From Sphaerolaimus hirsutus (taxonomy: Eukaryota > Nematoda > Chromadorea > Monhysterida > Sphaerolaimidae), in assembly GCA_964036195.1 (NCBI GenBank), contig OZ038450.1, forward strand, positions 30,754,794 to 30,818,793: DNA of 64,000 nt. Reading direction: 5' to 3'. The notes under the pieces were generated by a model. The model was not told where the DNA came from and did not search any database. It worked only from the letters and a program-made list of their open reading frames with translations. Below are positions 1-64,000 of the stretch, piece by piece. The translations under genes and the position numbers were made by a program. How positions within the stretch are numbered: position 1 is the first letter of the stretch; the number at the start of each line of letters is the position of its first letter.

Positions 1-10
1 TACATGCACC

Positions 11-432
11 TACCGTATTTTCTCGAAATACCCCCCCTCGAAATACCCCACCCCCCTCGAAATACCCCCCACAAAATGGGCACTATGAACTTATAACCCC
101 CCCAAATTCAGCGTAAAGAGAACGTAGATGACAAATGCTGCGGGAAACGCAGATCACACGTGAAATACAATGACTGTGTTATGATAGAACATGGTTTATA
201 CCGTCTACGTACTTATATCAGTCTAGAGAGTCTTATAAATGGCGGTTTTTTTGCATCCTTTGACGTCTGTGTACGTTTCAAACAACGATTTGGTACTGGG
301 ATTTCAAAAAATTTCTGGCGAAAAAATAACCCCCTCGAAATACACCCCCTCGTTTAACCCCCCCCCCCCCCCCCCTCAAAATTTCCACTCTGAAAAGATA
401 AACCCCTGGGGGTATTTCCAGGAAATACAGTA
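11..432. mobile_element. MITE, CCGTATT family
   Basis: Starts TACCGTATTTTCTCG and ends with the inverse (GGAAATACAGTA). Next to the ends are C tracts with repeated TCGAAATACCCC motifs. The same end pair recurs more than fifteen times in the window. TA target duplication is inferred from the occupied/empty pair at 12190. Confidence 0.8.
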
Positions 433-538
433 TATCCTAGGAAAAATAATTTTATTTTCTTGCAGTCTGACAATAAATACATAGAATGAAACTAAATATT
501 TAGCAAGATACCATATTACCTCGAAATACCCTTGAAAG

Positions 539-656
539 TATTGACGTCGCAACATGATAACATTGCAACCAATCTGCAAATGTATCAACATCACAACATG
601 ATAACATTGCAACTGATCTGCAAAAGTATTGACGTCACAACATGATAACATTGCAA
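539..656. repeat. 44-bp minisatellite, short array
   Basis: About 2.7 copies of the unit containing AACATGATAACATTGCAAC and ATCTGCAAA, the same unit as the large array at 1931-3003. It lies directly beside the right side of a MITE-like stretch ending near 535. Confidence 0.9.
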
Positions 657-1820
657 CTGTGTTGACCGTGGTGGAATGGATGGATAGAGAATGTAAAGAT
701 TTGTTAATTAGGCTTATTTTATCCATTTTATTAATTTGCACAATTTACTCATTTCACACACTATATAATTTAACCATGCAAATTATTTCTAATTCATGCA
801 CTATATCATTTATCCATGAAGAATGTTTGATTAAGAAAGTGTCTTATGAGTCATTTGTAGGTTTATGTGGAATATTCAAGTTAAAATGTCAATTATGTTA
901 TATTTAGGTTTATGGACATAAAATCAGGCTCATTTGACTCGCCATAATTTTCTGATTAATTTAATATATACATTTGTATGGTTTACATGGAAAATGGAAG
1001 TATCAAACCTTGTCATAATATATTTACATTACTTTACTTTACATAGCTTCTTTGAACGAGCTTCCTAATAGAGAAATAGTGCCCTGTATATTTGACTAGC
1101 ATATATTTACCAAGCCCTTCGCATAGGCATATTGTTCAGCTTTGTAATGCTTTATTATTAAGTTAAGTGAATACATTATATATAAACCTTGCTCATTTAA
1201 ATTATCTATTTACCTTGAATAAGTCCCAATTTGCTCATTTATCAATTATACGATTTTGGGAAGTGATTATTATTATACCAAATGTATACCCCATTCTACT
1301 TATTATTAGGAACATTTGCAACACTATTTACAGTTTCCAACTCTATTGAATTAGTTTCCAAAGTGTGTCAATGTTTTCTGACAAATTGAAACAGATTAGT
1401 AACTCACCCAAGTTTGCCGACTTAGCGGCCCGCAAGATTAATTGTTTCTTTCTCGCCCAATTTGTACTGTGTATTTCTTTACCATACTTGTTTGTATGTC
1501 TACACGTGCTGCGTAAACCAACTGTTTAGGCTAAATATGTCCTATTTGTGCATTATATTTAGGAAATTATTGTAGCCATGTTTTCTATACAAATTTCATG
1601 TTTCTACAACTTTGGAAGTTTTACGTCAGTCTGAGATTGACCCAATGAAATAAATAAGTTAGCGATAGAAACTTTGCTTGACTTGACTAGGAAGCTCGCT
1701 AACTTTGCTCTTTTGTATTTCATGCTGTTTCTGATCAACAATAAAGTACCTGAAATAACTTTGAAAAACCCTTTCCAACATGCAACAATGAAATAAATGC
1801 AACTGGCTGCCGGCAAGTGA
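657..1820. other. AT-rich stretch, no gene seen
   Basis: AT-rich, non-repetitive-looking sequence. Open frames are short (under 93 codons) and low in information. I see no LDLa cysteine pattern, RNA gene or transposon end. Confidence 0.5.
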
Positions 1821-1936
1821 ACGTTCGGCTACAAGGAAAATCCAACCACTCTAAAGACCGTCGCTTATTACAGTCTTGGAGTTGCCGGAATTGGTGGCAG
1901 AGAGATCACTAACTTCGGTGGCTTCATCACAGCAAC
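1821..1936 (+). other. Coding-like fragment left of the minisatellite
   Basis: The + frame from 1821 is open and reads like protein (includes YSLGVAGIGGREITNFGGF) up to ATDLQ, where the 44-bp array begins. It has no start codon; a stop lies just upstream. The same frame resumes after the array at 3004. It could be an exon fragment, but I do not recognise it and chance is not excluded. Confidence 0.3.
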
Positions 1937-3003
1937 CGATCTGCAAATGTATTGATGTCGCAACATGATAACATTGCAACCGATCTGCAAAAGTATTGAC
2001 GTCACAACATGATAACATTGCAACCGATCTGCAAAAGTATTGAGGTCACAACATGATAACATTGCAACTGATCTGCAAATGTATCGACATCGCAACATGA
2101 TAACATTGCAACCAATCTGCAAATGTATTGACATTGCAACATGATAACATTGCAACTGATCTGCAAAAGTATCAATGTCACAACATGATAACATTGCAAC
2201 CAATCTGCAAATGTATTGACGTCACAACATGATAACATTGCAACCGATCTGCAAAAGTATTGAGGTCACAACATGATAACATTGCAACCGATCTGCAAAT
2301 GTATCGACGTCACAACATGATAACATTGCAACCAATCTGCAAAAGTATTGACGTTGCAACATGATAACATTGCAACCAATCTGCAAAAGTATTGACGTCG
2401 CAACATGATAACATTGCAACCGATCTGCAAAAGTATTGACGTCGCAACATGATAACATTGCAACTGATCTGCAAAAGTATTGACATCACAACATGATAAC
2501 ATTGCAACCAATCTGCAAATGTATTGATGTCGCAACATGAAAACATTGCAACCAATCTGCAAATGTATCGATGTTGCAACATGATAACATTGCAACTGAT
2601 CTGCAGAAGTATTGATGTCGCAACATGATAACATTGCAACCGATCTGCAAAAGTATCGATGTCACAACATGATAACATTGCAACCAATCTGCAAATGTAT
2701 TGACGTCACAACATGATAACATTGCAACCGATCTGCAAAAGTATTGAGGTCACAACATGATAACATTGCAACTGATCTGCAAATGTATTGACGTTGCAAC
2801 ATGATAACATTGCAACTGATCTGCAAAAGTATTGACGTCGCAACATGATAACATTGCAACCGATCTGCAAATGTATCAATGTCGCAACATGATAACATTG
2901 CAACCAATCTGCAAATGTATCGATGTCGCAACATGATAACATTGCAACCGATCTGCAAATGTATCGATGTCGCAACATGATAACATTGCAACCGATCTGC
3001 ATA
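1931..3003. repeat. 44-bp minisatellite, about 24 copies
   Basis: Tandem copies of a 44-bp unit built from CGATCTGCAAA, a variable spacer (GTATTGACGTCGC and variants) and AACATGATAACATTGCAAC. Copies differ mainly at CG/TG/CA positions of the spacer, as expected from decay of methylated CpG. Because 44 is not a multiple of three, long frames on the - strand cycle through all phases and are not genes. Confidence 0.97.
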
Positions 3004-3513
3004 TCATCACTCACAACGTTAGCCTCTCTGCGGCGAGCCTGTTGCAGACACTGTTTTATCGATCACCGCGGACTTTGTTTGCCTAACACAAAAAAAACCT
3101 GTGGGCCCGGGGTTCTCGACGCCGATTGGCCAGTTGTTCTGCTTGGAAAATGGCATGCTGCAGATTGGCGCCACACATGCTGGATGTCAAGTGAACTCGT
3201 GTCAACTAAATTTTAGTGAATTATGTGATTTCAAAATTTTAGTGAATTATGTGATTTCAACTTTCCTATCTGATAGAGCATAGTTAATTTTACACCTTGA
3301 CACTTCTTAATTTTCATTGCTCCTGTAAGTGTGGTGCTTTAAATCTTTTCGTGTTATTTAGTTGACATTGAGTTGCCACAAATTTCCGATGTCAACTAGC
3401 GTTTGTGGGCCCATTTCCACAGCGATGTGCAACGCAAACCGAGCGCAGGGAAAGCACTGATAGCGCTGTATCAGTGAACCGCAGAAAATATCTCCCCGTT
3501 TCGTTTTTTTGCA
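3004..3513. other. Flank of minisatellite, coding-like start then AT-rich
   Basis: The first 90 bases continue the frame of 1821-1936 (reads LHIITHNVSLSAASLLQ) and then stop. The rest holds a 28-bp direct duplication near 3212-3270 (AATTTTAGTGAATTATGTGA) and no recognisable gene. Confidence 0.35.
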
Positions 3514-3958
3514 TACCGTATTACCTCGAAATACCCCCATGGGGGTTTATTATTTCGCCAGCAAAATTTGAGGGGGGGTTAATTCGAGGGGGGGGGGTTT
3601 ATTCGAGGGGGGTTTTATTATTTCGTCAGAAATTTTCGTAAGGATCGTAGTAAATAGTAGGCATTTGCATACCCAAAACAGGTAATAAGTGTGTCCAAAC
3701 AGGATATATTTGGACATAAAAACGTAGATAGCTACACAAACTAGTCTATGTGTAGCTGCAACTGCAATGCAAATTAACAGTAATATACGTCATGTACATT
3801 GCATACATGACGTATTTATTATGTACATGACGTACAACATTCCGAAGGGGGGGTATTTCGAGGGGGGGGGGGGTTTATTATTTCCCCAGCCCATTTTGAG
3901 GGGGGGTTAATTCGAGGGGGGTCAATTCAAGGGGGGGGTAATTCGAGGTAATACGGTA
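3514..3958. mobile_element. MITE, CCGTATT family
   Basis: TACCGTATTACCTCGAAATA at the left end and GAGGTAATACGGTA at the right, with G/C tracts inside each end. A full copy. Confidence 0.85.
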
Positions 3959-4125
3959 TTTTTATCGATTTTCACCCCGTGCTCAAAATAGCTGAGTTGG
4001 GTTTGAAGTTTCAGATGATCCTGAAACGGCAGAAATTTTTGCATTAAGCCGATATTTATTCACTGTCACATAAAATTTTGTGACTTGTAAAAAATTGTGA
4101 CAGCAGTGCGGATCAGACAACAAAC

Positions 4126-4592
4126 TACCGTATTTCCTCGAATTAAGTCCCCATTAAATTAACCCCCCCCCCCCCCCCCGAAATACACCCGGGTCTGAGA
4201 CAACATAAAATTTGGCTGGCGAAATAATGCACCCCTCGAAATACCCCCAACCAAATTGAATGTAAAGAGAACGTATTTACATGACAAATACCGTAGTTTG
4301 TGATGTGTAAAACATGTGAACACACGTAAAAACCGATGACTAAGTAACCGTAGGGAAGGGTTTGTGTATATATATATATATACAGCTATATTGATATTCC
4401 TATAAACACTTAGACGTTGAAAAAAACAATAATGTCAGAGATGTTTGTGTATGGGGAATTTCCAAAAATTTCTGGCGAAATAATAACTTCCCCCCATCGA
4501 AAAAGCCCTTCTCGGATTAACCCTCCTCAAATTACCTACATTTTGTTGCTGAAATAATAAACCACCTGGGGGTATTTCAAGGTAATACGGTA
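4126..4592. mobile_element. MITE, CCGTATT family
   Basis: TACCGTATTTCCTCGAATTA at the left end and AAGGTAATACGGTA at the right. It lies about 75 bp upstream of the gene 1 promoter block. Confidence 0.85.
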
Positions 4593-4669
4593 GCATCGTT
4601 CAACTGCATTACCAAACAAAACAAGCAAAAAAGTAAATGGAATCAAGAAAAAGCTTCATGGCACTTTAC

Positions 4670-4797
4670 AACATGTCTATAGCACTGGTACAAAACTGGG
4701 TCCCAATAGTCAAAACAGTCAAATTACATTAATCGTCAGAATTTGTCACAAACTTTTGGTTTTGGTAAACATCTGGTTTCCATTGATTATTAGAAAC
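4670..4797 (+). promoter_or_regulatory. Promoter and 5' UTR of LDLa gene 1
   Basis: This block is shared with the upstream regions of gene 3 (26566-26705) and gene 2 (24330-24445, - strand). The shared core reads GCACTGGTATAAAACTGGG in gene 3. Here the TATA box has become TACAAAA (4689-4695), so it may be weaker. The ATG lies about 105 bp downstream in all three. Confidence 0.6.
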
Positions 4798-4843
4798 ATG
4801 CAGCTGCCGCTTTTGCTAATTTTGGGCTCGCTCAGTGTTGTAC
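4798..4843 (+). CDS. LDLa gene 1, exon 1: signal peptide
   Basis: The ATG opens MQLPLLLILGSLSVV, a short hydrophobic run typical of a signal peptide, then the frame is cut by a consensus donor GTAAGT at 4844. The exon codes 15 residues plus one base (phase 1), which matches the phase-1 start of the LDLa exon at 5382. Genes 2 and 3 have the same exon with the same length and phase, which makes the start choice firm. The product is predicted to be secreted or on the cell surface. The chain can be followed to the LDLa exon at 5382-5513 and probably to the terminal LDLa at 8161-8503; other exons may lie between but I do not see them. Confidence 0.75.
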
Positions 4844-4855
4844 GTAAGTTGGGTG

Positions 4856-5151
4856 TAGTGATGTAAAAGCGCCATGGCGCTGGCGCCAAAGCAAAAAGCG
4901 TCATGGCGGCGCTTTTGGCACTTGGCGCTACAATGCTGTAGCGCTATTGACGCTTGGCGCCAAGCCCTTGAAAAGCGCCATGGCGCTTTTTGCGCTTGGC
5001 GCTAATTTTTCCCGGCACAAGGAAAAAAAGCCTGGCGCTAGCTTGAAAGCAAAAAGTGCTTGGGGCCATTTTGCTCTGGCGCCATTGGCGTTGGCGCTAA
5101 GGGTCGGAAAAGTGCCATGGCGCCAAAGTCCTGGAGTTTTTCACATCACTA
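4856..5151. mobile_element. hAT-like MITE with GGCGCC core, in intron 1
   Basis: Ends TAGTGATGTAAAAGCGCC and the inverse TTCACATCACTA, with 8-bp flanks GTTGGGTG and GTCGGGTG (one mismatch). The interior is repeated GGCGC/CATGGCGC motifs. It lies 12 bp inside the first intron of gene 1. Confidence 0.85.
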
Positions 5152-5381
5152 GTCGGGTGTACAATAGGCGCTGTACACACTAGTTTACTGCCAGTAAAAA
5201 AAACAATTTCTGAACTCATAAATCAACTTTGAATGGCCTTTGTGTTTACCGGATTTGGATCCTGAAAAGAGGATTTTCATTAGTTCCTATTGGAAGGACA
5301 GAATAAGTTTATCAATTGAATATGGGCATTATAAAAAGGGGGATTATTCAAGCAAATACTGTATCTTATCCCATGGTGCAG

Positions 5382-5513
5382 TGTGCCAGGATGGGGATCA
5401 ATGTGACTTCAAGTGTAACGAAATCTGGGGCGGGGAGTGTATTCCTTCCGACTTGGCCTGCGATGGCTATGCAGACTGTGAGGATTTCTTGGACGAAAAA
5501 AGCTGTGATGCAG
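5382..5513 (+). CDS. LDLa gene 1, LDLa module exon
   Basis: A 132-bp exon between GTGCAG and donor GTAAAT, phase 1 at both ends, the usual arrangement for shuffled LDLa modules. The 44 residues hold six cysteines in LDLa order, with CDFKC near the start and the Ca-binding acidic stretch DCEDFLDEKSC at the end. LDLa modules are about 40-residue disulfide folds that bind calcium and ligands outside the cell. This is the only complete uninterrupted module in gene 1 and serves as the length reference for the interrupted module at 28956-29260. Confidence 0.85.
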
Positions 5514-5673
5514 GTAAATTATGTCTGGCACATTTCTTCATGCCCTGCATTTGTATTTTTTCATGTCTTTAGCTGGCTAAATGCTAAACTAATGCATATG
5601 AATCACCGATTCTCATAAAGAAACAAAAACAAGGAAAAAACTTTGCCTAAGATGCCTACAATTATTACTGATG

Positions 5674-6096
5674 TACCGTATTACCTCGAATTATCCCCCC
5701 CCCCTGAATTAACCCCCCCTCGAAATACCCCCCCTAAATTTCGGCTGAGGAAATAATAACCCCCCCCCTCGAAATACCCCCCCTAAAATTGAGTGTAACG
5801 TGAACGTACATGACAAATACCGCAGTTTGTGATCTGTACAGTGCAGAACACACGTTAAAACTGATGATTAAGTGACGTTAGGGAAAGGGAGTTTGTGTAT
5901 ATACAGTAATATATGCCTATAAACACATATAAATCTATGTGATTGTTCGTGTTTTCTACGTCTGCGTATGGGGAATTTCCGATAATTTCTGGCGAAATAA
6001 TAGACCCCCCTCGAATAAACCCCCCTCGAATTATCCCCTCCTCAAATTTTGCTGCGAAATAATAAACCCCTGGGGGTATTTCGAGGTAATACGGTA
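5674..6096. mobile_element. MITE, CCGTATT family
   Basis: TACCGTATTACCTCGAATTA to GAGGTAATACGGTA, C tracts at the left end and repeated TCGAA motifs. A full copy in the gene 1 intron region. Confidence 0.85.
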
Positions 6097-7140
6097 TTGT
6101 GCCTACACACACTAGTTTTCACCAGAGTTGTTCAAATACTGGTATTTTTGGAAAGTGTAAGTGTAAGTGTAAATACACTTTCCAAATTGTAAGTTTGGAT
6201 ACCAAAAGTGTAAGGTATTTTTAAAATACCCAGGAAAGTGTAAAAAAAAAGTGTAAGTGTAAAAATTTTTTTAGAAAGAGCCCTCACTGTTGAGCATTAG
6301 AAAACACCACTGTTTTCACCTTTAGATAAATTTGTCTATCATTTGCATTCATTATTTCACATTTTACTGCCAATTATGAAACATTTCAGACTGTAACAAA
6401 TTTAGTGGTATGAAGTTGCTAATAATGGCACTTTTTCAGTGTTGATATTTTACTGATTAAGCAATGTGATACATACTGTTTAAATGCAAGAATGTACATG
6501 CAGCAAGTATCAATGCAAAAGCAGTCGACTTTGTGTCCAGCTGGTGAATTTCAATTGATCTTGTCCTTTTTACAAAAGTATGATGAAACTGTAGAATACC
6601 ATGAGTACTGTTCAAATGTCAGTGATAGTGCTAGTTTGCACATTTTCCATATTTTCTACATTCAATGCATAACTGCATATGTGCACTGCAGTTATTTTTT
6701 GTACATGAACCAGTTTTATGCTTTCTCAAAAGCATAAAACAGGGCCATCTGAAAGGAAAAAAATACACTTTCTGTACCCGGGTATTTTGCCCAGGAAAGT
6801 GTAAAAAAGTGTACGGGTATTTTATGAAAGTGTAAGTGTAAGTGTAAATATAAATACCCATTTACCTGGGTATTTCGGGTAAGTGTAAATACACTTTCGC
6901 AACTCTGGTTTTCACCGTGACTTTGTGTGAAAACTGAAAAAATTTTAATGCAAATAAATGAACCCGGTTGAATGATTTAATGAAAATCAAATTTGAATTT
7001 AATTTAATAAAAGTTGCAATTTGAAAATTTGTAAACTAAAACGCATATAGCATACAATAAGAGTAGGCTGGATGTGGCCATGTGGCCATTTCAGTTTTCA
7101 CACAAGTAACGGTGAAAACTAGTGTAGTGTGTGTAGGGCC
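6097..7140. mobile_element. Foldback element with CACACTAGTTTTCAC ends
   Basis: The left end (6099-6122, CCTACACACACTAGTTTTCAC) is inverted at 7112-7140. A similar pair of ends bounds a short element at 42596-42793. A hAT-like element (6123-6907) has inserted into it. Confidence 0.6.
6123..6907. mobile_element. hAT-like element, CAGAGTTG family
   Basis: Starts CAGAGTTGTTC and ends CGCAACTCTG with a perfect 8-bp duplication GTTTTCAC on both sides (6115-6122, 6908-6915). Subterminal sequence is repeated GTAAGTGTAAA. No transposase frame; non-autonomous. Confidence 0.9.
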
Positions 7141-7641
7141 ATTATGTATGCCAATTTTTAAATGATAAAATTGATATCGGTCAACACATGCATTGGAAAT
7201 GCAGCTTGAGCCTGCATAAAATCTTTTTCTACTTTGTTGTTGAAGAAGTTGGAAAGCAGCCAACTCTGTTGCATAGAGCGTTTTCAGATTTTATCTTGCA
7301 CTGTAAATAGAAGGTTGAAATGTACCAAAAATGCACCAGCCATGGAAAATAATTGAGTTTAGTTCCAATCACTTGGGTGATTCAGTTGTAATTGTTCAAT
7401 GAGAATCCAATCTGATGGAAATTCCAGTAAAATCATACTGTGTGGACAAAATCTCGTGTTGGCATCACACCAACCAAAATTAAATTTGTGTTTCATAAAA
7501 ACTAGAAAAAAATTCATAAACAATTAAATGTTGATAGATCATGTGACCAGGGATAGTTTTTCCACTATTTGAATATTACATGCTTGCTTTTGCTTTTTCA
7601 TGACTAGCAGAATGTCAATGTGAGATTTAACCAAATATAAA
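7141..7641. other. Gene 1 intron sequence with empty LTR-element site
   Basis: AT-rich with no gene. Near 7599-7614 it matches, inverted, the joined flanks of the LTR element at 45999-56735 and so shows the pre-insertion site. Confidence 0.6.
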
Positions 7642-8053
7642 TACCGTATTTCCTCGAAATACCCCCATGGGGGTTTATTATTTCGCCAGCAAATTTTGAG
7701 GGGGGTTAATTCGAGTGGCGGGGTCTATTATTTCGCCAGAAATTTTACAAAATTCCCTGTACTCAGACGTAGAAAAATACAACATTGTCAGAGGCGTATG
7801 AGTGTTTATAGGCATATACTACTGTATATACACATAAACCCTTCCCTAACATCACTCAGTCATCGGTTTTAACGTGTGTTCTGCATAATACAGTTCACAC
7901 ACTGTTTTATTTGTTATGTACATACTGTTTACACTGTATTTGGGGGGGGGGTATTTCGAGGGGGGGGGGTTGTTATTTCCCCAGCCCATTTTGAGGGGGG
8001 GTTAATTCGAGGGGGGGTTTATTCAAGGGGGGATAATTCGAGGTAATACGGTA
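7642..8053. mobile_element. MITE, CCGTATT family
   Basis: TACCGTATTTCCTCGAAATA to CGAGGTAATACGGTA with long G tracts near the right end. Confidence 0.85.
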
Positions 8054-8160
8054 CACACAGTATCAACTCACTGCAAAACAAAACTTAAAATGTTTTCAAA
8101 TCTTCACTTGTGAAATCACCCCAGTACTCATCCACACGCAAACAATGCACCCACTCTCAG

Positions 8161-8245
8161 ACAAATGCAAGGGTTTCTACTGCGACGCGGGTGTGTATAA
8201 CCCTGATTTAATGGGCGACCTGTACGTGTCCGAGTGCATCCCCAG
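8161..8245 (+). CDS. LDLa gene 1, terminal LDLa module, first part
   Basis: Begins after acceptor CTCTCAG with codons KCKGFYCDAGVYNPD and runs to SECIPR, holding cysteines 1-3 of an LDLa module. It enters in the same phase as other LDLa exons. The frame is then broken by a 194-bp hairpin. Joining CAG at 8245 to 8440 gives CIPREYQC in frame, which completes the module. The inverted copy at 45766-45850 is also exactly 85 bp and open. Confidence 0.7.
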
Positions 8246-8439
8246 GAGCCACTCCCAGACCCTGTAAAAAGCCCTGTCAAATGTCAAATGTCATGCAACG
8301 TGTCAAAAGTCATGGAAAATGCCCTGCAAAATGGCAAACATACGGTTTCCATTTTGCAGGGCATTTTCCATGACTTTAGACACTTTGCATGACATTTTAC
8401 ATTTTACAGGGCTTTTACAGGATCTGGGACTGCCCCCAG
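8246..8439. mobile_element. Hairpin element inside LDLa module (possible introner)
   Basis: A near-perfect foldback: CACTCCCAGACCCTGTAAAA at the left and its inverse at the right, closing on GCAAAATGG/CCATTTTGC. Flanks CCCCAGGAG and CCCCAGGGA look like an imperfect 9-bp target duplication. Read as an intron it would be GA at the 5' end (CAG|GA) and CCCCCAG at the 3' end. No coding capacity. Confidence 0.7.
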
Positions 8440-8503
8440 GGAGTACCAGTGCAATGGCAAAAAAGACTGCAAAGATGGCGCTGATGAGAAGGGATGCCAT
8501 TGA
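8440..8503 (+). CDS. LDLa gene 1, terminal LDLa module, last part and stop
   Basis: Continues the module after the hairpin as REYQCNGKKDCKDGADEKGC, then H and TGA. It supplies cysteines 4-6 and the acidic DGADEK calcium site. The mirror copy at 42023-42086 has the same 64-bp length and, by my reading, one amino-acid change (K to R), which suggests the reading frame is kept under selection. Confidence 0.7.
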
Positions 8504-8609
8504 ACGATTTTGTGAATTGCGATCCTATGAGTGATGTTGAATGAATGCTTACAAACATATCAATGTCATTATAAATTGCAGTAAATTTAATGAAGTATAC
8601 ACGCACCTT

Positions 8610-8945
8610 TTATAAAGACAGCAAAAAATGGATCCGTGAAGCGTGTGGAAGCGGGCTGGATGCGCACACCACGAGATTCTGGGTGAAGTGTCTTCCACAC
8701 GCTTCACCTGGCTTCACCACGCACTTCACGCGCATCCAAGCATGTGGAAGACACTTCACGGTGCTGGCACTTCCACACGCTTCCCCCACATATACATTTG
8801 CGTGGGAGCGCCACATTAAGAAGTGTGAAGTGGCTTCACACAGATTTTCATGATGTGTGGAAGCGCTGGCAACTTGGTGAAGCGTCGGGAAATGTTGGCG
8901 TGAAGACACTTCCCGACGCTTCACCGCGCATCCACACGACACACC
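8610..8945. repeat. GAAGCGTGTGGAAGAC repeat region
   Basis: Degenerate direct and inverted copies of GAAGCGTGTGGAAG/CTTCCACACGCTTC. It corresponds to the better-ordered 55-bp array in the right arm (40485-40935). Long frames through it are repeat artefacts. Confidence 0.7.
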
Positions 8946-9584
8946 CATTTTTTGCTGTGACTGCAAACAATCAGTGGATGCACAAATCAAAACTTGATGA
9001 ACAGAAATGCAGATGGACAGTGTTGAAGTTGAAGTAAATTGGACTGACAGATCGCCACGGTGTTGCTATGTGTTATTGTTATTATGTGTTATTGCTTTAC
9101 AATGTTTTTTTGCTTTAGCATGTCTATTGCTTTACACTGTAATGTAATGCTCACACTTGAGTTATTTGAACAGTGGAGTTGTTGATTTGAGACAAAATAA
9201 AATGCGACACTCCAATTATGTGACCTCTCAAATAGTGTGACCCCAAAAATTTGCTGAAAACAATAATATTTTGACAACATGTTCCATGCATCGGTAGTGC
9301 GAAATCAAGCTGGTATTCGTAAGTTATTATCTTTCTGGATTTGCTGTTTTCTGACTACGTAAGTTCCCAAATTCGCAAGTGTGGTGATGTTATTACATTA
9401 TTCACAACGTGTTATCATAAAATACATATTATATATCAACATTGAAAAAACCATTGTTTTCAAATATAGATGAATTAATCACTCGGTACTGTCACTGCGG
9501 TATCACGTCTCAATTAGACGATAGTCCGACCAATTACGCTATTTTGTCGGTTCACCGTGACGTATCTGCAAAGCGTCAAACCAT

Positions 9585-10329
9585 CAGGGTTGGCAAAATC
9601 TCAGAGAAAAAAATAAAAATAAAATAAAAATAAAATGGAAAATGAAGAATAAAATTAAAAAAAATAAAATGGAAAATTAATAAAATAGAAATACAATTTT
9701 ACTAAAATTCAAATTTTTGTAAAAATTTTAGTAAAATTGTACAAAAATTCGAATTTTCATACAATTTTAGTAAAATTTTACAATAACTCCAGTGTTTGTA
9801 AAATTATATAGAAGGTTTTCTATCCTGTTGCTTAAGATTTTAGCTGCCAATTTGCAGAACTGGTGCAAATTGGAACTGGTTTCTTCAATCATTGTGATTG
9901 AAAAATATTTTTGCTCAAAATTGCAAACTTTCACATCCTTTAGTATTTTTTCACCTAAAAAATCACTATTTTTATTGATTATCTCCCCATTTTCTTAGTT
10001 CCATACCTTGAAAAAACCTATATATCAAACCTAAAAAAACCTATATACCTAAACCGCGTCACAAGACTACATAAAAATTGTTTGTGTTCATCTGCATGTT
10101 TCTAGCATGCACATTGTTTTATAGCCTTGCATCCAAGATTCAGATTTTTTGTACAATTTTTGTAAAATATTTGTAAATTTTTTGTAAAATGGTTTCATTT
10201 TTTACTATTAATGACATTTCAGAATAAAATAAGATAAAATAAAACATGAATAATATAAGAATAAAATACAATCCTAATATAAATAAAATACAATTTTAGT
10301 AAAAAAGAAGTTTACTAAAACCAACCATG
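9585..10329. mobile_element. hAT-like element, CAGGGTTGG family
   Basis: Starts CAGGGTTGGC and ends CCAACCATG, with 8-bp flanks CAAACCAT (9577-9584) and CACACCAT (10330-10337). The interior is ATAAAAT-rich with no gene. It cuts the last LDLa module of gene 2 just before cysteine 6. The orthologous insertion in the other arm is 38153-39823, so it predates the duplication. Confidence 0.85.
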
Positions 10330-10428
10330 CACACCATGGATATTCATCGGCGCCATCAGCGCATTGTTCGGTGCCATCGCATACTTCATTAGCTTGAATG
10401 CAGGCGGACTCGTACTGATCCTGGAATT
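10330..10428 (-). CDS. LDLa gene 2, module E, cysteines 3-6
   Basis: On the - strand, after CTCCCAG, it reads EFQDQYESACIQANEVCDG and continues TEQCADGADEYPWC. This is the second half of an LDLa module whose first half ends the exon at 13652. Removing 10429-13651 joins ...GLKP and EFQ... in frame. The copy in gene 3 (38054-38152) is the same length with several substitutions but all cysteines kept. After the hAT element at 9585-10329 the frame could continue briefly to a stop near 9540. Confidence 0.7.
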
Positions 10429-10653
10429 CTGGGAGCAGTCCCAAACCCTGTCAAGTGTCAAGTCAAATGTCAAATTTAATGACAATATCAATTGAAATAA
10501 TAAATAAAAATATTTGGCTGGTTACAACGGCCCTTATTTTATTAATTTTTCAACGGTCAATAATTAGTCTGTAAGTGGGTTATGGGACCGGTCCCTTATA
10601 AGGGCCACTGTAATAATCAAAATATTTTACGTAGTGATTTACGTATTTTATGG

Positions 10654-11075
10654 CCCGTATTTCCTCGAAATAACACCCCCCCCTCGAAATACCCCCTCAA
10701 AATAGGCACTATGAAGTAATAACCCCCCCCCCCTCGAAATACCCCCCCAATTGAGTGTAAATGGTACATCAATGACACAAGCTGCGGTTCATGACACATG
10801 CAATGCATAACACACGTTAAAAACAATGATTGTGTTACGTTAGAACATGGTTTATACCATCTACATACTTATATAAGGTTGTGGACTCTTAAATATAGTG
10901 GTTTTTGTCGCATTTTTCTGCGTCTGGCTACATTATTAGTACCGGGAGTTAAAAAAAATTCTGGCGAAATAATAACCCCCCCCCTCGAATTACCCCCCTC
11001 GAAATACCCCCCACCCCTCAAAGTTCTCACTATGAAAAAATGAACCCCCTGGGGGTATTTCGAGGAAATACGGTA
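10654..11075. mobile_element. MITE, CCGTATT family
   Basis: CCCGTATTTCCTCGAAATAA to CGAGGAAATACGGTA. The same insertion occurs in the other arm at 37403-37829. Confidence 0.85.
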
Positions 11076-11310
11076 ATAACTTGTAGACACCCAACGATCG
11101 CAAACCATCTGTAAGAAAGATTAATTTTTTTATGTTTTTTTCTAATACTTTTTTTATTTTTTTTATTTTTCAAATCCTTTTCGATTTATATTTTTCACTT
11201 TTAGAGTTACTTTTCGAATTTTCAATTTTTTCCCTCTAAATTACAATTTTTCTTCGTAATTGAAATATATCAGTTTGTTTTGCAGCTGGTTTTTCTAGTG
11301 TTGAAAAAAG

Positions 11311-12710
11311 GGCTATTTACACAGGCTCTGGCCGGGGACCGGTCCCAAGCAAAAAATTAAAATTGTCAAAAGTCAGTAATTGGTGTGTATGGGTTGATTG
11401 CATGTAAATTAGGTTAATTAACACCAAATTTGCATGCACAAAATTTCTGCTACACGGTTACACACACCCATGCATATTTTTTGGGGTGTGTAAATTTATT
11501 TTGATTTGGCTCAAATTTGGCATGCCTGTACTCCTTCGCCTAGTGAGTTTGCATGCCAAATTTCAGCTCAGGGCAATCAGTGAATCCTATTTTATTTACA
11601 CTTTAATTTTCATCGATCACTGTATTTTTGTATAGTGATCGAAATCCTGCTGTGGCCCAGTCCCCGGCAATGTCAAAATGGCCCCGACCGGGGTCAAATG
11701 TCCCCGGTGAGAAAAACATTTTTTCAGTAAACAAAGAATTTTTGTCCCCGACTGGGGACATTCGCCCCAGCAGGGGACAAATTTTTAGTCCCATGCCGGG
11801 GACGAATGTCCCCGGTCGGGGACCAACATTCTTTGTTTACTGAAAAAAATATTTCTCAACGGGGACGTTTGACCCCGGTCGGGGCCATTTTGACATTGCC
11901 GGGTACCAGGCTCCGGCAGGATTTCGATCACTATACAAAAATACAGTGATCGATGAAAATTAAGATGTAAATAAAATAGGATTCACTTATTGCCCTGAGC
12001 TGAAATTTTGCATGTGAACTCACTAAGTGAAGGAGTACACACATGCCAAAATCCAGACAAATCCATAAAAATTATACACTCACCCAAAGAAAATGCATCA
12101 GCTCATGTAACCATCTTGCAAAACTTTTGTGCATGCTATTTTGGTGATAATTCACCTAATTAACATGCAAACGACCCATACACACCAATTACCGTATTTC
12201 CTCGAAATACCCCCCGGGGGGTGATTGTTTCATAGTGGTCCCGAGAGGGGGGGGTTAAACGAGGGGGGGGGGGGTATTTCGAGGGGGGGGTTATTGTTTC
12301 ACAAGAAAATTTTTGAAAACCAAGTACGAAATTGTCGTCTGAAACGTACGCAGACGTCGAAAAGTGCAACAAAAACCGCCATTTAAAAGGTTCTGTAGAC
12401 TAATATTAGTATGTAGATGGTATGTACACTGTTCTAACGTGACACCGACATTGTTTTAACGTGTGTTCTGCAGTACACTGAACACAAACTACAGTTATTG
12501 TCATGTACGTTCCCTTTACACTCAATTTGGGGGGGGGGGGTATTTCGAGGGGGGGGTGATTGTTTCATAGTGGTCTCGAGAGGGGGGGGTCAAACGAGGG
12601 GGGGGGGGTATTTCAAGGGGGGGGGTATTTCGAGGAAATACGGTACATACTTTTGAAATAAAAATTTTTTGCCGGGGACCGGTCCCCGGCCGGGACCTGT
12701 GTAAATAGCC
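11311..12710. mobile_element. GGCTATTTACACAGG element (Mutator-like?)
   Basis: Ends GGCTATTTACACAGG and its inverse. Subterminal GGGGACCGGTCCCC repeats, then a long internal inverted repeat with AAATTTTTGTGCATGCTAA-like sequence and repeated CCCCGGTCGGGGAC motifs. A sister copy at 38842-39772 has a clean 9-bp target duplication, which suggests a Mutator-like origin. No transposase. A MITE (12190-12645) is nested. Confidence 0.75.
12190..12645. mobile_element. MITE, CCGTATT family, with empty site in other arm
   Basis: TACCGTATTTCC to GGAAATACGGTA. The right arm (near 36291-36300) has the unoccupied sequence with a single TA where this element sits, so TA is the target duplication. This suggests a Tc1/mariner-type transposase in trans. 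Confidence 0.9.
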
Positions 12711-12804
12711 GGAAAAAAAGATTTGAAAACTCAAAAAAATATGTTAATTTGAAAACTTTTTTAATTTTAGAATTTTTGTTTGCCATAGTTTCATGCTTAC
12801 AGTA

Positions 12805-12895
12805 TACCGTATTTCCTCGAAATACCGCCCCCCCACTCCTCGAAATACCCCCTCTCAAAAAACCACCAGCGCCATGGCGTTTTTCCATCACTACA
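12805..12895. mobile_element. MITE end fused to hAT-like end
   Basis: A CCGTATT MITE left end runs directly into the end of a TAGTGATGG hAT-like element (GCGCCATGGCGTTTTTCCATCACTA). The same hybrid is at 36044-36134 in the other arm. Confidence 0.6.
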
Positions 12896-12939
12896 ACAGT
12901 ACATTGCACATTTGTATGACGTTTCACACTTGACTTTCA

Positions 12940-13620
12940 CAGGGAAGAGTAAAACGCTGACAGCTCGCTGACAGCTCGCTTGCCAACCAGTAGAAAAATG
13001 GGCAGCTCGCTGACAAAAATTTTCAGCTTGCTGACAGCCCGCTGACAACTCAGCTGAACTATTATGTAGCTCGCTGACAGCTCGCTGACAAAAATGTTAA
13101 ACATGATGTTTCATTTGACCCAAAAGAAAATGTAAATGTCATTCAGTGCAAGAAGTGTGGACTTCTAACTGCAGTGCAGTACCAATCAAAATGAGACCCT
13201 TTCTTCTCAACAGCGATGTACTTGCAATGAATTATTAGAAAGTGTTTCTTGAACAGTAAAAGTGTTTTTCAATGCTCATGAGGTGACTTTATTTACTTTA
13301 TTTACATGAGGAATAGTGATTTGATGTTTTGCTGCATGTTTGAACAGAGCTTTGAGTTGTCTGTTTGTTTACTCAGATCGATTTTGGGTCAAAAAATGAG
13401 TTGTACATCACTCACACAATTGCACATCGTGAAGATACTCACTAAGCTGACAGCTCGCTGACAGCGAGACTGTTCATTTTTCAAAACTGCTGCAGCTCGC
13501 TGCCAACCGCTGACAGCTCGCTGACAGCAGGCGGCCAACCGCTGACAGCTCGCTGACAACTATAAACAAGTGGTTGTCAGGCTTGCTGTCAGCGAGCTGT
13601 CAGCGTTTTACTCTTCCCTG
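12940..13620. mobile_element. CAGGGAAGAG element with GCTGACAGCTC core
   Basis: Ends CAGGGAAGAGTAAAACGCTG and its inverse CAGCGTTTTACTCTTCCCTG. Inside each end are runs of GCTGACAGCTC. The right arm lacks it (empty site near 36010), so it inserted after the duplication. No coding capacity. Confidence 0.85.
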
Positions 13621-13651
13621 TGTTTACACTTTACAGTGTGCGCGACTGGCC

Positions 13652-13849
13652 CTGGCTTCAGGCCCGCTTCACAGAAGAAACCATAATTTAGATCGCATTC
13701 GTAATTGGCCTGGCAATCCTTCTCATCGGCGCCGTCTTTGCAGGCTATTTCTTTATTGCACCGGTCGAGGTCGTCGATGCAGTTTGACAAGTACTTTATC
13801 CAGTGGTTCGGGTTGAGGCCAGCCTCGCAGTAGAAACCCTTGCAGTTGT
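13652..13849 (-). CDS. LDLa gene 2, module D plus start of module E
   Basis: Starts after acceptor TTCGCAG on the - strand and reads NCKGFYCEAGLNPNHWIKYL, then SNCIDDLDRCNKEIACKDGADEKDC (one full six-cysteine module), then YECDLNYGFFCEAGLKP, the first two cysteines of another module. At 198 bp it equals the gene 3 copy (35778-35975) and is entered in the same phase as the other LDLa exons. Secreted LDLa protein; ligand unknown. Confidence 0.75.
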
Positions 13850-13887
13850 CTGCGAACGCTAAAGCTCTGCGAAGCCAAACAGTTTAT

Positions 13888-13996
13888 GGGGGTAGTTTGA
13901 GTGGGGGTTTATTATTTCCCCGGCTCACTCAGACGAGGGGGTATTTCGAGGGGGTGGGGGTTAATTCAAGCGGAGGATAATTCGAGGTGATACGGT
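13888..13996. mobile_element. CCGTATT MITE fragment
   Basis: Right end only: G-tract TATTTCGAGG blocks ending GAGGTGATACGGTG. Mirrored at 35631-35745, so it predates the duplication. It lies just upstream of exon D' on the - strand. Confidence 0.7.
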
Positions 13997-14345
13997 GTGT
14001 GGAACACTTTGCTGCTTCTTCATTTCAAAACACATTGATCCAACACAGAGAAAGGCAACAAAACAACAGTTAAAACATTGGTGACAACTGACAACTATTA
14101 AGCCAGAATTACAGCTCAGCGGCGTTTGACGTGAAATGATGACGTTGTAAAATTGATTACCTCAAAATCGACATATAGGTACAGCGTTGAAATATCCAAA
14201 TTTGATAGTTCTAGTAATTGTGTGTGATGTCCTAGAAAAAATTAAGAAAATAATTATTATTTAATAAGTTATTAATTTTACATCAAAATTTACACATTCT
14301 ACATCAACATTTCACATCAAACATTTTATGTCACCAAATTTTTTT

Positions 14346-15884
14346 GCCTATTTACACAGGTCCCAGTGGGAGACCAGTCCCCGGCAAAAAATAAAAAATT
14401 TCAAAAGTCTATAATTGGCGTGTCTGGGTTGTTTGCATGTTAATTAGGTGAATTATCACTAGGGTGTCAAATTTCCGTTTTCCGTTTTCCGTTTCCATTT
14501 TCCGCAGGCAATTTTTTTTCTGTTGTCCGTTCCATTTTCCGGCTGCTGAAATTTTTTTCCGTTTTCCATTCCATTTTCCGGCCACATTTTTTTCTGTTTC
14601 CGTTGTTTCGGCTCATTTTCCGTTTTCCGGCTACATTTAACGGCTACGTTTTCCAGCCACCCCAATTTTTTGTTTTTCCACCTCATTTGACCTTTTTTGG
14701 CTCAATTTTCTGTTTACTGTTCCAGCCAAACTGGGAAAAAAATTATGCAGATTGTCAATTATGTAAATTTTTCATTTCCCAGCAAAATTTCTGCAAAGTT
14801 TTCCCTCTTCCAGCAAAATTTCAGCAAATTTTATCCGTTTTTTTTTTGCTAAAATTTCGGCAAATTTTTCTGTTTCCATGCAAATTTCATTTTTCTGTTT
14901 CCGTTTTTCTGGCACCTTTTTTCGTTTTCCAGCCACTGAATTTTTTTTTTCCATTTCCGTTGCCGTTTTCCGCCATGTGCAATTTTTTTCCGTTTTCCGT
15001 TCCGTTTTGCGGCCACTGAAATTTTTTTCCGTTTCTGTTTTCCATAAAATAATTTTTTGACACCCTAATTATCACCAAATTAGCATGCACAAAATTTTTG
15101 TGAGACGGTTACACGTGCTGATGCATTTTATTTGTGGGAGTGTGTAAATTTTTTTTGGAGTTGTCTGAATTTTGGCATGTGAGTACTCCTTCATTTAGTG
15201 AGTACGCATGCCAAATTTCAGCTCAGCGCGGTTACCTGTTCTTATTTTATTCATACTTTACTTTTTTCAATCACTGTATTTTTGTACAGTGATAGAAATC
15301 CTGCTGGGGACCGGTCTCCGGCAATGTCGCAATGGCTCCGACCGGGGTCAAACGTCCCCAGTGCGAAAAAAAAATTTTCAGTAAAGAAAGAATTTTGGTC
15401 CCTGACCGGGGACGTTCGTCCCCAGCAGGGGACAAATTTTTAGTTGGGGTTGGGGACCAAAATTCTTTGTTTACTAAAAAAAATTTTTCTCACCAGTGAC
15501 GTTTGACCCCGGTCGGAGCCATTTCCACATTGCCGGAGACCAGGCCCCGGCAGGATTTCGATCACTATACAAAAATACAGTGATCGAAAAAAATTAAAGT
15601 ATAAATGAAATAAAAACTGGTAACCGCCCGGAGCTAAAATTTGGCATGGGTACTCACTAAATGAAGGAGTACACACATGCCAAATTTGAGATGAATAATT
15701 TTATACACCCACCCAAAAAAATATGCATTGGTGTGTGTAACCGTCTTGCAAAAATTTTGTGCATGCTAATTTGGTGATAATTCACCTAATTAACATGCAA
15801 ACAACCCATACACACCAATTATAGACATTAAAAAAAAATTTTTTGCCAGGGCCCGGTCCCCGGCTGGGACCTGTGTAAATAGCC
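14346..15884. mobile_element. GGCTATTTACACAGG element, nested
   Basis: Ends GCCTATTTACACAGGTCCC and GGGACCTGTGTAAATAGCC. Internal CCCCGG-rich inverted repeats as in 11311-12710. No clear target duplication seen. Confidence 0.75.
14460..15067. mobile_element. hAT-like element, TAGGGTGTCA family with TTTTCCG core
   Basis: TAGGGTGTCAAATTTCCG to its inverse TTTGACACCCTA with a perfect 8-bp duplication ATTATCAC (14452-14459, 15068-15075). The interior is almost only variants of TTTTCCGTTTTCCGG. A second copy with its own duplication is at 60884-61142. Confidence 0.9.
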
Positions 15885-16078
15885 AAAAATTCTGACGTTA
15901 AATTAATGACTACTTAAATAATGATTATTTGGTAAATTTTTTTTGGGAAATTACACACAATTACTAGAACTATCTAATTCTGAAATGTCAATGCTGTACC
16001 TTTGCCTATTTTGGTGTAATCAATTTTACAACATCATCATTTCACGTCAAACGCCGCTGAGCTGTAATTCCGGCTTAA

Positions 16079-16770
16079 TAGAGCAAAGTAAGGTTCAGAT
16101 GGTGTTTCATACTTTACTGGATGCGTGATTGACACCATTTCAATGTCTTTTGACGATATTTTCATTACTGTATTTCTCCATGTAAACTGCCCCCCTGTGC
16201 ACACTGCCCGGGGCATTATACAGCTTTATAGCACCCCCGGGGCGCTATGCACGGTTTGAAAAAATGTTAGAACAGTCTACATTTTTACATCTCAAATCAA
16301 GCTGAAACGTTTACTTTATTTGAACTGTTTGAATGTTGTGCCTTGCAGCACGCATTGTTATTCCGCATTATGCACGTTTTCCATTAAATTCAGTGCACGC
16401 TTCGAGGGAACACAAAATACCTACCTATGTAAATATTCAAGCAAAAATTTGCTGTGCATAACGCCCCCTCCTCAATGACTTAACGCCTGGGCGTTATACA
16501 AGTTTTAAAAAAAGGTTGCTGAAAAGTGCCTAGGTTTTGAAAATATTCGCAAATTGACGCACCAAGCATCAACTGTTGATTGATATAACACGTTGAACTT
16601 AAAAATGCATTTTGCAGCCTTGGATTTTGGGAAAAATTTCAAAAACTATTTTTGAATTTTCTGAAAAAGTCGCTTTTTAAGTGTTTTTTCCAGGGGTGGA
16701 ATACGAATTCGAAAATTTTGAAAAAATTCGAAAAAGCAAAAATATTTTCTCATCTTTTTGCCATCGTTAC
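16079..16770. other. Gene 2 intron, no gene seen
   Basis: AT-rich; CCCGGGGCATTATAC-like motifs near 16195-16260. The last 40 bases mirror the sequence next to exon C in gene 3. Confidence 0.5.
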
Positions 16771-16914
16771 CTGCATTACAATCCAGTTCATCCAAGCCAT
16801 CCTGACACGCTGGAATACCATCACACACATAGCTGGATGGAATGCAGTCCTCGTCAAGAAAAGTCTTGCACTTGAAGTCACAGTTGCTCCAGTACCCCAG
16901 AGAAGGCAGGCACA
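16771..16914 (-). CDS. LDLa gene 2, module C exon
   Basis: A 144-bp exon on the - strand between GGTGCAG and donor GTAACG, phase 1 at both ends. It contains CDFKCKTFLDEDCIPSSYVC and ends with CQDGLDELDCNAG, giving six cysteines in LDLa order. Closest relative is the gene 3 exon at 34292-34432, which shares flanking intron sequence in inverted orientation. No interruption. Confidence 0.85.
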
Positions 16915-17351
16915 CTGCACCGTTTGAAAACATTGTATTGTGGCAGAAGATAGAGTGGGAACATGATAATGTGTGAAGACAAATTTGCTTGGATCTAGGT
17001 ATACTCGGCGTACATGATACTCTGCCCTCGCACATATTTATGTCTCGTGTTGGAAGCGTGCCAATGTTTATTAAATCATGCGATTTCCGTAAAAAGATAA
17101 AAAATATTCATCGATGTGAATATGTTAATGAATAACATTATAACAACAATCAATTTTATTATCTTTTTATGAAACTCGCACGCGTTAACCATCGTTGGCA
17201 CACATCCAGCGGGAACCACGCGTGCAAGGTGTAAAGTAACCGGAGTATACATGCCTTCACATGCTTCCGCATGCTTCCTAATGTTTCATGGAAATTCAGG
17301 AAAAACATCATCCACATGCTTCCGCATGATGATTTCAAACGTAGTGTCTTC
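16915..17351. other. Gene 2 intron with minisatellite remnant
   Basis: Contains at 17235-17345 degenerate CATGCTTCCGCATGCTTCC repeats, the counterpart of the right-arm 45-bp array edge. No exon seen. Confidence 0.6.
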
Positions 17352-18112
17352 CAGAGTTGTTAAAATACCGGTATTTTTGGAAAGTGTAAGTGTAAATAGA
17401 CTTTCCAAATTTTGAGTATGGATACCAAAAGTGTAAGGTATTTTAAAAATACCTAGGAAAATGTAAAAAAAAGTGTAAGGCAGCGTTTACACGGATTTTT
17501 GGGTGACGACGAATCACACTTTAAAAGTTCCAAATTTCAACTGAAAAGTTCCTTATTTTTGAGAAAAAGTGGTCGAGTATATATGGTACTCAGGAGTATA
17601 TGTATGTGAAATTTCATTCGTATTGGCTTGGTTGTTAAGGAGTGATAGACCACTGCATTTTTTTTTGTCGCCGGAAGCTGTCGGGAAGCCAACAACGATT
17701 CCGACAAATTGAGAAAATTTAATTTTGAGTGTGACGAATAGCAGATTCATCATTGTGATCGTCACACTCATACAGCAGACACACAGAAAAGTGGCTGAAA
17801 GTCGTCACAAGCTGTGAACGTGTTTTTTCAGTGACAACAATGTGTCTTTTATCTAAAACAGACACAGCACTTCAGCAAAATATTTTGGGAGTGTGTGTTG
17901 GTAGAATGCAGAGTTGTGCAAATACTGGTATTTTTGGAAAACGTAAACGTAAATACCTTTTCCAAATCAAAAGTATAAATACTAAAACATAAGGTATTTT
18001 CAAAATACCAAGGAATACGTAAAAAAAACGTAATTGTAAAAAAAAAATTTACACACAGTATTTGCCATTGTGCTGTGGAAAATACCATTATTTTCACACG
18101 TCACGACTGGCG

Positions 18113-18277
18113 TCACTCCCAGACCCTATAAAATGCCATGTAAAATGTCAAATGTAATGCAAAGTGTCTAAAAAAGCATGCAAAATGCTCAGGCAGGTGG
18201 CAAATCTTTGCCATTTTGCTGGGCATTTTACATGAGTTTTACAGGGCACCATACACAGAGTCTGGGATTGGCTGGCA
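18113..18277. mobile_element. CACTCCCAGACCCT hairpin element, degenerate
   Basis: CACTCCCAGACCCTATAAAA at the left, with the partial inverse ending TCTGGGATTG at the right and flanks GACTGGCGT/GCTGGCACC. The - strand sequence just to its right (18278-18365) has several TGC/TGT codons but no clear LDLa pattern; it may be a decayed exon of gene 2. Confidence 0.55.
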
Positions 18278-19202
18278 CCAGAGGTTGCACTCGCCCTGCC
18301 AGTTTCAAAATGTGTGCTACTCACAGTTGTTGCAAGTGGCGTTGTCGGAATTCATCACCAAAAAATTATTAATGCAAGGCTCCACAAAAAAAACAAAAAG
18401 GTTTCTGTGTCCAGCATTTGAACACATTTATGAATACCTATGTACCCAGTATTCCATGTGCATGGTTGGTTTTAGTAAAATTCTTTTTACTAAAATTGTA
18501 TTTTATTTTTATTAAAATTGTATTTTATTTTAATTTTATTCATGTTTCATTTTATTTCATTTTATTTTATTCTGAAATGTCATTAATATAATAAAATGTA
18601 ACCATTTTACAAAAATTTTACAAATATTTTACAAAAAATCAGAATCTTGGATGCAAAGCCCTTAAACAAAGTGCACGGTAGAAGCATGCAGATGAATACA
18701 AAAAAATGTATTTTTGTGTGTGACACGGGTTGTGACGTAGGTATCTTGAATTTTGACCGTCACAGGGGCCGGATAGATATGTAGCTAATTGCTCCTCTCT
18801 AGAGAAAGATAGTCAAAAATTTGTAATTTTGGGGGGAGGTGGGTGGGGTGGGGGCTGGCGGGTTCAATATATGGGCTTTTTCAAGGTATGGAACAAAGAA
18901 AATTGGAAGAAAATACATAAATTAGTGATTTTTAAGGTGAAAATATATTAAATGATGTGAAAATTTGTGCAAAAATATTTTTCATTCACAACACTGAAAG
19001 GAACAAGGCAACCACCAGAGAAAAACACAAAACAAAAAACCGACGTAACAAAGCGATCTAGCTATCTGGAGCGATTTTTCAGAAATTATACCCAATTTTT
19101 TTGAAAATCACTTTTTTTCATACCTTTCTATATGTTTTCACCTCCAAAATCACTAGTTCATGTGTCTAGCTGCCTATTTTCAGCTATTTTTAGTTCTGGA
19201 GG

Positions 19203-19245
19203 TAGGGTTCAAACGGGATCCCGATCCCGATCCCGTTTGAACCCT
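19203..19245. mobile_element. 43-bp miniature element, TAGGGTTCAAACGGGA ends
   Basis: Two TAGGGTTCAAACGGGATCC ends facing each other over a GATCCC core. The same ends bound the 28373-28788 repeat. Target duplication not evident. Confidence 0.5.
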
Positions 19246-19249
19246 ATTT

Positions 19250-20026
19250 GTGACCCGGCAATGCAGAATATATGTCTAAAACAATGACTGTGTTATGTTA
19301 GAACAGGGTTTACACAATCTACATACTAAAATGTGTATAGACTCTTATACATGGTGCTTATTGTTGCATTTTTTAGGTCTGTGTACGTCAGGGGTATTCT
19401 AGTTTTCGGCCCTCCGGGGGGTTGGATAGATAGCCAATCGCTCCTCCAGAGGGATAGATAGCTGAAAAATTTTCTGGGGGGGGGGTTTGGGGGTGGGGGG
19501 TTCGCGGGGGTTCAATATATAGGCATAGAAGGGAGAAAAAGGAGAAAAATCACTAAAAGTAGGTGAAAAATGGCTAAAAATGGGTATATAAGGACATATA
19601 GTACTAAAAATAGCTCAAAATAGGCAGTTAGATGCACGAACTAGTGATTTTGGAGGTGCAAATCTATATATAGGTATGAAAAATAGCAATTTTGAGTGAA
19701 CATTGGGGTATAGTTTCACAAAAATTGCTCCAGATAGGTAGATAGCTGGCCGATTTGGGGGGGGGTTTAGGGGATAGTAGCCTAAAATTTTGCCTCCGGG
19801 ATAGATAAATAGCTGAGAGCGGCCTCTGGGATAGATAGATAGCTGGGCGATTTGGGGGGGTAACCCCCCCCCCCCTTTCCTACCCCTGGTTACAAACAAC
19901 AAATTAGTACTGTGAGTGCGAAAAATTTATGGTGAAGTAATAAGCCCCCCCCCCTCAAATAACCCCCCTCAAAATTTCAACTATGAAAAAATAAACCCCC
20001 TGGGGGTATTTTGAGGAAATATGGTA
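19250..20026. mobile_element. CCGTATT MITE remnant with inserted ATAGATAGC sequence
   Basis: Interior and right end of a CCGTATT MITE (ends GAGGAAATATGGTA) interrupted at about 19394-19890 by a segment with repeated GGATAGATAGCTG motifs. Confidence 0.55.
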
Positions 20027-21299
20027 TAGTTATCTCTTATTTTAATTGAAAATTGCTCAATAAACTTTACTATGTGTTATATGTTTCTGTGTTCTCCAAT
20101 AAAAAAACTTAGTTTTGAGTTTTTGAGTTTCTGTGTAAAACAAATTTAAAATTTAAAATTTTGTGTTTTTGCCATTGTTGAGCATGGTCAAAAACGTGTG
20201 TCGAAGTCTCGGCTTACATCAGCTTAACGAGTTCAGCCATCATTAATCCGACAGCAAAAATGGAATCTACAGGAATTCCTGATCATTACAAGTGTTCAAT
20301 GGATCAAATCGGTTGAGAAATGAGTGAGATGTGGATCACAAAAAAAATTGTCGGAGTCATGAAAATCGGCCTCGGTAGCGAGGCTGATCTGCAAAACTCC
20401 GACAAACTTGAACTTCACTTACAGGCGCGACTCAAATTTGTCGTCACAAGCTGTGAACGAGCTATGCTTGTGACGACATTCTATAAGTGACGTCACCCAT
20501 TTACATGTAAAATGTTTACAAAATTTGCATTATTGTATATCAAAATTTATCGAGGCTGATTTTACATGTGTGACAACCAAATTTATCGAGGCTGATTGGT
20601 CGTCACACATGTAAAATTACCAATTTTTGTCAAAAAATGTCTGTGACGACACAAAATTTTTGTCATCACCAAAAATCCGTGTAAACAGGGCCTAAGTGTA
20701 AAAAAATTTTTAGAAAGAGCTCGCACTGTTGAGCATTAGAAAACACCGCTGTTCTCACTTTTAGATCAATTTATTTATCATTTTCATGCATTATTTCACA
20801 TTTTACAGCCTTTTATGAAACATTTCAAACTGTAACAAATACTGTAGTGGTATGAAGTTCCCTAATAATGGCAGTTTTTCAGTGTTGAAATTTTACTGAT
20901 TAAGCAATGCGATACACACTGTTTAAATGCAAGAATGGACATGCAGCAAATGTCAATGCAAAGGTTGACTTTGTGTCCAGTTGGTGAACTTCCATTGATC
21001 TTGTCCTTTTTACAAAAGTATGATGAAACTGTAGAATACCATGAGTACTGATCAAAGGTTGTACATCAAAGGCTAGTTTGTACATTTGCCATATTTTCTA
21101 CATTCAATGCATTTTTGTACACGACCCTATTTTATGCTTTCTCAAAAGCATAAAACAGGGCCATCTGAAAGAAAAAAATACACTTTCTGTACCCGGGTAT
21201 TTTGCCCAGGAAAGTGTAAAAAAAGTGTATGGGTATTTTATGAAAGTGTAAGTGTAAGTGTAAATAAAAATACCCATTTACCCGGGTATTTCGGGTAAG

Positions 21300-21475
21300 T
21301 GTAAATACTTCATGGGATTTCATGCTTCATGGGATTTCAGATGAAGTGTCTTCCACATGCTTCCACATGCTTCATGGTATTTTAGATGCATTCTCTCCCA
21401 CTTGCATCAATGAGATTGTCAGGTGAATTGTCTCCCACAACTGCTTGAGAATTCAGTTTCCTAAATGGACTTTCT
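21300..21475. repeat. 45-bp minisatellite remnant and flank
   Basis: One to two units of the ATTTCAGATGAAGTGTCTTCC repeat on the - strand, with unique flank matching 33590-33700 of the other arm. The right arm has about nine units, so array length differs strongly between the arms. Confidence 0.75.
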
Positions 21476-21509
21476 TTGTGGTACTATCTGCAAGCAATCA
21501 TGTCAGGAG

Positions 21510-22903
21510 TAGTGATGGAAAGCCACTGGTGCCCTGGCGCTGGGCAGCGAAGGGCACCAGCACCGGTGCTGGTGCAGTGTGGTGCCCTTCTTTGAGGATG
21601 CCCTGCTGGTACCGGTGCCATTTGATTAAAAATAGCACCGGTGCCAGTACTATACGGTGCCATTTTTTTGTGGCTGCTGTTATGTCAACAGATGTTTTGT
21701 GATGTATGTAAATGCACTTAGTAATTTTCCGTAATTGCTATAGTACAATTGTTCTTTGAAGTAATTGTATTTCTGCTCCATCAGGAGCTTTCAAGGACTC
21801 CAATAAAAGCATAAAAATAGAAAAGATCTTCAAACATATGCCAAAGGTGCTAGCACCAGGGCCAAAGTTATAGGCACTGGGAAAGGCACCGCCCAAGTGT
21901 ACATATGGTGTAAAATTTGGTCCACAGCATGTGCTTATTCGAATAAAAAAGCAGCAATACATTTAACCAACTGTTTTCAGTCTACCGTATTACTTCTAAA
22001 TACCCCCAGGGGGTTTATTATTTCACCAGCAAAATTTGAGGGGGGCGGGTAATTCAAGGGGGGTTTATTCGAGGGGGCGTTATTATTTCGCCAGAAGTTT
22101 TTGGAAATTCCCCATACTTAGATGTAGAAAAATCAAACAATTACATAGATGTATATGTGTTTGTAGGCATATATAACTATATATACACACAAACCCTTCC
22201 CTAACATCACTTAATCATTGGTTTTAATGTGTGTTCTGCAATGTACAGATCACAAACTTGGTATTGCGAGGGGGAGGGCGGTTCTTATTTCCTCAGCCAT
22301 ATTATAGGGGGGTATTTCAAGAGGGGTCTATTCCATGTGGGGGGTGGTTAATTCGAGGTGTTAATTCGAGGTAATACGGTATTTTTTTAAAAATGTCCCA
22401 TCAAATATATTTTGAATCCACCAAACCGTTCTGAAGATGGAGCAAAACAACTGTGTTGTATTTTCTGTCATAAATATTTAGATTATTTCAACATTATGTT
22501 CATAATTTGTCATCAGTTTATGACAAAATATACATTTTCTGTACAACATTCCACCCCAGTCAGTAGACAACAGTAATATTTATGTGTATTGGAGCGTATT
22601 AAATGTTTGAGTTTCATTTGTAATTATTCTAATTGTTTCCTAACGGTATGCCCACATCATTCTGATCATTTTAAGTGCTCATCAACCATCAAATTCAGTT
22701 GAAAATTCATGGAAATATGCAGTTCCGAAGGCATGCCTCTAAGAAAATACCCAATAAATACCTCGGAACCTCCAGCCCGGTGCGGTGCCTTTCGGTGCTA
22801 GCACCGGCGGCCGACGGTGCCCCAGGCTATTTTTTCAAAATGGCACTGGTGCCGGTGCGGTGCGGTGCGGTGCCATTTTCATCCAGTGTCTTTTCCATCA
22901 CTA
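21510..22903. mobile_element. hAT-like element, TAGTGATGG family with GGTGCC core
   Basis: TAGTGATGGAAAGCCACTGG to its inverse CTTTTCCATCACTA with a perfect 8-bp duplication GTCAGGAG (21502-21509, 22904-22911). Ends are rich in GGCACCGGTGCC. A MITE is nested at 21983-22381. Confidence 0.9.
21983..22381. mobile_element. MITE, CCGTATT family, nested
   Basis: TACCGTATTACTTCTAAATA to CGAGGTAATACGGTA inside the hAT-like element 21510-22903. Confidence 0.8.
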
Positions 22904-23016
22904 GTCAGGAGTGAACTCGTCTACTTTTTGCAGCATTCCAAGTGGACTTTAAAAGTGGACAAAGCATGCTTTAAAAATGTCAGAAGTGCATTTTGCGTGA
23001 AGCATGTGGTAACAAG

Positions 23017-24046
23017 CAGAGTGGTTAAAATACTGGGTTTTTTGGAAAGTGTAACTGTACCTAAGTGTAAATACACTTTCCAAATTTTAAATATGGATAA
23101 TTAAAGTGCAAGGTATTTTTAAAATACCCTGGAAAGTGTAAAAAAGTGTTAGTGTAAAAAAAAATTTAGAAAGAGCTCCCAGTGTTGAGCATTAGAAAAC
23201 ACCACTGCACCTTTAGATCAATTTATCTATCATTTTCATTCATTATTTCACATTTGACTGCCAATTATGAAACATTGCAAACTGTAACAAATTTAGTGGT
23301 ACGAAGTTGCCTAATAATGGCACTTTTTCAGTGTTGATATTTTACTGATTAAGCAATGTGATACACACTGTTTAAATGCAAGAATGTACATGCAGCAAAT
23401 ATCAATGCAAAAGCCAGTCGACTTTGTGTCCAGCTGGTGAATTTCAATTGATCTTGTCCTTTTCACAAAATTATGATGAAACTTTAGAATACCATGAGTA
23501 CTGTTCAAAGGTCAGAGATAGTGCTAGTTTACACATTTGCCATTTTTTCTACATTCAATGCATATCTGTAAGTGTGCACTGTGCAGTTATTTTTTGTACA
23601 TTAACCTGTTTTATGCTTTCTCAAAAGCATAAAACAGTACCATCTGAAAGAAAAAAAATACACTTTCTGTACCTGGGTATTTTGCCCAGGAAAGTGTAAA
23701 AAAGTGTATGGGTATTTTATGAAAGTGTAAGTGTAAATATAAATACTGTATTTCCTTGAATTACCCCCGGGGGGTTTATTTTTTCAGAGTGAAAATTTTG
23801 AGAGAAAAACATGCAAAAATGCAACAATAACCACCATTTTTAAGTTTTTACAGCCTTATACAAGGATGTAAATAGTATAAACAATGTTCTAACGTAACAC
23901 AGTAAGCGTTTTGAACGTCTGTTATGCATTTCCCGGATCACAAATTCATAGTGCCCATTTTGAGGGGGGGGGGGTTATTTCGAGGAAATACGGTACCCAT
24001 TTACCCGGGTATCTCGGGTAAGTGTAAATACACTTTCACAACTCTG
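23017..24046. mobile_element. hAT-like element, CAGAGTTG family
   Basis: CAGAGTGGTTAAAATACTGG to TTTCACAACTCTG with a perfect 8-bp duplication GTAACAAG (23009-23016, 24047-24054). Non-autonomous. Contains a nested MITE. Confidence 0.9.
23744..23995. mobile_element. MITE, CCGTATT family, nested
   Basis: TACTGTATTTCCTTGAATTA to GAGGAAATACGGTA within 23017-24046. Confidence 0.8.
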
Positions 24047-24283
24047 GTAACAAGGTGCTTCACATTTACCCAGAAAGCTTCCACGACTTTCAAGAGTACA
24101 TTTTTTTGTCGCAGTCACATTTTCTAAGTGGATTTTGAGAACACACTTATTGTGTCCGATAAAACGCATCATGCGAGATGAATTTTACTTTTGCTAGGTA
24201 TTTACATGTACCAAATTTGAATTTAAAAAACCTCTATCTAAACTTGAGTAATACTTTATTGTAGATAAATGCATGTGACTTAC

Positions 24284-24329
24284 ATACAACACCGAGCGAG
24301 CCCACGAGCAGCACAAGCAGCAGCTGCAT
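24284..24329 (-). CDS. LDLa gene 2, exon 1: signal peptide
   Basis: On the - strand the ATG at 24329 opens MQLLLVLLVGSLGVV followed by donor GTAAGT, the same 46-bp phase-1 exon as gene 3 (26706-26751). The first LDLa exons expected between here and 16914 (counterparts of modules A and B of gene 3) are not recognisable, so gene 2 may have lost them or carry decayed copies near 18300. Confidence 0.75.
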
Positions 24330-24445
24330 GTTTCCAATGGTCGCTCGAATCTGGATGCTTTTCCACAGTTGGACAAATTCTGCTGGATTTTGCAATTCGA
24401 CTGTTAGGGCCAAGTTTTATACCAGTGCCACAGACGCGTTGTAAA
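24330..24445 (-). promoter_or_regulatory. Promoter and 5' UTR of LDLa gene 2
   Basis: On the - strand, TATAAAA at 24421-24415 lies about 85 bp upstream of the ATG in a block (GCACTGGTATAAAACTTGGC) shared with genes 1 and 3. It faces away from the gene 3 promoter 2.2 kb to the right, a divergent pair. Confidence 0.65.
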
Positions 24446-24753
24446 GCGCCATCGAAGCTTTTTCTTGACATCAAAAACATTTTGCTTGTTTTTCTGCTTC
24501 TGTTGTTTTACGATCCCTTTGATGTCCAATCCGTTGCGGTACCGAACATTTTGTAAAAAAATGTCAGCTTCCAGACAGCGACGCAGGATTATCAATTCAT
24601 GTTTTATAGACATGCTGTAAACTGCCATCGAAGCTTTTTTCCTGATGTCATGTACATTTTTTGCTTCTTTTCTAGCCGTGTTGATGAACCTTTGATGTAT
24701 TATCCATTGCGGCCAGCATTCGAAAAAATGTTGCATATTCTTTCAGAACATTG

Positions 24754-25067
24754 CAGAGTTGCGAAAGCGTATTTACGCTTACCCTAAATACCCCTGTAAA
24801 TGGGTATTTATACTTACGCTTACGCTTACGCTTTCATTAAATACCCGTACGCTTTATTACGCTTTCCCGGCCGAAATACCCGGGTACCGAAAGCGTAAAA
24901 AATTATTCACATAGCCAATTTTAATGCTTTTTAAAAAGCATAAAACTACAAAACAGAAAGTTAAGTAGAACGTGTAGAGATAAAAAGTAACTGCGTGTGT
25001 GTAGAAACGCTCTGAAAATAGCGTCACATGTACAAATCCTGTGAAAATATGAGCACAACGTACCTAC
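24754..25067. mobile_element. CAGAGTTG hAT-like end, reverse orientation
   Basis: CAGAGTTGCGAAAGCGTATT is the inverted right end of the family, followed by AAGCGTAAGCGT-type repeats. The interior from about 24920 to 25067 is repeated inverted at 25747-25880. Confidence 0.65.
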
Positions 25068-25333
25068 CAGAGTTGTTAAAATACTGGTATTTTTGGAAAG
25101 CGTAAGCGTAAGCGTAAATACACTTTCCAAATTTTGAGTATGAATACTAAAAGCGTAAGGTATTTTTAAAATACCTAGGAAAGCGTAAAATAAAGCGTAA
25201 GCGTAAATTTTTTATTAGAAAGTGATCTTGCTGTTGAGGATCAAAAAACACCTTTGCGTTCACTTTTAGATAAGTTCATACGTTGTTTCCATTCATTTTC
25301 ACATTTTTTATCAACACAATTAAAGATCACGAT

Positions 25334-25518
25334 TAGTGATGGAATGGCGCCATGGCGCTGGCGCCATTTTAGGGCGCCAAAAGGCGCCGCGCCATGGCGC
25401 CATTGGCGCTTGGCGCCATTTTTCTGTGGCGCCCTTGGCGCTTGGCGCCCACATTCCGAATGGCCCCATGGCGCCATTGCCGCCTGGCGCCCTTTTTTCT
25501 GGCGCTTTTCCATCACTA
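25334..25518. mobile_element. hAT-like MITE with GGCGCC core
   Basis: TAGTGATGGAATGGCGCC to GGCGCTTTTCCATCACTA with a perfect 8-bp duplication ATCACGAT (25326-25333, 25519-25526). The interior is GGCGCC/CATGGCGC repeats that read open in several frames. Confidence 0.92.
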
Positions 25519-25865
25519 ATCACGATCAACTTAACAAATAAACACCAGGGGTCTAGAAGGACACCTACTTGGTAGTCTGCTCTAGGATGTTATGGCATTT
25601 CAAAGGCAACGACACTCTGGTCTGCGTTATCTTCTAACTGAGACTTAGTGTTGTCAATGGTGACAACATCGTCGTCAGAATCAATTATGGCACCAAAATT
25701 TCAAATTCAGAAGCCGCAAATTTTTTAGACTCTATATTTAGCCAGTAGGTACATTGTGCTCATATTTTGACAGGATTTGTACATGTGACGCTATTTTCAG
25801 AGCGTTTCTACACACACGCAGTTACTTTTTATCTCCACACGTTCTACTTAACTTTCTGTTTTGTA

Positions 25866-26004
25866 GTTTTATCCTTTTTCAAAAGCATTAAAATTGGCTA
25901 TGTGAATAATTTTTTACGCTTTCTGTACCCGGGTATTTCGGCCGGGAAAGCGTAATAAATTATTCACATAGCCAATTTTAATGCTTTTGAAAAAGGATAA
26001 AACA
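25866..26004. repeat. Core palindrome of the inverted duplication
   Basis: GTTTTATCCTTTTTCAAAAG at the left is inverted at 25985-26004. The sequence between is also self-complementary (AATTATTCACATAGCC on both sides) around a CCCGGGTATTTCGGCCGGG centre near 25935. Confidence 0.85.
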
Positions 26005-26565
26005 ATACCCATTTACCCGGGTATTTCGGGTAAGCGTAAATACGCTTTCGCAACTCTGGTACCTACTGGCTAAATAAAGAGTCTAGAAATTTTGCGGCTT
26101 CTGAATTCGGAATTTTGGTGCCATAATTGATTCTGACGACGATGTTGTCACCATTGACAGCACTAAGTCTCAGTTAGAAGATAGCGCAGACCAGAGTGCC
26201 GCTGCCTTTGAAATGACATAACATCCTAGAGCAGACTACCAAGTGGGTGTCCTACTAGACCCCTGGTATTGAACAATGTTTATTTGTTATGTTGATCGTG
26301 ATCTTTGATTGTGTTGATAAAAAAAATGTGAAAATGGATAGAAACAACGTATGAACTTATCTAAAAGCGAACGCAAAGGTGTTTTTTGATCCTCAACAGC
26401 AAGATCACTTTCTAAGAAAAAATTTACGCTTACGCTATATTTTACGCTTTCCTGGGTATTTTAAAAGTACCTTACGCTACGTAAACGTAAACGGAGCAAA
26501 CGTAAACGTATTTACGCAGTATGCGAGTATCCGTATTAATTGAGTAAACGTAAATACGTTTTGAC

Positions 26566-26705
26566 AACTATGCTTTACAACACGTCTGTGGCACTGGTAT
26601 AAAACTGGGCCCCAACAGTCGAATTACATAATTCATCAGAATTCGTCGCAAACATTGGAAAAGCATCCAGATCCAAGTCTTCAGATTCCGATCCAGATCG
26701 AAAAC
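26566..26705 (+). promoter_or_regulatory. Promoter and 5' UTR of LDLa gene 3
   Basis: TATAAAA at 26598-26604 within GCACTGGTATAAAACTGGGC, 102 bp before the ATG. The block from about 26575 to the ATG is conserved in the other two genes, which suggests a shared RNA polymerase II core promoter. Confidence 0.65.
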
Positions 26706-26751
26706 ATGCAGCTGCTGCTTGTGCTGCTTGTTGGCTCGCTCGGTGTTGTAT
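26706..26751 (+). CDS. LDLa gene 3, exon 1: signal peptide
   Basis: MQLLLVLLVGSLGVV then donor GTAAGT at 26752, phase 1. This is the start of the best-preserved gene: a signal peptide followed by LDLa modules A (28956-29260), B (31193-31339), C (34292-34432), D (35778-35975) and E (to 38152). All are phase compatible, giving a secreted protein of roughly 250 residues with five LDLa modules. Intron 1 (26752-28955) is filled with transposon sequence. Confidence 0.75.
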
Positions 26752-26801
26752 GTAAGTCAGGTGCCAGTTCCGCTATAGGCAAAGTACAGTTGCAAAAGTT
26801 A

Positions 26802-27211
26802 TACCATATATCCTTGAATAAGACCCCCCTTGAATAATACCCCCCCTTGAATAACACCCCCATGTTGGCCAGGTGAGGAAAAAATAACGCCCCCCCCTTG
26901 AATAACTCCCCCCTCTTGAATAAGTCCCCCCTCTGAGTAAAACGACAATGTGTATTTGAATGATTCAGACGCCGATGAACACGAATTTTAGGATGGATAC
27001 GTTGTTTTTGTTCTTGTTGAACTGGTCATTTTCTGCATTAGATGTGTTGACGGAATGCATACAAACAATGAATAACATGAAAGTTTTCCTGGAAGTTTGG
27101 AGGAAAAAATAACTCCCCCCCTTGAATAGTACCCCCCTTGAATAACTCCCCCCTCCAAAACCTCTGACGAAATAATAACGCCCCTGGGGTCTTATTCAAG
27201 GATATACGGTA
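26802..27211. mobile_element. MITE, TACCATATATCC variant
   Basis: TACCATATATCCTTGAATAA to CAAGGATATACGGTA, with CCTTGAATAAC and C tracts. A divergent subfamily of the CCGTATT MITEs, in intron 1 of gene 3. Confidence 0.8.
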
Positions 27212-27486
27212 AGTAAAGTAAGATAATAAATGGCAAGTTAAGAGTTAGGTAAGTCAACTTACCTAAAAGTTAAAAGTTAAGTTCTAGCGGATCTGCCTCC
27301 ATATTTATCAACAATAAGATATATTACATAAAAAAATTCTGATTTAAAGTAAAATACGATTTATCATAATTTGAAAAAAATTCCTAAAAGCCATTTCAGA
27401 GGTTTCTATAATGTAATTCCTTTTCAATCCACAGCTTTGCGAGTCGATTTTGACACTTCCACCTCCCATTTTACCTGTGATGACAT

Positions 27487-27612
27487 TAGTGACGGAATTG
27501 CGCCATTTATGGGTGCTAAAAGGCGCCGCGCCATGACGCAATTGGCGCTTGGCGCCTGGCACATTCCACTGAAATGGCCCCAAGATGGCGCCAGGAAGGA
27601 GGCTTCCACTGT
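27487..27612. mobile_element. Degenerate GGCGCC hAT-like fragment
   Basis: Starts TAGTGACGGAATTGCGCC and holds GGCGCCGCGCC and TTGGCGC motifs; the right end decays around CTTCCACTG. No clear duplication. Confidence 0.5.
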
Positions 27613-28372
27613 ATAAACAATGAAGACAATGGGTTTATATATTCATAGTGTCCATTTTGAGGGGGGGGGGAATTTTGAGGGGGTATCAAGAGCATACGCT
27701 ATCAACTATTCTTGTTAGAGTGTATTATTTGGACACTTAAAATGAAATATATCCGATGAAGTGCGGTATATTGAAATGGGACAACTTCTAAATATTTGAA
27801 GCAGATACTTTTTCGGGGCGAGGGCCTGCATAGCATGTAAACCGCGTGGCATCTGGACCTGTATGGCATCAATTTCTCCCAGCTTGGTATCTAGACCCGC
27901 TTGGCAACTATCCAGTGCCACATGCCAAGCGGACGGTGGCGTAAATGCCAAGCGGCCTGGTAGGGCCATATGCCAAGCGGGTAGGGGGAGTCTACATGCC
28001 ATGCGGGCAGGGGGGGTGTCCTGAGCGGTGTGACCAGGCTGGCTGCTGGTGAAATGCGTTTCGGCAATGTGTTACTGGCCAACTGTATTTTGTGCATCAA
28101 TTCATCAACGGTGCTCTATCGCGTTAACACCAACGCCAACGGCGCCATGAATATGCCTACAAATGGCGCGAACGCCATGGCGCTACGCATATGAACGGCG
28201 CCAGCGCCATGGGTCCATTCCGGCACTACAGGGGCGAAATTTTTGAGAGGGGGGGGGGGCGCCCCCCTTCCCGTTCGCCGGGTCCCGTATACAATACGCC
28301 CCCACCCCCCATTCAAAAATGCTGGCTATGTCCCTGGTGTGGAACAACATTGGCTAGATATCTCGTACCAAT
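27613..28372. other. Gene 3 intron 1, no exon seen
   Basis: A short G-rich MITE-like piece (about 27645-27690), a CATGCCAAGCGG-repeat stretch (27830-28010) and GGCGCC-rich sequence (28110-28225). I see no LDLa pattern or splice-bounded exon. Confidence 0.45.
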
Positions 28373-28788
28373 AAGGTTCAAACAAGACTGCGGTGCCGGT
28401 ACATGGTTCGGCAAATCCCAGTCCCGGTCCCGACCCCCCAGTCCCGGACTCGACCCCCCAGTCCCGGTCCCGACCCCCCAGTCCCGGACTCGACCCCCCA
28501 GTCCCGGACTCGACCCCCCAGTCCCGGACTCGACCCCCCAGTCCCGGTCCCGACCCCCCAGTCCCGGTCCCGACCCCCCAGTCCCGGACTCGACCCCCAG
28601 TCCCGGACTCGACCCCCCAGTCCCGGTCCCGACCCCCCAGTCCCGGACCCGACCCCCCAGTCCCGGTCCCGACCCCCCAGTCCCGGACCCGACCCCCCAG
28701 TCCCGGTCCCGATCCCGGTCCCTACATTAGAAAATTTCTGTTCCCGGTCCCGGTCCCGGTCCGCAAAACTGGTCCCGTTTGAACCCTA
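28373..28788. repeat. 20-bp CCCAGTCCCGGTCCCGACCC tandem array in a TAGGGTTCAAAC element
   Basis: About fifteen 20-bp units alternating GGTCCCGAC and GGACTCGAC. The array is bounded by AGGTTCAAAC and GTTTGAACCCTA, the ends of the mini-element at 19203-19245. Because the unit is a stop-free repeat, all three + frames are open for over 120 codons; these are not genes. Confidence 0.9.
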
Positions 28789-28824
28789 GTGTGTGCTTTT
28801 GGACAGAGCTTACTTTCCAACCAA

Positions 28825-28935
28825 ATATATAATAAGCCCCCCCCCCCTTCGTTTAACCCCCCCCCCCCCCTAAAAATTCTCCCTCACAAACAGTCACCCC
28901 CGGGGGTGGGGGGGTATTTCGAGGAAACACGGTAA
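28825..28935. mobile_element. CCGTATT MITE fragment
   Basis: C tracts with TCGTTTAACC and a right end CGAGGAAACACGGTA. It ends about 20 bp upstream of LDLa exon A. Confidence 0.7.
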
Positions 28936-28955
28936 GTATGTTTACGCACGCGCAG

Positions 28956-29074
28956 TGTGCCACTACGAGGACGCGAGCGAATGCGATTTCAAGTGCAAGG
29001 ACGGCGGCAAGTGCGTCGCTTTACGCGATGTGTGCAGCGGCACCAAAGAATGCGACGACAACTCCGATGAACAG
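28956..29074 (+). CDS. LDLa gene 3, module A, main part
   Basis: Starts after GCACGCGCAG in phase 1. Reads CHYEDASECDFKCKDGGKCV and ends CSGTKECDDNSDEQ, with cysteines 1-5. A 173-bp hairpin follows at CAG. Joining to 29248 adds GCGE and cysteine 6, and the total becomes 119+13 = 132 bp, exactly the length of the uninterrupted gene 1 LDLa exon, again phase 1 to phase 1 with donor GTATTG. Confidence 0.8.
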
Positions 29075-29247
29075 GGAGCACTCCCAGACCCTGTAAAAAG
29101 CCCTGTAAAATGTCAAATGTCATGCAAAGTGTCGAAAGTCATGGAAAATGCCCTGCAAAATGGCAACCGAGTTGCCATTTTGCAGGGCATTTTGCATGAC
29201 ATTTGACATTTTACAGGGCTTTTTACAGGTTCTGGGAGTGGCATCAG
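29075..29247. mobile_element. Hairpin element inside LDLa module A (possible introner)
   Basis: CACTCCCAGACCCTGTAAAA to its near-perfect inverse TACAGGTTCTGGGAGTG around a short loop near 29165-29175. As an intron it would be CAG|GGAGC...GCATCAG|GGG, a non-GT donor with an AG acceptor. It carries no coding sequence. Confidence 0.7.
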
Positions 29248-29260
29248 GGGTGCGGTGAAG
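29248..29260 (+). CDS. LDLa gene 3, module A, last 13 bp
   Basis: GGGTGCGGTGAAG supplies G-C-G-E and the phase-1 base before donor GTATTG at 29261. Too short to be identified alone; the call rests on frame, the sixth cysteine and the restored exon length. Confidence 0.6.
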
Positions 29261-29419
29261 GTATTGACGGCATTCTCACATTTATTACTTTTCCATTCTA
29301 CCAAAATTGTGACACTGAGAAAGACGCTTTGTTATCAATTTTTCCCAACATACCGTAAATCCTCGAATAAGCCACCCCTTCGAATAACTCTCGCTCGACA
29401 AAGTCCCCCCTCTAGTGAG

Positions 29420-30381
29420 TAGTGATGTAAAGGCACCGGGGCACCGGTGCCCCGGTGCTGGGCACCGAAGGGCACCAGCACCGGTGCTGGTGCGATGCCA
29501 TTGCAATCTTCAGTCTTCATGTTGCCATTGCAATCTTCATGTTGTCAGTTTATGACAGAGATAGTTCCGTTCTCTGTATGGAAACGACTCCGATCAGTAC
29601 ACAATAGTGGATATGGGCAATGTAGAGTATTAAATATTTTATCTTTCATTCGTAATCACTGTAATTGCTTCATAAAAGTGATCGCCACATCATTCTGATA
29701 ATTTTAAGTGCTCAACCATCAAAATCGGTGGAAAATTCATGGAAATACCGTATTTCCTCGAAATACCCCCCCCCCCTCGAAATACCCCCCCCAATTTAGT
29801 GTATACAGAACGTAAATGACAAAGGCTGCAGTTTGTCATCCCGGCAATGCAGAACACACGTAAAAACGATGACTCTGTTATGTGAGAACAGTGTTTGTAT
29901 GTACGTCTACACACTTATAAATGTGATTAGAGTCTTATAAATGGCGATTTTTGTTGCATTTCTCGACGTCTGCGTACGTTTCAGACGACATTTTAGTACT
30001 GGGATTTCAAAAAATTTCTGGCGAAATAATAAACCCCCCCTCGAAATACCCCCCTCGTGTAACCCCCCTCAAAATTCTCACTCTGAAAAAATAAACCCCC
30101 CGGGGGTATTTCGAGGAAATACGGTATGCACTTCCGAGGGTGTCGCCACTGAGAAACTGCCTGATATTTACTTCGGAAATTCCAGCCCGGTGCGGTGCCT
30201 TTCGGTGCTAGCACCGGCAACCCGCCGGTGCCCTTCGGTGCCGGTGCTATTTTTTCCGAATGGCACCGGTGCCGGTGCCGGTGCGGTGCGGTGCCATTTT
30301 CTGGCCGGTCCATTTTTCATGCGTTGGCAAAGGTGCCGGTGCGGTGCGGTGCCATTTTTCCCGGTGCCTTTAACATCACTA
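29420..30381. mobile_element. hAT-like element, TAGTGATG family with GGTGCC core, nested
   Basis: TAGTGATGTAAAGGCACCGG to CCTTTAACATCACTA, 8-bp flanks CTAGTGAG and CTTGTGAG (one mismatch). GGTGCCGGTGCGGTGCGGTG repeats mark the right end. Confidence 0.88.
29746..30126. mobile_element. MITE, CCGTATT family, third nesting level
   Basis: TACCGTATTTCCTCGAAATA to CGAGGAAATACGGTA with TA at both edges, inside 29420-30381. Confidence 0.88.
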
Positions 30382-30951
30382 CTTGTGAGCGTGATGAAAA
30401 AATACCCGCCCCCTCGAATAACTCCCCCACTCACTTTGATGGGTAGAAAACTATCACAACATTTCACATTTACAAAAAAGTTTGTTGTATTTATTATGTA
30501 AATCATCGGTTTCTGTTCATCATCTTTATTATCTCTATAGATGTAAATATCATCTTGCAGCTACAGTTCACTAACATTGATTTTTCTGCTTGAATTGTAG
30601 ATTTTGCATTCATACAAATGATTATCTAACAAATTGAAACCGATTTGTGCATTTATTGAATGATGGATTTTACTGAACAACCCGCTGAACAACTGAACTG
30701 AAAATTCTGCTGAAAAAATCACTCCCCCGTCGAATAACTCCCCCCTGGAATAACTCTCCCCTCAAAAACTTCTGACGAAACAATAACTCCCCCGGGGACT
30801 TATTCGAGGACATACGGTAGGTAGTTTCAAACTTTGCAAACTATTTTCAGATTTCATGGCTATTTTAGGGTCACTCACTCCCACAGTCTTTCCACTTCCC
30901 ATTTAACTTCAGTGGTATTTGCCCAGTTTTCGTTGACATGTAGCAAGCAAC

Positions 30952-31177
30952 GGGGCAGGCCTGATACGCACATCTGCCCGATACGCACATTTTCCCGTTT
31001 TTTCCACTTGACACTTCTTCAAGTGATTTTCAGATATGAGTAAAGTGAAAAAAGTTGTGCAATGACATTAGTGAACTTTTTTCACTTCACTCATATCTGA
31101 AAATCACTTGAAAAAGTGTCAAGTGAAAAAACGGGCAAATGTGCGTATCGGGCAGATGTGCGTATCAGTGCACCCCC
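30952..31177. mobile_element. 226-bp hairpin element beside exon B
   Basis: Near-perfect foldback: GGGGCAGGCCTGATACGCAC at the left, inverted as GTGCGTATCAGTGCACCCCC at the right, with a perfect 9-bp duplication GCAAGCAAC (30943-30951, 31178-31186). The right flank leads into the acceptor of exon B 6 bp later. A different family from the GCCAGTCCCAG hairpins. Confidence 0.88.
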
Positions 31178-31192
31178 GCAAGCAACACTCAG

Positions 31193-31339
31193 GTGGCAAA
31201 TGTTTGGCGAATCTTTTCTACTGCACCGCGGGCGCTGTCGACAAGAAGATAAATCCACACGACTGCATTCCGGCTCATTTTAAATGCGACACTTTCAAGG
31301 ATTGCAATGATGCCGCAGATGAGCAGGGATGCCCGCCAG
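31193..31339 (+). CDS. LDLa gene 3, module B exon
   Basis: Follows acceptor ACACTCAG; reads GGKCLANLFYCTAGAVDKKI, then NPHDCIPAHFKCDTFKDC and NDAADEQGCPP, a full six-cysteine LDLa module. The 147-bp length keeps phase 1 to phase 1. The exon ends at CCAG and the next bases are GC, the start of a hairpin; the expected GT donor is missing, so either a GC donor is used or the hairpin displaced it. Confidence 0.75.
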
Positions 31340-31520
31340 GCGCCAGTCCCAGACCCTGTAAAATGCCCTGTGAAATGTCAAATGTCATGCAAGTGTGTCA
31401 AAAGTCACGTAAAATGCCCTGCAAAATGGCTACTTGGTTGCCATTTTGCAGGGCACTCTACATGACTTTTGACACTTGGCCTGACATTTGACATTTTGCA
31501 GGGTCTGGGACTGTGCCAAA
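31340..31520. mobile_element. Hairpin element at the 3' edge of exon B
   Basis: GCCAGTCCCAGACCCTGTAA to TTGCAGGGTCTGGGACTG, with CAAAATGGC/GCCATTTTGC at the loop. Flanks GCCAGGC and TGCCAAAC resemble each other. It sits at the exon-intron boundary rather than inside the module. Confidence 0.7.
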
Positions 31521-32500
31521 CTTGGGACTCCAAAATATTCCCTAAATAATGGTGGTCCAAGAATGCTCCCTAGAAAATCATCCCCCAGTGATGTCGTCCA
31601 TGGCCGTGATAAACGTGACGTAATCAAAGGAAAAAAAGCTGCCTGGAATAGGATCCCCTGAATATAATGCGTTTAAAAAGATGCATGGGTGAGCAGAAAA
31701 GACAAATAGTGATTTGGGATGGTGATCAAAATGATTTTTACATTCACAGGTTTTATGTCAAAATTGATACCTAGTTTGTGTATTATAACCATATTTCAAT
31801 ATGTTAATGAACAGGAATGTGATGTGCAAGCGAAGGCTCCCATGAAACTATTTACTTGATCCTTTTACATTCAAATCATCACATGTTTGAATCACTTTTA
31901 GCATGCTAATCACTCAAGCATTTTACCAGAGTTGTTACAATTACTGAACTTTTTTAAAAGTACATGGTCGGGCTGAAAAGTCCCCGGGCAGTGCTCGCCA
32001 TTCGCGCTAGGGGTAAGCTACGGTTATAAAATTTTAACACGTTAATATATCAGGTGTTTTGAGTTTTCACCCAAAATTTCACCCCTCTAGCTCCACCCAC
32101 TGCGGAACTGTGGGGGTTACAATTTCGGTCATTTCTCTAGCTCAACGCTGATTTAAGTTGTGATCATGAAACTTTGGCTAGTGTAAGCCACCAGTGTTGG
32201 CAATGTGCTGATAGTATTCAACACTTTCATCAACATCATTGCTATTAAGGTAAAATTAATATGCAGATCAGGGTGATGTGCAAGAACGTGGGAACTGTGA
32301 TGGATGTTTTTGGTGATCATCTGAGATCGTGTTGTATTGCAGTGATTTTAATGTTGTTTTGAAATGTGCAGTAAATTATAATGTCAATTAAATTTCATTT
32401 GTGTTTCATTACTAATCTGTAGTGGACACATTACCTGTGTTCAACAGCAGTGTGCATGAAAAACACCTCCTGTATTAACCTGTATTGACTAACCAGCAGT
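31521..32500. other. Gene 3 intron, no exon seen
   Basis: AT-rich sequence with a CAGAGTTGTTACAATTACTG hAT-like end fragment near 31927. No LDLa pattern. Confidence 0.5.
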
Positions 32501-32700
32501 NNNNNNNNNNNNNNNNNNNNNNNNNNNNNNNNNNNNNNNNNNNNNNNNNNNNNNNNNNNNNNNNNNNNNNNNNNNNNNNNNNNNNNNNNNNNNNNNNNNN
32601 NNNNNNNNNNNNNNNNNNNNNNNNNNNNNNNNNNNNNNNNNNNNNNNNNNNNNNNNNNNNNNNNNNNNNNNNNNNNNNNNNNNNNNNNNNNNNNNNNNNN
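32501..32700. other. Assembly gap (200 N)
   Basis: Run of N. It abuts the left arm of a foldback (32701-33068), a likely reason for the failed assembly. Confidence 0.99.
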
Positions 32701-33068
32701 CAGCAGACCGAAAATTTAACTTAAAACCAATTTTTTGTTTCACACTTGAAAAGTTGGTTTACAAAGTTCACTAGGGAAGGGTCCAAGGTTCAAAGTTACG
32801 TAAACAACATGACCTCTAAAATGCCTCCATAAGGAAATTTATTTGGGGTGAATATTATGATGTCATAATCACAACATCACAGGAACAAATTTAGACAAAA
32901 TTTTCACTTTTCCATTCACCCCAAATAAATTTGCTTATGCAGGCATTTTAGAGGTTATGTTGTTTACAAAACTTTGAACCTTAGACCCTCCCCTAGTGAA
33001 CTTTGTAAACCAACTTTTTAAGTGTGAAACAAAAAATTGGTTTAAAGTGAAATTTTCAGTCTGCTGTT
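32701..33068. mobile_element. Foldback element next to gap
   Basis: CAGCAGACCGAAAATTTAAC through CACTAGGGAAGGGTC is repeated inverted at 32985-33065, and CACCCCAAATAAATTTGC pairs with GGAAATTTATTTGGGGTG. No coding sequence; the true left end may lie in the gap. Confidence 0.75.
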
Positions 33069-33674
33069 TATGGGACGGGGCGGGTGCCCCCCTGAAAAAA
33101 TTTTTGTGAGCAGAACTAGGGTGAAAAATCTTATTCAATATTATATCAGGCTAGTTCTGACAACATTTTTTTATAATGCAGTTGGGTGGCGAACTTGTTT
33201 GGGAGACTTGGGTTGTTTAAAAAAAGTACAACTTTATATGCGGCGACCCATGCCGTAGTGGGTTGTTGGCAGGCACCCACTGGTGTATTGTGAAAGGGGG
33301 TTGTTTGCAAGACATCCCCCAAATTTCAGTTTTATATCGCCCTCACAGCTAGAAATATGGCCCTCGTAGTGTAGCTGATCAAGTGAGTGGTGAACTTGTT
33401 TGGGACACCGAATAAGCCACAAAAAATGTTTGCATGTAGGGCGACCCACCCTGTAGTGAGTCGCCGCACCTTCCCCCATTGATACGTAGTAGCAGGGTGT
33501 TAGGACTATATACCCACGAAATATTACTTTTATACCACTGCCATAGCCAGAGATATAGCATCTGAAGTGAAATAAAAAAATGGGTGGTGAACTTGTCCGG
33601 GAAGGTGTTTATAACCACAAAGAAAGTCCATTTAAGAAACTTAATTCTCAAGCAGTTGTGGGAGACAATTCACC
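33069..33674. other. Intron sequence with degenerate direct repeats
   Basis: Two related blocks (33170-33370, 33370-33600) share GGTGAACTTGTTTGGGA and GGCGACCCA motifs. Small frames are not convincing. The edge from 33590 matches 21400-21475 inverted. Confidence 0.5.
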
Positions 33675-34195
33675 TGACAATCTCATTGATGCAAGTGGAA
33701 GACACTTCATCTGAAATCACATGAAGCATGTGGAAGCATGTGGAAGACACTTCATCTGAAATCCCATGAAGCATGTGGAAGCATGTGGAAGACACTTCAT
33801 CTGAAATCCCATGAAGCATGTGGAAGCATGTGGAAGACACTTCATCTGAAATCACATGAAGCATGTGGAAGCATGTGGAAGACACTTCATCTGAAATCCC
33901 ATGAAGCATGTGGAAGCATGTGGAAGACACTTCATCTGAAATCACATGAAGCATGTGGAAGCATGTGGAAGACACTTCATCTGAAATCACATGAAGCATG
34001 TGGAAGCATGTGGAAGACACTTCATCTGAAATCACATGAAGCATGTGGAAGCATGTGGAAGACACTTCATCTGAAATCCCATGAAGCATGTGGAAGCATG
34101 TGGGAGACGCTACATTTGAAATCATCATGCGGAAGCATGTGGATGATGTTTTTCCTGAATTTCCATGAAACATTAGGAAGCATGCGGAAGCATGT
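33675..34195. repeat. 45-bp minisatellite, about nine units
   Basis: Unit ATGTGGAAGACACTTCATCT followed by GAAATCMCATGAAGC and ATGTGGAAGC. Since 45 is divisible by three, both strands stay open for 150-190 codons of perfect peptide repeat (for example MWKTLHLKSHEACGS). Lack of a start, splice context or substitution pattern argues against a gene. The last units decay towards exon C. Confidence 0.95.
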
Positions 34196-34291
34196 GAAAG
34201 CATGTACCTAGATCCAAGCAAATTTGTCTTCACAGATTATCATGTTCTCACTCTATCTTCTGCCACAATACTATGTTTTCAAACGGTGCAG

Positions 34292-34432
34292 TGTGCCTGC
34301 CTGAGTTCTGGAGCGACTGCGACTTCAAGTGCAAGACTGTTCTTCACGACTACAACTGCATTCCATCCAGCCATGTGTGTGATGGTGCTCCAGAGTGTCA
34401 GGATAACTTGGATGAACTGGATTGTAATGCAG
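34292..34432 (+). CDS. LDLa gene 3, module C exon
   Basis: A 141-bp exon between AACGGTGCAG and donor GTAACG, phase 1 to phase 1. Contains CDFKCKTVLHDYNCIPSSHV and CQDNLDELDCNAG with six cysteines. Conventional GT-AG boundaries, no hairpin. Sister of the gene 2 exon at 16771-16914. Confidence 0.88.
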
Positions 34433-34514
34433 GTAACGATGGCAAAAAAGATGAGAAAAGATGAAAATATTTTTGCTTTTTCCAATTTCCGGCTTAATAG
34501 TTGTCAGTTGTCAC

Positions 34515-35539
34515 CAGGGTTGGCAAAATCTCAGAAAAAGATAAAAATAAAATAAAAATAAAATGGAATATTCAAGAATAAAATAAAATAAAATAAAATG
34601 GAAAATTTAAGAATAAAAATAAAAATTGTATAAAAATTCGAATTTTTGTAAAATTTTTGTAAAATTGTATAAAAATTTGTATTTTTGTAAAATTGTATAA
34701 AAATTCATATTTTTTTGTAAAATTTTGTCTCATTGCTTGAGTCTCTATCTGTTTTTTCATGGATCTGGGGGCAGTCCCAAGCATTGTAAAGTGTCAAATG
34801 TCATGTAAAATGTCATGCAAAGTGTCAATTGTCATGACAGATGTAGAGTAAAGTGTAAATTGTCATGACATGTAAAAATTAAAGTATCAATTGTCAAGGA
34901 AATTGTGTTCAAATCTCATTTCGCATTTCTTTATTTCGCAATCTTATGTTTTGTATCCAAATTATGTTGTTGTAGACTCCAAATCTTTTGTGAACATTTG
35001 GATACAAAAACATAAGATTTGGATATAAAACATACTATGGATACAAAAACACAAGATATGAATACACAATTTACACTTTGCAATTGCATGACATTTGACA
35101 TTTTGCATGACAATTGATACTTTACTTTACATTTGCTATGACAATTAACACCTTGCATGACATTTTACAAATGTACCCAGCACACTCGGGTAGTCCTTCT
35201 ACTGAAAATGCAAACTATTCTTATCAATAATTGTAACTTTACACTTGCAGCTAGCTAACAATACATACTGCATGCAACTTTTGAAAAGTAAGGGAAAAAG
35301 TTGTCACTGGTTTTTCATGTATAGGTCCAATTATAACATTTTTCTGGCCTTGCATGCATGTTTCTGAATTTTTGTAAAATTTTTGTAAAATTTTTGTAAA
35401 ATGTGTCATTTTATTTTATTAATCACTTTTGGGAATAAAATAAAATAAAATAAAACAAGAATAAAATAAAAATAAAATAAAATTTTTATACAATTTTTAT
35501 ACAATTTTACTAAAATGAATTTTTATAAAACCAACCCTG
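34515..35539. mobile_element. hAT-like element, CAGGGTTGG family
   Basis: CAGGGTTGGCAAAATCTCAG to ACCAACCCTG with a perfect 8-bp duplication GTTGTCAC (34507-34514, 35540-35547). The left arm has a single GTTGTCAC at 14081-14088 (inverted), the empty site. A GCAGTCCCAAGC...TGTCATG hairpin piece lies inside (34770-35170). Confidence 0.93.
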
Positions 35540-35630
35540 GTTGTCACCAATGTTTAAACTGTTGTTTCGTTGTCTTTCTCTGTGTTGGATCAATGTGTTT
35601 TGAAATGAAGAAGCAGCAAAGTGTTCCACA

Positions 35631-35745
35631 CACCGTATCACCTCGAATTATCCTCCACTTGAATTAACCCCCACCCCCTCAAAATACCCCCTGGTCTGAG
35701 TGAGCCGGGGAAAAATAAACCCCCACTCAAACTACCCCCATAAAC
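35631..35745. mobile_element. CCGTATT MITE fragment
   Basis: ACCGTATCACCTCGAATTAT with C tracts; mirrors 13888-13996. Confidence 0.7.
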
Positions 35746-35777
35746 TGTTTGGCTTCGCAGAGCTTTAGCATTCGCAG

Positions 35778-35975
35778 ACAACTGCAAGGGTTTCTACTGC
35801 GAGGCTGGCCTCAACCCGAACCACTATTTTCCGTACCCGTCAAACTGCATCGACGACCTCGACCGGTGCAATAAAGATATAGCCTGTAAAGACGGCGCTG
35901 ATGAGAAGGATTGCCAGGCCAATTACGAATGCGATCTAAATTATGGTTTCTTCTGTGAAGCGGGCCTGAAGCCAG
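35778..35975 (+). CDS. LDLa gene 3, module D plus start of module E
   Basis: Follows acceptor TTCGCAG. Module D reads NCKGFYCEAGLNPNHYFPYP, then SNCIDDLDRC and NKDIACKDGADEKDC. Then YECDLNYGFFCEAGLKP begins module E. The exon ends at CCAG before GTGCCAGTC, here a proper GT donor. Joined to 38054 it reads GLKPEFQDQYDSAC in frame, completing module E. Differs from the gene 2 copy at a handful of residues, all cysteines kept. Confidence 0.8.
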
Positions 35976-36228
35976 GTGCCAGTCGCGCACGCTGTAAAGT
36001 GTACAGTCAAGTGTGAACGTCATACAAATGTGCAATGTACTGTTGTAGTGATGGAAAAACGCCATGGCGCTGGTGGTTTTTTGAGAGGGGGTATTTCGAG
36101 GAGTGGGGGGGCGGTATTTCGAGGAAATACGGTATACTGTAAGCATGAAACTATGGCAAACAAAAATTCTAAAATTAAAAAAGTTTTCAAATTAACATAT
36201 TTTTTTGAGTTTTCAAATCTTTTTTTCC

Positions 36229-37176
36229 GGCTATTTACACAGGTCCCGGCCGGGGACCGGTCCCCGGCAAAAAATTTTTTTTCTTCAAAAGTATATAATT
36301 GGTGTGTATGGGTCGTTTGCATGTTAATTAGGTGAATTATCACCAAAATAGCATGCACAAAAGTTTTGCAAGATGGTTACATGAGCTGATGCATTTTCTC
36401 TGGGGGAGTGTATAATTTTTATGGATTTGTCTGGATTTTGGCATGTGTGTACTCCTTCGCTTAGTGAGTTCACATGCAAAATTTCAGCTCAGGGCAATAA
36501 GTGAATCCTATTTTATTTACATCTTAATTTTCATCGATCACTGTATTTTTGTATAGTGATCGAAATCCTGCCGGGGCCTGGTACCCGGCAATGTCAAAAT
36601 GGCCCCGACCGGGGTCAAACGTCCCCGTTGAGAAATATTTTTTTCAGTAAACAAAGAATGTTGGTCCCCGACCGGGGACATTCGTCCCCGGCATGGGACT
36701 AAAAATTTGCACCCTGCTGGGGCGAATGTCCCCAGTCGGGGACAAAAATTCTTTGTTTACTGAAAAAATGTTTTTCTCACCGGGGACATTTGACCCCGGT
36801 CGGGGCCATTTTGACATTGCCGGGGACTGGGCCACAGCAGGATTTCGATCACTATACAAAAATACAGTGATTGATGAATTTTAAAGTGTAAATAAAATAG
36901 GATTCACTAATTGCCCTGAGCTGAAATTTGGCATGCAAACTCACTAGGCGAAGGAGTACAGGCATGCCAAATTTGAGCCAAATCAAAATAAATTTACACA
37001 CCCCAAAAAATATGCATGGGTGTGTGTAACCGTGTAGCAGAAATTTTGTGCATGCAAATTTGGTGTTAATTAACCTAATTTACATGCAATCAACCCATAC
37101 ACACCAATTACTGACTTTTGACAATTTTAATTTTTTGCCGGGGACCGGTCCCCGGCCAGAGCCTGTGTAAATAGCC
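36229..37176. mobile_element. GGCTATTTACACAGG element
   Basis: Mirror copy of 11311-12710 without the nested MITE. Internal CCCCGGTCGGGGAC motifs in inverted arrangement; no gene. Confidence 0.75.
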
Positions 37177-37402
37177 CTTTTTTCAACACTAGAAAAACCA
37201 GCTGCAAAACAAACTGATATATTTCAATTACGAAGAAAAATTGTAATTTAGAGGGAAAAAATTGAAAATTCGAAAAGTAACTCTAAAAGTGAAAAATATA
37301 AATCGAAAAGGATTTGAAAAATAAAAAAAGTATTAGAAAAAAACATAAAAAAATTAATCTTTCTTACAGATGGTTTGTGATCGTTGGGTGTCTACAAGTT
37401 AT

Positions 37403-37829
37403 TACCGTATTTCCTCGAAATACCCCCAGGGGGTTCATTTTTTCATAGTGAGAATTTTGAGGGGTGGGGGGTATTTCGAGGGGGGTAATTCGAGGGGGGG
37501 GGGGGTTATTATTTCGCCAGAATTTTTTTTAACTCCCGGTACTAATAATGTACCCAGACGCAGAAAAATGCGACAAAAACCACTATATTTAAGAGTCCAC
37601 AACCTTATATAAGTATGTAGATGGTATAAACCATGTTCTAACGTAACACAATCATTGTTTTTAACGTGTGTTATGCATTGCATGTGTCATGAACCGCAGC
37701 TTGTGTCATTGATGTACCATTTACACTCAATTGGTGGGGTATTTCGAGGGGGGGGGGGGTTATTACTTCATAGTGCCTATTTTGAGGGGGTATTTCGAGG
37801 GGGGGGTGTTATTTCGAGGAAATACGGGC
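37403..37829. mobile_element. MITE, CCGTATT family
   Basis: TACCGTATTTCCTCGAAATA to CGAGGAAATACGGGCC; mirror of 10654-11075. Confidence 0.85.
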
Positions 37830-38053
37830 CATAAAATACGTAAATCACTACGTAAAATATTTTGATTATTACAGTGGCCCTTATAAGGGACCGGTCCCAT
37901 AACCCACTTACAGACTAATTATTGACCGTTGAAAAATTAATAAAATAAGGGCCGTTGTAACCAGCCAAATATTTTTATTTATTATTTCAATTGATATTGT
38001 CATTAAATTTGACATTTGACTTGACACTTGACAGGGTTTGGGACTGCCCCCAG

Positions 38054-38152
38054 AATTCCAGGATCAGTACGATTCCGCCTGCCTTCAAGGTAATGAAGAA
38101 TGTGATGGCACCGAACAATGCGCTGATGGCGCCGATGAATATCCATGGTGTG
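38054..38152 (+). CDS. LDLa gene 3, module E, cysteines 3-6
   Basis: Reads EFQDQYDSACLQGNEECDG then TEQCADGADEYPWC. Interrupted right after TGGTGTG by a hAT-like element. If that element and one 8-bp duplication are skipped, the frame runs WCDALQIRHGEPTK and on to a stop near 39905, close to the module-ending CDA seen in other exons. The stop differs from the gene 2 copy. Confidence 0.7.
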
Positions 38153-39823
38153 CATGGTTGGTTTTAGTAAACTTCTTTTTTACTAAAATTGTATTTTATT
38201 TATATTAGGATTGTATTTTATTCTTATATTATTCATGTTTTATTTTATCTTATTTTATTCTGAAATGTCATTAATAGTAAAAAATGAAACCATTTTACAA
38301 AAAATTTACAAATATTTTACAAAAATTGTACAAAAAATCGGAATCTTGGATGCAAGGCTATAAAACAATGTGCATGCTAGAAACATGCAGATGAACACAA
38401 ACAATTTTTATGTAGTCTTGTGACGCGGTTTAGGTATATAGGTTTTTTTTAGGTTTGATATATAGGTTTTTTCAAGGTATGGAACTAAGAAAATGGGGAG
38501 ATAATCAATAAAAATAGTGATTTTTTAGGTGAAAAAATACTAAAGGATGTGAAAGTTTGCAATTTTGAGCAAAAATATTTTTCAATCACAATGATTGAAG
38601 AAACCAGTTCCAATTTGCACCAGTTCTGCAAATTGGCAGCTAAAATCTTAAGCAACAGGATATAAAACCTTTTATAGAATTTTACAAACACTGGAGTTAT
38701 TGTAAAATTTTACTAAAATTGTATGAAAATTCAAATGTTTGTACAATTTTACTAAAATTTTTACAAAAATTCGAATTTTAGTAAAATTGTTTTTTTTTAT
38801 TTATAAATTTTCCATTTTATTTTATTTTAATCTTCATTTTTGGATATTTACACAGGTCCCGGCCAGGGACCGGGACCAGGCAAAAAATAATTTTTTTCAA
38901 AAGTGAATAATTGGCATGTATGGGTTGTTTGCATGTTAAAAACGTGTATTATCACCAAATAAGCATGCACAAAATTGTTTTGAGACGGTTACACGTGCTG
39001 ATGCATTTTCTTTGGGGGAGTGTAGAAATTTTTTTTCGATTTGTCTGAATTTTGGCATGTGAGTACTCCTTCATTTAGTGAGTATGCATGCCAAAGTTCA
39101 GCTCAGCGCGGTTACCGGTTGTTATTTTATATATACTTCAATTTTTTTCAATCACTGTATTTTTGTATAGTGATTGAAATCCTGCTTGGGACCGGTCCCC
39201 GGCAACGTCTAAATGGCCCCAACCGGGGTCAAACGTCCCCGGTGAGAATTTTTTTTTCAGTAAACAGAATTTTGGTCCCTGACCGGAGACGTTTGTCCCC
39301 AGTGGGGGACTAAAAATTTGTCCCCTGCCGTGGATGAACGTCTCCGGTCGGGGACCAAAATTCTTTGTTTACAAAAAAAAATTTCTCACCGGGGACATTT
39401 GACCCTGGTCGGGGCCATTTCGACGTTGCTGGGGACCGGTCCCCGGCAGGATTTCGATCACTATACAAAAATACAGTGATCAAAAAAATTGAAGTATAAA
39501 TAAAATAACAACCGGTAACCGTGCTGTGCTAAAATTTGGCATGCGTACTCACAAAACGAAGGAGTACACACATGCCAAATTTGAGAAAAATCTTAAAAAA
39601 ATTATACACCCCCCAAAAAAAATGTAACCGTCTCGCAAAAATTTTGTACATGCTAATTTGGTGATAATTCATCTAATTAACATGCAAACAACCGATACAC
39701 GCCAATTATTCACTTTTGAAAAAAATTATATTTTGCCGGGTCCTGGACCTGTGTAAATAGCCTTCATTTTTTCATTTTATTTTTATTTCATTTTTATTTT
39801 TTTCTGAGATTTTGCCAACCCTG
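38153..39823. mobile_element. hAT-like element, CAGGGTTGG family, reversed, with nested insert
   Basis: CATGGTTGG to CCAACCCTG, 8-bp flanks ATGGTGTG (38145-38152) and ATGGTGCG (39824-39831). Same insertion as 9585-10329, so older than the duplication. A 931-bp GGCTATTTACACAGG element is nested. Confidence 0.88.
38842..39772. mobile_element. GGCTATTTACACAGG element with 9-bp target duplication
   Basis: GGATATTTACACAGGTCCC to GACCTGTGTAAATAGCC with TTCATTTTT on both sides (38833-38841, 39773-39781). The left-arm hAT copy lacks it. The 9-bp duplication points to a Mutator-like transposase. Confidence 0.85.
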
Positions 39824-40484
39824 ATGGTGCGACGCTTTGCAGATACGTCATGGTGAACCGACAAAAAAGCGTAATATAAATATGGTCGGACTATCATCTA
39901 TTTGCGACGTGATACCGCAGTGACAGTACCGAGTGATTAATTCATCTAAATTTGAAAACAATGGTGTTTTCAATGTTGATATATAATATGTATTATATGA
40001 TAACACGTTGTGAATAATATAATAACATCACCACACCTGGTAATTTGGGGACTTACGTAGTCAGAAAAAAGCAAATCCAGAAAGATAATAATTTACGAAT
40101 ACAAGCATGATTTCGCACTACTGATGCATGGGACATGTTGTTTAAATATTATTGTTTTCAGCATATTTTTGGGGTCACACTATTTAAGAGGTCACGTAAT
40201 TGGAGTGTCACATTTTATTTTGCCTCAAATCAACAACTCCACTGTACAAATAACTCAAGTGTGAGCATTACATTGTAAAGCAATAGACATGCTAAAGCAA
40301 AAAAACATTGTAAAGCAATAACACATAATAACAATAACACATAGCAACACCGTGGCAATCTGTCAGTCCAATTTACTTCAACTTCAACACTGTCCATCTG
40401 CATTTCTGTTCATCAAGTTTTGATTTGTGCATCCACTGATTGTTTGCAGTCACAGCAAAAAATGGGTGTGTGGATGCGCGGTGA

Positions 40485-40935
40485 AGTGTCGGGAAGTGTC
40501 TTCACGCCAACATTTCTTGGACGCTTCACCAAGCTGCCTGCGCTTCCACACATCATGAAAATCTGCGTGAAGGCACTTCACACATCTTAATATGGACTCC
40601 CACGCTAATGTTTACGTGGGGGAAGCGTGTGGAAGTGTCTTCCACATGTTTGGATGGGCGTGAAGGGCACAGTGAAGCTAGGTGAAGCGTGTGGAAGACA
40701 CTTCACCCAGAATCTCGTGATGTTGGTGGAAGCGTGTGGAAGCGTGTGGAAGACACTCCACCCAGAATCTCGTGATGTTGGTGGAAGCGTGTGGAAGCGC
40801 GTGGAAGACACTCCACCCAGAATCTCGTGATGTTGGTGGAAGCGTGTGGAAGCGCGTGGAAGACACTTCACCCGGAATCACGTGATGTTGGTGGAAGCGT
40901 GTGGAAGCGTGTGGAAGCGCGCAGCTTCACGCGCA
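40485..40935. repeat. 55-bp minisatellite, about four ordered units
   Basis: Units repeat at 40696, 40751, 40806 and 40861 (55-bp spacing) with AGACACTCCACCCAGAATCT and GTGATGTTGGTGGAAGCGTG. Flanks are degenerate. The left arm (8610-8945) holds a shorter version. Confidence 0.9.
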
Positions 40936-41044
40936 TCCGACCCGCTTCCACACGCTTCACGGATCCATTTTTTGCTGTGTATATAAAAGCTGTGTTTTGC
41001 GTGTATACTTCATTAAATTTACTGCAATTTATACTGATAGTGAT

Positions 41045-41978
41045 TAGTGATGTAAAGGCGCCAGGGCACCGGTGCCCCGGTGCTGGGCACCGAAGGGCAC
41101 CAGCACCGGTGCTGGTGCGGTGCCATTGCAATCTTCAGGGGTGCCATGCCGGTGCCGGTGCCTTTTTTTCAGAATAGCACCGGTGCCGGTGCGGTGCGGT
41201 GCCATTTTTTTGCCGGTGCCAAAGGTGCTAGCACCAGGGCAAAGTAAAAGGCACCTGGAAAGGCACCGGTGAAGGTTTCATGTGCTGTGCAATTTTGTTC
41301 ATAGTATGTGCTTATTCATATTTCAAAAAACAGCGATATATTTACCCAACCGTTTTTGCCTATTTTGTAAACCTCCCATCAAATAAATATACCTACTGTG
41401 AAATCCATTATACCCGATACATGATCTGATGAGCGAATCTAAAATTTTGTTTAATTTTTATCATTTTTATATTTTATATTTATTGTACTTTTTTGTTCAA
41501 AATTTGTTGTCAGTTTATGACAGAGATAGTTCCATTCTCTGTACAGCAACATCTCCGATCAGTAGACAATAGTGGCTATGGACATCGTAGTAAATTAAAT
41601 ATTTTATCTTTCATTTGTAATCATTGTAATTGCTTCATAAAAGTGATTGCCACATCATTCTGATCATTTTAAGTGCTCAACCATCAAAATCGGTTGAAAA
41701 TTCATGGAAACATGCACTTCCAAAGGTGAAACCACTGAGAAACTGCCCGATATTTACTTCAGAAATTCCAGCCCGGTGCGGTGCCTTTCGGTGCTAGCAC
41801 CGGCAACCCGCCGGTGCCCTTCGGTGCCGGTGTCATTTCTTCCAAAAGGCACCGGTGCCGGTGCGGTGCGGTGCCATTTCCTGGCCGGTGCCCCAGGGTG
41901 CCAGGTGCCCTTTTCATGCGTTGGCAAAGGTGCCGGTGCGGTGCGGTGCCATTTTTCCCGGTGCCTTTAACATCATTA
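41045..41978. mobile_element. hAT-like element, TAGTGATG family with GGTGCC core
   Basis: TAGTGATGTAAAGGCGCC to CCTTTAACATCATTA with a perfect 8-bp duplication ATAGTGAT (41037-41044, 41979-41986). The left arm (8555-8580) shows the uninterrupted site. Confidence 0.92.
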
Positions 41979-42022
41979 ATAGTGATATGTTTGTTAGCAT
42001 TCATTCAACATCACAAAATCGT

Positions 42023-42086
42023 TCAATGGCATCCCTTCTCATCAGCGCCATCTTTGCAGTCTTTTCTGCCATTGCACTGGTACTCC
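42023..42086 (-). CDS. LDLa gene 4, terminal LDLa module, last part and stop
   Basis: On the - strand after TGCCCCCAG: EYQCNGRKDCKDGADEKGC, H, TGA. Mirror of 8440-8503 with equal length and one residue change. The first part lies 3.7 kb upstream at 45766-45850 because a hAT-like element entered the hairpin. Confidence 0.7.
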
Positions 42087-42277
42087 CTGGGGGCACTCCC
42101 GGATCCTGTAAAAGCCCTGTAAAATGTCAAATGTCATGCAAAGTGTCTCAAGTCATGGAAAATGCCCTGCAAAATGGAAACCGTATGTTTGCCATTTTGC
42201 AGGGCATTTTCCATGACTTTTGACACGTTGCATGACATTTGACATTTGACAGGGCTTTTTACAGGGTCTGGGAGTGG
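42087..42277. mobile_element. Hairpin element inside LDLa module (gene 4 copy)
   Basis: Mirror of 8246-8439: GGCACTCCCGGATCCTGTAA to TACAGGGTCTGGGAGTGGC, near-perfect foldback, interrupted at its gene-upstream end by the 42286-45762 element. Confidence 0.75.
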
Positions 42278-42595
42278 CTCCTGGGTAGTGATGGAAAAGC
42301 GCCATGGCGCTGGCGCCTGGCGCTAGCGCCAAAGCAAAAAGCGCCATGGCGCTTTTGGCGCTTGGCGCTAAAACACTCTGGCGCCATTGGCGCTTGGCGC
42401 TGAGGTCCGAGAAAGCGCCATGGCGCTTTTGGCGCTTGGCGCCGTTTTCTGGTGGCGCTATTGGCGCCTGGCGCCAGCATTAAAAAAGGCGCCAAAAAAG
42501 CGCCAACCATGATTATCAAAAATTGATCCAGTTGATCAATTTTGATGAAAACTTAATAAATATTTATAAATTTTAGGGTAGACTTTACATCGAAT

Positions 42596-42793
42596 GGCCC
42601 TGCGCACACTAGTTTTCACACGTAATTTGGAAAACTCATAAACGAGCTTTAAACGTGTTTGAGTTTTCCACAGTGAGTCAATTTCAATCTCCGTCAACTG
42701 TAGTTGACGGACACCGCATTGTCGAAAACTCAATGGCGTTCTAAGCTGATTTGTGAGTTTTCGAAATTTCGTGTGAAAACTAGTGTGCGCAGG
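42596..42793. mobile_element. Short element with GCGCACACTAGTTTTCACACG ends
   Basis: About 35 bp at each end are inverse copies (CGCACACTAGTTTTCACACG). Related ends at 6097-7140. Nested in 42286-45762. Confidence 0.75.
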
Positions 42794-43336
42794 CACAATG
42801 AATGCATGGCGTTAAAATGTGTTTACTTTTACTTTAGAAGTCCTCATATTTGAATGTGGAACAATGTTTTGTTCGCTAAAAAAATGTACTTGTGTTGTAC
42901 CCACCTTTTTCATTGTAAGCTTGAACTTATAAAATTTGATAGGTAACTCCAAAAAGTTTATTTCAAGAAAATGGCATTTTATGCTTTGCTTCCAATTGCT
43001 TCTAGCAGTCTAAATCAGGGGTTCAGTATGGCGGGGGTTGGGAGGGAGCGGGGTGTTATACCCCAAATACTCCAACTGTCTATCTATCCTGAGGCATAAT
43101 TTTAGGCTACTATCCCTCGAGCCCCCACCCCCAGTCCCAAAATCGACCAGCTATTATCTATCAGGAGCTTTTTTTCAAAAATTTTGCCTCGATTTGCACA
43201 AAAAATGCTGATTTTCATACTTTTTCGGGAAACGTTCCCGTGATTTTCACATCACTTAGTCACTGTCGTGATTTTTCAGACTTCAAAATCATTATTGTTC
43301 ATGTGAATTATGACCACTTTCAACTGTTATTGGCTA
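42794..43336. other. Interior of large hAT-like element, no gene
   Basis: AT-rich; a piece at 43000-43170 resembles the CTATCTATCC/GGATAGATAG sequence near 19400-19860. No coding pattern. Confidence 0.45.
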
Positions 43337-43436
43337 TACCGTATTTCCTCGAAATACCCCCCCTCGAAATACCCCCCTCCTCTCGGGACCACTATGAAAC
43401 AATCACCCCCCGGGGGGTATTTCGAGGAAATACGGT
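43337..43436. mobile_element. Miniature CCGTATT MITE, 100 bp
   Basis: Only the two ends remain: TACCGTATTTCCTCGAAATA and CGAGGAAATACGGTA around ATAGTGGTCC-like sequence inverted. Confidence 0.85.
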
Positions 43437-43612
43437 AGTTCCATTCTCTGTACAGCAACGACTCCGATCAGTAGACAATAGTGGCTATGGACATTGTAGT
43501 GAATTAAATATTTTATCTTTCATTTGTAATCATTGTAATAGCTTTATAAAAGTGATTGCCACATCATTCTGATCAGCTTAAGTGCTCAACCATCAAAATC
43601 AGTTGTAAATTC

Positions 43613-44420
43613 CAGAGTTGTTAGAATTACTGAACTTTTTTAAAAGTATATGTAAACGTAAAGTATTTATTTTTTACTCACCACAAAGTATCGAAAACGT
43701 AAAATACTTATTTTTTACTCGTACGCACGCGTAAATGTGAGTACAAAATTTTTTTCCCCATTAAAATGCAAAAGCGAGCACTTTTCTTCATAGTAAATGT
43801 AGAACTGGGTACGTTTTTGAAATACAACCCTCAAAATGGCCCTACGAATTAAATAATTGACCCCCTGTCGAAAGCCCCCCCCCCAAATTGAACGTAAATG
43901 GTACATAAATATTAAAACCTTCAGTTTGTTTTCTGTGAAATGCAGAACACATATTTAAACAATGACCAAGTCACGTTAGAACAGAGTATATACCATCTAT
44001 ATTTACATATTTATATATATAAGTCAATAAAAATACTCTTATACATGGAGCTTGTTGTTGCATTTTTCTACCTCAGCGTATGTTACAAAGAATGAATTAG
44101 TGCTGAAAGTTCTGAAAAATTCAGGCGTAAAAAAACTCCCTCGAAATACCCGCCCTTGTTTAACTACCCTCAAAATTTCCACTATAAAACAATCACTCCC
44201 AGGGGTATTTCGAGGAAATATAGTAAATTGCAGCGTAGCCACCTTATAAATATGTGCCAAATTGAATTCACAGAAATACATTTTCTTTACGTGTATGCCT
44301 CAAAAATGTACGCGTACATGTGAGTACGTTACTTTTTTTTAAAGTATATGTAAACGTATTTACCGCGTACTCGCGTACGCGTATTTTTTGAGTAAACGTA
44401 CGTACCTTTTAACAACTCTG
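43613..44420. mobile_element. hAT-like element, CAGAGTTG family
   Basis: CAGAGTTGTTAGAATTACTG to TTTTAACAACTCTG with a perfect 8-bp duplication GTAAATTC (43605-43612, 44421-44428). Contains a degenerate MITE (about 43805-44225). Confidence 0.9.
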
Positions 44421-44428
44421 GTAAATTC

Positions 44429-44701
44429 ATGGAAATATGCACTTCCAAAGGTGAGACAACTGAGAAACTGCCCAATATTTATTTCAGAAATTCCAGCCCG
44501 GTGCGGTGCCTTTCGGTGCTAGCACCGGCAACCCGCCGGTGCCCTTCGGTGCCGGTGCCATTTTTTCCAAAAGGCACCGGTGCCGGTGCGGTGCGGTGCC
44601 ATTTTCTGGCCGGTGCCCCAGGGTGCCAGGTGCCCTTTTCATGCGTTGGCAAAGGTGCCGGTGCGGTGCGGTGCCATTTTTCCCGGTGCCTTTAACATCA
44701 C
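44429..44701. mobile_element. Right half of GGTGCC hAT-like element
   Basis: TTCCAGCCCGGTGCGGTGCC to CCTTTAACATCACTA, matching the right end of 41045-41978. The matching left piece lies before the 43613 insertion (43437-43604). Confidence 0.75.
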
Positions 44702-45113
44702 TAACACAAACTACAGTTATTGTCATGTACGTTCCCTTTACACTCAATTTGGGGGGGGGGGTATTTCGAGGGGGGGGGGTGATTGTTTCATGGTGGTCCC
44801 GAGAGGGGGGGGGTCAAATGAGGGGGGGGGGGGTATGTCGAGGGGGGGGTATTTCGAGGGGGGGTATTTCGAGGAAATACGGTACGTACTAATATTAGTC
44901 TACAGGAGTCTTTACATGTCAGTTATTGATGCATTTTTCTACCCCAGCGCACATCAAAAACAACGATTTTGTACTAGGATTTCAAAAAAGTTATTGTGAA
45001 ATAATAACCCCCCCCCCCTCGAAATACCCCCCTCCTCGTTTAACCCCCCCCCCCCCTCTCGGGAGCACTATGAAACAATCACCCCCCGGGGGGTATTTCG
45101 AGGAAATACGGCA
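44702..45113. mobile_element. CCGTATT MITE pieces
   Basis: Interior CACAAACTACAGTTATTGTC and G tracts up to CGAGGAAATACGGTA (44885), then a second piece ending CGAGGAAATACGGCA at 45113. Confidence 0.65.
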
Positions 45114-45344
45114 TTTCCCTTAAATCGCGCCTCCAACCTTTAGCTGGGCGAGAAGCAAATAACTCCCCATTGAAAGCTTCACAGTCATGATGTTTGACTG
45201 AAAATTATGTCTCTGGGTATTTTAACAATTAATACACATTGTAGTGGTTGTTTGTACTGGCAAAAGTTCAATGGAATACTACAACTTCAGCGGTACATCA
45301 CCCACAGTTATGCATTCGTTTCTACCATCAAGTTGCAGAAAAAA

Positions 45345-45750
45345 TTTTGGCGCTGGCGCTATTGGCGCTTGGCGCCATTACCCTCTGGCGCCATTGGCGC
45401 TTGGCGCCATTACCCTCTGGCGCCATTGGCGCTTGGCGCTGAGGTTCAAAAAAGCGCCATGGCGCTTTTGGCGCTTGGCGCCATTACCCTCTGGCGCCAT
45501 TGGCGCTTGGCGCCATTACCCTCTGGCGCCATTGGCGCTTGGCGCTGAGGTTCAAAAAAGCGCCATGGCGCTTTTGGCGCTTGGCGCCATTACCCTCTGG
45601 CGCCATTGGCGCTTGGCGCTGAGGTTCAAAAAAGCGCCATGGCGCTTTTGGCGCTTGGCGCCATTTTGCTCTGGCGCCATTGGCGCTTGGCGCCGGGGTC
45701 TGAAAAGCGCCATGGCGCTTTTGGCGCTTGGCGCCAAAAGCCAAGCGCTT
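45345..45750. repeat. GGCGCC/CATGGCGC repeat block
   Basis: About 120-bp higher-order units (GGCGCCATTACCCTCTGGCG, TTGGCGCTGAGGTTCAAAA) forming the right end of 42286-45762. Long open frames on both strands are repeat artefacts. Confidence 0.9.
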
Positions 45751-45765
45751 TTTCCATCACTACTC

Positions 45766-45850
45766 CTGGGGATGCACTCGGACACGTACAGGTCGCCCAT
45801 TAAATCAGGGTTATACACACCCGCGTCGCAGTAGAAACCCTTGCATTTGT
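45766..45850 (-). CDS. LDLa gene 4, terminal LDLa module, first part
   Basis: On the - strand after ATTCTCAG: KCKGFYCDAGVYNPD through SECIPR, 85 bp like the gene 1 copy. Upstream exons of gene 4 must lie beyond the LTR element (past 56735) or outside the window; I see none. Confidence 0.7.
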
Positions 45851-45998
45851 CTGAGAATGTGTGCATTGTTTGCGTGTGGATGAGTACTGGGGTGATTTCA
45901 CAAGTGAAGATTTGAAAACATTTTAATTTTCGTTTTGCAGTGAGTTGATACTGTGTGTATTTATATATGGTTAAATCTCACATTGGCATTGTGCCAGT

Positions 45999-48307
45999 TG
46001 TCAGATATTTTACTAACTAGGTAAACAACGGTGGGAATAAAACTTCCTTTGACTCCCAAAACACCAAACAGTGCTGCGCCAGCATGTGTTCACTGCACGT
46101 GGACTGTATGTGTTCCTAGGTTGTTGAAAAGTTGTTTTTAGGTACGGGGATGTATGGAACACAAAGAACTGTTGTGCCAAGTGCCCGTAGGCACAAGGCT
46201 TACAGCTCATGCAAGCACAGCTAATGAACGGACAGGTGTTAGCCTAGTTGTTTAGCACACTGTTAGTTATTCAAGGGCTGGGCCAAAATGCATTTTGAAG
46301 AGCTTCATATCATTACGTCAGCAAAGTAAACTACAAAATCAGAAACAATATAGGTCTAGCATTAGCATAAATAATTGTAGAATTACATAACTGGAGGCCT
46401 CACAGTTCGAAAATAAATATATAGAAAAGCACCAACTGGCTACTGAATCTAGCTAGAAACTGGCTTTTAAGCAGGTTACTAATAGATCACATTACCATAA
46501 GACAATGAACATACTAACCAATCTTACATTATATTACCATAATACAAATGAATAAAAAGGCTCACTTTTACATATAAAAGTAGGGAAAATATACTATAAA
46601 CAACTGCAATTTACATTACAAAAAGACACAATAAATATTTACAATAATGTTACTTGAAACAGCTAACATTTTATCACTTTTTCTATCACTGAAATATAAC
46701 ATAAAACTGTCACTTTAAAGTTACAATAACTATTTAACAGACTACATATAACTAGAGTCAAGCATAAACTCAGTTTACACATCTATTTACTATGGAAACT
46801 AACAAATAACACTGTAAAATACACTATTACTGTTTCTACAGAATTTATTGAATATAAGGTTATTTCAGTTTATCTCAGAAACTATTGGTACCTATATGTT
46901 CTCTTGAAAGTTGCAACTTGGTGCTTATAAATGGACCGTTGCACCAACTGCACAGACCCCAGTGTAAACAGAGCACCCAGGACAACTTGGGCACTCCCGT
47001 TGGAGTGAAATCAGTAGCCATCACAATAGTGATTGTCACCACAATGTAATGCAACACTCCTTGAGTGATTGCAACAAAAAACTCCCAGTCACCACAGTGT
47101 GCTCCATCTACACCTAGGTCTGTTGCCAGGCAAAGCCCCTTCACTCACACTGGCCACCTCCCAAGAAAACAGGCACAAGAGTGAGAAAAACTGTCAATTT
47201 ATGGTACACTTATAAATAAATCCTCAAAAATACAATAGTTACTACAATACCTAATGAATTACACAGAAATATAATATGAACTAATATACATTTTAATGAA
47301 TGGACAATTAACATAATTACGGGGAAACATGTAATAAATCAGTACTGCAGCGAAGTTCCATTCCGGCGTACCGTCCTGGGGCTGCAGCCTTGTTGGTGGT
47401 GTGGCAGTGCACAGCGAACTTCGCATTCGCTGTGACTTCCCTGTGCACCACAAGTCTTCATCCAGCCACTCACAGTCAACAATCCCTCACAGGCACCTGA
47501 CACCGCAGCACCACTCTCCCAACACTGTAGACTGCAATGCATGCACAATGCACTCACTATGCTCCGTATCTGCATGTAAAACTATGCCCTAAATGCCTAA
47601 AGATATTTATTACATGAAAAATCCAATTTACATAACACTCTGAAATCATACAAAATGAGGATGTGATTATAATTGGGGGTTACAGTAGCAAACTACACCG
47701 GTCTTATCTCTCTGCCCACTGGCACATTCAGTTATGTCTGCTTTCTACTTCGCCCAGCTGGCTGAGGGATTGGGTGGGGAATTGCACTAGTTCCTAATGA
47801 CTTTGAGGGTATCTACCCATATTTATTAACATCATTCTAGTGACACAACTTGATTTACTTACTGTGAAGCACACATTCACAGTGCATTTATTTCCAGCTT
47901 ACAAAATGACTTTTTACTATACTTTTCTAGTGAAAACTGGGAATTGACTAAACTTTACACAGTAGCAAAAACGATTTTCCATCTATGCAGCCTTTCCAGC
48001 TGTCATTGACACCTGCTTGTTCATGTTTTATTTCACCTACATAGAATGTAAAATCTGACTTTCTGTCAAAGAAATATGGCTTTGACATTCAGTTGAATTT
48101 CCACTAAATAGTTGGGTGACTGGAACTGGAGGTTCTAAAATAAAATCAGACTGGTATACACTTCATGTATACATGATGTATTTACTTAAAAAGGTACCTA
48201 ATTAATGTGTTCAGAAAAACGATTTTTTAATTTACGAGTAGTCGGGAATTTTTTGGTATCTTGCACATGGAAATATTTTCGTTTTTTACATCATTTTTAT
48301 CCTCACA
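45999..48307 (-). repeat. 3' LTR (left)
   Basis: 2,309 bp, about ten differences by eye from the other LTR, hence a young insertion. Starts TGTCAGATATTTTAC on + and ends ATTTTTATCCTCACA. Confidence 0.93.
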
Positions 48308-48319
48308 ACCCCACCAGCC
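48308..48319 (-). other. Probable polypurine tract
   Basis: On the - strand GGCTGGTGGGGT directly before the 3' LTR. G-rich rather than strictly purine, as two T residues break it. Confidence 0.5.
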
Positions 48320-48599
48320 ATTAAAATTTTACCTCCTGGCTAAAATACAGGGATGAAGTGCCCAAAAACTATAAAAAACTCAAACTTAGAAAATATTCCT
48401 GTCTCTCTACTTGACACACTATTACTTGCTCCCACAGCTTGCAGATGTCCACCCTGAATGATGATCCACCCACTAATGTAATGTACTGTCAATTACTGCC
48501 ACCTGCAGCACTGGCCACTCATCCGTGAATGACTAGAGAAGTATTTGTTTGAATGACGGGGAATGATGAAATCACAACTTGTGCAATCCAGATACCCTT

Positions 48600-49300
48600 A
48601 GGCATATGGAGCACAAGTTTCCTTACAAAATGAACACACACATGGATTTATACAAGACACACCCACACACCAAAATGATTCACACTCTACAAGTCATCAC
48701 ACACATTGACACAATAATTCACACTAATTCACACACAAATCTTTCAGACTAAAACACAATCATTAAAACACAAACATGATCACACTGACACAATTCATGC
48801 ATCACACACAAATGAACACAGAACACATTCAGACAAAAATCACACAAAAAATGAACACTCACATTTCACACAGTAAGAGCACAAAACTCATTCACACAAA
48901 GACTCATATGATCACACATCACACAGTGGTTGAAGCTTCAACATTTCACACATGGTATTAATTAACACAGACACAAAAAACAACAACATTTGACACATGG
49001 TTTCACACAAAAGACAGTTTTCAAGGTACAAAGTTTCACAGTAAACACACACATGAACAAATGCATCCCCATCACTCAATTTTCATGGACACAATACATG
49101 CATACAGACACAATACATTTTCATGCATCAAACACAGACTAATTTGGCACACTATAGAGAAGACATACAGACACACATTTGTCACATGAAAACACACTGA
49201 AATGACACATTTTTGTCATACAGTAATCAAACCAGATTATTTTCTTCACTGTCTTCACACTTTTTCAAGATGCACACTCACACTCAAAATTATAATTAAA
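48600..49300. repeat. ACACA-rich stretch inside LTR element
   Basis: Irregular CACACA/TTCACAC-rich sequence; open frames are compositional. Confidence 0.7.
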
Positions 49301-50048
49301 TATATTGATTATATTTTTTCGAAATATTTTACTTCACTCACAAAACATCAAAACCCCTTTTACAAAATTTTACATGACTAGCAGTGACTTTTTTGATCCA
49401 ATTTAATGACATGGCTGTGCCACCAGCCATTTAATTTCAATTTTACAGTCAAAAATGCTGTCAAACAAAAATTTTCTAATGAAACTTTTCTTTCAAAAAC
49501 ACAGTGAACAACTGAAATCTAATTTATGCACCTCAGGCTTTTTGAACCAGCTTTATTGGATGAACCTACAACTAATTACTAAATAATTGCAGCAGCAGTA
49601 CTGACCCATGGCACCTAGCAAAAACAAGCCACATGGCCAAACAATTACACTTTGCAACACATCAGCACACATGCTGAACCTCTTTTTTTTTCATTGCATG
49701 CACCAGCACTTTTCCCAAGTGAACCTTCCCACAAACAATGACCTAAACTTAACAGGCACATGACACCTGTGCCTAAAAAGTGCCACAACCCTGCGCACCT
49801 CCACAGCAACCTGGTTGCAAACTGCCAGCTTCCTGCTGGGCTTTCAAACAGTGACATCTCACACACTCAGTGACTTAAATCAAACAGGCACATGATATCC
49901 CATCACTCATGCCTCAGGAGTGACTTTACCCCACAATATACCTAATCGTGAACCACCAGCACCCTGCTGGATTTTTCTTTTGCCCACCAGCATCCCGCTG
50001 GCTTTTCCGGTGCTCAAGAACCTAACATAAAGTGGTGCACTCATCCTA
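49301..50048. other. LTR element interior, no gene
   Basis: AT-rich, then CACCAGCATCCCGCTGG-type motifs from about 49960. No protein family recognised. Confidence 0.5.
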
Positions 50049-50930
50049 ACCCCAGCGGCAAGGATAGGAACAGCAAGATGAAGCATTGCAGCTACTCAGG
50101 ATTGATCAGATCACTCAGAAACATAGCAACACCTAGCAATAACAAAATCTCGCACCCACTTTGGGACTAGTGCCAGCTTATTCACAGGTCTGACCTGTGC
50201 AATACAAGCCTGGCCACTCAGCTCCCAGGAATCTAGCACTTACAGGGCAACCACCAGCATCCTGTGCTGGACTTTTCTTTTGACTGACAAGTGAACTTTT
50301 ACCTCAACAGTTACTCTGGCACATGATATTCCATCAACAATGCGATAAACAGTGACCTAATTTTGACAAGCACATGACATCCCATCACCTGTGCTTCTGG
50401 TGCGTCTTATACCTGCACACATACGCACCATGCCGGTTACAACCAGTTTACCACTGGACTTTTCCTTTTTTGCCCACCAGCATCCCGCTGGACTTTTCAG
50501 TGCTCAAAATTATAACACATTGGGTCAATCTCACCCTAACCCCAGCTGTAAGGATAGGGACAGCATGATGAAGCATTGCAGCTACCAAGGACTGGCCAGG
50601 TCACTCAGAAACATAGCAACACCACGCCACAACAGAAATTGCACCTATGTTGGGACTAGTGCCAGTTTATTCACAGGTCTGACCTGTGCAATACAAGCTC
50701 AGCCACTCAGCTCCCAGTAATCTAGCACTTACAGGGCAACTACCAGCATCCCGTGCTGGGCTTTTATCACAGCATGCCCCAGCATCTAACTGGGCTTTTT
50801 CTTCAGCATGCACCAGCATCCTGCTGGATTTTTCTATTTCAGCACAGACCAGCATCTTGCTGGATTTAGCAATCACCAGCACCCAGCTGGATTTCTTCAG
50901 TGTGCACCAGCATCCCGTGCTGGATTTTCT
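50049..50930. repeat. Internal duplication and CACCAGCATCC repeats
   Basis: A block at 50049-50285 recurs at about 50530-50766 (shared AAGCATTGCAGCTAC and GGTCTGACCTGTGCAATACA). After it come five or more copies of CACCAGCATC followed by CTGGATTTTTC. The longest + frame (50686-51369) runs through these repeats and looks non-functional. Confidence 0.85.
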
Positions 50931-52449
50931 ACTTCAGTGCACTTTTGTCAGACAGTCACTCTTGTTCACTTGGCACATTTCACTCGCAGCACTTTTCAAA
51001 CAAAATCACTTGCTGCAGCAGTGCACACACAAAACACAATCACAGGGGCATTTTTACAGAAATGCACTTTCACACAGAACAATTGAAATTGTTGCCAAAA
51101 ATGGTCAGCAAAAAACACTTTTCCCATTTTCAGAATTCACAAATGGGTTTTTCAGTCAGTACAAAAATGCTTTTTCAACACAACACAGGCACACACACAC
51201 ATTTTTGATGCCAATTCAACACAGGCTTTACAGCCTTGCACAACAAAAATCAGCCAACGCTGCAATTTTTCAAAAGCTTCACAATTCACAGTCAATTTTA
51301 CAGTTATGCTTGCAGTTTTCCATTTGCTGTTTGCAGCACAATCAGTATTTACTTGGCATACACACATAATTACTGTCACAAAAACGCGCCGGCACCTTTA
51401 CTGGCCCTAATAACTTGGCGCCAACACAGAGGGGCTTGCAAACAACTTATGGCAGGCCAGATTGCAGTTCAGAACTTGTAAAATACACAAATCACAATTA
51501 CCTAATGTTTCCGTGTGTCAAACATTGCACTTACAAAACACAGTTGCAGTTTCACAAAGTTGCAGCACTTACTTTTACTTAAACTAATGCAGCAAAATTT
51601 TTCTGACACTTAACAAACATTCTACAATAGTATTTTAACAATTTTCAAACAAATTGCAAAGTCCCAAAAAAGTTGCAAATCCCAAAATAAATATTCACCG
51701 CTGACCACTGTCCATTCCGCTGCTTGGCACCACTGCACACACATTGTGGTTGCTCTGCTGTAGCTGCAGCAGCACACGTTGGCTGCTCAGCTGTCCATCA
51801 CTGCTGGCACAAGGGACATGTCTGCAGGGGGGGGGAGTATTCAAACACACTGGCAGGCACATAATGTAAATGCTTACAGTTTACTTATTTACCGGTAAAT
51901 ATCAACTCCACTTTCAGGGTATTTTCAGGTTTACAAAACTTGTATTTTTTCTATTTTCTTTGTTGCAGTCACAGTACTTTTTGTGGTTTTCCATTACCCA
52001 CTAAACAAAAATATGGTCAGACACACCAAAATGCGGAAATTGCAAAATTCAATGCTAAATAGCTTCAGAACACTTCGAGCGATTGAAAAACCGTTTGCAC
52101 CATTGAAAAGCCCATGTTAAAAAGTACCCACATTCAAATTTTCGAATTAATTGGTTGGGTTGATGGGAAGTCATTACACATTTTCGATTCAACATTAATG
52201 GGTACCCAGAAAAACTTTCTATTTTACAATGGTCCTCAATATTTACTAAACTATTTTTCCATTAGAACTTGGTGTCCTAGATTTTTCAGTGCCCTTTTTT
52301 AACAATCCAGATGCAGTAGTTAACGATGGCAAACAAAAAGTCATTTCAGGAAGATTACACTTGACAATTTGAACACTTTTTTCCAGAGGGTTTGCCATCA
52401 CTAACAGCTTTTTACTAATTCTCAAAATTGCCATTTTCTGGGGACTATC

Positions 52450-52471
52450 AAAAAAAAAAAAAAAAAAAAAA
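52450..52471. repeat. A tract of 22
   Basis: Homopolymer A on + (T on the element's sense strand). It separates AT-rich sequence from a GC-rich block. Confidence 0.95.
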
Positions 52472-52489
52472 CCCCATCAAGCCCAGCCC

Positions 52490-53660
52490 CACTTGCTTAC
52501 TGCTACACTGGGCGACGCTGCGCTTGCTGTTCAGCTGCACGCCGCTGCTCGCCCACAGGTTAAGTGCACGCCAGCAGCCAGTCAAGCGCATTCAGCCGCG
52601 GCGCCGCTCATCTCCGAGACAGCAGCTACGACCGCGCCTGTAGAGAGGGGGTGGGGCGACATTACATGGGCAGGGCCCATGACCACAGGTGTACAAAAGC
52701 AAATTTACCTCTACTACAAAAAACAACAATTTTCCCCTGTTCGATTTTTGATATGTTTTCTTTGACTTTTCACCTTTTAAATATGGGAATTACACTACTG
52801 CACAAAAATTACTGGGCATCGTCGCCGCTGGCATTGAAAAAATCTTGGAAAATTTCTATTTTAATATTTCCAGGAAATATCGAAAAAGCTCTATTTTTCA
52901 TCTTTTATTTTCGGAGAGGCTTTCTGGTATTGTTTTCAATTATATTTTCTCAAAATCACAGATTTTCACTCAATTTCAGTGTATTTGCATTCGAAATGAT
53001 CGGAAAGGTGTGACAGGTTCATTTTTATGGGTCAATTTGTGCCAACACACTCTTGAAATGTGTCGCACGCATTTAACATGACTTAACAATCAGTGCACTT
53101 GCGGGATGGCGGTAGCATCGCGTCTCACACGCTGTACAATGCCCAAAAGCACCTACTTCCCACTCACACATCCATGGCATTGGCGCCAATCCTTCCCCAG
53201 TGTTTTGATCCCCAAGCGCTGGTTCCAGCGAGTCGCCGGCTGCTTCCGCTGTCCGCCCACTGCAACCGCTGCGATCCATTCGATCCAGTGATTGCAGTGC
53301 CGCGGCGAAAATCGTTCTGCCCAGGCGGCTCTCGACGACGCTTCTGCACTGGCCGACTGCCAGCTACAGCGGGAAGTCTGCGTGTATGGGGGGAGGCATT
53401 TTTCAGGTGCACAAAATGCATTTTTCACGCGGCGCGGCTCTCTGTACACCACGCTGTACAACGCGTGTACACTGGAGCGGCAGCGCGCAATACGCAGCTA
53501 GTGCAGCGCTGCGCTGCTTAAGCATGGGTGTACATGGCTGGCACTCAGAAATACATACTTATCACTCGGGGGAGCTGCGCTGCCGCCGCCGTGTACACCA
53601 TGCTTATGTACACAAGTATGGCAGCCGGCCGGCTAAACACAAACTGCGCCTACAGCAGCG
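52490..53660. other. GC-rich block in LTR element interior
   Basis: Higher GC than the rest of the element, with overlapping short frames on both strands and no recognised domain. In the element's own direction this is the 5' part, where gag would be expected; none is seen. Confidence 0.5.
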
Positions 53661-54407
53661 CGCGGAAATGGGTCAAAATGGGTCAGACGTTTCGGTGAAT
53701 ATTTCAGAAACCGCTTGTCGCATTCACAAACAATTTGACACGTTTCTAGAAAAACATCTTGACTACATTGTGTAAAATTTTCATGGTCGTCGGGACAGAA
53801 ATGGGTGCGCCACGCTACTTTAAAAAGATGGTAAATTTCGCTCATATTTTCCGAAATTTTTGCAAAAACGGGAAAGTGAATAATTAATTTATTGATGGGA
53901 GTTTCAAAAAACAAAATCATTCGTTTTTGGGGAGATGCTGTCTCTACCTGGTGTCCAAATTGCAGCTCAAAAGACACAAAAATGAGCACATACCATCACT
54001 TTGAAGTCAGGGGCGCCTTTGCACCCCAGTTTGCGGAAATTGCTAGAAAATTAGTCGGCCAATAATTAATTAACTCCTTGGCGCTTTTCCAATCCGTTTG
54101 ACACGTGGGTAGCTGCACTATTTATCTACAGGGTCTCCAATTTTGGGCTTTGTCCAGACAGAAATGGGAAATTGAGACCACTTTTACATTTGCACGTGAA
54201 ATTCGTAAATTGCTTGTCAAAAATGCCAAAAACTGAGCACATTTTTCTGTTTCCTCAAATCGCTTTACTATTTACTTGCAGTGGAAAAAATCTCATTTAT
54301 GAACTACTTCAAAAATGCAAATCAGCCCTGGGAGCGGTTTTTGGGTGGATCTTTGACTGCTTTTTCACATCGCAAAATTCACAGCATGCTGCATGAAACT
54401 TGAGCAA

Positions 54408-54423
54408 CCACTCGCTGCTACCA
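54408..54423 (-). other. Primer-binding site
   Basis: On the - strand TGGTAGCAGCGAGTGG, two bases inside the 5' LTR. The first nine bases equal the complement of the animal initiator Met-tRNA 3' end as I know it; later bases match only partly. Confidence 0.65.
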
Positions 54424-54425
54424 GT

Positions 54426-56735
54426 TGTCAGATATTTTACTAACTAGGTAAACAACGGTGGGAATAAAACTTCCTTTGACTCCCAAAACACCAAACAGTG
54501 CTGCGCCAGCATGTGTTCACTGCACGTGGACTGTATGTGTTCCTAGGTTGTTGAAAAGTTGTTTTTAGGTACGGGGATGTATGGAACACAAAGAACTGTT
54601 GTGCCAAGTGCCCGTAGGCACAAGGCTTACAGCTCATGCAAGCACAGCTAATGAACGGACAGGTGTTAGCCTAGTTGTTTAGCACACTGTTAGTTATTCA
54701 AGGGCTGGGCCAAAATGCATTTTGAAGAGCTTCATATCATTACGTCAGCAAAGTAAACTACAAAATCAGAAACAATATAGGTCTAGCATTAGCAGAAATA
54801 ATTGTAGAATTACATAACTGGAGGCCTCACAGTTCGAAAATAAATATATAGAAAAGCACCAACTGGCTACTGAATCTAGCTAGAAACTGGCTTTTAAGCA
54901 GGTTACTAATAGATCACATTACCATAAGACAATGAACATACTAACCAATCTTACATTATATTACCATAATACAAATGAATAAAAAGGCTCACTTTTACAT
55001 ATAAAAGTAGGGAAAATATACACTATAAACAACTGCAATTTACATTACAAAAAGACACAATAAATATTTACAATAATGTTACTTGAAACAGCTAACATTT
55101 TATCACTTTTTCTATCACTGAAATATAACATAAAACTGTCACTTTAAAGTTACAATAACTATTTAACAGACTACATATAACTAGAGTCAAGCATAAACTC
55201 AGTTTACACATCTATTTACTATGGAAACTAACAAATAACACTGTAAAATACACTATTACTGTTTCTACAGAATTTATTGAATATAAGGTTATTTCAGTTT
55301 ATCTCAGAAACTATTGGTACCTATATGTTCTCTTGAAAGTTGCAACTTGGTGCTTATAAATGGACCGTTGCACCAACTGCACAGACCCCAGTGTAAACAG
55401 AGCACCCAGGACAACTTGGGCACTCCCGTTGGAGTGAAATCAGTAGCCATCACAATAGTGATTGTCACCACGATGTAATGCAACACTCCTTGAGTGATTG
55501 CAACAAAAAACTCCCAGTCACCACAGTGTGCTCCATCTACACCTAGGTCTGTCGCCAGGCAAAGCCCCTTCACTCACACTGGCACCTCCCAAGAAAACAG
55601 GCACAAGAGTGAGAAAAACTGTCAATTTATGGCACACTTATAAATAAATCCTCAAAAATACAATAGTTACTACAATACCTAATGAATTACACAGAAATAT
55701 AATATGAACTAATATACATTTTAATGAATGGACAATTAACATAATTACGGGGAAACATGTAATAAATCAGTACTGCAGCGAAGTTCCATTCCGGCGTACC
55801 GTCCTGGGGCTGCAGCCTTGTTGGTGGTGTGGCAGTGCACAGCGAACTTCGCATTCGCTGTGACTTCCCTGTGCACCACAAGTCTTCATCCAGCCACTCA
55901 CAGTCAACAATCCCTCACAGGCACCTGACACCGCAGCACCACTCTCCCAACACTGTAGACTGCAATGCATGCACAATGCACTCACTATGCTCCGTATCTG
56001 CATGTAAAACTATGCCCTAAATGCCTAACGATATTTATTACATGAAAAATCCAATTTACATAACACTCTGAAATCATACAAAATGAGGATGTGATTATAA
56101 TCGGGGGTTACAGTAGCAAACTACACCGGTCTTATCTCTCTGCCCACTGGCACATTCAGTTATGTCTGCTTTCTACTTCACCCAGCTGGCTGAGGGATTG
56201 GGTGGGGAATTGCACTAGTTCCTAATGACTTTGAGGGTATCTACCCATATTTATTAACATCATTCTAGTGACACAACTTGATTTACTTACTGTGAAGCAC
56301 ACATTCACAGTGCATTTATTTCCAGCTTACAAAATGACTTTTTACTATAATTTTCTAGTGAAAACTGGGAATTGACTAAACTTTACACAGTAGCAAAAAC
56401 GATTTTCCATCTATGCAGCCTTTCCAGCTGTCATTGACACCTGCTTGTTCATGTTTTATTTCACCTACATAGAATGTAAAATCTGACTTTCTGTCAAAGA
56501 AATATGGCTTTGACATTCAGTTGAATTTCCACTAAATAGTTGGGTGACTGGAACTGGAGGTTCTAAAATAAAATCAGACTGGTATACACTTCATGTATAC
56601 ATGATGTATTTACTTAAAAAGGTACCTAATTAATGTGTTCAGAAAAACGATTTTTTAATTTACGAGTAGTCGGGAATTTTTTGGTATCTTGCACATGGAA
56701 ATATTTTCGTTTTTTACATCATTTTTATCCTCACA
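54426..56735 (-). repeat. 5' LTR (right)
   Basis: 2,310 bp; sense strand starts TGTGAGGATAAAAATG. Promoter and polyadenylation signals were not resolved. Confidence 0.93.
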
Positions 56736-56961
56736 CCAGTCATGAAAAAGCATGTACCGTATTTCCTCGAAATACCCCCCGGGGGTGATTGTTTCATAGT
56801 GCTCCCGAGAGGGGGGGGGGGGTTAAACGAGGAGGGGGCGTATTTCGAGGGGGGGGGGGGGTTATTATTTCACAATAACTTTTTTGAAATCCTAATACAA
56901 AATCGTTGTTTTTGATGTGCGCTGGGGTAGAAAAATGCATCAATAACTGACATGTAAAGAC

Positions 56962-58357
56962 TAGTGATGTAAAGGCACCGGGGCACCGGTGTCCCGGTGC
57001 TGGGCACCGAAGGGCACCAGCACTGGTGCTGGTGCGGTGCCGTTGCAATCTTCAGGGGTGCCATGCCGGTGCCAGTGCCATTTTTTTTAGAATAGCACCG
57101 GTGCCGGTGCGGTGCGGTGCCATTTTTTTGCCGGTGCCAAAGGTGCTAGCACCAGGGCCAAAGTAAAGGCACCGGGAAAGGCACCGGCCAAGGCTTCATG
57201 TGCTGTGCAATTTTGTCCCTAGTATGTGCTTATTCATATTTAAAAAACAGCGATGTATTTACCCAACCGTTTTTGCCTATTTTGTAAACCTCCCATCAAA
57301 TAAATATACCTACTGTGAAATCCATTATACCCAATACGTGATCTGATGAGCGAATCTAAAATTTTGTTGAATTTTAAATCATTTTTATATTTTATATTTA
57401 TCTTACTTTTTTGTTCAAAATTTGTTGTCAGTTTATGACAGAGATACCGTATTACCTCGAAATACCCCCAGGGGGTTTATTATTTCGCCAGCAAAATTTG
57501 AGGGGGGGGATAATTCGAGGGGGGGGGGGCTTTATTCGAGGGGGGTCTATTATTTCGCCAGAAAATTTTGGAAATGCCCCATACTCAGACGTAGAAAAAA
57601 ACAAACAATTACATGGATGTATATGTGTTTATAGGCATTTATAACTGTATATACACAGTAACCCTTCCCTAACGTCACTCAATCATCAGTTTTTACGTGT
57701 GTTCGGCATTGTACAGATCACTAACTGCGGTATTTGGCATGTGCGTTATCTTTACACTCAATTTTAATTTTAGGGGGGGTATTTCGAGGGGGGGGGGTTA
57801 TGATTTCCTCAGCCGAATTTTAGGGGGGGGTATTTCGAGGGGGGGGGGGGGGTCAATTCAAGGGGGGGGTCAATTCAAGGGGGGGGTTAATTCAAAGTAA
57901 TATGGTAGTTCCATTCTCTGTACAGCAACGACTACGATCAGTAGACAATAGTGGCTATGGACATTGTAGTGAATTAAATATTTTATCTTTCATTTGTAAT
58001 CATTGTAATTGCTTCATAAAAGTGATTGCCACATCATTCTGATCATTTTAAGTGCTCAACCATCAAAATCGGTTGAAAATTCATGGAAATATGCATTTCC
58101 AAAGGTGAGACCGCTGAGAAACTGCCCGATATTTACTTCAGAAATTCCAGCCCGGTGCGGTGCCTTTCGGTGCTAGCACCGGCAACCCGCCGGTGCCCTT
58201 CGGTGCCGGTGCCATTTTTTCCAAAAGGCACCGGTGCCGGTGCGGAGCGGTGCCATTTTCTGGCCGGTGCCCCAGGGTGCCAGGTGCCCTTTCCATGCGT
58301 TGGCAAAGGTGCCGGTGCGGTGCGGTGCCATTTTTCCCGGTGCCTTTAACATCACTA
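56962..58357. mobile_element. hAT-like element, TAGTGATG family with GGTGCC core
   Basis: TAGTGATGTAAAGGCACCGG to CCTTTAACATCACTA with a perfect 8-bp duplication GTAAAGAC (56954-56961, 58358-58365). Nested MITE inside. Confidence 0.92.
57445..57906. mobile_element. MITE, CCGTATT family, nested
   Basis: TACCGTATTACCTCGAAATA to AAAGTAATATGGTA inside 56962-58357. Confidence 0.85.
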
Positions 58358-58388
58358 GTAAAGACTCCTGTAGACTAATATTAGTACG

Positions 58389-58835
58389 TACCGTATTTCC
58401 TCGAAATACCCCCCCCCCTCGAAATACCCCCCCCCCCCTCGTTTGACCCCCGCCCCTCTCGGGACCACTATGAAACAATCACCCCCCCCCCCTCGAAATA
58501 CCCCCCCCCCAAATTGAGTGTAAAGGGAACGTACATGACAATAACTGTAGTTTGTGTTCTGTGTACTGCAGAACACACGTTAAAACAATGTCGGTGTCAC
58601 GTGAGAACAGTGTACATACCATCTACATACTAATATTAGTCTACAGAACCTTATATATGGCGGTTTTTGTTGCATTTTTCGACGTCTGCGTACGTTTCAG
58701 ACGACAATTTCGTACTTGGTTTCAAACCCCCCCCCCCCTCGAAATACCCCCCCCCCCCCTCGTTAACCCCCCCCCCCCTCTCGGGACCACTTTGAAACAA
58801 TCACCCCCCGGGGGGTATTTCGAGGAAATACGGTA
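58389..58835. mobile_element. MITE, CCGTATT family
   Basis: TACCGTATTTCCTCGAAATA to CGAGGAAATACGGTA, long C tracts. Sequence to 58945 resembles the interior of another copy. Confidence 0.8.
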
Positions 58836-58945
58836 GATGGTATTAACACTGTTCTAACGTGATTCCGACATTGTTTTAACGTGTGTTCTGCACTACGCAG
58901 AACACAAACTACAGTATTTGTCATGTACATTCTCTTTACGTGTGT

Positions 58946-59222
58946 AAATTTGAGGTTTTGGCTTTGCTCTATTATGGAGAAAAGTTGGCCCAACTGTGAA
59001 TGAGTAATGTGCAATCATTTTGGATGGAATGAAGATGGAAGTTTGTAAGTGCTATAATTTTTGATTGGAAAGAGATATTGAAAAAACGTTTTTGTCATAT
59101 TAATTCTCTCTGTCTAAAGTATGTTATAGACTGTTCAATAACAAAATTTTCATGCTGCAAACCCCTCTAAAATAAGCTAAAAATTTTTAGACATCATTGA
59201 AAACTTTGAAGTGCCATAACTT
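58946..59222. other. AT-rich stretch, no gene
   Basis: Two related segments (TTTTGATTGGAAAGAGATAT near 59060, TTTTGATTGGAACAAGATAT near 59222). Nothing else seen. Confidence 0.45.
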
Positions 59223-59912
59223 TTGATTGGAACAAGATATTGGAAAAAGGAAAAAGGTGAGTTTTCCAAGGAGGGAGCAAAAGTTGGCGTGCGGTCGCAA
59301 GTAGGTCCCATTTGTGGTCTGTGCACTCCCCGTTTCAGGGGCTGTACAGAGACAAGCGCGTTGAGGAGTGCGGAGCGGCGCGGCGGCGTTAGACACTCGC
59401 AAACAGGACAGTTTATCGTTCCTGGACAAGTGCCAAAAACGCCGAGGGACTGAAGTCAATTTGACCTGGACAAGTGGGTCAAACCCCATGAACCGAAGGG
59501 AGTAGTTATCTGCCCAAACGGTTCACAACGGGGTACACCTGATGCTCGGAAGACAAGGAGTAAAGTGCAAGATCGAAGGAGACCTATCAAGCAGTGGATC
59601 AATCAACACTGGAATCAATTCAAGAAGACAAAACGTGAACAGTATGTGTTGGAAAACACACATACATTGGACGCTCACGATACTTATCTCACTGACACTA
59701 GGCATGTACAATTTGGACATGCCTACGGCTGCTGGCACAATTCCAAGGCTTGGCGACGTGCCAAGAACTGGCACGGAGCCAACACAATTCGAAAAATTAA
59801 AAAAGAAAAGCGAAGCAACATTTTCGACGTCAATTCTCGCCGGCGGAAGTGAGCGGACGGCGGACGGCGCGAAAAGAAGCACGCGGAGGCTGAAAGCGGT
59901 GTTGCGGTGAGT
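59223..59912 (+). other. GC-rich coding-like region, unresolved
   Basis: Composition shifts to GC-rich. Two overlapping + frames look protein-like: one from about 59460 through HVQFGHAYGCWHNSKAWRRA, ending at 59852, and one ending GGSERTADGAKRSTRRLKAV at 59910 next to a GTGAGT that could be a splice donor. I recognise neither. It may be the 5' part of a retroelement or a first exon; both need transcript support. Confidence 0.35.
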
Positions 59913-59995
59913 TATTGCGCGGGGGAGTGTTTCCGAGTGTGACGGCTTAAATTGACGCGTAAACGCGTAACGCGGGTCACTGACGCAGATAGTGG

Positions 59996-60238
59996 ATGGA
60001 CAGCAGCATCGAAAGCTACGACTCGACCCGCGACCAGGCGCTGCTGCAACCCGACTCGAAATTGCCCACCGTGGAGGAGGAGTCGAAACTCTTGGCAGAC
60101 TTCCAAGTGGGGGCGGAAGCGGCAGTCACGAGCAGAACAAGACGCAGTTCGAAGGGACAAGCGAGGCGCGGACCGAAACCAAAGGGCCCCGGGTACAAAG
60201 GTGACCAAGTTGGTTGGGAAATTGGGTTTGAGGTTTGA
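59996..60238 (+). CDS. Hypothetical protein fragment, 80 aa
   Basis: ATG-started frame MDSSIESYDSTRDQALLQPD, then acidic and basic segments (EEESKLLADF, TRRSSKGQARRGPKPKGPG). Hydrophilic with no known domain. A GTGACC at 60199 could be a donor, after which the frame loses protein character. The overlapping frame 59952-61121 is longer but runs through direct repeats and a transposon, so I trust it less. Confidence 0.4.
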   Translation: MDSSIESYDSTRDQALLQPDSKLPTVEEESKLLADFQVGAEAAVTSRTRRSSKGQARRGPKPKGPGYKGDQVGWEIGFEV

Positions 60239-60239
60239 A

Positions 60240-60660
60240 ACAGCGTGCAAAGATTGGAGGTTTTGTAGGCAAGTAGGCGGATCGAGTGAGTATTTAGGCG
60301 TTCAATGGGGGGCTAGTGTAGCAAAACAGCAAGCTGCACAACAGGAAAAACGAGCGAACCGACAATGCAAATTAAGTGGGATTTCACTACAAATCGGACA
60401 TTTTGTGACAAAAAGACGGACTTTGGTGGAAATCAATTTTGGGGTAGGCGGAGCGAGTGAGCATTTAAGCCTACACTGGGGGTTTTACGTCTCAAAACAG
60501 CAAACCGCACAACGGGAAAAACGTGCGAACCGACAATGCGAAATAAGTGGGATTTCACTGCAAAGCGGAGTTTCTGTGGCAAACAGACAAACTGCACAGA
60601 TGAAAAAACGTGTGAATCGACAACTGATAGTAATTCTTACCGGGGACACAATGCACACTG
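60240..60660. repeat. Direct repeats of about 125-185 bp
   Basis: Three partial copies around GCACAACRGGAAAAACG and CGAACCGACAATGCRAAATAAGTGGGATTTCACT. They make the 59952-61121 frame look repetitive. Confidence 0.7.
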
Positions 60661-60883
60661 GGAGAAGGCTGCGCGAAATTTGTCTAGGTGCAAAGTACAT
60701 AGAATCCATGAAAACAGATATGCGCTCTCGTAACCCGATAAAGTTAACAGGGGGCGAGTACGGCTGCCTTAGGACACCTGCACAGGGAATTTACAAAATT
60801 TCGCAGGGGGAGGGAAGCATTTTCAATAGAACCTGTTATGCGAGGGGGGGATCACGGATACTATATAAGGATATAGTTAGGAT

Positions 60884-61142
60884 TAGGGTGTCAAATTTCC
60901 GTTTTCCGTTTTCCGTTTCCGTTTTCCGCAGGCAAATTTTTTCCGTTTTCCGTTCCGTTTTCCGGCTGCTGAAATTTTTTTCCGTTTTCCGTTCCGTTTT
61001 CCGGCAACTTTTTTTTCCGTTTCCGTTTCCGTTTTCCGCCACATGCAAATTTTTTTCCGTTTTCCGTTCCGTTTTCCGGCCGCTGAAAAAATTTTTCCGT
61101 TTCCGTTTCCGTTTTCCGTAAAAAAATTTTTTTGACACCCTA
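60884..61142. mobile_element. hAT-like element, TAGGGTGTCA family with TTTTCCG core
   Basis: TAGGGTGTCAAATTTCCG to TTTTTGACACCCTA with a perfect 8-bp duplication GTTAGGAT (60876-60883, 61143-61150). Almost entirely TTTTCCGTTTCCG repeats. Confidence 0.93.
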
Positions 61143-61329
61143 GTTAGGATCAACAATTTTGGAAACTATTCTATGGCTCTTCTGCATGCGGGTATTAAGA
61201 TTGGAGTAGCGATGGGGATGCTAAGGGAACAGACACAATATTGACATTTTCCTACTCAGTTTGAAATAGCATCTTATAATCGGAAATACACGCAGGCGGC
61301 AATCCAACGGGCAAAAAGAGCAAAGACAG
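61143..61329 (+). other. Coding-like stretch before the 357-aa ORF
   Basis: One frame reads NNFGNYSMALLHAGIKIGVA and, after a TGA at about 61242, IASYNRKYTQAAIQRAKRAK to a stop at 61339. It is a different frame from the ORF at 61330 and may be a decayed upstream part. Confidence 0.35.
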
Positions 61330-62403
61330 ATGACGCCTGAGGATAGGGTCGCCAAAATCGAACTGTGGATGGAGCAGCGCAGGCATGCTTTGGTGCAGTC
61401 AAGAGATGACGTCATGCGGCTGGACGAGGAATCGCGCAAAGGTGAATCTGTTGATGCGGCGATGTGCACTCTGCCGCTGTGCCGGGCAGTTGCGCAGATG
61501 CAAATCTTCAAGACGGCGTCGGCCAAAATTGACGTTGGGCAAGAGGTGAATATGAGCTGTCGGCTAGAATCAATGCGGCAGGAATGTGACACCAAAGTAG
61601 CAGCTGCGCATGCGGAGGCAAAGTTGGCGCGCGACGAAACGGCGTCGCTGAGACTGCAAATGAAGAAGAACACCGACAAACTGGCTGTGATCCAGGGCAT
61701 GATGGCGCAGAAGGGCTGGCAGCCTGAGGTGGACAAAACGGCGCTGTTCATGGTGTCGTCCGGCGATGCAACACACCCGTTCTCGCTGTATGCCCCAATG
61801 GAATTCCCTGCTGATGGCACTATCTGGAAGTGCCCCGCCTTTGCTCTTTTATGGCAGAAAGGCAGGGCGCTTTCGGATCAGGCCATGAGGGACAAGGAAG
61901 TGGAGCTGAACAAAGACTGGAAGCCATTTGCACCAGAGGCAAGCCCGGCTACAAAGGCAATCTGGTTCGACTGCAGGACGCAGTTCTGGAGGGAGTTTTC
62001 GGCGGTCAAAGAAACGGCCAACAATATGCGCTTGTGGTACGACTACAGCAACACCGACGAGCTGGCCATGCAGAACAGCAAGATGATGGAGAGCATGCTG
62101 GTGGTGCTGAGCGCGCTGTACGGAAGGAACAAGCGATTTTGCGCCTATCTGACCCTAACTGGAACGCGCACAATTGTGAATGCGAACCAACACCACGGCT
62201 TCATGGGCAACGGCTACAACAAGGCCACCTGGGATGTGCTGACGATGCCGAAAGACAAACGCAACCTGAACGCGTACGGTGTCGCGTTGCAGACGATCAG
62301 GGACAGGGCGGACAGCATGCAAGTTCTGGTAGACGGAGAACTGGATGCATATGAGTCAGAGTTCAGGGAGCTGGAAGATGGCGAGAAGATGTGGGAGGTC
62401 TGA
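61330..62403 (+). CDS. Unknown 357-aa protein with coiled-coil segment
   Basis: ATG at 61330 starts MTPEDRVAKIELWMEQRRHA; the stop is TGA at 62401. Roughly residues 75-120 (HAEAKLARDETASLRLQMKK) look coiled-coil. The middle is tryptophan- and aromatic-rich (WFDCRTQFWREFSAVKE). I do not recognise a family. It overlaps the next ORF at TGATG and lies 5' of a LINE endonuclease on the same strand, so it may be the first ORF of that retrotransposon. Even GC-rich codon use and a long open frame support real coding. The - strand frames opposite are shadows. Confidence 0.65.
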   Translation: MTPEDRVAKIELWMEQRRHALVQSRDDVMRLDEESRKGESVDAAMCTLPLCRAVAQMQIFKTASAKIDVGQEVNMSCRLESMRQECDTKVAAAHAEAKLARDETASLRLQMKKNTDKLAVIQGMMAQKGWQPEVDKTALFMVSSGDATHPFSLYAPMEFPADGTIWKCPAFALLWQKGRALSDQAMRDKEVELNKDWKPFAPEASPATKAIWFDCRTQFWREFSAVKETANNMRLWYDYSNTDELAMQNSKMMESMLVVLSALYGRNKRFCAYLTLTGTRTIVNANQHHGFMGNGYNKATWDVLTMPKDKRNLNAYGVALQTIRDRADSMQVLVDGELDAYESEFRELEDGEKMWEV

Positions 62404-62768
62404 TGCAGCTAGGTAGGTTTAAAAAGGGTCAAGCGGAAAAAATAATGTTGAATGAGCTGAAATTTAGGAAAGACAAGCCCACATTGGAGGACGGTGAACT
62501 TGACACACTGACTTTTCAGGGGAAAATGTACGTCAAAGACACGTCGTACATGAAAACCATTGCTGATTATCACGCAGAGCAAAAGAAAACAGAATCGGCG
62601 TCGACACAGTTGAAGCAGGCGCGCAGCAAATCCAAGAGTACGACGGCGAAATCCGCGGGGAAGGAAAGCGAGACTGTGACCAGCTCGGACTCGGAGACGG
62701 AGGAAGAGGAGAAAGAAAAGGTGAGAACGTGGTTTCGAATTGGCGAGAAGAGTAAGCTGAAGGAGTAA
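62403..62768 (+). CDS. Unknown 121-aa basic/acidic protein, stop-start overlap with upstream ORF
   Basis: The ATG at 62403 shares bases with the upstream TGA (TGATG), an arrangement that allows termination-reinitiation. Reads MQLGRFKKGQAEKIMLNELK, ends with a serine/acid tail (SSDSETEEEEKEK) and basic last residues. No domain recognised. Possibly the C-terminal part of the upstream product after a frameshift, or a separate ORF of the same element. Confidence 0.55.
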   Translation: MQLGRFKKGQAEKIMLNELKFRKDKPTLEDGELDTLTFQGKMYVKDTSYMKTIADYHAEQKKTESASTQLKQARSKSKSTTAKSAGKESETVTSSDSETEEEEKEKVRTWFRIGEKSKLKE

Positions 62769-62904
62769 ATAGGTCACGCCATGCGCAAGGGAGGGAACAG
62801 AGTGGCACAGGCGGTGGCAACTTACGCGCCAGAAGCCATACAGAGAGCCAGATATACGCTTTGGGACGACAGCAGGGGCGGAAACGGCAAATGGGGAGAA
62901 AGGA

Positions 62905-64000
62905 AATAAAAGGGAAATAAAAATCGGTGGGAAAAATAACGAAAAATCCAAAAAGAAAGTTCGATGGGGGAACAATTTGGTCTATTTGGTGGATCAAGGA
63001 CGGGTGAACAGGGACGTGACTCAGAAGGATTCGAACACAGAAATATTGCAAGACATATCTGCAGCTATTATGGACAATAGACGAATCAACAGGGACACTA
63101 TGGTGATCGGAGACTTCAATGCGGCGCTGGGATCGGACTTACTAGGCCTGGGAAGATGCAATGATGTGAACACCAGCAACAGTAGACTGTTCAGAGGTTG
63201 ATTGGAATCAACACAGATGGAGGTGATAGATAACGCAAAAGGGCAGTGGTGGACATTCGAAAGCGGGACGACAAAAACAAGGATAGACTACTGCCTACTG
63301 GACAGTCAATCGACATCAACTTCAGCAACGGCTGTGAATCTTGGCCATGCTAACAGTCCAGTATTGTCAGACCACAGCGCTCTAGAAGTAGATATCAAGC
63401 TGGAAACCAAAGGTCTGGGAGAGAAAGGTCCGGAAAACGACAGACACGGATGGTCAATAAGAGGAAAGGCGAAATCGACAAAATTCCTGACGGAGTTTGA
63501 GAAAACACTACATTGGGAGAATCTACCGGAAAACTACGACGCTGTGCTGTCCTTATTACAGCACAGGGCAAAGGAGTGGTTTGGTAGGAAACCCCAAAGA
63601 CACCAAGAAACAAAACAGAGCAAGAACATAAAGGCTATCAAACGAGATCTTGGCAAAAACCGGAGAGCATTGCATGAGGGTCGTCTGGGACTTGAGGCCT
63701 ATCGGGAGACCAGAAAAGCGAGTCTAAGGGCAATAAGAGAGCAAGAACGAGAATGTCATGAGGAGAAGCTGGATCTGATGCTAGAACGGGAATTAAAGTA
63801 TGGGATAGAACACACAAATCTCTACCGACTGGCAAACAAACTGCGGGAGGTGGATGTGAAATACCCAATGCTAAAAAATGGTGCACACCAGTGCAAAGAC
63901 GATGATGAACAACGACAGGTTCTGACTGATTTCTGGAAAAGGATCCAAGCCCCAAATCCCGCCGCAAGCAACTATGAAACAGATGCAGGCATGAAGGCTA
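62905..64000 (+). pseudogene. LINE (non-LTR retrotransposon) endonuclease region, partial
   Basis: A + frame from about 62905 reads to the window edge with one internal TGA at 63199. It shows the APE-type endonuclease motifs in order: VIGDFNAALG (63100-63129), TRIDYCLL (about 63275) and LSDHSALEVDI (about 63370). Then comes a charged linker (KAIKRDLGKNRRALHEGRLG) typical of the region before reverse transcriptase, which would lie beyond the window. The N-terminal part of the endonuclease (catalytic N and E motifs) is not present in frame, so the copy is 5'-damaged. The TGA makes it a probable pseudogene. Confidence 0.75.

Follow-up and report, generated by a model that had tools for sequence, protein, structure and literature searches.

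Hairpin transposons inserted in conserved coding exons of the nematode Sphaerolaimus hirsutus are probable introners

How genomes acquire introns has been asked for a long time, and few animals in the survey of Gozashti et al. 2022 (PMC9860276) had introns made by transposons. That work describes introners that arose from DNA transposons, many families of which have TIR and/or TSD; Chrysochromulina introners carry one splice site and take the 3′ one from the TSD, rare GA and GC 5′ sites are on record, and in that large survey introners turned up in just two groups of animals and in no land plants. In the tunicate Fritillaria borealis, AG/AC and AG/AT are the commonest intron termini (PMC13326754). 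For humans, Szafranski et al. 2007 (PMC2374985) describe TG as an alternative 3′ splice site in 36 genes.

The hairpins analyzed here lie in a 64,000-nucleotide stretch of DNA (the window) and elsewhere in the same genome. Like the introners of PMC9860276, they are sequence-similar elements at many gene positions. What sets them apart from those described there is an invertebrate animal as host, a target of 3 bp (CWG), stems that are long and perfect, and a TG in place of AG at about half of the insertions. A literature search, with preprints outside its scope, found no published animal introner of the same kind.

An arm 20-mer matched the window 10 times with ≤3 mismatches (0 in 100 shuffles), and the 348-Mb genome contains 2,501 exact arm copies (1,239 plus 1,262 exact 20-mers; reversed control, 0) and 1,631 exact GT-ends with CWG. 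The ends of the family (GTGCCACTCCC) are asymmetric, with GTGC at one and GGGG at the other (CCCC on the same strand). The stems are near-perfect over 170 to 190 nt and leave the terminal bases of both ends unpaired and adjacent to each other; the fold of the hairpin at 29075-29247 has a z of −17 against 200 shuffles, and that of the chondroitin synthase (CHGN) hairpin, with free ends, a z of −21. In the genome sample, which outside the window comes from one contig (C1), the family has the target ACCWGGT and a 3-bp CWG target duplication (TSD), which establishes both structure and target; a hAT-like duplication of 8 bp, suggested by the window alone, is thereby ruled out. Short and non-coding, with TIR and a 3-bp TSD, the family is a non-autonomous DNA transposon (MITE), probably of the PIF/Harbinger type, resembling Harbinger3_DR, with which, as that element is characterized in PMC3016246, it shares a palindromic ACCWGGT target core, a short non-autonomous TIR structure, and the 3-bp duplication. 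No Rfam family reached its gathering score within the window, and a viral-contig scan for a neighboring repeat found none.

The original prediction placed this family in or beside LDLa exons at four module positions of the window, with mirror copies in the other arm. The coordinates hold and the mirror copies are present, the inverted arms being 94 to 100% complementary. The features are the following:

8150..8245, + strand: LDLa module A, left part.
8246..8439, + strand: hairpin copy plus right CAG, splitting LDLa module A; GT-first orientation, TSD CAG at 8243-8245 and 8437-8439, ends GAGC / CCCC with GA in place of GT at the 5′ end.
8440..8505, + strand: LDLa module A, right part.
10428..13652, − strand: mirror of 35976-38053, with one T gone from the 5′ end (GGCC for GTGCC).
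18110..18277, no strand assigned: additional degenerate hairpin copy without a visible module split.
28960..29074, + strand: LDLa exon preceding the hairpin at 29075.
29075..29247, − strand: hairpin copy plus right CAG, reversed relative to the LDLa frame, with GGAG first and GCAT last, giving GG..AG.
31340..31520, + strand: hairpin copy bordering an uninterrupted LDLa module on its 3′ side; it opens with GC and has AAA instead of a TSD on the right.
34292..34432, + strand: uninterrupted LDLa exon with the usual AG..GT borders, an internal control (PF00057, 3.1e-7).
35760..35975, + strand: LDLa modules left of 35976.
35976..38053, + strand: hairpin ends enclosing ~2 kb of other repeats, splitting LDLa module B; GT-first, CAG last, giving GT..AG.
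38054..38152, + strand: LDLa module B, right part.
42087..42283, − strand: hairpin mirroring the one at 8246; both have GA, and 4/183 positions differ.

CAG directly precedes the hairpins at 8246, 29075, 31340, and 35976. The one at 31340 splits no module: a complete six-Cys module precedes it, and AAA, not CAG, stands on its right. Removal of the hairpin and one target duplication restores the other three modules, as had been predicted: the one joined at 8245/8440 matches Pfam PF00057 at 2e-9 (the match starts five residues left of the join), and the one joined at 29074/29248 at 1.6e-6, while that joined at 35975/38054 has six Cys and a PF00057 value of 0.038, under the cut-off. At the predicted junction 13652/10428 the mirror copy is found, with its shortened 5′ end. 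The 5′ dinucleotide, thought to vary freely, does not do so in general: GT still opens the GTGC end in 86/103 oriented copies, the GA at 8246 appears to be a GT that has decayed, and the GG at 29075 comes from an element lying in reverse, the other two splitting hairpins being GT-first in orientation.

Intact flanks in both arms had been taken to argue for removal from RNA, an argument that proved weak. Of the coding changes between the arms, 15 are nonsynonymous and 5 synonymous (dN 0.041, dS 0.060), and with a dN/dS of about 0.7 from few changes there is no clear purifying selection between them; other DNA diverges less than coding DNA (7/701 noncoding and 4/183 hairpin differences). We therefore do not rely on the window as proof of intron behavior, which it does not establish; support for that part of the prediction comes from genes elsewhere in the genome.

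Pfam was run on 34 non-window hairpins, chosen by eye out of 110; for 23 of these 34 it gave no domain that could be used at the junction or next to it. Hairpins interrupt conserved domains in an SLC35-like transporter, primase large subunit, chondroitin synthase, carnitine acyltransferase, OSCP1, Mak10, PRMT5, and a CDK, which in the C1 sample makes eight genes whose domain extends across the hairpin. After the flanks were joined, the domain crossed the junction with a score above its cut-off for TPT (the transporter; 3.6e-15), DNA_primase_lrg (2e-12), CHGN (5.9e-16), Carn_acyltransf (2.6e-16), Oscp1 (3.4e-19), Mak10 (8.1e-6), and PRMT5_TIM (5.6e-10), and for the CDK as Pkinase at 4.2e-4, under its Pfam cut-off. 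The junctions are gap-free against solved structures of primase, chondroitin synthase 2, carnitine octanoyltransferase, CDK7, and PRMT5. Insertion within conserved coding exons, at unrelated positions, is established. Read-through gives at least one stop in 7/7 scripted cases (TPT, primase, CHGN, Carn_acyltransf, PLC, OSCP1, and Mak10) and also in the CDK, which rules out that the hairpin is translated into additional protein.

These could be ordinary MITE insertions that break genes, leaving pseudogenes or null alleles, with in-frame rejoining a mere consequence of insertion into an exon. Removing any insertion together with one duplication restores the frame, several exon copies have clean, young-looking ends, and the dN/dS of the window arms would fit as well. 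We nevertheless consider this explanation improbable. TPT and CHGN each have one locus, and a genome-wide search for a hairpin-free copy of TPT, CHGN, or primase found none. The two primase loci, separated by 100 kb, may be uncollapsed haplotypes, and both carry the hairpin; over 75 codons they differ by 6 synonymous changes and 1 nonsynonymous change (p 0.001), which shows purifying selection on a hairpin-bearing exon. Gene breakage also gives no reason for orientation: all eight domain-spanning copies are GT-first relative to the gene (two-sided p 0.008, calculated by hand). Against such a bias, the copy at 29075 in the window runs in reverse, as does one in GDT1 (L060), for which homology exists on one side only.

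A codon test placed 14/25 junctions in frame, 12 of them GT-first and 2 not, using a model trained on CCT exons (one exon, 41 of 971 codons, was in the wrong frame) and leaving out five near-duplicates (L045, L046, L049, L050, and L082); an earlier model, whose training set consisted partly of hairpin flanks, gave 16/23. At the strictest threshold the result was weaker (5/11). Both models are noisy, and the second assigns the wrong strand to primase (L011), TPT, and L003. PRMT5 (L088) scored out of frame there through a misplaced right boundary, which was corrected for the PRMT5_TIM match.

The hairpins are very probably a DNA-transposon MITE that works as an introner, taking GT from the element and the 3′ end from the duplicated target. 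The MITE inserts at ACCWGGT and duplicates CWG, and a GT-first landing in a coding exon yields C(A/T)G|GTGCC...CCCC-C(A/T)G|. With the 5′ GT supplied by the element and the 3′ end by the duplicated target, removal would return the original exon. We infer from the DNA that the spliceosome would remove the hairpins from RNA, and likewise which 3′ site it would use. Near-perfect stems of 170 to 190 nt could impede spliceosome assembly.

The invariable 3′ AG of the original prediction is confined to the window: among 46 clean oriented copies read GT-first, the TSD is CAG in 23 and CTG in 23. Insertion at CAG would create a plain GT-AG intron; at CTG, TG would serve as the 3′ splice site (a GT-TG intron), or else the AG of the right arm (GGGAG|TGCCCCCTG) would be used upstream, leaving three codons. 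The CTG-type copies that bear on this choice are the following:

C1:1052447-1052875: TPT.
C1:5420991-5421457: CHGN.
Both primase loci.

Under the second option, removal is spliceosomal through GT and AG only, TG splicing is absent, and CTG-type copies keep the TGCCCCCTG codons. It shares the introner reading and differs in the 3′ site only, and we regard it as a serious possibility that stops short of probable. TPT, primase copy 1, and two genes that we read as GPCR-like (unnamed by Pfam) have in-frame solutions of this kind; Aureococcus introners add 12 nt (PMC9860276); and the ordinary introns placed in the host are GT-AG. CHGN, however, reads GGGAC, so that its listed in-frame GT-AG options lose ADLFVK or gain many residues, and primase copy 2 lacks the arm AG (GGGAATG), yet its exon is conserved. 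Tentatively, one transposon family may mass-produce introns in an animal, about half of them GT-TG; the spliceosome of the species would then take UG constitutively as the 3′ splice site wherever a perfect hairpin keeps the two ends side by side. This would resemble the human TG sites, insofar as PMC2374985 describes them, in a candidate use of TG, and unlike those alternative sites TG would be the sole exact end of each CTG-type copy.

A spliceosome-independent route that reads the hairpin has been suggested for euglenid nonconventional introns, and ciliate IES are excised from somatic-cell DNA. Near-perfect stems that bring both ends together would suit either route, as would the 29075 copy, which has neither a terminal GT nor forward orientation. 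Neither predicts the GT-first bias, because stem and target are nearly symmetric, and we judge both very unlikely.

If the GT-TG reading is true, the target chosen, CAG or CTG, sets whether a new intron is canonical. Excision from RNA would make this a transposon that generates introns in large numbers, perhaps including ones whose ending is forbidden. The system offers abundant raw material and a simple target rule; with the insertions of one element divided equally between CAG and CTG, it is a natural experiment on 3′ splice site requirements, and it bears on whether RNA structure can replace a 3′ splice site. Fritillaria, proposed as a precedent, fits poorly. Its introns, in the part of PMC13326754 on termini, likewise deviate from GT-AG in an animal, but the hairpins keep GT and show neither AG/AC nor AG/AT, and the ordinary host introns placeable in two CCT genes are GT-AG. 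Host COX1, at residues that we take to be conserved, fits the invertebrate and not the tunicate mitochondrial code, AGA fitting Ser; a tunicate host, which that precedent and the long contigs had suggested, is set aside on this ground. Myosin and CCT listings scanned by eye for ~190 bp gaps gave no clear further case (two CCT genes were examined in sequence).

Unlike PIF/Harbinger MITE systems, the family has no autonomous partner among the sequences compared: none carrying its ends was found, the Harbinger-type DDE_Tnp_4 transposase family (at least 163 matches in the genome) being compared through one copy (L092), which does not share the hairpin TIR. The in-frame TGAs of that copy, judged by eye, seem to lie in ordinary introns.

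The hairpins, members of one MITE family, most likely represent a DNA-transposon introner in an animal, and from the sequence evidence we infer that they are spliced. The four copies predicted at 8246-8439, 29075-29247, 31340-31520 and the outer ends of 35976-38053 are present there; the LDLa exons of the window were confirmed as genuine, and 10 matches to the hairpin arm, versus none in 100 shuffles, are far beyond chance. The only window hairpin that was folded (29075-29247) forms a near-perfect stem (z −17). Hairpin removal had been predicted to restore LDLa modules, and six cysteines are indeed regained at 8245/8440, 29074/29248 and 35975/38054; the hairpin at 31340 instead follows a complete module. 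The undisturbed LDLa exon at 34292-34432 has plain AG and GT borders. Many places in the window (e.g., 19949-20027 and 30049-30127) carry another abundant repeat, whose ends resemble TACCGTATTTCCTCGAAATACCCCC and which often lies near hairpins or nested beside them. The window also contains a tandem array (1800-3111; ~30 units of 44 bp) and, at 61270-63201, ORFs that look retroelement-like by reading, one of which matched NADAR (PF08719) at 7e-5, under the cut-off.

The window's own contig measures 34 Mb in a 348-Mb genome assembly with at least 11 contigs above 20 Mb. Sixty-eight, later 88, loci were drawn around exact arm copies on one contig (C1), with coding context not a criterion. The 345 kb scanned, window included, contained 114 hairpins, 110 of them outside the window and some duplicates of each other. 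Their ends differ, GTGC at one and GGGG at the other, and they are flanked by a duplicated CWG target; for 46 of the first 95 hairpins the two flanking copies match exactly. Of the 114, 49 had clean sites and 46 of these were oriented; their target reads ACCWGGT, with CAG and CTG at 23 each. The preferred target of Harbinger3_DR is AAACACCWGGTCTTT (PMC3016246). The 5′ dinucleotide does not vary as freely as originally predicted, since the GTGC end keeps its initial GT in 86/103 oriented copies. The window hairpin at 8246 reads GA, a 5′ site type used by some introners elsewhere (PMC9860276). Exact GT-ends number 1,631 genome-wide. Very similar DDE_Tnp_4 (Harbinger-type) transposases are abundant, at locus L092 and other places (at least 163 matches), apparently contain ordinary introns, and are a possible source of activity for the CWG elements.

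Joined flanks of 34 of the 110 non-window hairpins, picked by eye, were searched against Pfam, and in seven a domain above the cut-off runs through the junction.

Domains at hairpin junctions
TPT: spans junction, above Pfam cut-off
DNA_primase_lrg: spans junction, above cut-off
CHGN: spans junction, above cut-off
Carn_acyltransf: spans junction, above cut-off
Oscp1: spans junction, above cut-off
Mak10: spans junction, above cut-off
PRMT5_TIM: spans junction, above cut-off
CDK-like kinase (eighth): spans junction, below cut-off
PLC: Y and C2 parts in order beside junction, both below cut-off
MOFRL: beside junction (Pfam)
GDT1 (locus L060): beside junction (Pfam)

The remaining 23 of the 34 gave no usable domain and a few weak unrelated matches. 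Compared with solved structures, primase, chondroitin synthase 2, carnitine octanoyltransferase, CDK7 and PRMT5 show no gap at the junction, and reading through the hairpin meets a stop in all seven scripted cases and in the CDK.

All eight domain-spanning hairpins have their GTGC end foremost relative to the gene (GT-first; two-sided p 0.008, by hand), as do those of PLC and MOFRL (10/10). The GDT1 hairpin is reversed, with homology on its right side only; it lies immediately before the domain (L060:429-604), and TTTTACAG in its right arm is a candidate acceptor and possible exon start. With the split window modules, two GT-first and one (29075) reversed, the total is 12/14 (p 0.013, by hand). 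Such a strand preference is not expected if the insertions simply broke genes, nor if the hairpins were excised from DNA. A homology-independent codon-usage test put 14/25 in frame (p 0.016). Twelve of the 14 were GT-first; the remaining two, L011 and L051, were placed opposite to the strand favored by Pfam and by reading, respectively. At the strictest threshold (5/11) the frame excess fades. An earlier codon model gave 16/23 in frame for loci outside its training set.

Genome searches for further copies covered the TPT, CHGN and primase genes. TPT and CHGN each have a single genomic locus, interrupted by the hairpin. The primase large-subunit piece occurs at two loci 100 kb apart (C1:3009181 and C1:3109177), both with the hairpin, which differ over 75 codons by six synonymous changes and one nonsynonymous change (p 0.001), at 1/180 hairpin letters and at 0/196 other, noncoding flanking letters. 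They may be two haplotypes, in which case both alleles would be conserved while carrying the hairpin. This conservation provides the best evidence that the hairpin is probably removed from RNA.

The window's arms, an imperfect inverted duplication (8052-13920 and 35540-45959; 94 to 100% complementary where aligned), are nearly identical at noncoding (7/701) and hairpin (4/183) positions; coding divergence exceeds noncoding divergence in the exons compared. Their LDLa coding parts differ by 15 nonsynonymous changes (dN 0.041) against 5 synonymous ones (dS 0.060), which does not demonstrate constraint. A dN/dS near 1 had been named as counterevidence; the ratio of ~0.7, on few changes, is neither proof nor refutation.

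In the proposed layout, CWG/GTGCC...CCCC-CWG/ (slashes, splice sites), the element would supply the 5′ GT and the duplicated target the 3′ end. The terminal bases of both ends of the folded CHGN stem are unpaired, so the two splice sites would lie exposed next to each other; putative branch points are the UUUGAC motifs of the right arm. CAG-type insertion would create a GT-AG intron (carnitine acyltransferase, OSCP1, Mak10, PRMT5, CDK, PLC), and CTG-type insertion either a GT-TG intron or, using an AG in the arm, one leaving nine bases behind. The arm-AG solution is possible for TPT, primase copy 1 and two GPCR-like genes; CHGN has none, and primase copy 2 has lost the arm AG. Two CCT genes have host introns that could be placed, and these read as GT-AG. 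The hairpin at L002:95-441 sits exactly at an apparent canonical 5′ splice site of the minus strand (CAG then GTGAGAG); to judge by this case, insertions may displace pre-existing splice sites as well.

The COX1 gene of the host contains 14 in-frame TGA codons, and several mitochondrial codes leave it open. AGA occurs where we expect conserved serine and ATA where we expect conserved methionine, so the invertebrate mitochondrial code fits and the tunicate code does not.
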